Virus record (IMG/VR): IMGVR_UViG_3300029787_000265
Location: 1 to 26,964 of that record
DNA length: 26,964 nt
Source: a virus
Reading direction: 5' to 3' (one strand)
Part shown: piece after piece, positions 1 through 26,964 of the stretch
Numbering within the stretch: the stretch's first letter is position 1
Layout of the letters: every line of letters starts with the position of its first letter
Notes under the pieces: model-generated
What the model was told of the DNA's origin: nothing
Seen by the model: the letters and a program-made list of their open reading frames with translations, nothing else
Databases searched by the model: none
Program-made: the position numbers and the translations under genes

Positions 1-268
1 CATGATTGCCAACAAGAAAATAGTTTTGTTCGAAAGCGGCAGATATTTTTTCTAAGTTTTTAAGAGAGTGTTGCAGTGTTGTAATATTAAGTGTGGCACG
101 TTGATGATGCCAGTCACCTAAGAAAATACATGTGTCGCAGTTTTGTGTTTGGGCATGTTCAACAAACCAATCCACATATCTGTCGCAGTCCTCATTGAAC
201 TGTCTTGAATTGCCTTTGTTGCCAAAGTGTATGTCAGCAAACACAGCCGCACGTTTAAAAGTTTGCAT
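1..268 (-). CDS. 47: gp47-like recombination nuclease subunit (SbcD/Mre11-type), 3' part cut by window edge
   Basis: This is the first 89 codons of a metallophosphoesterase on the minus strand, beginning at the ATG at 268-266 and running off the left edge. The translation shows the calcineurin-like signature order: DIH at residues 12-14, GDWHH at 51-55, and GNH at 87-89, where the window cuts the usual GNHD. This matches T4 gp47 and SbcD/Mre11, the nuclease subunit that pairs with the gp46 ATPase to process DNA ends in recombination-dependent replication. It lies 33 bp downstream of gp55 on the same strand and is probably co-transcribed with it. No strong Shine-Dalgarno sequence and no TAAATA box is seen before the ATG, as expected for a gene outside the late class. 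Family membership is well supported; the gp47 name rests on the motifs plus the T4-like context. Confidence 0.85.
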   Translation of the reverse strand, partial: MQTFKRAAVFADIHFGNKGNSRQFNEDCDRYVDWFVEHAQTQNCDTCIFLGDWHHQRATLNITTLQHSLKNLEKISAAFEQNYFLVGNH

Positions 269-301
269 TAGAATAATTGTATGACAAATTGTTTTGTTTG
301 T

Positions 302-1081
302 CTAGTCAGTTTTTTTGGCAGCTGCCTGTTCAGCCTTTTGTTGTATTTCCCATTCAATCTGTCTTGTGTGTGAAGGTGTCATGCCATTTTCTTGCAGTAT
401 GTCATCTCGCAGTGATTGATTTTTCTTTTCAACATTTAAGATACGTGTGAAAGAATTTGTAATGGCCGCAGTGTAATATGCAAATGGATTTTCAGACTTG
501 GACTCATCAAACTGCAATCCAATTTGGCTCAACTGCATCAGTGCTTGACCTTGCATCTCATCGTTGTATGTGTATCCTCTCCAGTTGCCTCTGGTGCCAT
601 ATCTTTGTGTCAACAACAAAAACATTTTTGCCAGTTCGTTGGTCATCTTGCCATGATCCACAGAAAAGTGGCCATTCTGCAGTCCTCCGTACCAGTGTGA
701 CTTGCCCACACATATCAGTTCATCGTTGTCATCAAAACGCCAATGTTGATAAGGCGGAAAGTTGCATCTTGCTTTGGATTCGGATATGTTTTTTGGATTG
801 GTTTTACGCTTGGAGTTTGGAATATGATCGAATGTCATTATCCTAAACACCACTTGATTCTTTTTGAACTTTTTGGCATCAAGTTTTTCGCCTGTGGCTC
901 TTTCAATCCTTTTGGCCCTCAGACGCTTGCCTTCAGCAGTGGTTCTGATGTTTATTTTGGATATAGAAGGCAGTATGATGTCATAATCTCTGTCTTCTGG
1001 TGTTAAAAATTCGCTGTATGTTGCTTTGCTCAGGTGTATTTGCTTGAGCATGTCTCTGTTGTTAAGATATTTTACTGCCAT
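302..1081 (-). CDS. 55: gp55-like sigma factor for late transcription
   Basis: A 259-residue protein related to T4 gp55, the small sigma-family protein that directs host RNA polymerase to late promoters. The N-terminal YLNNRDML (residues 5-12) parallels the YVNNKELL region of T4 gp55. Residues 141-220 parallel its core: DHGKMTNELAKMF, then RGYTYNDEM (168-176), FDESKSENPFAYYT (191-204) and NSFTRILNVEKK (209-220). Between these lies a stretch of about 120 residues (20-140) that T4 gp55 (185 aa) mostly lacks. It includes VVFRIMTFDH (77-86) and GKSHWYGGL (126-134), and from memory similar segments occur in cyanophage gp55 proteins. The C-terminus is charged and alanine/lysine-rich. It is transcribed away from the morphogenesis block, from a region with a TATAAT box. 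Its product would be expected to recognise the TAAATA boxes upstream of gp48, gp25 and gp6. Confidence 0.85.
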   Translation of the reverse strand: MAVKYLNNRDMLKQIHLSKATYSEFLTPEDRDYDIILPSISKINIRTTAEGKRLRAKRIERATGEKLDAKKFKKNQVVFRIMTFDHIPNSKRKTNPKNISESKARCNFPPYQHWRFDDNDELICVGKSHWYGGLQNGHFSVDHGKMTNELAKMFLLLTQRYGTRGNWRGYTYNDEMQGQALMQLSQIGLQFDESKSENPFAYYTAAITNSFTRILNVEKKNQSLRDDILQENGMTPSHTRQIEWEIQQKAEQAAAKKTD

Positions 1082-1088
1082 ACAAGAT

Positions 1089-1117
1089 ATTATAAACTAT
1101 GCATATAATTTATGCAA
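1089..1117 (-). promoter_or_regulatory. Sigma70-like promoter for gp55-gp47
   Basis: Read on the minus strand, TTGCAT (1117-1112) and a perfect TATAAT (1094-1089) are separated by 17 bp, the ideal spacing for a housekeeping bacterial promoter. The -35 matches the consensus only in its TTG. The TATAAT ends 7 nt before the gp55 ATG, so the predicted start point falls at or just before the start codon, leaving essentially no leader. The region is A+T-rich, so a TATAAT by chance is possible; the spacing and position upstream of a minus-strand gene pair support it. Confidence 0.55.
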
Positions 1118-1123
1118 TAAATA
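1116..1123 (+). promoter_or_regulatory. Late-promoter-like box before gp48
   Basis: AATAAATA differs at one position from the T4 late promoter TATAAATA, which occupies the -10 region and is recognised by gp55. It ends exactly 6 nt before the chosen ATG of gp48 (1130), with no Shine-Dalgarno sequence between. The same box and spacing recur before three other genes in the window. It physically overlaps the -35 element of the opposing gp55 promoter. Confidence 0.65.
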
Positions 1124-1129
1124 TTTTTG

Positions 1130-2035
1130 ATGGCATCATTCTCTAATTTTCTAAATCAAGGCAGTAGGTTCCTCACAGGAGCTGCAGGTGCTGTGGCCAA
1201 TCGACTATCAGCGGCAGGTTTGCCTGCGGGAGGCATATTTGGCAGACAACAACGATCACTGCAATCCAATGTTGGCGCACCATCTGCCACACAGGACTGG
1301 GGAGTTAAACTTACTTTACCTGAGACGACTTATAACGATTTGTTTGGCAACTCACCAATTATGGACAAACAGTCAATAGGTGTGCGTAACGGCATGAGAT
1401 GGCCTGTTACTCCTTTTATCAACATGAGCCACTCTGCAAATTATGACTCACGTGCTGTTTTGCACAACAATTATCCATACTATGCCTATCAAAATTCACA
1501 GGTAGATCAGATCACAATATCAGGGTCGTTTCCTGTGAATGATCAAAGAAGCGGACTTAACTTTTTGGGCACTTTGCATTTTTTAAGAACAGTGACCAAA
1601 ATGTATTATGGTGGCGGTGATGCTAATCAAGGCAATCCACCTCCTGTGTGTAAACTCAATGGATATGGAGATTACATCTACAAAAATGTGCCAGTGATTA
1701 TCACAAACTTTAACGTGGAACTTAGAGAACAGATTGATTACATTGGAATAACTGTGCCAACAGGTGGTCTGTCTTCACTGCCTAGTGAATCACCTAACCA
1801 AATGATGAGACAGTCACAACAGTTGTCTCCAGGATTGAGAAATGCAATATATGGATCTGCAACAAACAATCCAGCTAACGCTACTGAAAGCGATGGCAGT
1901 GTGAACTATGTCCCAACAGATTCTCTTATTGCTGTAACTTGTCTACCAGTGTACTCAAGAAACAAAATTACTAATCAATTCAGCCTAAAGCAATTCGCAC
2001 AAGGCGACCTAACTAAAAATCAAGGATTTATCTAA
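1130..2035 (+). CDS. 48: gp48-like baseplate tail-tube cap protein
   Basis: A 301-residue protein that I read as the marine-phage form of gp48, the baseplate component that caps the hub and nucleates the tail tube. The ATG at 1130 is preferred over an in-frame TTG at 1127 because it lies 6 nt after the AATAAATA box, the spacing seen before other genes here. The N-terminus is small-residue and hydrophobic (roughly residues 10-40, rich in Ala and Gly). The middle contains conserved-looking aromatic and proline-rich segments (MRWPVTPFINM; TLHFLRTVTKMYYGGG) and a VPVIITNFNVEL strand. T4 gp48 is 364 aa and its paralogue gp54 is 320 aa, so the length suits either. Its stop overlaps the start of gp53 by one base (TAATG), indicating translational coupling. 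The gp48 rather than gp54 label rests mainly on resemblance to cyanophage gp48. Confidence 0.72.
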   Translation: MASFSNFLNQGSRFLTGAAGAVANRLSAAGLPAGGIFGRQQRSLQSNVGAPSATQDWGVKLTLPETTYNDLFGNSPIMDKQSIGVRNGMRWPVTPFINMSHSANYDSRAVLHNNYPYYAYQNSQVDQITISGSFPVNDQRSGLNFLGTLHFLRTVTKMYYGGGDANQGNPPPVCKLNGYGDYIYKNVPVIITNFNVELREQIDYIGITVPTGGLSSLPSESPNQMMRQSQQLSPGLRNAIYGSATNNPANATESDGSVNYVPTDSLIAVTCLPVYSRNKITNQFSLKQFAQGDLTKNQGFI

Positions 2036-2334
2036 TGGCCCAATACGCAAAGACTTCACCTTATTCAAACACTTCACAGGGCAAAGAAACACTTAACATA
2101 TTGAACAAAAGATTATTTGCATTTGAGCCTGACGATATTTTATATGAAATTGATTCTTTTTATGACAAACGTCCTGACTTATTATCACATGATTTGTATG
2201 GAACATCAAAACTTTGGTGGGTGTTCATGCATAGAAATATGGACACCATTACCGACAATATTTTTTCATTCACAAAAGGGACACAGATTAGGATTCCAAA
2301 AAAGTCGACGCTCGAACAGTTTTTAGGGGTATAG
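2035..2334 (+). CDS. 53: gp53-like baseplate wedge protein
   Basis: A 99-residue protein matching the gp53 wedge family. Visible hallmarks are DDILYEIDSFYDKRPDLLSH followed by DLYGTSKLWWVFMHRNMD and a C-terminal KGTQIRIPK strand. T4 gp53 is about twice as long (196 aa); the short form is usual in marine T4-like phages. In T4, gp53 joins the wedge late and locks neighbouring wedges around the hub. It starts on the TAATG of gp48 with AAGGA about 9 nt upstream, and ends one base before the next ATG, so it sits inside a tightly coupled operon. Confidence 0.85.
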   Translation: MAQYAKTSPYSNTSQGKETLNILNKRLFAFEPDDILYEIDSFYDKRPDLLSHDLYGTSKLWWVFMHRNMDTITDNIFSFTKGTQIRIPKKSTLEQFLGV

Positions 2335-2335
2335 G

Positions 2336-4756
2336 ATGACACAAAAATATAATGGTCCAAAATTAACCAAAGAAGAATTCCAACTACAAAAACAAGAACG
2401 TACAAATGCTTGGGCTGCCAACAGAGAAAGAGTATTGCAAGAGCGCGAGGCCAAACGCGAGGCTAAGCGACAAGAAAAATTGTTTGCAGAACAACAAGCA
2501 CAAAATAATCAATTTACTTCAAACAGTCAAGTTGAAGCAGTCAATCTTCAAAGTGATGTTGATAGACAGGAAGCAACATCAAACACCAAAAAGGCTGAAA
2601 CACAAGATCAAATACAACAGAATAACGAACAAGTAACCACAGGAGAATCAAGCGTTGACGGAGCAACCAACACCTCTACAGGAAGTCCGCAAGATAAAAT
2701 ACCACAGGTCAATCCATTGCATGATTATGCTCCTTACAACTATATCATCACACTCAGTTGTATAGATAAAAATACATTTAATCAAGGTAGCAGTGATGAA
2801 GGCATAGTTATTGTTAAATCAGGAGGCAAAGGAGTAACAGGCGCTCCACCTTTAGACAAAGATTTTTATATAGACAACCTTGTGTTGCGGAACAGTGTTT
2901 CTCCTACCCTGCAGTCTGGCACCGGTTCAACATTTCAAATTTTATTTGAAGTTACAGAACCATATGGCACATCTTTTGTAGACGCATTGATACAGGCAGC
3001 TGACATCCAAGGATACACTAATCACACACAAGCAGTGTATCTATTGAAAGTTGAATTCAAAGGCATCAGTGATGACGGAAAACCAACCAACACCATTCCA
3101 TACACAACAAGAATAGTGCCTATTAGTATTATTGATATTGTGTTAAACATAGAAGCGGGAGTATCAACCTATGCTGTGACAGGCCGTCCAGTAACTAATC
3201 TTGCTTTTACTGACCTGCATGGAAAAACCAAAGAAGCATACACCATAGGTGGAGACACTGTAGAAGAAGTGCTTAACAATTTCTTTGAAGCAATCACCAG
3301 GACACAAGCCACTCTAAAAGATCTTAACAAAATTAAAGAACAAGACAAGTATGAACTATCAACAGATGAATGTAAACCTATTATAAAAACTAAGATAGGA
3401 TATGATGCAAAGTCTCAGTCAAAAAATGTTGTAAATTATTCTTACATATACGACACCGCTACGCACAAAACTTTTTACAGAGGCATAGTTGTGCCTAAAG
3501 GCACAAATATACAAGCCTTCATTGAAGCCATAATCAGAGAAAGCGATTTTTATAAAGACCAATTTGATGATGACATGAATCCGAAAGGAGACAAATTACA
3601 AATAGCAAGGATATATCCTCGACTTGAAATTCTTGATGATGACAATGGCAACAATCGCCCTGCTTATAAGTTCAAATACATTGTGCGAACACAAGAAGTT
3701 ACATCTGCTTATTTTTCTAAAAATGCAGACGATTTAACAAAGGATCTTGTTTCTGTAAGAACATATGACTATTTGTACACAGGAAAAAATCAGGATGTGT
3801 TAAATTTTGATATCACATATAAATTTGCATATTATCAAGCAATACACAGAGACAGCAACATCGGCAATGAAGAACAGACTGACAACTATGATGGCAAGGA
3901 GGAACAAACCAATGACCCTGATCAAAAAGGAGCATCTGGGAAAGGCGTATCGCAGGTAACAGTTGAGCCGGAAGATCCAAAGCACAAAGATGGCCTGCAA
4001 ATAGCAGTCAATAAAAAGAATGGCGAAATAGGAGGAATATTTGAACAAGTAATTGCAGATCCATCTGGAGACTTGATTGTGTGTACATTAGAAATATTAG
4101 GAGATCCTTTCTGGATTGCACAAAAAGATGTTAGCAACAGATCATTCAGACTGTCACATCAAGAAGGTGTTATTAACACAGATGAGAATGGTGCGGTGGC
4201 AACTGACGAATCTGAAATATACATTGATCTTAATTTCCGCACGCCACAAGATTTGGATGATAAGACAGGACTTTTTTTAAACAAGGAGAGAGTAACTTTT
4301 TCTGGCAAATACAAAGTGTTTATATGTGCCAATAGATTTTCTGGAGGAGTTTTCACAAACGAACTAGAAATGACAAGATTAAAATTCCAAGAAGATGACG
4401 AGCCACAAACAGGCGCTGGCACTGGTGAAGGAGCACCAACTGGCATCAATAGACCAGGATACTCCACTAGACCAGCCAATTTATCCAGTTTACAATCAGA
4501 CACAGGTGACGTTCAAGTTGATGCAGACAACACAGGCAGTAATGTAACTAAAGTACCAGTGGGCAGTAATATATCAAGAAAGTTTAAAACTCCAGGAGCA
4601 GGAGGTTTTGATCCAGGAGGTTTTGATTTTACAGGATTACCAATTCCGAAAATTAGCATTGACACAGGTGGATATTATTATAGTGATCAACAACTCCAGT
4701 TTTTAAGAGATGTAGGAATTCCTCCTGATCCATCGAGGATAAGAAATGGCAACTAA
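2336..4756 (+). CDS. Large virion structural protein, probably baseplate hub-associated
   Basis: An 806-residue protein that I cannot match to a named T4 gene. Residues about 8-60 are very rich in Lys, Glu, Arg and Gln and look like a charged helix or coiled coil, followed by a Gln/Asn/Ser/Thr linker to about residue 120. A folded region then starts (HDYAPYNYIITLSCID) with FYIDNLVLRNS and FEVTEPYGTSFVDAL. This pattern resembles a domain I associate with marine phage structural proteins. The middle contains further beta-rich segments, and the C-terminus is Gly/Pro-rich. Its last 11 bases overlap the start of gp5, and it follows gp53, so it is made with hub and wedge components. A role as a gp27-type partner of gp5 is plausible from position only. 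Its start has AGGGG about 10 nt upstream of the ATG. Confidence 0.6.
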   Translation: MTQKYNGPKLTKEEFQLQKQERTNAWAANRERVLQEREAKREAKRQEKLFAEQQAQNNQFTSNSQVEAVNLQSDVDRQEATSNTKKAETQDQIQQNNEQVTTGESSVDGATNTSTGSPQDKIPQVNPLHDYAPYNYIITLSCIDKNTFNQGSSDEGIVIVKSGGKGVTGAPPLDKDFYIDNLVLRNSVSPTLQSGTGSTFQILFEVTEPYGTSFVDALIQAADIQGYTNHTQAVYLLKVEFKGISDDGKPTNTIPYTTRIVPISIIDIVLNIEAGVSTYAVTGRPVTNLAFTDLHGKTKEAYTIGGDTVEEVLNNFFEAITRTQATLKDLNKIKEQDKYELSTDECKPIIKTKIGYDAKSQSKNVVNYSYIYDTATHKTFYRGIVVPKGTNIQAFIEAIIRESDFYKDQFDDDMNPKGDKLQIARIYPRLEILDDDNGNNRPAYKFKYIVRTQEVTSAYFSKNADDLTKDLVSVRTYDYLYTGKNQDVLNFDITYKFAYYQAIHRDSNIGNEEQTDNYDGKEEQTNDPDQKGASGKGVSQVTVEPEDPKHKDGLQIAVNKKNGEIGGIFEQVIADPSGDLIVCTLEILGDPFWIAQKDVSNRSFRLSHQEGVINTDENGAVATDESEIYIDLNFRTPQDLDDKTGLFLNKERVTFSGKYKVFICANRFSGGVFTNELEMTRLKFQEDDEPQTGAGTGEGAPTGINRPGYSTRPANLSSLQSDTGDVQVDADNTGSNVTKVPVGSNISRKFKTPGAGGFDPGGFDFTGLPIPKISIDTGGYYYSDQQLQFLRDVGIPPDPSRIRNGN

Positions 4757-6221
4757 TAGACGAGAAATATTTAAAGACGTCACCAAGCGTATTGCACAAT
4801 TTCCAGGCCCATATGTAGGATATGTAAAAAATCCAGGAGACTTGAACAGGATGGGACGATTGTTTGTGTTTATTCCTTCACTACATGGTGAATATGATGA
4901 GACCAATAAGCAACAAGAGAATCAACTAATACCAGTCAGCTACTGTTCACCTTTTGCGGGACAAACTCCTTTGAGTGAAACCACAGAAGGCAATCGCGAA
5001 TTTGCCAACACACAAAAATCTTATGGTTTTTGGATGGTACCACCTGACATTGACACAAAAGTGCTTGTGATGTTTGCTGATGGAGACATCAACTCAGGAT
5101 ATTGGATGGGATGTGTGTATGAAGATTTCATGAATCATATGACTCCGGGCATTGGCGTAAGCAATCCTGATAAGTTTGTAGGCACCCCATCTGAGATAGA
5201 AGAATACTATTCACAACTAAGTTTGTCACAAGTGCCTGTGGCAGAAGCACAAAGAAAAGGCGAATCTATCAATGTTGCCAACCTTAATACAGATTTAGAT
5301 CGTGATACTGCATTTTCTGTGCGGCCTGCTCACACACCATCCACTCAATCTTTAATTGCACAAGGTTTAATCACTGACAATGTCCGTGGTACAACTACAT
5401 CCTCTGCAAGACGTGAAAGTCCATCTCAAGTGTTTGGCATATCAACTCCTGGGCCAATAGATTTTGAAGGCCAACAAACACGTAAAAGAGAGTCAATCAA
5501 TAGGCATGGAAGAATTTTTACTGATGCAAACGATCAATTTGCTTTCAACAAAGTTGCACACTCTAGATTAGGTGGAAACACATTTGTAATGGATGACGGA
5601 ACTCCTGTTACACGTGAGGGCACAACAAATTTAACAGACATAGAAAATGAATTGATAAGATTACGTACACGTTCAGGTGCACAGGTATTACTACACAATT
5701 CCAAGGACGTCGTATACATAATCAACAGTTCGGGCACAGCATGGATTGAATTTACACAAGATGGAAAAATGGATGTGTACGCCAAAGACAGTGTAAGCAT
5801 ACACACAGAAAATGATATGAACTTTCGTGCAGACAGAGATATCAACTTAGAAGCAGGAAGAAATGTCAACATCAAAGCCATTAAGTCCGCAGGAGCACCA
5901 GGCCAAGATTCAGGCGGCCGTGTGCATATTGATGCAGGCGCCAATTATGAACTAGTCATAGGCACTGACGGATTGATCAAAGCAGGAGCAAACATCAAAA
6001 CATTTGCAGGCACAGATTTCAATGTGAACACTGGAAATGAAATACATTTTAACACATCAGGAAAAGTATCAAGTTCGGTCACAGCAAGTTTAGCCACACA
6101 TGGCACCTCCGATCTAACATCTATCATGAAACGTATTCCAACACAAGAACCATGGACAGACCATGAAGACAAAAAGCGTGAAGATGTAACTTCAAATAAA
6201 ACAGATAGAGAGATTCAATAA
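4746..6221 (+). CDS. 5: gp5-like baseplate hub spike protein lacking a lysozyme domain
   Basis: A 491-residue protein resembling T4 gp5 and VgrG spikes. The N-terminal 20-130 region looks like the gp5 OB-fold (YVGYVKNPGDLNRMGRLFVF; later WMVPPDIDTKVLVMFADGD and GYWMGCVYEDFM). Residues about 320-450 show short alternating strands typical of the triple-stranded beta-helix needle (DGKMDVYAKDSVSI, then DINLEAGRNVNIKA, then a GTDFNVNTGNEIHFNT strand). T4 gp5 (575 aa) has a lysozyme between these parts. Here the linker, residues about 150-300, is Ser/Thr/Arg-rich with no lysozyme-like motif that I can see. GAGGAT precedes the ATG, which overlaps the upstream gene by 11 nt. The next gene encodes the PAAR tip expected to cap the needle. 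Confidence 0.85.
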   Translation: MATNRREIFKDVTKRIAQFPGPYVGYVKNPGDLNRMGRLFVFIPSLHGEYDETNKQQENQLIPVSYCSPFAGQTPLSETTEGNREFANTQKSYGFWMVPPDIDTKVLVMFADGDINSGYWMGCVYEDFMNHMTPGIGVSNPDKFVGTPSEIEEYYSQLSLSQVPVAEAQRKGESINVANLNTDLDRDTAFSVRPAHTPSTQSLIAQGLITDNVRGTTTSSARRESPSQVFGISTPGPIDFEGQQTRKRESINRHGRIFTDANDQFAFNKVAHSRLGGNTFVMDDGTPVTREGTTNLTDIENELIRLRTRSGAQVLLHNSKDVVYIINSSGTAWIEFTQDGKMDVYAKDSVSIHTENDMNFRADRDINLEAGRNVNIKAIKSAGAPGQDSGGRVHIDAGANYELVIGTDGLIKAGANIKTFAGTDFNVNTGNEIHFNTSGKVSSSVTASLATHGTSDLTSIMKRIPTQEPWTDHEDKKREDVTSNKTDREIQ

Positions 6222-6523
6222 TGCCACTGGCGGCACGACAAGGCGACACTGTAACCACAGGCCATGCATGTGACACTACAACCACATTGGCACAACCAGG
6301 ACAGTCTTCTGTGTTTGTAGTTGGCAAAAATTGGTGTAGATTAGGTGACCTCACTGTGGCACATGATATTCCAGTGGACGAAGAATGTGTAGCTCACACA
6401 GCTGCCATCACCGGATCCAGTAACACAGTGTTTGTTGTTGGAGTAAAATGTGCAAGAGTTGGAGATGGTGCAGATGCCGGATCAATATCGGCATCGACAC
6501 AGGACTCAGTTTTTGCAGGTTAA
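6221..6523 (+). CDS. PAAR-domain spike tip protein (gp5.4-like)
   Basis: A 100-residue PAAR-type protein, expected to form the conical metal-binding tip on the gp5 beta-helix. The N-terminus PLAARQGDTVTTGHACD gives His15 and Cys17, and AHDIPVDEECVAH gives His48, Cys56 and His59; these are candidate ligands for a metal ion. Two internal half-repeats are visible: VFVVGKNWCRLGD (31-43) and VFVVGVKCARVGD (70-82). It shares one base with the gp5 stop (TAATG), matching its partnership with gp5. Its stop codon lies within the TAAATA box that precedes gp25. Confidence 0.85.
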   Translation: MPLAARQGDTVTTGHACDTTTTLAQPGQSSVFVVGKNWCRLGDLTVAHDIPVDEECVAHTAAITGSSNTVFVVGVKCARVGDGADAGSISASTQDSVFAG

Positions 6524-6526
6524 ATA
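6520..6526 (+). promoter_or_regulatory. Late-promoter-like box before gp25
   Basis: TTAAATA overlaps the stop codon of the PAAR gene and ends exactly 6 nt before the gp25 ATG at 6533. The only purine-rich element upstream is an AGG about 14 nt away, poorly placed as a ribosome-binding site. The box and spacing match those before gp48 and gp6. Because it lies partly in coding sequence, it could also be coincidental. Confidence 0.5.
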
Positions 6527-6532
6527 TAACAA

Positions 6533-6991
6533 ATGGCAGTAGTATCATACAAAGATCAAAAAAGAACTAAAGTTACACAAAAAACACAGGTGTTCAGTGG
6601 CTTCTCAACACAAGGCAGAGAATTCAAAAATCCAAAACTGTACGACATTGAACTGGTTAAACAAGATCTATTGAACCATTTCAACATACGCAAAGGGGAA
6701 AAGTTGGAAAATCCAGAATTCGGCACTAACATTTATGCGTACATTTTTGATCCCTTAGATGCAGATACCAAAAACACAATCATACAGGAAGTAGAAGATG
6801 TTGTTACATACGATCCAAGAGTGCAACTGGATCAAGTTGAAGTCAATGAATTTGAACATGGCGTTCAAATCAGAATATCATTGTTGTACATTGGATATGG
6901 CATTGGTGAAAACATTGATCTATTGTTCGATAATCAACAAGGGTTGTTAACAGGCCCATCATCTTTCTATCCTGCCAACACAACAAATTAA
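6533..6991 (+). CDS. 25: gp25-like baseplate wedge protein
   Basis: A 152-residue member of the gp25/GPW family, the wedge protein from which sheath assembly is thought to start. Characteristic features are the helical LVKQDLLNHF, the turn KGEKLENPEFGTNIYAYIFD, a long helix TKNTIIQEVEDVV, and YDPRV, which corresponds to the conserved EPR core seen across contractile injection systems (here with Asp in place of Glu). The N-terminal 20 residues or so are a basic extension. It is followed by a 33-bp gap carrying the next late-like box. Confidence 0.88.
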   Translation: MAVVSYKDQKRTKVTQKTQVFSGFSTQGREFKNPKLYDIELVKQDLLNHFNIRKGEKLENPEFGTNIYAYIFDPLDADTKNTIIQEVEDVVTYDPRVQLDQVEVNEFEHGVQIRISLLYIGYGIGENIDLLFDNQQGLLTGPSSFYPANTTN

Positions 6992-7010
6992 AGTAGCATT
7001 TAATTTTATC

Positions 7011-7018
7011 AATAAATA
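7011..7018 (+). promoter_or_regulatory. Late-promoter-like box before gp6
   Basis: AATAAATA sits in the 33-bp gap between gp25 and gp6 and ends exactly 6 nt before the gp6 ATG (7025). It is the same octamer, at the same distance, as the one before gp48. No Shine-Dalgarno sequence lies in the A+T-rich stretch upstream of gp6. Confidence 0.65.
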
Positions 7019-7024
7019 ATTGCA

Positions 7025-10000
7025 ATGGCATCAACCAATCGTCAAAACTCTTTACTTGCCACAAGAGCATGGCAAAGAATATACAGAACTTTCCAACAAG
7101 CAGACTTCAAATCGTATGATTTTGACACCATTAGACGTACCATGATCGATTACATAAAATTGAACTATGCTGAGTCTTTCAATGACTTTATTGAATCATC
7201 AGAGTATGTAGCACTCATTGATCTAATCGCTTATGTGGCACAGTCAATATCTTATAGAGTTGACTTAAATGCTAGAGAAAACTTTATTGACCTTGCTGAA
7301 AGAAAAGAATCAGTTTTGAGACTTGCAAGGCTTATATCATATCAACCCAAAAGAAATATAGCTGGTTCCGGATTCTTAAAAATTGATGCTATTTCAACAA
7401 CAGAATCTGTTTTCGATTCTTCCGGAAACAATTTGGCCAACACTGCCATATTATGGAGCGATGTGACAAATGACAACTGGCAGGAACAATTTAATGCAGT
7501 ATTAAATGCATCTTTTCCACGTGAACAGTTTGTAGGTAAGCCAACAGCAAAAGATACAATTAGCGGAGTGCCAACAGAACAGTATAGAATAAATGGAAAC
7601 AATCTATCTGAACCAATATTCCCTTTCTCTAAGAATATAAATGGCGTCAATATGGACTTTGAAATAGTACCTGCTTCTTTTTCCAACAACACATTTTTAT
7701 ATGAAGAAGCACCTATCCCTGGCAACTCATTAAGTTTAATTTATAAAAATGACAACAAAGGATTCCAATCAAACAATTCAGGATATTTTGTCCACTTTAG
7801 ACAAGGCTCTATTAAAACACAGGATTTTTCTGTAACTAATTCCGCTCCTAATACAATTGTTTCTATCACAGAAAACAACATCAACAATGATGATGTGTTT
7901 TTGTTTAAATTAGATCAAAACAACTTAATAGAACAAAGATGGACCAAAGTACCTGCTATTACAGGAAACAATATAATTTACAATTCGTTGGAAAATAATG
8001 TTAACAACCAATATGCTGTAGTTACAAAAGCAAACGACCAAATTGACTTAGTATTTTCAGATGGAGTGTATGGCACACTACCACAAGGAAATTTTAGATG
8101 TGTGTTTAGACAAAGCAATGGACTAAGTTATCAAATACAACCAACTGACATGCAGAACATAACAACCAATATTGATTATGTTTCTAGAAACGGACAAGCC
8201 AATACACTTACAATTGTTGCATCTCTGAAAAGCACAGTAACAAACGCATCTGCATCTGAATCTGTGCGTGACATCAAAACACAAGCACCACAAAGTTATT
8301 ATTCAAACAATAGATTAATTACTCCTGAAGATTATCAAATTGTTCCTAAAATTCAAAATCCATCTGTAGCTAAAATTAAATCTCAAGTAAGGACAGCATC
8401 AGGTGTATCAAGATTCTTGGACATAGTAGATCCAACTGGAGTATATTCACAAACAGATGTAATAGCAGATGATGGCATGTTGTACCAAGAAGAAGACACA
8501 GAATCATTTGACTTCCAATTCTCAACCAATGATGATATCAGTAAAGTCATTGTTAATCAACTTGATGATGCGATCAAGTCAGCATCACTAAGACAGTTTT
8601 ACTATAAAAATTATCCAACACTAACAGCAAGTAACATTACATGGAACAAGTCAACACAAACTACAAACCAAGTCACTGGATACTTCACGGATGGTAGTCC
8701 AGTTGCAGTAGGATCTTCAACCACATCCAACTTGCGATACGTTACAGAAGGCTCCTTGGTTAAATTTACAGCACCCGCTGGCAATCATTTCATGTTGAGC
8801 AACGGCACACTAATGACAGGCACTGGAGGACACACTGGATCATCAGATATTGCATGGGCAAAGATAGTGTCAGTGACAGGTGACGGCAGTAACAGTGGCG
8901 CAGGCAATCTTGCAAATGGCAATGGCCCAATTGTCCTGAATGACTTGATACCATCCACAGCAATATTATCAGAGATTATACAAAATTTAAACACCACACT
9001 GACAACTACATTACAAAATACAATTATAGAACAAGTGGGATTATACAACAATTTTGGACTAGGATATGATGTAGACACAGCATCTTGGTACTACATTGCT
9101 GAAGATGATTTGAACACTGGTGCTTTTGATTTAGACAATGCAAAAAACACAACCAGTGCCAATCTTGATGCATCATGGCTAATAAGATTCTCAACTAATG
9201 GAGTTTCATATACTGTGTTCAATCGTGCAACAAAATACATTTTTGAATCATTTTCAAGGAACAAATTTTACTTTGATGAGTCTGTAAAAATTAATGATCC
9301 TGAGACTGGCCTACTTATTAAAGACAAAATTAGAGTGTTGAGATCAAATGTTGGACCTGATTTTTACACAAGTTTAAAATATGACTATGATTGGCAGATT
9401 GTTAAAAATGTGCTAGGAGAAGATGGATATGCAGATACCAGAAAAATGCAGGTTGGATTTTTTGATAGTGACGATGACGGTGCTGTGGACAATCCTGAAC
9501 TATTTGATATAATTGTTGCACCACTATCAGATGTTTTGAACAAATATGTTTTTTTTAAAGAAGCAACTGAAAATGGAATCACAGTATATAATCCAGTTAC
9601 AAATGCAGACTTTGTGGTGGCAGCTGCTGAAACTGATATTGACGATGCAAGTGTGTATCCAAATGGACAATTATTTTATTTTTATAACGCTGACGAATTC
9701 AAACAATATAATAGCACCACAGACGCCACAGCAGTAGTCACTGGATACAGAGCAAGAATAGGAAGACAAGACATTTTATACAATTACAAACATGGCGCTC
9801 CAAGATCAAGAAGAATTGATCCAGCAGTTTCAAATTTAATTGATGTATACATGATTACAAAAACATATGACACAAGTTTGAGACAATGGCTTGCTAACAA
9901 TCAAGTAACAACCAAACCAACTGCGCCAACACTGTTTGACTTAGAAAATTCTTATCTGTCAAATCTAGACGAATACAAAAGTGTATCTGATGAGATTGTA

Positions 10001-10558
10001 ATTAATCCAGGAGAATATAAACTTGTGTTTGGACCTGGAGCAAATGCTGAACTACAATGTCAATTTAAAGTTGTAAAAAATGCAAACACGAATGTTTCAG
10101 ACAACCAAATTAAATCATCTGTAATCAATGCAATTAACACTTATTTTTCACTTGAGCTTTGGGACTTTGGTGATAAGTTTTATTTCACAGAATTAGCTGC
10201 CTACATACACAATCAACTTGCTCCGGATTTATTGAGTGTGGTCATTGTACCAGCACAGAGCACAAATGGTTTTGGATCTCTCTTCCAAATTAATTCGGAA
10301 GACAACGAAATATTAATTTCATCCGCCACAGTGGATAATGTAGAAATTATTTCATCTATCACCGCTGATAAACTAAAAGCCACCGGCACAGTGGTTACAT
10401 CATCCACTGCGGCCACAAGTACAACATCCACTGTTGCCAGCGTTAGTGATACCACAACGACAACCACTGCTACAACTACACCAAGTGCATCTACCACAAC
10501 AACAACATCAAGCACTTCATCATCCAGCAGTTCAGGCAGTAGTGGAGGTTATTACTAA
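7025..10558 (+). CDS. 6: gp6-like baseplate wedge protein, enlarged, with Ser/Thr-rich tail
   Basis: A 1177-residue protein recognisable as gp6, the wedge protein that forms the inner baseplate ring. The N-terminal 120 residues carry the family core: [20 protein letters not shown] (15-34), [20 protein letters not shown] (63-82), then [19 protein letters not shown]. Later segments include [11 protein letters not shown], typical of gp6 and baseplate J-type proteins. T4 gp6 is 660 aa, so this form is nearly doubled, mostly by beta-rich insertions in the second half. The last 60 residues or so (from about 1120) are almost only Ser and Thr, ending SSGGYY. The final codons also carry the GGAGGT that serves the next gene, and TAATG joins the two genes. 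Confidence 0.88.
10390..10549 (+). repeat. Low-complexity Ser/Thr-coding repeat at the end of gp6
   Basis: An imperfect run of ACA, ACC, ACT, TCA, TCC and AGC codons encodes a Ser/Thr stretch of about 50 residues with little other content. The reading frame stays intact to the gp6 stop. Such tails are usually disordered or elongated. The simple trinucleotide pattern suggests length variation by slippage. Confidence 0.75.
10544..10549 (+). promoter_or_regulatory. Strong Shine-Dalgarno for the giant wedge gene, inside gp6
   Basis: GGAGGT, a near-ideal Shine-Dalgarno sequence, lies with 8 nt between it and the ATG at 10558 (9 nt counting from GGAGG). It is also read in frame as the two glycines near the gp6 C-terminus. 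It is the strongest ribosome-binding site I noticed in the window, and it precedes the largest gene. Confidence 0.8.
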
Positions 10559-13500
10559 TGGCCACATCCAGTAGAAAATCATCTGATTTACTTCCTGAAA
10601 TATTCCAAACAGAACGTAACAAAAAGTTTTTAAGTGCAACTATTGATCAATTGGTCGAACCAAGCAAACTAGAAAAATTATCTGCATATGTCGGACAAAG
10701 ATACACACCTTCGTATAGATCATCTGATGTGTTTTTGGATGAAGTAACACAACAACGACAAAACTATCAATTAGAGTCCACAGTGACCTATAAGAGTGAT
10801 GGATCCAATATAGACTACGCACAACAATACATTGACTTTGTGAATGAAATTGCCGCACAAGGCGGATCAAGTGCCAAGCATGATAGATTGTTTGATCAAC
10901 AACACTATGCCTATGCGCCACCAATTGATGCTGATAAGTTTGTGAACTATAGACAATACTATTGGCTGACTGACAAATTATCAGCAGTGTCTATTGCAAC
11001 AGGTGAAGGCGCCACCACAACATTTGGTGTTGGATCTAAAGGATTTGAATCATGGACATTCACACACAAGTCAACTGATAATCCCGACCTGATTGTGTAT
11101 AAAGGTAACACGTATAATTTTGATGTGTCGGCATTGGGTAAGAATTTTTGGATAAAAACAAAGCCTGGCACCGGCACTGACAATGGATTTGATAGCGTGT
11201 ACGTGGACAACAACGGAACAGATAATGGCACAGTCACATTGCGTGTGCCAGCTGCTGATTCTTCAACTACTAATCCAAATGTTTTATATTATCAATGTGA
11301 AGAACACAGCGAAATGCTTGGTCGAATAATTATCCAGGATCTGGATGATCATAAATTTAATCCCGAAGAAGCAATTTTGGGTGTGCTTGGATACACTGAC
11401 AACACAGGTTTTGCACTGTCAAGCGGCATGCAAATTACATTTCCGTCTACAATAAATTCAACTTATGCCAGCAACACTTATTATGTTGAAAATGTAGGCA
11501 AGTACATTATTCTTAAAAAAGACACTGAACTAGAAGTTGTGGAAACTTATACAGACAATACTGCCGCTGATTATTGGACAATCAATAGAGGATCAGATGA
11601 CGGCAACGCATGGTCAAGATACAATAGATGGCATCATATTGATGTAATCAACTCAGTGGCAACCAAAAACAATACCACTATTGCATTGACTGAAACTTTG
11701 AGAGCAAAAAGGCCTATAATTGAATTTATACCAGGTCTTGAACTTTATAATCATGGACTTAATCATACCATAGTTGATGTAATTGATACTACACAAACAG
11801 ATGCATTTTCCCGAGTGCAAGGCACAGCAGGATACATTGCTGATGGAGTCAGTCTAACAACAGGCACCACTGTTGTGTTTACAGCAGATCCTGAACAACG
11901 TGACAAAATATACACAGTTGAACTTTTAACACTGACTGATTCCACACAAATTGTATACCTACAGTTGGCACAAACAATTACCGCCACACAAGATCTATCT
12001 GTGACTGCAAGAAGTGGAACCAACAACAAAGGCAAAACATATTGGTTCAACAACAATGCTTGGAGTTTTGCACAACAAAAAACAGCAGTGCAACAAAAGC
12101 CATTGTTTGATGTGTACAATTCAGACAGCACAGGCAGACACAATAGTTTGTCTGACACAACAACATTTCCTGCATCCACTTTTGCTGGGTCAACACTGTT
12201 TGAGATTGCCACAGATTCATCACAAGGAACTCCAGACACAGTGTATGGCACCAACGTGATATATGATCGGATTGGTTTGATCAATGATATACGGGTCAAT
12301 GACACTTTTAATTCTGATACATTTACATACACATCTGGATCAACCATAGTCACAGGCAACATCAGATCACATCATTTTCATGTGCAAAGAACAAATATTG
12401 TAGAAGATTCAACTCCTGATTACGGATTCACTTCCATGAACAATTGGAAAACACTTGTAAACAGTAGTCCACAAAAAATTGTGCAAGTATACAAAGCACA
12501 AAAAGATGAAGAATATTTTTTAATTGACCAATACAAAAACACAAACACATTATCTGATCTAGTTGTAGAAGTATTAATTAATGGAGTTGAATCAACAAAT
12601 TACAGCCTAAGCACAATTAATCAATCCAAGTATGTGCAGTTGACCACAAAAGCCTCTGCAGATGATATTATTACTGTGAAGGCATACTCTAACACTGGTA
12701 CTCCTTCGGGCAAAGGATTTTATGAACCATCCATTGCTTGGCAAAAAAATCCTCTTAATGAAAATGTAACTCAACTTACACTTGGAGATATAATTGACCA
12801 TTTTACCTCTGCCAGTCAACAGATGCCTAATTTCACAGGCACATCTATTGGATCTAATAACAGTAGGGACATCAACACTCCATTCCAATATGGATCTGTG
12901 ATCCTGCAACATTCAGGATCAGTGCCATTAGCATCTGTATTTCTAAAAGACTCTGTAATGAACATTCCAAAAGCAATGAGATTTGCAGGCAGAGAGTATG
13001 AAAAATTTAAAAATCAACTGATCGATAATGCCAATAATATATCACTGGATGACACAGATGAAAAAAATCTTGATAGGTTACTGAGATCAATAAATGCAAA
13101 CAAAAGTTCTACATTTCCTTTTTATAAAAGTGACATGTTGGGATATGGCGATGACAAAACAACACTAACATACACAGTAACCGAAACTGCATTAAACTAT
13201 TATCCTATTTCCACACTGTTTACTTTAACTACACTAAGTGAAAAGGCAGTTTATGTGTATCTCAATGACACACAATTGGTTCATGACAAGGACTATACAT
13301 TTACCACAACTGATGATTCTTCAAATCAAGTGGGCATAGAAGTTGCTGTAAGTTTAGCAGTTGGTGATGTGCTTAAAATTGTGGAGCACAACAACACCTT
13401 TGCATCATACATTCCACCTACTCCAGCCAAACTAGGATTGGCATCAAAATATAAGCCTGAAATATATTATGATACATCATATCAATCTGAAGATTCTTCA

Positions 13501-16500
13501 GTCAATGGAATACAAGTGCTTAGAGGACATGATGGATCAATTACAGTTGCGTACAATGACTTCCGTGACAACATATTATTAGAATTCGAAAAAAGGATTT
13601 ACAACAATATAAAAACACAGTACAACGCTGATATCATAGACATCAATCCAGGATTTTTCAGAGACAGCAGTTACACAGACATCGAATATCAAAAGTTTTT
13701 CACAAGGGACTTTTATGTGTGGACTGGATCTAATGCTGTGGATTACACAACCAACACAACATTTGATTCCGGCAACGACTTTACATTTAATTACAGCAAC
13801 AACAACAATTCAATTGATGGCACTGCATTAAGCGGGTATTGGAGAGCCATATATAAAAAATGGTACGACACAGATACACCACACACTACTCCATGGGAAA
13901 TGTTTGGCTTCACCGAAAAGCCAGCATATTGGGATGACAGATATGGACCAGCTCCATACACATCAGGCAATGAAGTTTTGTGGAACGATGTAGTCGATGG
14001 ATTCATTGCAGGAGGCAGTAGAAAAGGTTACTACAAAAAATATGCTCGCGGCACAAACTTCTTGTCTGTGATACCTGTGTCAAGCACTGGAGATCTTTTG
14101 CCTCCAACCAATGCTGGTTTACTCTCAAACACTACACTCACACTTGGATCAACATCTGCCAATTGGAAGTTTGGTGATGAATCGCCAATTGAAACTGCAT
14201 GGCGTAGATCCTCAACTTACAGATTTATTGAACAGATTGCAAAATTTTTAGCTCAGCCAGCTCAATATGCTGGATTGCTATTTGATTACTCAAGAATTGA
14301 ACAAACCTTTTTCGGCGGAGACTTTGTGTATGAAAACGGATTAAGAACATCTCCGTCAGGACTTAGACTGCCCACTGGTACAAATCTTACTGCAGGATAC
14401 ATCAACATTTTATATGATTATGTCACACAGTTAGGATATTCTCCAGACACATACATTGCCAACCGATTAGATAATTTAAACGTACAGTTAAGTTACAAAA
14501 TGGGTGGCTTTACTAACAAAAATAATTTACAAGTTGTCATTGGGGCAGTTTCTCCAAGTTCAACAAATAAAAGTGTATTTTTGCCACAAGAAAATTATCA
14601 ACTACTGTTGTACAAATCAGCTCCAGTCGTAACCAGTAACTATTCTGGAGTAATTGTTGAGAAGAGCAGTGGAGGATATAAAATAAGTGGATATTCAAAC
14701 TATGATAGGACTTTTACAATTTATTCGCCAGTCCAAAACAACAATTTTACTAACATACGCATAGGAGCAACAACAGAATCATTTAGCCTTTGGCAAGCAG
14801 GTGGATTTTATGTCAAAGGAGCAATTGTAAAAAATGGCTCTGTATTTTATCGTGCAAATGACAACGTCAGCAGTGGACAAACTTTCAATGAAGACAATTG
14901 GTCTGAAATAGGCGCCGCACTGCCACTAAAAGGTGGTGTTGTTGTGCAGAAATACAAAATATATGAACCAACTACCACAACAGTTACATATGGTACTGAA
15001 TACAAAACAGTGCAGGAGGTTGCAAACTTTTTGTACGGGTATTCACAATATTTGGAGACACAAGGTTATGTGTTTGATGAATTTTCCAAAGAACTTGATC
15101 TACCTCTCAATTGGGACCTTTCCACAAAAGAATTTTTATTTTGGACCACCCAGAATTGGAACACTGGTTCTGTAATTACTTTATCCCCTGCGTCTAAACA
15201 ATTAAAATTTGTAAAAGAAAATACAGTTGTTGACGATCTTACAGCAGGAGATCAATTCTACACTGTGCTTCAACAAGATGGATTGCCGATTAACAGCAAC
15301 AATTTGTCTACTAATCGTTTAGATGGTACATTCACACTTGCTACCAACCCAGATGAAGATGGAATATACAACGCAGACATCAAAGCAGTGCAAAAAGAAC
15401 ATTTGTTAGTGTTGGATAATGCAACAAGTTTTGGAGATTCTGTGTTGAATCTAAAAACAGGTGCAAGACAAGATAGAATAAAATTAGTTGGTTTCAGAAC
15501 AGCAGACTGGAATGGTGACATATATTCTCCAGGAAGTGTTATTGATAGAGCAATTATTTTCGATTGGACTAGCAACACAGATTATAAAATTGGAGATGTT
15601 GTAATTTTACAAAACAAAACTTATGTTGCAACTGTGAATCATACATCCGGCACAACCTTTGATGCTAGTAAATTTAGGCTGAAGGAAAATACACCCTCAG
15701 CAGATTTATTTCCAAACTGGGACGCCAAGGCAGAATCGTTCAGGGATTTTTACAGTTTAGATACAGATAACTTTGATGCTGTGCAACAAGAATATGCACA
15801 ACATTTGATCGGTTATCAAAAACGTAGTTACTTTGAAGATCTTGGCCTGGATGAACTGACCCAATACAAGTTTTATCAAGGTATGATCAAAGACAAAGGT
15901 ACTATGTTGCCTATCAAAAGATTCAAAAGTTTAGAACAAGCCAACCAAAGCAACACCTATGATGTGTTTGAAGAATATGCGTTTAGAGTTGGCGAGTATG
16001 GAGGACATCGAACACTAGGTGAACATGAGTTTACGGTTGATGAAGAAAAGCACCTACAACAAAAACAAGTTTATCAAATCACTGATGACGCAAAGGCTGA
16101 TACTGATGTTGTAATCAATGTTAGCAAAAGTGATCTAATAAAAAGGCCTGTTGACTTTTCAACATCCATTTTTCCAACCATTACATATTCATCCAACAAC
16201 ACACCACAATCAATATTTGAATATCCTATTGCAGGATATGTAAGACAATCACAAGTAAACACAACCATCTACAATGAAGCAGAATTGTTAAACATATCTG
16301 CAGTAAATCTCATTGAAGGCTTTACGGTATGGATTGCAAACACTTTAGTCGGTGACTGGGATGTGCGTAGATTCAATATTCTAAATTTAAACATTGTTGA
16401 TTACATACAGTTTGATGACAAACTACAATTTAGATGTGCATCACCACATGGCCTACAAGCTAATGAATACATTGGCATAACAAATTTTGGATCACTTGCA

Positions 16501-19500
16501 GACGGTGTGTACCAAGTGGCTACAACTGCTGACAGCACCGACAACATTTATAATTTTACTGTAACATACACAGACACAGTTGATAGTAGTTTAAGCAGAG
16601 GAGTGGTAGGAAAATTTGAATCCGTTAGATTCAACTCTATTGATGAGATCGATGATGCTTCTCCCCCTAAAGGATATGCCATTGGTGATAACATTTTTAT
16701 TGACAATGATTACACATCCAGTGGAGGCTTATGGCAAGTCTATCAAAAATCAGCTTCAACACAATATGAATACAATGCATCAACTGTATTAAGTGAAACT
16801 GATACCCCTGAAGCAAAATATGGCAACAGTATTGCTGTTGCAACTGATGATAGCTACATCACAGTAGGTGCTCCTGGCATCAACACAGTGTACATGTACA
16901 AGCGTCCAATTGACTTTGATTCAACATCAATCACTGACTTTGCATTGACCACACAGATTACTTTGCCATATCTAAACGACAGCACACTGGACACAGGCAA
17001 TGATAATTTTGGCCAAGTTGTAAGGATGACGTCAACAGGATCAAGAGCATTTGCATCAGCACCAAACAGTAGCAATCTTGTTAAATTAACACTAACCACA
17101 ACTGGATTATCATTTGACATTGGAGAAGAACTAAGACAAGCATCAAATGGGGCAAGAGGCGTAATTTTAGATTTCGATGCAGACAATGATATAATTGTTG
17201 CACGTCAAACAACCACAACCGACTTCACAGATGATTCATCCTTGTTGGATGTGCATGATTCTTCATCAATTGTTGATATTATTAAGGTGGAGGGCACTGA
17301 AGGAGCCAACCAAGGACTTGTTGCTGTGTTGAAAAGAAACAACGATAGTTCATCAGTGAATTATTCTGTGGATCAATATCTTACAGCTCCTAATCTAGAT
17401 CGCGGTGGTTTATTTGGACATGACATGTCTGTGTCAGGAGACGGCACATATCTTGCTGTTGCTTCTCCAGGTGGACCAAATGATTCAACTCTATCCGAGC
17501 GTGGCACAGTGTACATGTACAAATACAACACCACAACACTAGAATATGATTTTAATCAAACACTGGCTGCTTCAGAAGAAGTTGGAGCAAGGTTTGGAGA
17601 ATCAATTAATATTTCTCAAGATGGCACTGTGTTGGCTGTGGGTGCAAGTGAGGCAACTGACTCAACAACCACAACAGCAGGAAAAACATTTGTGTACAAA
17701 CTAATTGATACAACTTGGACACATGTGGAAACACTCAGGGGCGGCACTGTTGAAATAGACACAAAATTTGGAACCAGTGTCACTGTCAATGAATCAGGCA
17801 CAGATATCTTAGTGGGGTCACCAAACGAAACTGTGATCAATGGCAACAGCGGGGCAGTGCATCACTTTAGCAATCAGTCTGAATCATTCACTGGTGATGG
17901 ATCCACAACACAATTCACAACAACTTTCACAATCAATCATGACGAAAAACTCACTGTGTTGGCAGGCACAACCAGATATGTGGTAAGCGATGGAGTCAGC
18001 ACCAATCAATATTCAACAGACGGAACAACCAACATTGTTACACTTAGTCCAGCACCTGCATCTGGATCTGCAATAACCATATCACAGTATCAACGCACAA
18101 AAATTATTGCGCCACAGTCTGTGTCAGAAAGTGTTGGATTTGGAAGTCACATAGAAGTATACGACAATGATCTTGCTGTGTTCAGTTTACAAGGAAACAT
18201 TAAACAAAAAACTACATTCGATACAGTGGCCACAGATGGTTCAACAAAATTAACTGGCACAACTTTTGACAAAAGCACAACCAAGTTTGCTGACACAACA
18301 ATGGACACTGGCACAGTGTCCATATACAACAAATATGATACAAATTTTGTGTTTGATCAAACATTGTTGCTTCCTGGCTTGGCATCCGGAGATCAATTCG
18401 GGCAGTCAACTGCTTTTGCTACACAAAATTTATACGTTGGTGCACCATTGAATGATGCAGTAGCATCCAACAGAGGCAGTGTGTATCAGTTTAGAAAAAA
18501 CGCCAATGACAAATCATGGGTAACACTTGCAACACAACCAAATGTAATTGATGTTGAAAAAATACAAAAGTCATTTGCATTTGATAAAACAACAAATGAA
18601 TTACTAACTAGATTACAAATCATTGATCCTGCTAAAGGCAAACTGTTTCCTGAAGTGGACGCTAACATTCAATATAAAACTTTGTATGATCCAGCTGACT
18701 ACATCAGTTGGGATGAAAAACAAGTTGGTCAGGTATGGTTTGACTTGTCCACAATCAAGTTCCAATGGTATGAACAAGGAGACTTGACATACAGATATCA
18801 AAACTGGGCAAAGTTACATCCTAATGCAATTGTCAGTATGTGTGAATGGAAAAGAAGCGATGTGTTGCCAACCAGATACAATGAATTATCAGCAACCAAT
18901 GAAGGTGTTGCACAAGGATACACAGGCACAGCAAGAACAGACTATGTGACTGCAAAGTTTTTTGATGATGCAAAAAATACTTTTGTTGATTACTACTATT
19001 TTTGGGTAGTAAATCCAACAGAGTTGCCTGGTATATCAACAAGAACACTCACTGGAGCACAGTTGGCACAAGCAATTGAGAATCCAAACAATTTTTCAGA
19101 AAGTTGGGCTGCGGCAATAGACACAGATGCTGTGTTGTTGTCTTTGAGAAAAAGTTTCTTGTCTGATACAAACTTTGTTGTGCATTTCGAAACAACAACA
19201 GATGCGGAACCTTTGATTCCTCACACAGAATATCAAATGGTTGCTAAAGGAGACAACACAGTTGCTATTCCAACAGCACTAACAACTAAGTTTCACGATT
19301 CGCTTGTTGGAAAAAACATCACAGGGGCTTCTGTGCCAGATGCCACACTACCAACAAAAATGCAGTATGGCACACTGAATCGTCCACGTCAAAGTTGGTA
19401 CAGCGATAGATTGGCCGCATTAAAAGTTTTAGTGCAATTTATCAATGACAAATTAACCAAAAAAGCCTATGTGTCATTGTACAACATTGATACATTACAA

Positions 19501-22500
19501 AAAGTTGATCCTATTCCAAACGTCAAAACAAGTGTATACAGTGACACTGTTGACACAGACACTGAACTTGATTATGTTGACACAACAACACTGACTTCCG
19601 GTTACAAAATACTGGTCAAAGTAGATACCACTGCCAACAATGGATGGCAAATTTACAATTGGACAGGCACTGATTGGATTGGATACAGCAAACAATCATT
19701 TAACACAAACAACTATTGGGAATTTGAGGATTGGTATGCCACTGGATATGACAGCGGAGTTTCTGTGGACTACACAGTTGCTAATGAACAAACAAGAACA
19801 TCAACATCATATGTTAAGGGCGAAATAATAAAAGTTTTAGCATCCTACGATGGTAACTTTAGAATATATGAAAAAACACATGATGGATTTGAAACAATTG
19901 CAATACAAAATGGAACAATTAAAATAAGCGAAACAATATATGCAGAAGCCACTGAAGATTCAAGTTCAGTCACAGACTCAACAGAAAACACAGCGGCAGG
20001 AGAAGAGATTAGAAATATATTCAGTTGGATACTGAATGACATTGATGATGATACACTACAATACAATGATATATTCTTCATTGGCATTAGACTTGCACAA
20101 ATACAAAACAAAGATGCTGACTGGGTGTTCAAATCATCATTTGTTAAGATAAAAAATACTTTTGCACAATTAAGTCAAGACAGAGAATATCAAATAAACA
20201 CATCCGATGCAGTTAAAGAATTTTTGGAAGAAATATTGCCATTCAAAACAATAATTAGAGAAGAAAACACGCTGTATCAAAACACTGATAATTTTAGTGG
20301 TGATCTTACTGACTTTGATAATAAGTCATATTATGATTTTGAAACTAAATCCTACATTGCACCAACAGTATATTCTGATAATTCAACTTACTATGATGTT
20401 TACAATTCCAATCCATGGAAATTGTATTCTGACAACTACAAATATACTGTGTCTTCAATTGAAATAATAGATCAAGGACTTGGCTACACTGAAGCGCCTA
20501 TCATCACAATAACAGGCGGCGGAGGATCTGGAGCCACTGCAACCGCAACAATTTCAGCTGATTCAGTTGGAATTGTGACATCAATCACAGTGACAGACCC
20601 AGGAAGCGGATACACATCCAATCCAACAGTAACAATTACAGGCGGTGGAGGTGATGCAGTGACAACAACTGCTAGGGCCTATGCAATGTTGTCTAATAAC
20701 ACAATTAGGAAAATAGACAGCTTAATTAAGTTTGACCGAATCAATTCCTTAAAAGAAACATCCAACAACACCATTGTTGCTTGGACACCACAAACAACAT
20801 TTACGGCTGGCACAAACATTAGATATGAAAACGAAATATACCGTGTAACTGCAACATTCACATCCAACGACAACTTCATTGATGCAGTTGGCCTAAGTGA
20901 TTCTTCAACTGTAAATGTGTTCAATGATGATTCAACAATGACAAATGACTCACCATTAGTTAAATGGTCGGCCACTGATAGGATACATGCCTACTATGAT
21001 CCAACAGCTAATATGGCTGGGTTAATAGGCGATGGATCCACAGCGTTAAATTCTTATGCACAATTAATGACAGGACTTGAATATCCAGGAGTCAAAGTGC
21101 TTGCCCCTGGACTTGCAAATGGTGAAGCATATGATAATGGTGGATATGACTTGTTTACATACGATAAACTTGTATCAGATCCGGCTACTCCTGCCAATGA
21201 ACTTGCAGACTTGGATCAAGTGTTGGATTCTAAAACATTCAATACAACACTAGGCTCAAGAGCTGAAGACATTAATGTTGTTGGTGATGCTTTTATTTCA
21301 GAATATTCTGCACATGCTCCTGAAGAAGTCATCCCAGGTGGAGTTTATGACACTATGGACATGAAAATTTATACCCAAGCATCTGATGGCTCATCTACAA
21401 TCCAAAAGAAAATATATTATGGCGATGGTGCTACTACACAGTTCGATGCTCCTGTGATAGGAGTGATAGAAGGCTTAAGAGTTTTTGTTGACAACCAATT
21501 TAAACAAGAAGGTGTTGATTACACTGTGACTAAAGACGCCGACAACAACTTTATAACCTTTACATCAGCGCCTGCATTAAATCAAATTATTAATTTAGTG
21601 GGGATACAGGTATCAGTTGAAAAATTAATTGCAAAGTTTGACAAACGTGGCGATGGATCAACTGTTGCATTTGATCTTCCAATTACTTTTGATAGAATAC
21701 AACAAAATTACACTTTAGTAAACGGAGTGAAAACTTCTGTTACACTATCGAATAACGATTCTGTGTCCACCACAGCTACGTTTGCCTCAGCGCCAGCAAC
21801 TGATTCGCTTATAGAATTATTTTTATTCAATCTAGATTCTGGCACAAAGGCATTTTCAGAAGTGATCGAAACAACCTACAATGAAATAGAAACAGACACC
21901 ACAGAGCATTTTGTGACTTTAACAACAACTCCTGGGGTGATTGGTCCGTTCCACAACAAGGTTATTGTAGAGGCCATGGCAGGAGATAGCACCAATAGAT
22001 ACCGACTAGCACCACCACAAGCAGTGTACTACACTGGTGACGGATCAACTGCACAATTTGCCATAGCCAATGATCCTATTGCAAGTGCAAACGCAACAAC
22101 TTCAAACACAGAAGTTTATAAAAATGGCGTACTGCAAACAAGTGGATTTACAATATCAACATCTTCGATTGGAAAAAAAGTTGTGTTCACAAGTGCACCA
22201 GCAGATGATGACAACATTGCAATTGTTTTATTGTTAGGACACGATTACGAAATTGACTCAAACGGCAGATTAATCTTAAAAGCAAACTGGTTCGGTGGCG
22301 ATTCTACCATAGACAGTGGTCAGGTTGTAGTTACAACATTTACAAATCATGATCAAATGGGACTAAGAACACAAGTGTTTGCTCCTTCTACTGATAACAA
22401 ATACACTTTATCATTGACTCCTATTAATTCCAGTTATGTGTTTGTTGCGTTTAACAAAGCAAACCTTACTGCTAATGTTGACTTTAAAGTTGAAGGAAAT

Positions 22501-23361
22501 GTTGTAACCATTGCTGGCACACAGCCTGATATAAGATTAATTACTGCTGATGATAATTTTTTCAAAGCAGACGAAGGAGAAATCACAACAGACATAGATA
22601 ATATAGGAGAAGTAGTAATCACATATGTTGCTGGTGATCTATCAAAGTCAGCATTCGGATACAGAATATTCAAAGATATTGTAAACAGATATCATTATAG
22701 ACGACTAAGTTTAACACATTCAACACAACTGGCAGAAGACTTGGCTGTGGATGCAACAAGCATTACAGTGAAAGATGGCACCAAACTACCAAATCCATCT
22801 GTTACAAATAACATTCCTGGAGTGGTCTTCATTGGCACTGAAAGGATAGCATACTTTGACAAGACTGGGAATGTGCTATCAAGATTATTCAGAGGCACAC
22901 TAGGAACAGGAGTACAAACACACTCAGGAGGTGATTTTGTTGTTGATGGTTCAAAGGTACAAGAAGTGCCATATGAAGACACAGTAAACAAATTTACTGC
23001 CACAGCAGATGGATCAACTATCAATTATGATGTTGGGTATAAAATTGAAAGCAGAAACGAAATCAATGTGTTTGTTGGAGGAACAAAAACTGAAGCATTT
23101 ACAATTGGTGAAGGTGCAGATGCCACTGACATCACTGCGGATGAAACAGAACTTACTGCTGATCAAACGTATGCTGGCACCAACGTGGTGCTAACAACAG
23201 CGCCAGCAAATGGTGTAAAAATAGAAGTAATCAAAAAAACAGGTAATGTTTGGTATGATCAAGGTGAATCTACAGCTGCAAATGGCAAAGGATTGCAGGC
23301 TGCGACTGGCAAAGAAGTATTGTTCTTACAAAAGGAACCCACTGACCTAAACTTATTTTAA
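10558..23361 (+). CDS. Giant gp7-like baseplate wedge/structural protein, modular, 4267 residues
   Basis: A single uninterrupted frame directly after gp6, where T4 has gp7 (1032 aa). The N-terminus ([16 protein letters not shown]; then [19 protein letters not shown] and YRQYYWL) resembles giant marine T4-like structural proteins labelled gp7 or VrlC-like in my memory of the literature. Visible modules in order: a cupredoxin-like domain (about 170-260); a family segment [16 protein letters not shown] (about 385-400); [20 protein letters not shown] (from 1214); [20 protein letters not shown] (about 1760-1780); a seven-bladed FG-GAP-type propeller (about 2087-2660) with a GDGST module inserted; a glycine-rich GYTxxP tandem repeat (about 3300-3380); and four more GDGST-type beta modules (about 3622-4240). 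An [26 protein letters not shown] domain precedes the last one. No signal peptide or membrane segment is seen. Translation is coupled to gp6 through TAATG and a GGAGGT site. The gp7 assignment is by position and general resemblance; a baseplate structural role is more certain than the number. Confidence 0.72.
11095..11337 (+). other. Cupredoxin-like domain within the giant wedge protein
   Basis: Residues about 180-260 read as a cupredoxin-type beta-sandwich: GNTYNFDVS (183-191), FWIKT (197-201), a beta hairpin [11 protein letters not shown], then [14 protein letters not shown] with Cys247, His250 and Met253 in a C-x2-H-x2-M arrangement like the C-terminal copper loop of plastocyanin-type proteins. 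The N-terminal histidine ligand expected after strand one appears replaced by Lys195-Asn196. Copper binding is therefore uncertain and the domain may be purely structural. Confidence 0.5.
16801..18540 (+). other. Seven-bladed FG-GAP-type beta-propeller within the giant wedge protein
   Basis: Seven repeats with the pattern aromatic-Gly...(D/S)-(D/G)-x-x-(L/I)-A/T-V-(G/A)-(A/S)-P...G-x-V-Y-x-(Y/F) occur between residues about 2087 and 2660. They begin [24 protein letters not shown] (degenerate), [48 protein letters not shown] and [12 protein letters not shown]. Seven is the blade number of integrin-alpha-type propellers. A GDGST-type module (about 2446-2515) is inserted between blades five and six. 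Such folds usually bind proteins or glycans. Confidence 0.7.
20455..20690 (+). repeat. Glycine-rich GYTxxP tandem repeat within the giant wedge protein
   Basis: Two copies of a unit of about 40 residues: [19 protein letters not shown] followed by [19 protein letters not shown], each followed by Ala/Thr-rich strands. They sit at residues about 3300-3380, between the wedge-like middle and the C-terminal beta modules. Confidence 0.7.
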
Positions 23362-23398
23362 TGGAGCATCGTAATAAACAACCGTGTTTAAAATGTAA

Positions 23399-23405
23399 CT
23401 AAATA
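23399..23405 (+). promoter_or_regulatory. Late-promoter-like box after the giant wedge gene
   Basis: CTAAATA lies in the 44-bp gap after the giant gene and ends exactly 6 nt before the ATG at 23412, the same spacing as before gp48, gp25 and gp6. An earlier in-frame ATG at 23406 would directly abut the box, leaving no room for a transcription start, which favours 23412. No Shine-Dalgarno sequence is present. Confidence 0.6.
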
Positions 23406-23411
23406 ATGCAC

Positions 23412-24065
23412 ATGACAGAATCTAACACACAATCAGCTGAAGAAAAGAAGATAAAGACGCCTGATGAAAAGCAGGGCCTAAATATTCAAGGGCATATTAA
23501 GATATTCGATCCAGAAACTGATGAAGTGTATGTGGACAAACACAATGCCATACATTATGAAAATTTTTCCCAAGCATTGGCCAAATCAATTGCAAACAGA
23601 ACAACAGGATTCATTGAAGAAATGCATTTTGGTAATGGCGGAACATCGGTAGATACAACAGGAATCATCACGTATTTGACTCCTAACACATCTGGTGACA
23701 ATGCCAACCTATACAATAGAACGTTTTTTAAAAGTATAAATGATCAATCATCTCTGAACCTTGACACCACAAGAAACAAAATTACAATTTCACACACAAA
23801 TGGAACAACCTACAGCGACTTGATTGTTTCTGCACTGCTTGATTTTGGTGAACCAGCAGGCCAACAGGCATTTGATAACACAACAACAGTCAATGACACA
23901 TTTGTGTTTGATGAGATTGGATTGTTTTCATGGGAAGGAACTGCAGGCGCAGGCAACTTGTTGACTCATGTTATATTTCACCCTGTGCAAAAGTCACTCA
24001 ACAGATTGATACAAATTGATTACACAATCAGGATACAATCTTTGACTAACTTTGTGGATGTATAA
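23412..24065 (+). CDS. Tail/baseplate structural protein, gp8-region
   Basis: A 217-residue protein (219 if the ATG at 23406 is used). After a charged, Lys/Glu-rich N-terminus of about 25 residues it has GHIKIFDPETDEVYVDKHN, IHYENFSQALAKSIANR, MHFGNGGT, then FDEIGLF and LLTHVIFHPVQKSLNR. I associate this pattern with virion structural proteins of marine T4-like phages found after the gp6/gp7 genes. It is much shorter than T4 gp8 (334 aa) and I see no clear gp8 motif, so I do not assign that number. It is followed 2 bp later by the next gene and is probably the first gene of a three-gene unit driven by the CTAAATA box. Confidence 0.65.
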   Translation: MTESNTQSAEEKKIKTPDEKQGLNIQGHIKIFDPETDEVYVDKHNAIHYENFSQALAKSIANRTTGFIEEMHFGNGGTSVDTTGIITYLTPNTSGDNANLYNRTFFKSINDQSSLNLDTTRNKITISHTNGTTYSDLIVSALLDFGEPAGQQAFDNTTTVNDTFVFDEIGLFSWEGTAGAGNLLTHVIFHPVQKSLNRLIQIDYTIRIQSLTNFVDV

Positions 24066-24067
24066 AA

Positions 24068-25033
24068 ATGGCGTATACAATTAACAAAAGTGATGGAACA
24101 GTAGTTACAACAGTCAACGACGGAACACTTAACACAGACACATCGATACAACTAATTGGACGAAACTACGAAGGTTATGGTGAGGCATTCAATGAGAATC
24201 TCATTAAACTTATGGAAAATTTTTCCAACTCAACCAATCCACTTAATGCAATTGAAGGACAACTTTGGTTTGATGCAACCAATGATGCTTTGACTGTTTA
24301 TGATGGATCCAATTTTGATGTCCCAAATCCCAGCAGACGTTCAGTGTCTGCACCAACATCTAGTTTAAACAAAGGTGTGTTATGGTTTGACACAGGTAAC
24401 AACGATTTGTTTGTGTACAATGGCACATCATTTATCAATGTGATGTTGACTGATCAACTACTTGATGAAGATGACTTAGTAAGTAATTCTGCCACACAAG
24501 CGGCATCACAACAAAGTCTTAAAGCATACATTGATGCACAGAACGCCGAACAGGACTTGGACTTTGCTGGAGACTCTGGAACATCAAATGTTTTGGTTGA
24601 TTCACAAACATTTACCATTGCAGGTGGTGACTCAATCACAACAGCTGGCTCAGGACAAACTTTAACAATTGACCTAGATGAAAATATAACTGTGAACCAA
24701 ATTTCTTCAACCGATTCAACATCGGTTACAATAAATGATAATTTAAATGTTGAAGGCACTATAAGATCTTCAGGCGTTATACGCACTGAAACCCTTGATG
24801 TAAACACCATTCAATCAACTGATTCAAGTGGCATTAATTTTAATGAAGATGCCATATATGTTAGTGGAGACAGAGTGTTAACATCAGCAAGTTTACCAGC
24901 AGACAGTGTAGACACTGTACAAATTGTTGATGATGCTGTGTCTAGGGCCAAACTAAAAGACGAAGTAAGTTTACAAATTATTTCATCAGATGGCTCAACT
25001 GTTGTTAAAACAATTTTCGGCGCAGGATCTTAA
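24068..25033 (+). CDS. Tail fibre-like structural protein
   Basis: A 321-residue protein of a type common in marine myoviruses. The N-terminus has a YTINKSDGTVV beta hairpin and LIGRNYEGYGEAFNENLIKL. Two repeats, GQLWFDATNDALTVYDGSNF (64-83) and GVLWFDTGNNDLFVYNGTSF (103-122), form the middle. The C-terminal half alternates short strands ending in Asp/Ser-rich turns, as in fibrous trimeric proteins, with VQIVDDAVSRAKLKDE near the end. It lies between two other structural genes with 2-bp gaps. Whether it is a fibre, a fibre connector or a baseplate decoration is not decided by the sequence. Confidence 0.65.
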   Translation: MAYTINKSDGTVVTTVNDGTLNTDTSIQLIGRNYEGYGEAFNENLIKLMENFSNSTNPLNAIEGQLWFDATNDALTVYDGSNFDVPNPSRRSVSAPTSSLNKGVLWFDTGNNDLFVYNGTSFINVMLTDQLLDEDDLVSNSATQAASQQSLKAYIDAQNAEQDLDFAGDSGTSNVLVDSQTFTIAGGDSITTAGSGQTLTIDLDENITVNQISSTDSTSVTINDNLNVEGTIRSSGVIRTETLDVNTIQSTDSSGINFNEDAIYVSGDRVLTSASLPADSVDTVQIVDDAVSRAKLKDEVSLQIISSDGSTVVKTIFGAGS

Positions 25034-25035
25034 TA

Positions 25036-25959
25036 ATGGCATCCAGAAAACCACTCTACAACAACAGCGGAAACTTGCAGGAGATGAGTGATTCTATGAT
25101 TGATGGTATAATTGACCAAATTATCTTTCAATATGCTAGTGATCCATCAGTGGCACTTGCTGTACAAAGTTCAGGAGGTAATCTTGGCACAATCAATGAC
25201 ACAAGATTACAAGCAGGCGCTGTGTCTACTTCAACTTCAAGTTTTCCTGCAGAAGGAACAACACAAGAACCACAAACAGTGACCACTGCATTTACAAAAA
25301 TTAACAAAACAAATGCAAGTGTGTCACCAACTGCTGACACAGGCAAAACATTTCCTGTGTATCAGGACAGCGGTAATATTATTGCTATGAATCTTGATGA
25401 CTTCAAAGACACATTTTTACATCCAGCTATAAATTTATTAGTGGCAGGAACAACAACTACTCAACAAGCTGGCACCTATTTCATATCAACCACTTCAAGT
25501 GTAAGTGGCGCAACGTTAGTATCTTCAACTCCTGTGTTTATAGACACTAGAGCAGATACTTCAGCCTACAGTGCTGGATCGATCGGAGATCATGCACTGG
25601 ACAATCCATCTACTATTACTTCTTTCTTCTTACAGCAGATAGATGGATCGGACAACACTTTTCAAAAACCCTTGTTTATTAATTCTGATAATGATTTACA
25701 GGAATATGCCGATTCAACATTTGAAGCTTTAATAAAAGGTTGGATTAGAGAAACAGCATCAGAATCAAGTGATGGCTTCAAGATCACATATAGTTTATCA
25801 TCAGGGACAACTAGAGGATCTGGTATGACTAACACTATACTGAGTGGTTCTGGAGATTATCAGACTAGACAGGTTGGCGACGACTACAGAGCACAAGAAT
25901 TTCCAAATGGATCTGAAACCACTGCGGCCACAACCTTTCTGCGTATAGCCAAAGAATAA
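25036..25959 (+). CDS. Virion structural protein (marine T4-like family)
   Basis: A 307-residue protein with no named T4 counterpart that I recognise. It opens ASRKPLYNNSGNLQEMSDS and IIDQIIFQYASDPSVAL, then GGNLGTINDTRLQAGA, a pattern I associate with cyanophage structural proteins placed after the baseplate wedge genes. The middle has FPVYQDSGNIIAMNLDDF and a beta-rich Ser/Thr region; the end has RAQEFPNGSETTAATTFLRI. AGGAT precedes the ATG at suitable spacing, and the start is 2 bp after the previous stop. Location in the virion is inferred from context only. Confidence 0.6.
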   Translation: MASRKPLYNNSGNLQEMSDSMIDGIIDQIIFQYASDPSVALAVQSSGGNLGTINDTRLQAGAVSTSTSSFPAEGTTQEPQTVTTAFTKINKTNASVSPTADTGKTFPVYQDSGNIIAMNLDDFKDTFLHPAINLLVAGTTTTQQAGTYFISTTSSVSGATLVSSTPVFIDTRADTSAYSAGSIGDHALDNPSTITSFFLQQIDGSDNTFQKPLFINSDNDLQEYADSTFEALIKGWIRETASESSDGFKITYSLSSGTTRGSGMTNTILSGSGDYQTRQVGDDYRAQEFPNGSETTAATTFLRIAKE

Positions 25960-25976
25960 CACACATAATTACTTGC

Positions 25977-26471
25977 ATGATCACAGATGAACTTCTTGCA
26001 ACCTCTTTTGTCACAGCACATTTTATTGACAATAACAGAACACAGATTGAAATCATAACCTTAGATCCACAAAACAAAGACAACCAAGTATCTAATGTCA
26101 TTGAATATGACACAACTCATCCTTGGTGTCAGTCTTTACTTAAAGTTTGTGACCTAGATACACTACATGAAAACACATGGACTAGAATACAAAATCAAAG
26201 GAAAAATTTTGAACGCAGTGTTATTAGAATAGCAAGAGATGAAGGCCTAGTCTTTAGCACACACAAATCAGAAACCAAGTTTCACACAGCTATGATGGAC
26301 TTTCTTTTTAATTTTAAAACTGAAGATGAAAAAGAAGATTTATTTGCATTTAAACTTGCTAGTTTTGAACTTGATGTTGTAAAAAATTGTAAAGATAAAA
26401 CACAAAAAGCGGCTATACGTAAAGCTCAAACACCACTTGATGTTGTTAAGGCCATATCAGAAATAAAATAA
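25977..26471 (+). CDS. Conserved-type hypothetical protein of unknown function
   Basis: A 164-residue acidic and lysine-rich, mostly helical protein. The first 60 residues look like an alpha/beta start (ATSFVTAHFIDNNRTQIEII, then a YDTTHPWCQSLLKVCDLD stretch). The remainder is helical, with LFAFKLASFELDVVKNCKD and a basic end KAAIRKAQTPLDVVKAI. I recall similar C-termini in unnamed T4-like cyanophage proteins but know of no function. It begins 17 bp after the structural operon with no clear ribosome-binding site and no TAAATA box at the usual distance. Its last 46 bases overlap the convergent gene. Confidence 0.6.
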   Translation: MITDELLATSFVTAHFIDNNRTQIEIITLDPQNKDNQVSNVIEYDTTHPWCQSLLKVCDLDTLHENTWTRIQNQRKNFERSVIRIARDEGLVFSTHKSETKFHTAMMDFLFNFKTEDEKEDLFAFKLASFELDVVKNCKDKTQKAAIRKAQTPLDVVKAISEIK

Positions 26472-26964
26472 TCTTTCCACCAACCGTTCCATCCAGGTTC
26501 CATTAAAAACTGCCTTTGATTGAGTAGGCATATACTGTAAGCTTCATTCTTCTGTGCATATTCATTATTTTGTATGGTGTAACACACATTGTCAAATGTT
26601 TTATATTGTATTTCTTTGTATACAAATTCATCAATGCCTTTGTTGTATTTTAGTAGGTAGTAATCTTCTTGTTGTAAAAACTTTTGATAGATATGAGACC
26701 AGTCGCCGGTCCAACTCATTATGGATGAATTCAGGGGAGTGTGCCATGCATCTCGCCACCAACAATGCACCAGTGTAAGATCTTGTGCAGTCAGGTCAGG
26801 TAATTTGTTGTAAATTACCACGTCCAAGTCAAAAAACAAATTTTGTCCATCTTTGAATCTATCAAATATGATAAGTTTGTTGAACACTCCATCATATAGA
26901 TCAGTATCCATGCACACAAATTCATCATATTGCAGTCCAGAATATGTGTCGATCATGTGTTTTA
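26426..26964 (-). CDS. Glycosyltransferase-like protein, probably 5'-truncated by window edge
   Basis: At least 176 residues counted from the ATG at 26956-26954. The frame stays open to the window end, and I think the true start lies outside, because a typical N-terminal strand before the DxD motif is missing. LFFDLDVVIYN contains the DLD metal/nucleotide-sugar motif (residues 43-45 from that ATG). Downstream are HCWWRDAWHTPLNSSIMSW, with the small-residue SS-M-W pattern seen in GT-A fold transferases, and LMEPGWNGWW near the end. Such genes occur in marine T4-like phages and may modify virion or host surface glycans. It is convergent with the preceding gene and overlaps it by 46 bp. Confidence 0.65.
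   Translation of the reverse strand, partial: KHMIDTYSGLQYDEFVCMDTDLYDGVFNKLIIFDRFKDGQNLFFDLDVVIYNKLPDLTAQDLTLVHCWWRDAWHTPLNSSIMSWTGDWSHIYQKFLQQEDYYLLKYNKGIDEFVYKEIQYKTFDNVCYTIQNNEYAQKNEAYSICLLNQRQFLMEPGWNGWWKDYFISDMALTTSSGV

Follow-up and report, generated by a model that had tools for sequence, protein, structure and literature searches.

Divergent putative early and late promoters share bases at a conserved spacing beside the late sigma gene in a group of T4-like viruses

Late promoters of phage T4 consist of an 8-bp NATAAATA box placed a helical turn before the transcription start, with no general -35 element, and the box is read by a gp55-family sigma with a sigma2-like region (PMC2988020; PMC7892883); gp55 reads it as a -10-like box, and gp33/gp45 sit on the upstream DNA (PMC7892883). 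In RB49, S-PM2 and Syn9, T4-like phages without MotA/AsiA, host-type and late promoters are superposed, both of them facing one gene, and a role in middle expression has been proposed for them (PMC2984593). The locus described here appears to combine promoters of the same two kinds, but they face opposite ways, the early one toward the late sigma gene itself. It lies in the window, by which we mean a complete 26,964-base IMG/VR record from an aquatic T4-like virus of bacteria, in the gap 1082–1129 between two divergent genes. A first-pass annotation had placed in this 48-bp gap a TTGCAT-N17-TATAAT promoter facing gp55 and a late box facing gp48; a sequence check found these motifs and their coordinates correct, and the claim that the opposed promoters overlap, the -35 reaching into the late box and the extra C before it, was borne out at 1115–1117. 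The relevant features are:

2–268, minus: 5' part of a gp47/SbcD-type nuclease gene, downstream of the sigma gene (PHROG 100, E = 1.6e-18)
302–1081, minus: gp55-family late sigma gene, a long form of 259 aa whose N-terminal part is large (PHROG profiles)
1082, minus: predicted transcription start of the sigma gene, 7 nt after the -10 and one base before the ATG
1089–1094, minus: -10 hexamer TATAAT of the putative host-type promoter facing the sigma gene (read from the sequence; in a fixed place in 28 class-1 lineages, see below)
1095–1111, minus: 17-nt spacer with an AAATTAA-type core, conserved above the neutral level
1112–1117, minus: -35 hexamer TTGCAT (read from the sequence; TTGACA in most of the more distant class-1 and class-2 relatives)
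1115–1117: shared bases, the TTG of the minus-strand -35 being the CAA before and at the start of the plus-strand late box
1116–1123, plus: putative late-promoter box AATAAATA facing gp48 (supported by enrichment of ATAAATA upstream of ORFs in related records)
1129, plus: predicted late transcription start of gp48, from T4 spacing (box at -13 to -6), one base before the ATG
1130–2035, plus: virion structural protein at the place of gp48, opening the baseplate run (PHROG 12050, E = 2.1e-40)
2035–2334, plus: gp53-type baseplate wedge subunit (PHROG 7145, E = 1.3e-25)
7011–7018, plus: second perfect NATAAATA box, an internal comparison, 6 nt before an ATG (7025), with no divergent gene

The overlap thus amounts to two base pairs plus the preceding C. 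On the plus strand C1115 is followed by the box AATAAATA, 6 nt and the ATG at 1130, with an in-frame TTG at 1127; on the minus strand the TATAAT is 7 nt from the sigma ATG. The -35 is weak, as TTGCAT agrees with the TTGACA consensus in TTG only. The first-pass annotation had the two transcripts beginning at or next to their start codons, and the usual spacings indeed predict starts at ~1082 (minus) and ~1129 (plus), so that going by these spacings the sigma and gp48 mRNAs would be essentially leaderless.

The minus-strand gene, claimed to encode gp55, is a genuine member of that sigma family: its ORF matches PHROG 12791 ("sigma factor for late transcription", E = 1.2e-77) and PHROG 234 (E = 2.4e-22), and a profile built from its relatives matches T4 gp55 in PDB 7d7c (E = 1.3e-9) over the sigma2-like part. 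At ~260 aa the sigma exceeds the 185-aa T4 gp55 by a long N-terminal part, and no conserved clamp-binding tail stands out clearly; when 14 relatives were compared for a clamp-binding motif, the tails after PS.TR were short and variable. The related phage CBB has been reported to lack gp33 and gp45 (PMC5259590), and our search with the clamp profile PF02916 gave no match in the records searched, the control giving none either. The identity of gp48 rests on gene order beside gp53, because the product of 1130–2035 gave no match in a profile search of solved structures. The sigma-gp47 order also occurs in PA5oct and the Rak2-like phages, and in the window a candidate host-type promoter, TAGACA-N17-TACAAT (276–304, minus), stands immediately in front of the gp47/SbcD-type gene, leaving ~8 nt to the ATG of that gene. 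Elsewhere in the window, 10558–23361 (plus) is a single open frame of 4267 aa.

Neither promoter motif exceeds chance within the window, which contains 46 one-mismatch TATAAATA sites against 41 expected and 16 sigma70-like sites against 16.8 expected; as the window alone cannot lift either motif above chance, relatives were compared. Of the 88 copies of ATAAATA in eight long records from the window's group, 71 lie at most 35 nt upstream of an ORF, against 3–13% for heptamers of the same composition, and in three groups of related records (71/88, 52/80 and 20/30 copies upstream; upstream fraction ~2%) ATAAATA is the top of all 7-mers upstream of ORFs. The T4-type NATAAATA motif has a modal position 5–6 nt before the ATG genome-wide in relatives. 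The first base of the late box is free in relatives (A25 C12 G12 T15); the first base is likewise variable in the NATAAATA motif of cyanophage S-PM2 (PMC2984593), and A at -13 is a natural variant of the T4 late box (PMC2988020). As to the host-type promoter, the intergenic TTGACA-N16-18-TATAAT sites with 0–1 mismatch listed for two long relatives (G001 and G002) lie in front of ORFs, those listed for G001 often 6–8 nt before the ATG, and a perfect TTGACA-N17-TATAAT stands at the sigma gene in many, more distant relatives. The window itself has TATAAT and the weak TTGCAT at 17-nt spacing. Judged by these sequence comparisons, both the putative late box and the putative host-type promoter are real as classes.

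To follow the gap through relatives, viral contigs were scanned with sigma or gp48 queries; the sigma query gave 307 usable loci, named phages included, which form 106 lineages at 90% sigma identity (100 environmental, 6 represented by named phages). Class 1, the window and 27 other lineages, has CAATAAATA, with CAA abutting TAAATA; its -10 (TATAAT, TATACT, TATAGT, TATATT or near variants) and the start of the box are exactly 27 nt apart. In class 2, made up of 31 lineages, the sequence is GTCAACTAAATA, in which one inserted base separates CAA from TAAATA and the distance to the -10 is 28 nt. Class 3, whose 38 lineages include PA5oct and the basal L033, has no -35, and carries a ATGTGCTATTAT-like element fixed 15 nt from the late box; with less certainty we read this element as a putative extended -10, a reading made uncertain by a search for TGTGCTATTAT as a general promoter, in which TGTGCTAT was upstream of ORFs in 0 of 9 copies in one relative (G015). 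Among the environmental lineages 96 of 100 fit one of the three classes, the misfits being L030, L031, L343 and L009, where the box is cut by the end of the contig. As class membership itself uses the geometry, a fairer test is the histogram of distances from -10-like element to box in 104 lineages, which, with a few class-3 rows labelled class 1 here and in the sigma tree, peaks at 27 nt (32), 28 nt (31) and 21/24 nt (32/35) with little elsewhere. Within class 1 the elements stand at a single distance from each other, whereas the -10 lies at 13 different distances from the sigma ATG and the box at 14 from the start of gp48. Class 2 occurs in two places of the sigma tree, as L206/L208 inside class-1 lineages and as the large L313–L390 group.

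The first-pass annotation had proposed comparing this gap among related phages for joint conservation, and had held that loss of the overlap in close relatives would count against it. Late box and host-type promoter turned out to be jointly conserved in sequence and spacing and the overlap is kept across dozens of related viruses; the one natural exception is L006/L007, in which the late box consensus is gone (AAAAAATA) and the host promoter is intact. By this sequence comparison the observation is confirmed, and it is stronger than the window alone could show. The arrangement is also largely peculiar to this locus: 35 of 183 NATAAATA/NCTAAATA boxes upstream of ORFs in 12 records lie at divergent junctions, and among these 35 the 27/28-nt geometry with a host-type promoter was found at the sigma junctions and at one other. 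That junction (L406, G014:C1:88937) has TTGAC/ACTAAATA in the 28-nt geometry between 219-aa and 353-aa genes, which are unrelated to sigma and gp48. A different pairing is seen at G005:C1:66968-66997, where two late boxes face opposite ways within 30 bp between 253-aa and 467-aa genes.

Late boxes often stand 4–8 nt before the ATG without a Shine-Dalgarno sequence (window, 1123–1130 and 7018–7025; G001, G003, G004 and others), so that a leader would be missing from many late mRNAs in the window's group. By this criterion 10 of 19 late mRNAs in G001 would be leaderless, an SD-like stretch being present in 1 of 19; leaders with SD prevail in the class-2 records G011 and G012.

The bases themselves are under constraint from the overlap. 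CA precedes TAAATA in 28/28 class-1 hubs and in 8/65 other late boxes (Fisher P = 6.6e-17, a value that overstates independence because the lineages are related), which argues that the opposite-strand -35 constrains the late box. Between lineages with 50–60% sigma identity the elements are 93% identical, a figure that six class-3 rows counted there as class 1 would, if anything, have reduced, against 35% at fourfold sites and 31% in the flanks. Some of the fixed spacing of class 1 is automatic, since it follows from the shared bases and the 17-nt spacer rule. In class 2 the late box has C, not A, at -12; T4 gp55 takes base -12 of the late box into a pocket (PMC7892883), and with this A replaced the class-2 gp48 late promoter may be weak. 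The 17-nt spacer is itself more conserved than either promoter requires: its pair identity over the same range of sigma identity is 0.62, where fourfold sites have 0.35 and the flanks 0.31, and the spacer conserved in class 1 has near-invariant A/T columns in class 2 too. Over-conservation of this kind makes a further binding factor possible. Among known candidates, a MotA-box (T4 middle-mode) reading of TTGCATAA was rejected, as compared with the MotA box consensus it has two mismatches and lies 15 nt, not 12–13, from the -10; MotCF (PF09158) gave no match in the records searched, and the control also gave none. A palindromic operator AACT-N4-AGTT fits some relatives only, not the window, and a general promoter class sharing the spacer was set aside as the other host-type promoters listed for long relatives do not have it.

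The reading we prefer, to which we give a probability of about 0.5, is that the gap is an early/late hub at which host-sigma polymerase makes gp55 early and gp55-polymerase later throttles it, with the spacing under selection. The minus-strand, host-sigma70-type promoter would serve the gp55-gp47 operon and the plus-strand, T4-type late promoter the gp48-gp53 baseplate run. Early in infection host-sigma polymerase would transcribe gp55; as gp55-polymerase accumulated it would open the late promoter facing gp48, and its occupancy would cover the gp55 promoter from the -35 through the spacer to the -10, giving less gp55 while the baseplate genes continue. An RNA polymerase footprint spans tens of base pairs around the start. 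Since the two footprints would overlap here, two polymerases could not sit at the hub together, and as occupancy would be mutually exclusive, occlusion of the gp55 promoter by gp55-polymerase is the simplest reading of the throttling step. The DNA upstream of the late box, where gp33/gp45 are found in T4, is here the gp55 promoter. A built-in brake on the late sigma is thus plausible, and the locked spacing may have been kept because exclusion and dual use of the same bases are selected. Only tentatively would we take the step further, in which the ~35-bp locked stretch would be a true switch, gp55-polymerase shutting its own gene and turning on the baseplate operon, with sigma identity setting the direction and no repressor involved. 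If the hub is real, it would explain how the level of a late sigma is controlled once late genes are on, its own holoenzyme blocking the host promoter. The one-base fixed geometry yields sharp predictions for the brake, and the cultured relatives PA5oct and the Rak2-like phages have related layouts.

The same facts can be read in other ways. Relatives are 92–98% coding and the window's gap is 48 bp, so that two divergent promoters squeezed into a short space could share CAA for plain economy, the overlap having no regulatory meaning. We consider this unlikely, given that L001 has 31 nt more between the -10 and the sigma ATG and the overlap is still exact, that classes 2 and 3 have ordinary Shine-Dalgarno leaders with the spacing of the elements unchanged, and that class 2 shares no TAAATA base with TTGACA, yet its spacing is fixed. 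Conservation of sequence and spacing over lineages that are saturated at neutral sites, together with the independent constraint on the shared CAA, also makes it hardly credible that one of the elements, TTGCAT-TATAAT (minus) or AATAAATA (plus), is a chance match, even though each motif occurs at chance frequency in the window and TTGCAT is a poor -35.

A relay from one polymerase to the other is conceivable too, in which host polymerase would start the gp55 gene and gp55-polymerase at or near the hub would later continue it. Tandem overlapping early and late promoters are known for RB49 and S-PM2 (PMC2984593), and sigma-ward late boxes at the -10 or ATG were found in 9/31 class-2, two class-3 and two class-1 lineages: boxes fused to the -10 (TATAATAAATA/TTATTATAAATA) in L036, L042, L314, L330, L336, L341, L345, L363 and L377, where 2.4 class-2 lineages were expected from shuffles for TATAATAAATA, and also in L298 and L307, and boxes next to the ATG in L043/L079. 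These boxes suggest gp55-dependent gp55 expression that would keep gp55 on late, and because in such lineages a late box faces gp55, the simple negative feedback drawn in the first-pass annotation cannot hold family-wide. As a sigma-ward late box is missing from the window and from most lineages, such a relay cannot be the general function, and as an explanation of the hub we hold it to be quite improbable. A third protein that binds the spacer (TTAATTTT / AACTA region) and sets the geometry, promoter overlap being a consequence, would account for the spacer identity and the invariant A/T columns, and for the absence of this spacer from other host-type promoters listed for the same genomes. 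We think this very unlikely: there is no candidate regulator or consistent palindrome, the MotA-family search was silent, as was its control, and class 3 carries a different sequence there.

Set against other phages, the preferred hub joins known ingredients in a new fixed arrangement; in the open-licence literature searched we found no conserved, base-sharing, divergent early/late hub at a late sigma's own gene. The group differs from T4 in its sigma, which runs to ~260–280 aa, has a long N-terminal part and shows no conserved clamp-binding tail that is obvious, and in the near-leaderless form predicted for many of its late mRNAs. The genes gp55 and gp48 are not divergent in the T4-like HTVC008M and P-SSM4, where gp55 follows a helicase gene and a small gene. 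In Atu_ph07 and Phosso the first position is taken by a nucleotidyltransferase-type gene that faces away from sigma; the Atu_ph07 gap keeps GTAGTTAATTTGTCAACTAAATA with no good -10 at 17 nt, and a scan of viral contigs with its sigma as query returned only Atu_ph07 itself. Vibrio phage 2.275.O and SCTP-2 have the divergent order found in PA5oct and the Rak2-like phages (CBB, GAP32, 121Q, XbC2, Muenster), that is, gp48-gp53 opposite gp55-gp47, and PA5oct and the Rak2-like phages also share the late motif ATAAATA (PMC5259590). The late box of eight Rak2-like phages is 33–34 nt from a sigma-ward TATAAT, against its -35, and differs from the arrangement here in that box and -35 share no bases; where the -35 would be, CBB, GAP32 and XbC2 carry TGGAACG, which resembles the TGAAACG motif (PMC5259590). 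Outside phages, plasmid pLS20 has two overlapping divergent promoters whose regulation involves DNA looping (PMC4207663); the competitors at the hub proposed here would instead be holoenzymes with different sigmas.

Follow-up and report, generated by a model that had tools for sequence, protein, structure and literature searches.

Putative late promoters at leaderless spacing, possibly acting as an abundance dial, in an uncultured T4-related phage group

Late transcription in T4 and other described phages

Late transcription in phage T4 is a textbook system. The T4 late genes examined mostly carry leaders with ribosome-binding sites, and uncultured relatives appear to differ. In 45 kb of T4 DNA, 23 of the 25 late boxes with a downstream start lie 12–46 nt from it and a Shine-Dalgarno (SD)-like word is found in 13 of 22 inspected, whereas in the clade of the window (the whole stretch of DNA that was analysed, 26,964 nt) most late first genes start 5–8 nt from the box and lack an SD. 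The likeness to T4 late promoters consists of a gp55-family sigma factor, the TAAATA core of the TATAAATA box, and the use of the box before virion genes. Leaderless genes are known in bacteria and in some phages, including the lambda cI type and Thermus phages. They resemble the present genes in having a -10 box at start-codon distance, no SD, and an AUG start, but differ from them in that the present box belongs to the phage late-sigma type and its spacing is set per gene within one late regulon. The T4 box can be deduced to span -13 to -6 (PMC2988020).

The RaK2-like jumbo phages CBB, GAP32, and RaK2 have late promoters, and for CBB the literature places ATAAATA ahead of structural genes at 35 locations (PMC5259590). 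CBB and RaK2 also share the gene order of the window, in which sigma gene and block diverge, and TAAATA is strongly purged in both, as in the window clade. In 35 kb of each genome, boxes with a start lie 23–45 nt from it in CBB and 26–42 nt in RaK2, with one RaK2 exception at d = 8 (d is the number of nucleotides between box and start codon). The words leaderless and Shine are absent from the main text of the CBB paper (PMC5259590).

A partly similar arrangement is found in HTVC008M, a Pelagibacter (SAR11) phage of the Kyanoviridae, a different family from that of the window. TAAATA lies at d = 5 before its gp2, gp3, gp4, gp25, gp48, tape measure, and other genes (T4 names assigned from product names). 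The HTVC008M sheath, tube, and major capsid genes have an SD, but no box within the 45 nt examined, and its portal, protease, and gp8 genes are box-driven and leadered, although presumably low-copy. Mosig, which shares the host strain, has the box at d = 5 before 1/20 starts examined (gp3); two more d = 5 sites come from a search with the octamer. Late-promoter prediction was unsuccessful in a pelagimyophage study, the relevant passages of which are silent on leaderless spacing (PMC7029224).

Late boxes and the virion gene block of the window

The features of the window are as follows.

302..1081 (-), gp55-type late-transcription sigma factor, 259 aa
1089..1094 (-), TATAAT (-10-like), N7 before the sigma ATG
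1112..1117 (-), TTGCAT, -35-like element of the sigma gene at N17 from TATAAT, adjoining the 1118 late box without a gap
1118..1123 (+), late box TAAATA, N6 before the ATG at 1130
1130..2035 (+), first block gene, virion structural protein, 301 aa, PHROG 12050, leaderless-spaced
2035..2334 (+), gp53-like baseplate wedge subunit, operon-internal, TAATG overlap, SD-like AAGGA, PHROG 7145
2336..4756 (+), virion structural protein, 806 aa, operon-internal, PHROG 11190
4746..6221 (+), gp5-like baseplate hub, operon-internal, PHROG 13211 and PF04717
4768..4773 (-), sole minus-strand TAAATA of the window, intragenic, no start after it
6221..6523 (+), PAAR-motif protein, PF05488
6521..6526 (+), late box TAAATA, N6 before the ATG at 6533 (gp25)
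6533..6991 (+), gp25 baseplate wedge, PF04965 (E 4.5e-11), leaderless-spaced
7013..7018 (+), late box TAAATA, N6 before the ATG at 7025 (gp6)
7025..10558 (+), gp6-like baseplate wedge, 1177 aa, leaderless-spaced, tblastn matches to annotated wedge proteins of RaK2, CBB, and Phosso
10558..23361 (+), 4267-aa protein, operon-internal, GGAGG SD
23400..23405 (+), late box TAAATA, N6 before the ATG at 23412
23412..24065 (+), conserved virion-region protein, 217 aa, PHROG 11259 (unknown function), leaderless-spaced
23479..23484 (+), in-gene TAAATA, background
24068..25033 (+), next gene, without box, directly after the preceding stop

The first-pass annotation had reported four TAAATA-N6-ATG sites, and all four are present, with ATGs at 1130, 6533, 7025, and 23412. 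It had also described these genes as having no SD and the other genes of the block as mostly having purine-rich sites; no SD is seen by eye before the four, and most operon-internal genes carry an SD-like word (GAGG before 4746, GGAGG before 10558, and AAGGA before 2035). The CTAAATA at 23478, offered as a background example, looks like one, being absent from the six relatives compared (L165–L170). The name gp48 for 1130..2035 is a label from that annotation, and PHROG 12050 gives virion structural protein. The TAA stop of the PAAR gene (6521–6523) forms the first half of the gp25 box. At the fourth site an in-frame ATG at 23406 directly abuts the box (d = 0), besides the N6 ATG. The latter is conserved in L165, L166, L168, and L169, while the d = 0 ATG is absent from L166, L168, and L169, so that 23412 is the likelier start.

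The window contains 6 TAAATA sites vs 23.07 expected, and 4 of the 6 are TAAATA-N6-ATG. In shuffled sequence, the control suggested with the original observation, 0.84 TAAATA-N6-ATG are expected and 1/100 shuffles reaches 4; this null is generous because TAAATA itself is depleted in the window. For 6 sites and 13 gene starts, the binomial probability of finding 4 or more sites exactly N6 ahead of a start is ~5e-14, and it is ~1.4e-7 if any distance of 0–40 is allowed. The observation in the window is thus confirmed.

The sigma gene matches PHROG 12791, annotated as a late-transcription sigma factor (E 1.2e-77), and PHROG 234 (E 2.4e-22), and the protein is 43% identical to the PA5oct-type sigma. 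The T(-13)A(-12) pair of T4 appears not to be kept: compared against the TATAAATA consensus, the two bases before TAAATA in the four boxes are AA, GT, AA, and AC, none of them TA. Close relatives favour A just before TAAATA and C three bases before it. The sliding clamp profile (gp45, PF09116) matched 0/9 contigs, and the control genomes likewise gave no match.

Spacing and Shine-Dalgarno use across relatives

Spacing in the close clade was counted in 131 loci holding 499 distinct TAAATA sites, using ATGs that open long ORFs. ATGs at d = 5, 6, 7, and 8 number 50, 113, 23, and 13 (199 in total), compared with 9 at d = 0–4, 13 at d = 9–13, and 73 at d = 14–26. A sharp lower edge of this kind would be needed for the mRNA to carry an intact AUG. 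At d = 6 there are 113 ATG and 0 for the other four codons counted; the exception to ATG use is one family with GTG at d = 5, which holds 19 of the 20 such cases. GTG is described in passages on E. coli as a poor leaderless start (PMC9031893). The enrichment of 6-nt spacing predicted for relatives was borne out by a de novo positional search of 195 close-clade starts (gap of at least 15 nt), in which TAAATA at d = 6 was the top positional hexamer although the motif was not supplied; of the 81 TAAATA copies in the region searched, 40 stood at that distance. The same search gave a TATAAT peak at d = 6–7. In this search and in the gene-by-gene comparisons, counting excluded upstream regions that were nearly identical or truncated at the end of a contig, as well as hits that stopped short of the first residues or had no ATG close to where the alignment begins; the gene caller used does not call genes starting with GTG or TTG. 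Whole-record counts that ignore gene starts, made on six close contigs, are noisy (N6, 25 vs 10 in reversed-pattern controls; N5, 16 vs 6). A scan of genome contigs for relatives found 9 loci, all distant (37–62% identity) and in MAGs of mixed taxonomy, which are probably binning passengers.

The spacing is conserved gene by gene. Including the window, the box lies at d<=8 in 15/16 distinct sequences of the 1130 gene (identity>=48%; SD 0/16), in 23/26 distinct gp25 sequences (identity>=55%; no box 3/26, SD 0/26), in 23/23 close gp6 sequences (SD 0), and in 6/6 close sequences of the 23412 gene, for which more distant sequences have it at d = 4–7 in 36/46. The same spacing is found before the terminase (13/13), a tube-like gene (18/18), and three virion genes (17/17, 11/11, and 11/11). 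The 24068 gene has its own box at d<=8 in 4/6 sequences of the top identity band (window included). Among operon-internal genes, the gp53-like gene has no box in 21/21 and an SD in 17/21 close sequences, the gp5-like hub has no box in 23/24 and an SD in 9/24, and the 4267-aa gene has an SD in 16/17. In the tail sheath (20/20) and tube (25/25) genes, by contrast, 13–34 nt separate box and ATG and an SD is present; an SD is again found in more distant relatives (sheath 11/11, tube 8/8). Distant gp6 sequences have the box at d = 14–26 in 43/44 and an SD in 40/44; gp6 changed spacing class on one main branch. At lower identity the setting is less constant: in the L268:12685 virion-gene family, d<=8 is seen in 3/11 and 18–27 in 8/11, and the terminase has the box at d = 4–5 in 2/5 and none in 3/5. 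The contrast with sheath and tube suggests that a single spacing sets the way in which each part of the virion is translated.

Close-clade starts with the box at d = 4–8 have an SD in 2/80 (11 families) and those with TATAAT at d = 5–8 in 0/22 (6 families), compared with 86/172 operon-internal starts. A further 200 kb, partly of the same genes, gave 1/22, 0/8, and 40/103, respectively. In the far group an SD-like word is present in 25/86 starts with the box at d = 4–8. Another 110 close-clade starts (gap>=15 nt) lack both a placed box and a placed TATAAT, and 10/110 have an SD. A clade-wide loss of the SD was rejected, as operon-internal genes, sheath, tube, capsid, and SSB retain it.

Alternative explanations and a possible dial

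The reading favoured here, which is likely, is that late promoters sit at leaderless spacing and that this spacing selects the translation mode gene by gene. Chance in A+T-rich sequence is hardly credible: a spaced TAAATA-ATG can arise randomly, as in the one shuffle with at least four, and the whole-record counts are noisy, but it was rejected on the depletion of TAAATA, the binomial probability, and the spacing conserved in orthologues such as gp6 and terminase. A fixed distance to the ATG would also be expected of an RNA translational signal, an A/U-rich standby or Kozak-like element, for which passages on Bacteroidetes, where initiation is SD-free and position-specific, provide a precedent (PMC6847099). 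However, TAAATA in coding DNA is purged 7- to 8-fold on both strands (sense 13 vs 104, antisense 12 vs 86). The purge of antisense copies, as strong as that of sense copies, led to the rejection of an RNA-level motif; it argues for a DNA-level promoter signal and suggests strong selection on the 6-bp core. Operon-internal starts almost never carry the box, distant gp6 relatives place it 14–26 nt upstream, usually with an SD between, and the window encodes a gp55-type sigma, all of which make a translational signal very improbable.

A real late promoter could lie close to the ATG through genome compactness, with functional mRNAs arising mainly from upstream promoters and carrying leaders. The gp25 and gp6 genes closely follow co-directional genes, the gp25 box contains the preceding stop, and SD use inside operons shows that leadered translation exists. 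This explanation is quite improbable, since it fails to predict the 199 ATGs at d = 5–8 vs 13 at d = 9–13 or the 45/45 sheath and tube sequences of the same clade with a more distant box plus SD, and the 1130 gene and the sigma gene point away from each other across a 48-nt gap. Host translation habits could likewise impose the spacing, as HTVC008M (SAR11 host HTCC1062) has the box at d = 5 before 9/42 annotated starts examined. Mosig shares that host strain but differs, and sheath and tube are leadered within the window's own clade, so purely host-imposed leaderlessness is unlikely.

Under the favoured reading of late promoters at leaderless spacing, TAAATA would be a -10-type box read by host RNA polymerase carrying the phage gp55-type sigma, and transcription would start 5–8 nt past the box, exactly at the start codon. 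From T4 geometry and the box position, each late unit of this kind would open with a gene whose mRNA is leaderless or nearly so, with a leader of 0–3 nt and initiation without an SD. Later genes of the unit would use an SD and translational coupling, and the sheath and tube units would use the same box 13–34 nt from the ATG, leaving a strong SD in the interval. If T4 spacing held strictly, the AUG would fall at +1 with N5; N6, the most frequent spacing, therefore implies either a leader of 1 nt or a shift of the start. The rare d = 4 cases need a start shift in the opposite direction. As co-directional genes precede both gp25 and gp6, long-leader read-through mRNAs may exist too.

The uncultured group appears to keep the same kind of sigma and box as T4 but to let the promoter set the translation mode. 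If true, leaderless virion genes could be read from sequence alone, start-codon annotation in such phages would be aided, and there would be a direct test of whether leaderless initiation keeps virion parts in proportion. It would perhaps also explain why one study did not find late promoters in pelagimyophages (PMC7029224).

Late promoters at leaderless spacing possibly act as an abundance dial. One sigma and one box would give leaderless, low-yield mRNA for low-copy parts at initiation distance, while at 13–34 nt an SD would fit in and sheath and tube would be made in high yield. Passages on the T4 tail give 138 copies each of gp18 and gp19, 12 of gp6, and 6 of gp25 and gp48 (PMC3004832). 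Among own-box families identified by homology, both high-copy ones, sheath and tube (2/2), have leaders, whereas leaderless spacing is seen in gp6, gp25, terminase, and the gene labelled gp48; the family numbers are small, and constancy within families therefore carries more weight for the dial than the copy-number contrast does. A similar setting seems to have arisen separately in HTVC008M. The joint reading, in which a stoichiometry dial is combined with per-gene constancy, the gp6 switch, a separate HTVC008M origin, and sigma self-shutoff, is tentative, with somewhat more doubt than confidence.

The self-shutoff would follow from the fusion of the first baseplate gene's late box to the sigma gene's -35, by which late transcription would shut off its own sigma. 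The late box abuts a TTG-starting -35-like hexamer in 19/19 distinct close-clade sigma upstreams. Among 20 distinct close-clade upstreams, TATAAT lies at d = 6–7 in 11 and at d = 29 in 2, with none within 35 nt in 7, and an SD precedes the sigma gene in 0/20. This TATAAT before the sigma gene is of the sigma70 type and stands at a spacing similar to that of the late box.

Box spacing in the window and its relatives

TAAATA, the core of the T4-type late promoter, is here called the box, and d (or N5, N6 and so on) is the number of bases between its last A and the A of the ATG. The first-pass annotation had claimed TAAATA-N6-ATG at four genes of the window, and all four are exact in the sequence. 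The window, a 26,964-nt IMG/VR virus record, features 6 TAAATA in total vs. 23.07 expected from dinucleotide shuffles, and 4 of these 6 have a gene start at precisely N6 (binomial ~5e-14); the observation is real and far exceeds chance. At the fourth site there are two in-frame ATGs, 23406 (d=0) and 23412 (d=6). The d=6 ATG is kept in four relatives' loci (L165, L166, L168, and L169) and the d=0 ATG is absent from L166, L168, and L169. The gp25 box is fused to the PAAR gene:

6521-6526, plus strand: late box of gp25, the first half of which is the TAA stop of the PAAR gene

By eye, this fusion is common to several relatives. Additionally, a 164-aa gene at 25977 features TAATTA-N5-ATG (25958-25979), possibly a degenerate late box, which is absent from both relatives found for this gene (two, weak matches).

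Relatives were gathered by five queries: sigma, gp6, the 23412 gene, sheath, and major capsid. Each query had 201 to 599 confirmed loci, of which the best 80 served as a sample. Counts are of distinct sequences, with the window included where the gene is present. In the close clade, a simple gene caller restricted to ATG gave 396 distinct starts in 69 loci. Ahead of the 195 starts whose upstream gap is 15 nt or more, TAAATA at d=6 ranks first among positional hexamers (40/81), the enrichment of the 6-nt spacing that the first-pass annotation had called for; TATAAT at d=6 is also raised (11/46). A count over 131 close-clade loci, in which repeats were dropped by identical 50-nt context only and near-relatives stay in, found TAAATA at 499 distinct sites. 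ATGs that begin reading frames of 100 codons or more follow these sites at d=5, 6, 7, and 8 in 50, 113, 23, and 13 cases, with 9 at d=0-4, 13 at d=9-13, and 73 at d=14-26. The four other codons counted are all absent at d=6. GTG stands at d=5 in 20 cases, of which 19 are one family of 121-122 codons. This family lies beside the sheath gene in L281, L284, L285, L286, L289, L290, and other loci, features an RPLCQECN motif, appears endonuclease VII-like by eye, and represents a non-AUG leaderless-spaced start. A C three bases 5' of TAAATA is favoured in the close clade (75/113 at d=6 and 33/50 at d=5), unlike the 8-bp box of T4, which is without it.

Whole-record counts that ignore gene starts are a weaker signal than those based on gene starts. 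Six close contigs have 25 N6 sites vs. 10 for the reversed pattern, and 16 vs. 6 for N5. The T4 record has 10 N5 sites vs. 5 reversed; RaK2 and CBB are below their reversed-pattern controls, and Phosso is near its control.

Predicted promoter geometry, probable DNA-level signal and Shine-Dalgarno use

The T4 late box is described as 8 bp with A(-13) variants in the portion of PMC2988020 consulted, from which a position of -13 to -6 is deduced. An N5 spacing thus sets the A of the AUG at +1, N6 at +2, and N8 at +4, and the late mRNA of these genes would be leaderless or carry a leader of up to 3 nt. ATG distances have their lower limit at d=5, or at d=4 for certain distant genes, as expected if an AUG closer to the box would be incompletely transcribed. 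Late promoters at leaderless spacing are very probably the best explanation of the arrangement, with leaderlessness read from the position of the box.

The alternative that TAAATA acts as an RNA signal was rejected on its purge from coding sequence on both strands, which fits a promoter. Synonymous codons were shuffled within genes (60 shuffles), and for the close clade 16 of the 69 loci were picked to limit overlap. Close-clade coding TAAATA numbers 13 sense vs. 103.8 expected and 12 antisense vs. 86.1, a 7- to 8-fold purge, and five control hexamers are at ~0.5-1.0 of expectation vs. 0.13-0.14 for TAAATA. The window itself has 1 sense vs. 14.0 and 1 antisense vs. 11.4 expected. The purge is at least 10-fold in CBB (2 vs. 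20.9 and 1 vs. 21.0) and 4- to 5-fold in RaK2 (6 vs. 30.7 and 7 vs. 26.2). It is weak at most in T4, MIJ3, SCTP-2, and HTVC008M, is confined to the antisense strand in Syn9, and in Phosso the expected TAAATA are too few for an estimate.

Shine-Dalgarno (SD) use was scored as an SD-like word in -16 to -5, for which the background window is 0-10%. In the close clade it is found at 86/172 operonic starts, 4/12 starts with a box at d12-35, 2/80 with a box at d4-8 (11 families), and 0/22 with TATAAT at d5-8 (6 families). A second set, from a further 200 kb of four close-clade contigs with partly the same genes, gave 1/22 for box d4-8, 0/8 for TATAAT, 5/11 for box d12-35, 40/103 for operonic starts, and 16/56 for first genes without a box. 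Among close starts that lack a recognised box and have an upstream gap of 15 nt or more, 10/110 have an SD. In the distant group the values are 118/159 for box d12-35 and 25/86 for box d4-8.

Gene-by-gene setting and its evolution

PHROG searches of close-clade genes combined with upstream comparison place the genes in two stable classes, leaderless spacing (box d<=8, SD 0) vs. a leader with SD.

Setting of close-clade genes
Terminase large subunit: box d<=8 13/13; SD 0
Tube-like protein: box d<=8 18/18; SD 0
Three virion genes: box d<=8 17/17, 11/11, 11/11; SD 0
gp6: box d<=8 23/23; SD 0
gp25: box d<=8 23/26, no box in 3; SD 0
First block gene: box d<=8 15/16; SD 0
23412 gene: box d<=8 6/6; SD 0
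Sheath: leader with SD 20/20; box d=23-34
Tube: leader with SD 25/25; box d=13-26
Head operon, first gene: SD 6/6; box d>=9 in 5
Major capsid: SD 9/9; box in 2 sequences only
SSB: SD 7/7; without box
UvsX: SD 4/4; without box

The major capsid, SSB, and UvsX counts apply at the identity cuts of the upstream comparison. Portal relatives (at least 60% identity, some outside the close clade) have TATAAT at d5-8 in 4/9 and an SD in 4 others. T4 copy numbers are 138 each for sheath and tube, 12 for gp6, and 6 for gp25 and gp48 (PMC3004832, Table 1, the part consulted).

The gp6 tree (89 rows, quick search, SH-aLRT support) includes 30 leaderless-spaced rows, 54 leadered rows, and 5 without a box. 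One branch with support 100 has 29 leaderless-spaced rows on one side, the remaining leaderless-spaced row (L044) arises separately, and the spacing changes twice on the tree vs. a mean of 25 in shuffles. Distant gp6 genes have a box at d=14-26 in 43/44 and an SD in 40/44. Four loci related to the window's clade (L253, L254, L255, and L262) feature a gp6 box at d=14 and a short leader without SD, a putative intermediate that is outside both classes. Leaderless spacing extends to lower identity in the 23412 gene (36/46), the tube-like gene (15/17, some still close-clade), and two virion genes (9/11 and 5/5). At lower identity the L268:12685 family has a box at d<=8 in 3/11 and at 18-27 in 8, and the terminase has a box at d=4-5 in 2/5 and lacks one in the other 3. 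Sheath and tube genes of distant relatives retain an SD in 11/11 and 8/8. For some genes the setting appears to be ancient, in others it changes, and gp6 acquired it within the window's clade.

In the 35-50 kb examined of each of T4, RaK2, CBB, Phosso, and Syn9, boxes are mostly leadered. Leaderless-range sites in part genomes are one at d=5 in T4, one at d=8 in RaK2, and one at d=5 in SCTP-2; MIJ3 has no box at d=4-8 in the 35-50 kb stretch examined. HTVC008M, a phage of Pelagibacter HTCC1062, partly resembles the window's clade, with nine d=5 sites within its first 50 kb and d=5 at 9/42 annotated starts examined (100 kb). These genes are gp2, gp3, gp4, gp25, gp48, the tape measure, and three others, and gp13 has d=8. 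Its sheath, tube, and capsid have an SD and no box within 45 nt upstream. Its portal, protease, and gp8 are driven from a box and have leaders, contrary to a strict copy-number rule. The idea that box spacing tunes the abundance of virion parts like a dial is appealing and less certain, perhaps somewhat under an even chance; it is rated slightly lower because of these HTVC008M exceptions and the switches of the L268:12685 family at lower identity.

Mosig, which shares its host strain with HTVC008M, has d=5 at 1/20 starts examined (gp3), and an octamer search of its whole record adds two d=5 sites. In Melnitz d=5 occurs at 0/18 starts examined, with three octamer sites, and P-RSM1 has no d=5 case at the starts examined or by octamer search. 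Leaderless transcripts occur in Thermus phages. For T4-type phages, none of the titles and abstract openings listed, from literature that includes few subscription journals, describes leaderless late mRNAs. In the portions consulted, the CBB paper lists ATAAATA at 35 locations (PMC5259590), late-promoter prediction was unsuccessful in pelagimyophages (PMC7029224), 15 late promoters were counted in Melnitz by TATAAAT similarity (PMC9004378), and phage transcripts are remarked in passing to be often leaderless (PMC5312081).

The late sigma gene and predicted overlapping promoters

Profile and homology searches identify the window as a T4-type baseplate block, which includes a gp53-like wedge (PHROG 7145), a gp5-like hub (PHROG 13211), a PAAR protein, gp25 (PF04965), a 1177-aa gp6-like wedge, and downstream of the latter a 4267-aa protein. 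A late sigma factor predicted to match the boxes is also encoded in the window, and 1082-1129 holds overlapping divergent promoters:

302-1081, minus strand: gp55-type late sigma factor (PHROG 12791, E 1.2e-77)
1089-1094, minus strand: TATAAT of the sigma gene (sigma70-type promoter), N7 before the sigma ATG
1112-1117, minus strand: TTGCAT, -35-like hexamer of the sigma gene, from sequence
1118-1123, plus strand: late box of the first block gene, adjoining the TTGCAT of the sigma gene

The nearest named relatives have ~43% identity for sigma (PA5oct-type) and ~33-37% for gp6. A late polymerase sitting on the 1118 box would cover the sigma gene promoter, and the late sigma may shut off its own synthesis. 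The box and the -35-like hexamer abut in 19/19 distinct close-clade sigma upstreams, among which the TATAAT-to-ATG distance is variable, and the pair occurs in 18/37 more distant sigma upstreams when a gap of up to 6 is allowed. The sigma gene and the first block gene are arranged divergently in the window as well as in CBB, RaK2, and MIJ3; in Phosso the two are separated by an adenylyltransferase gene.
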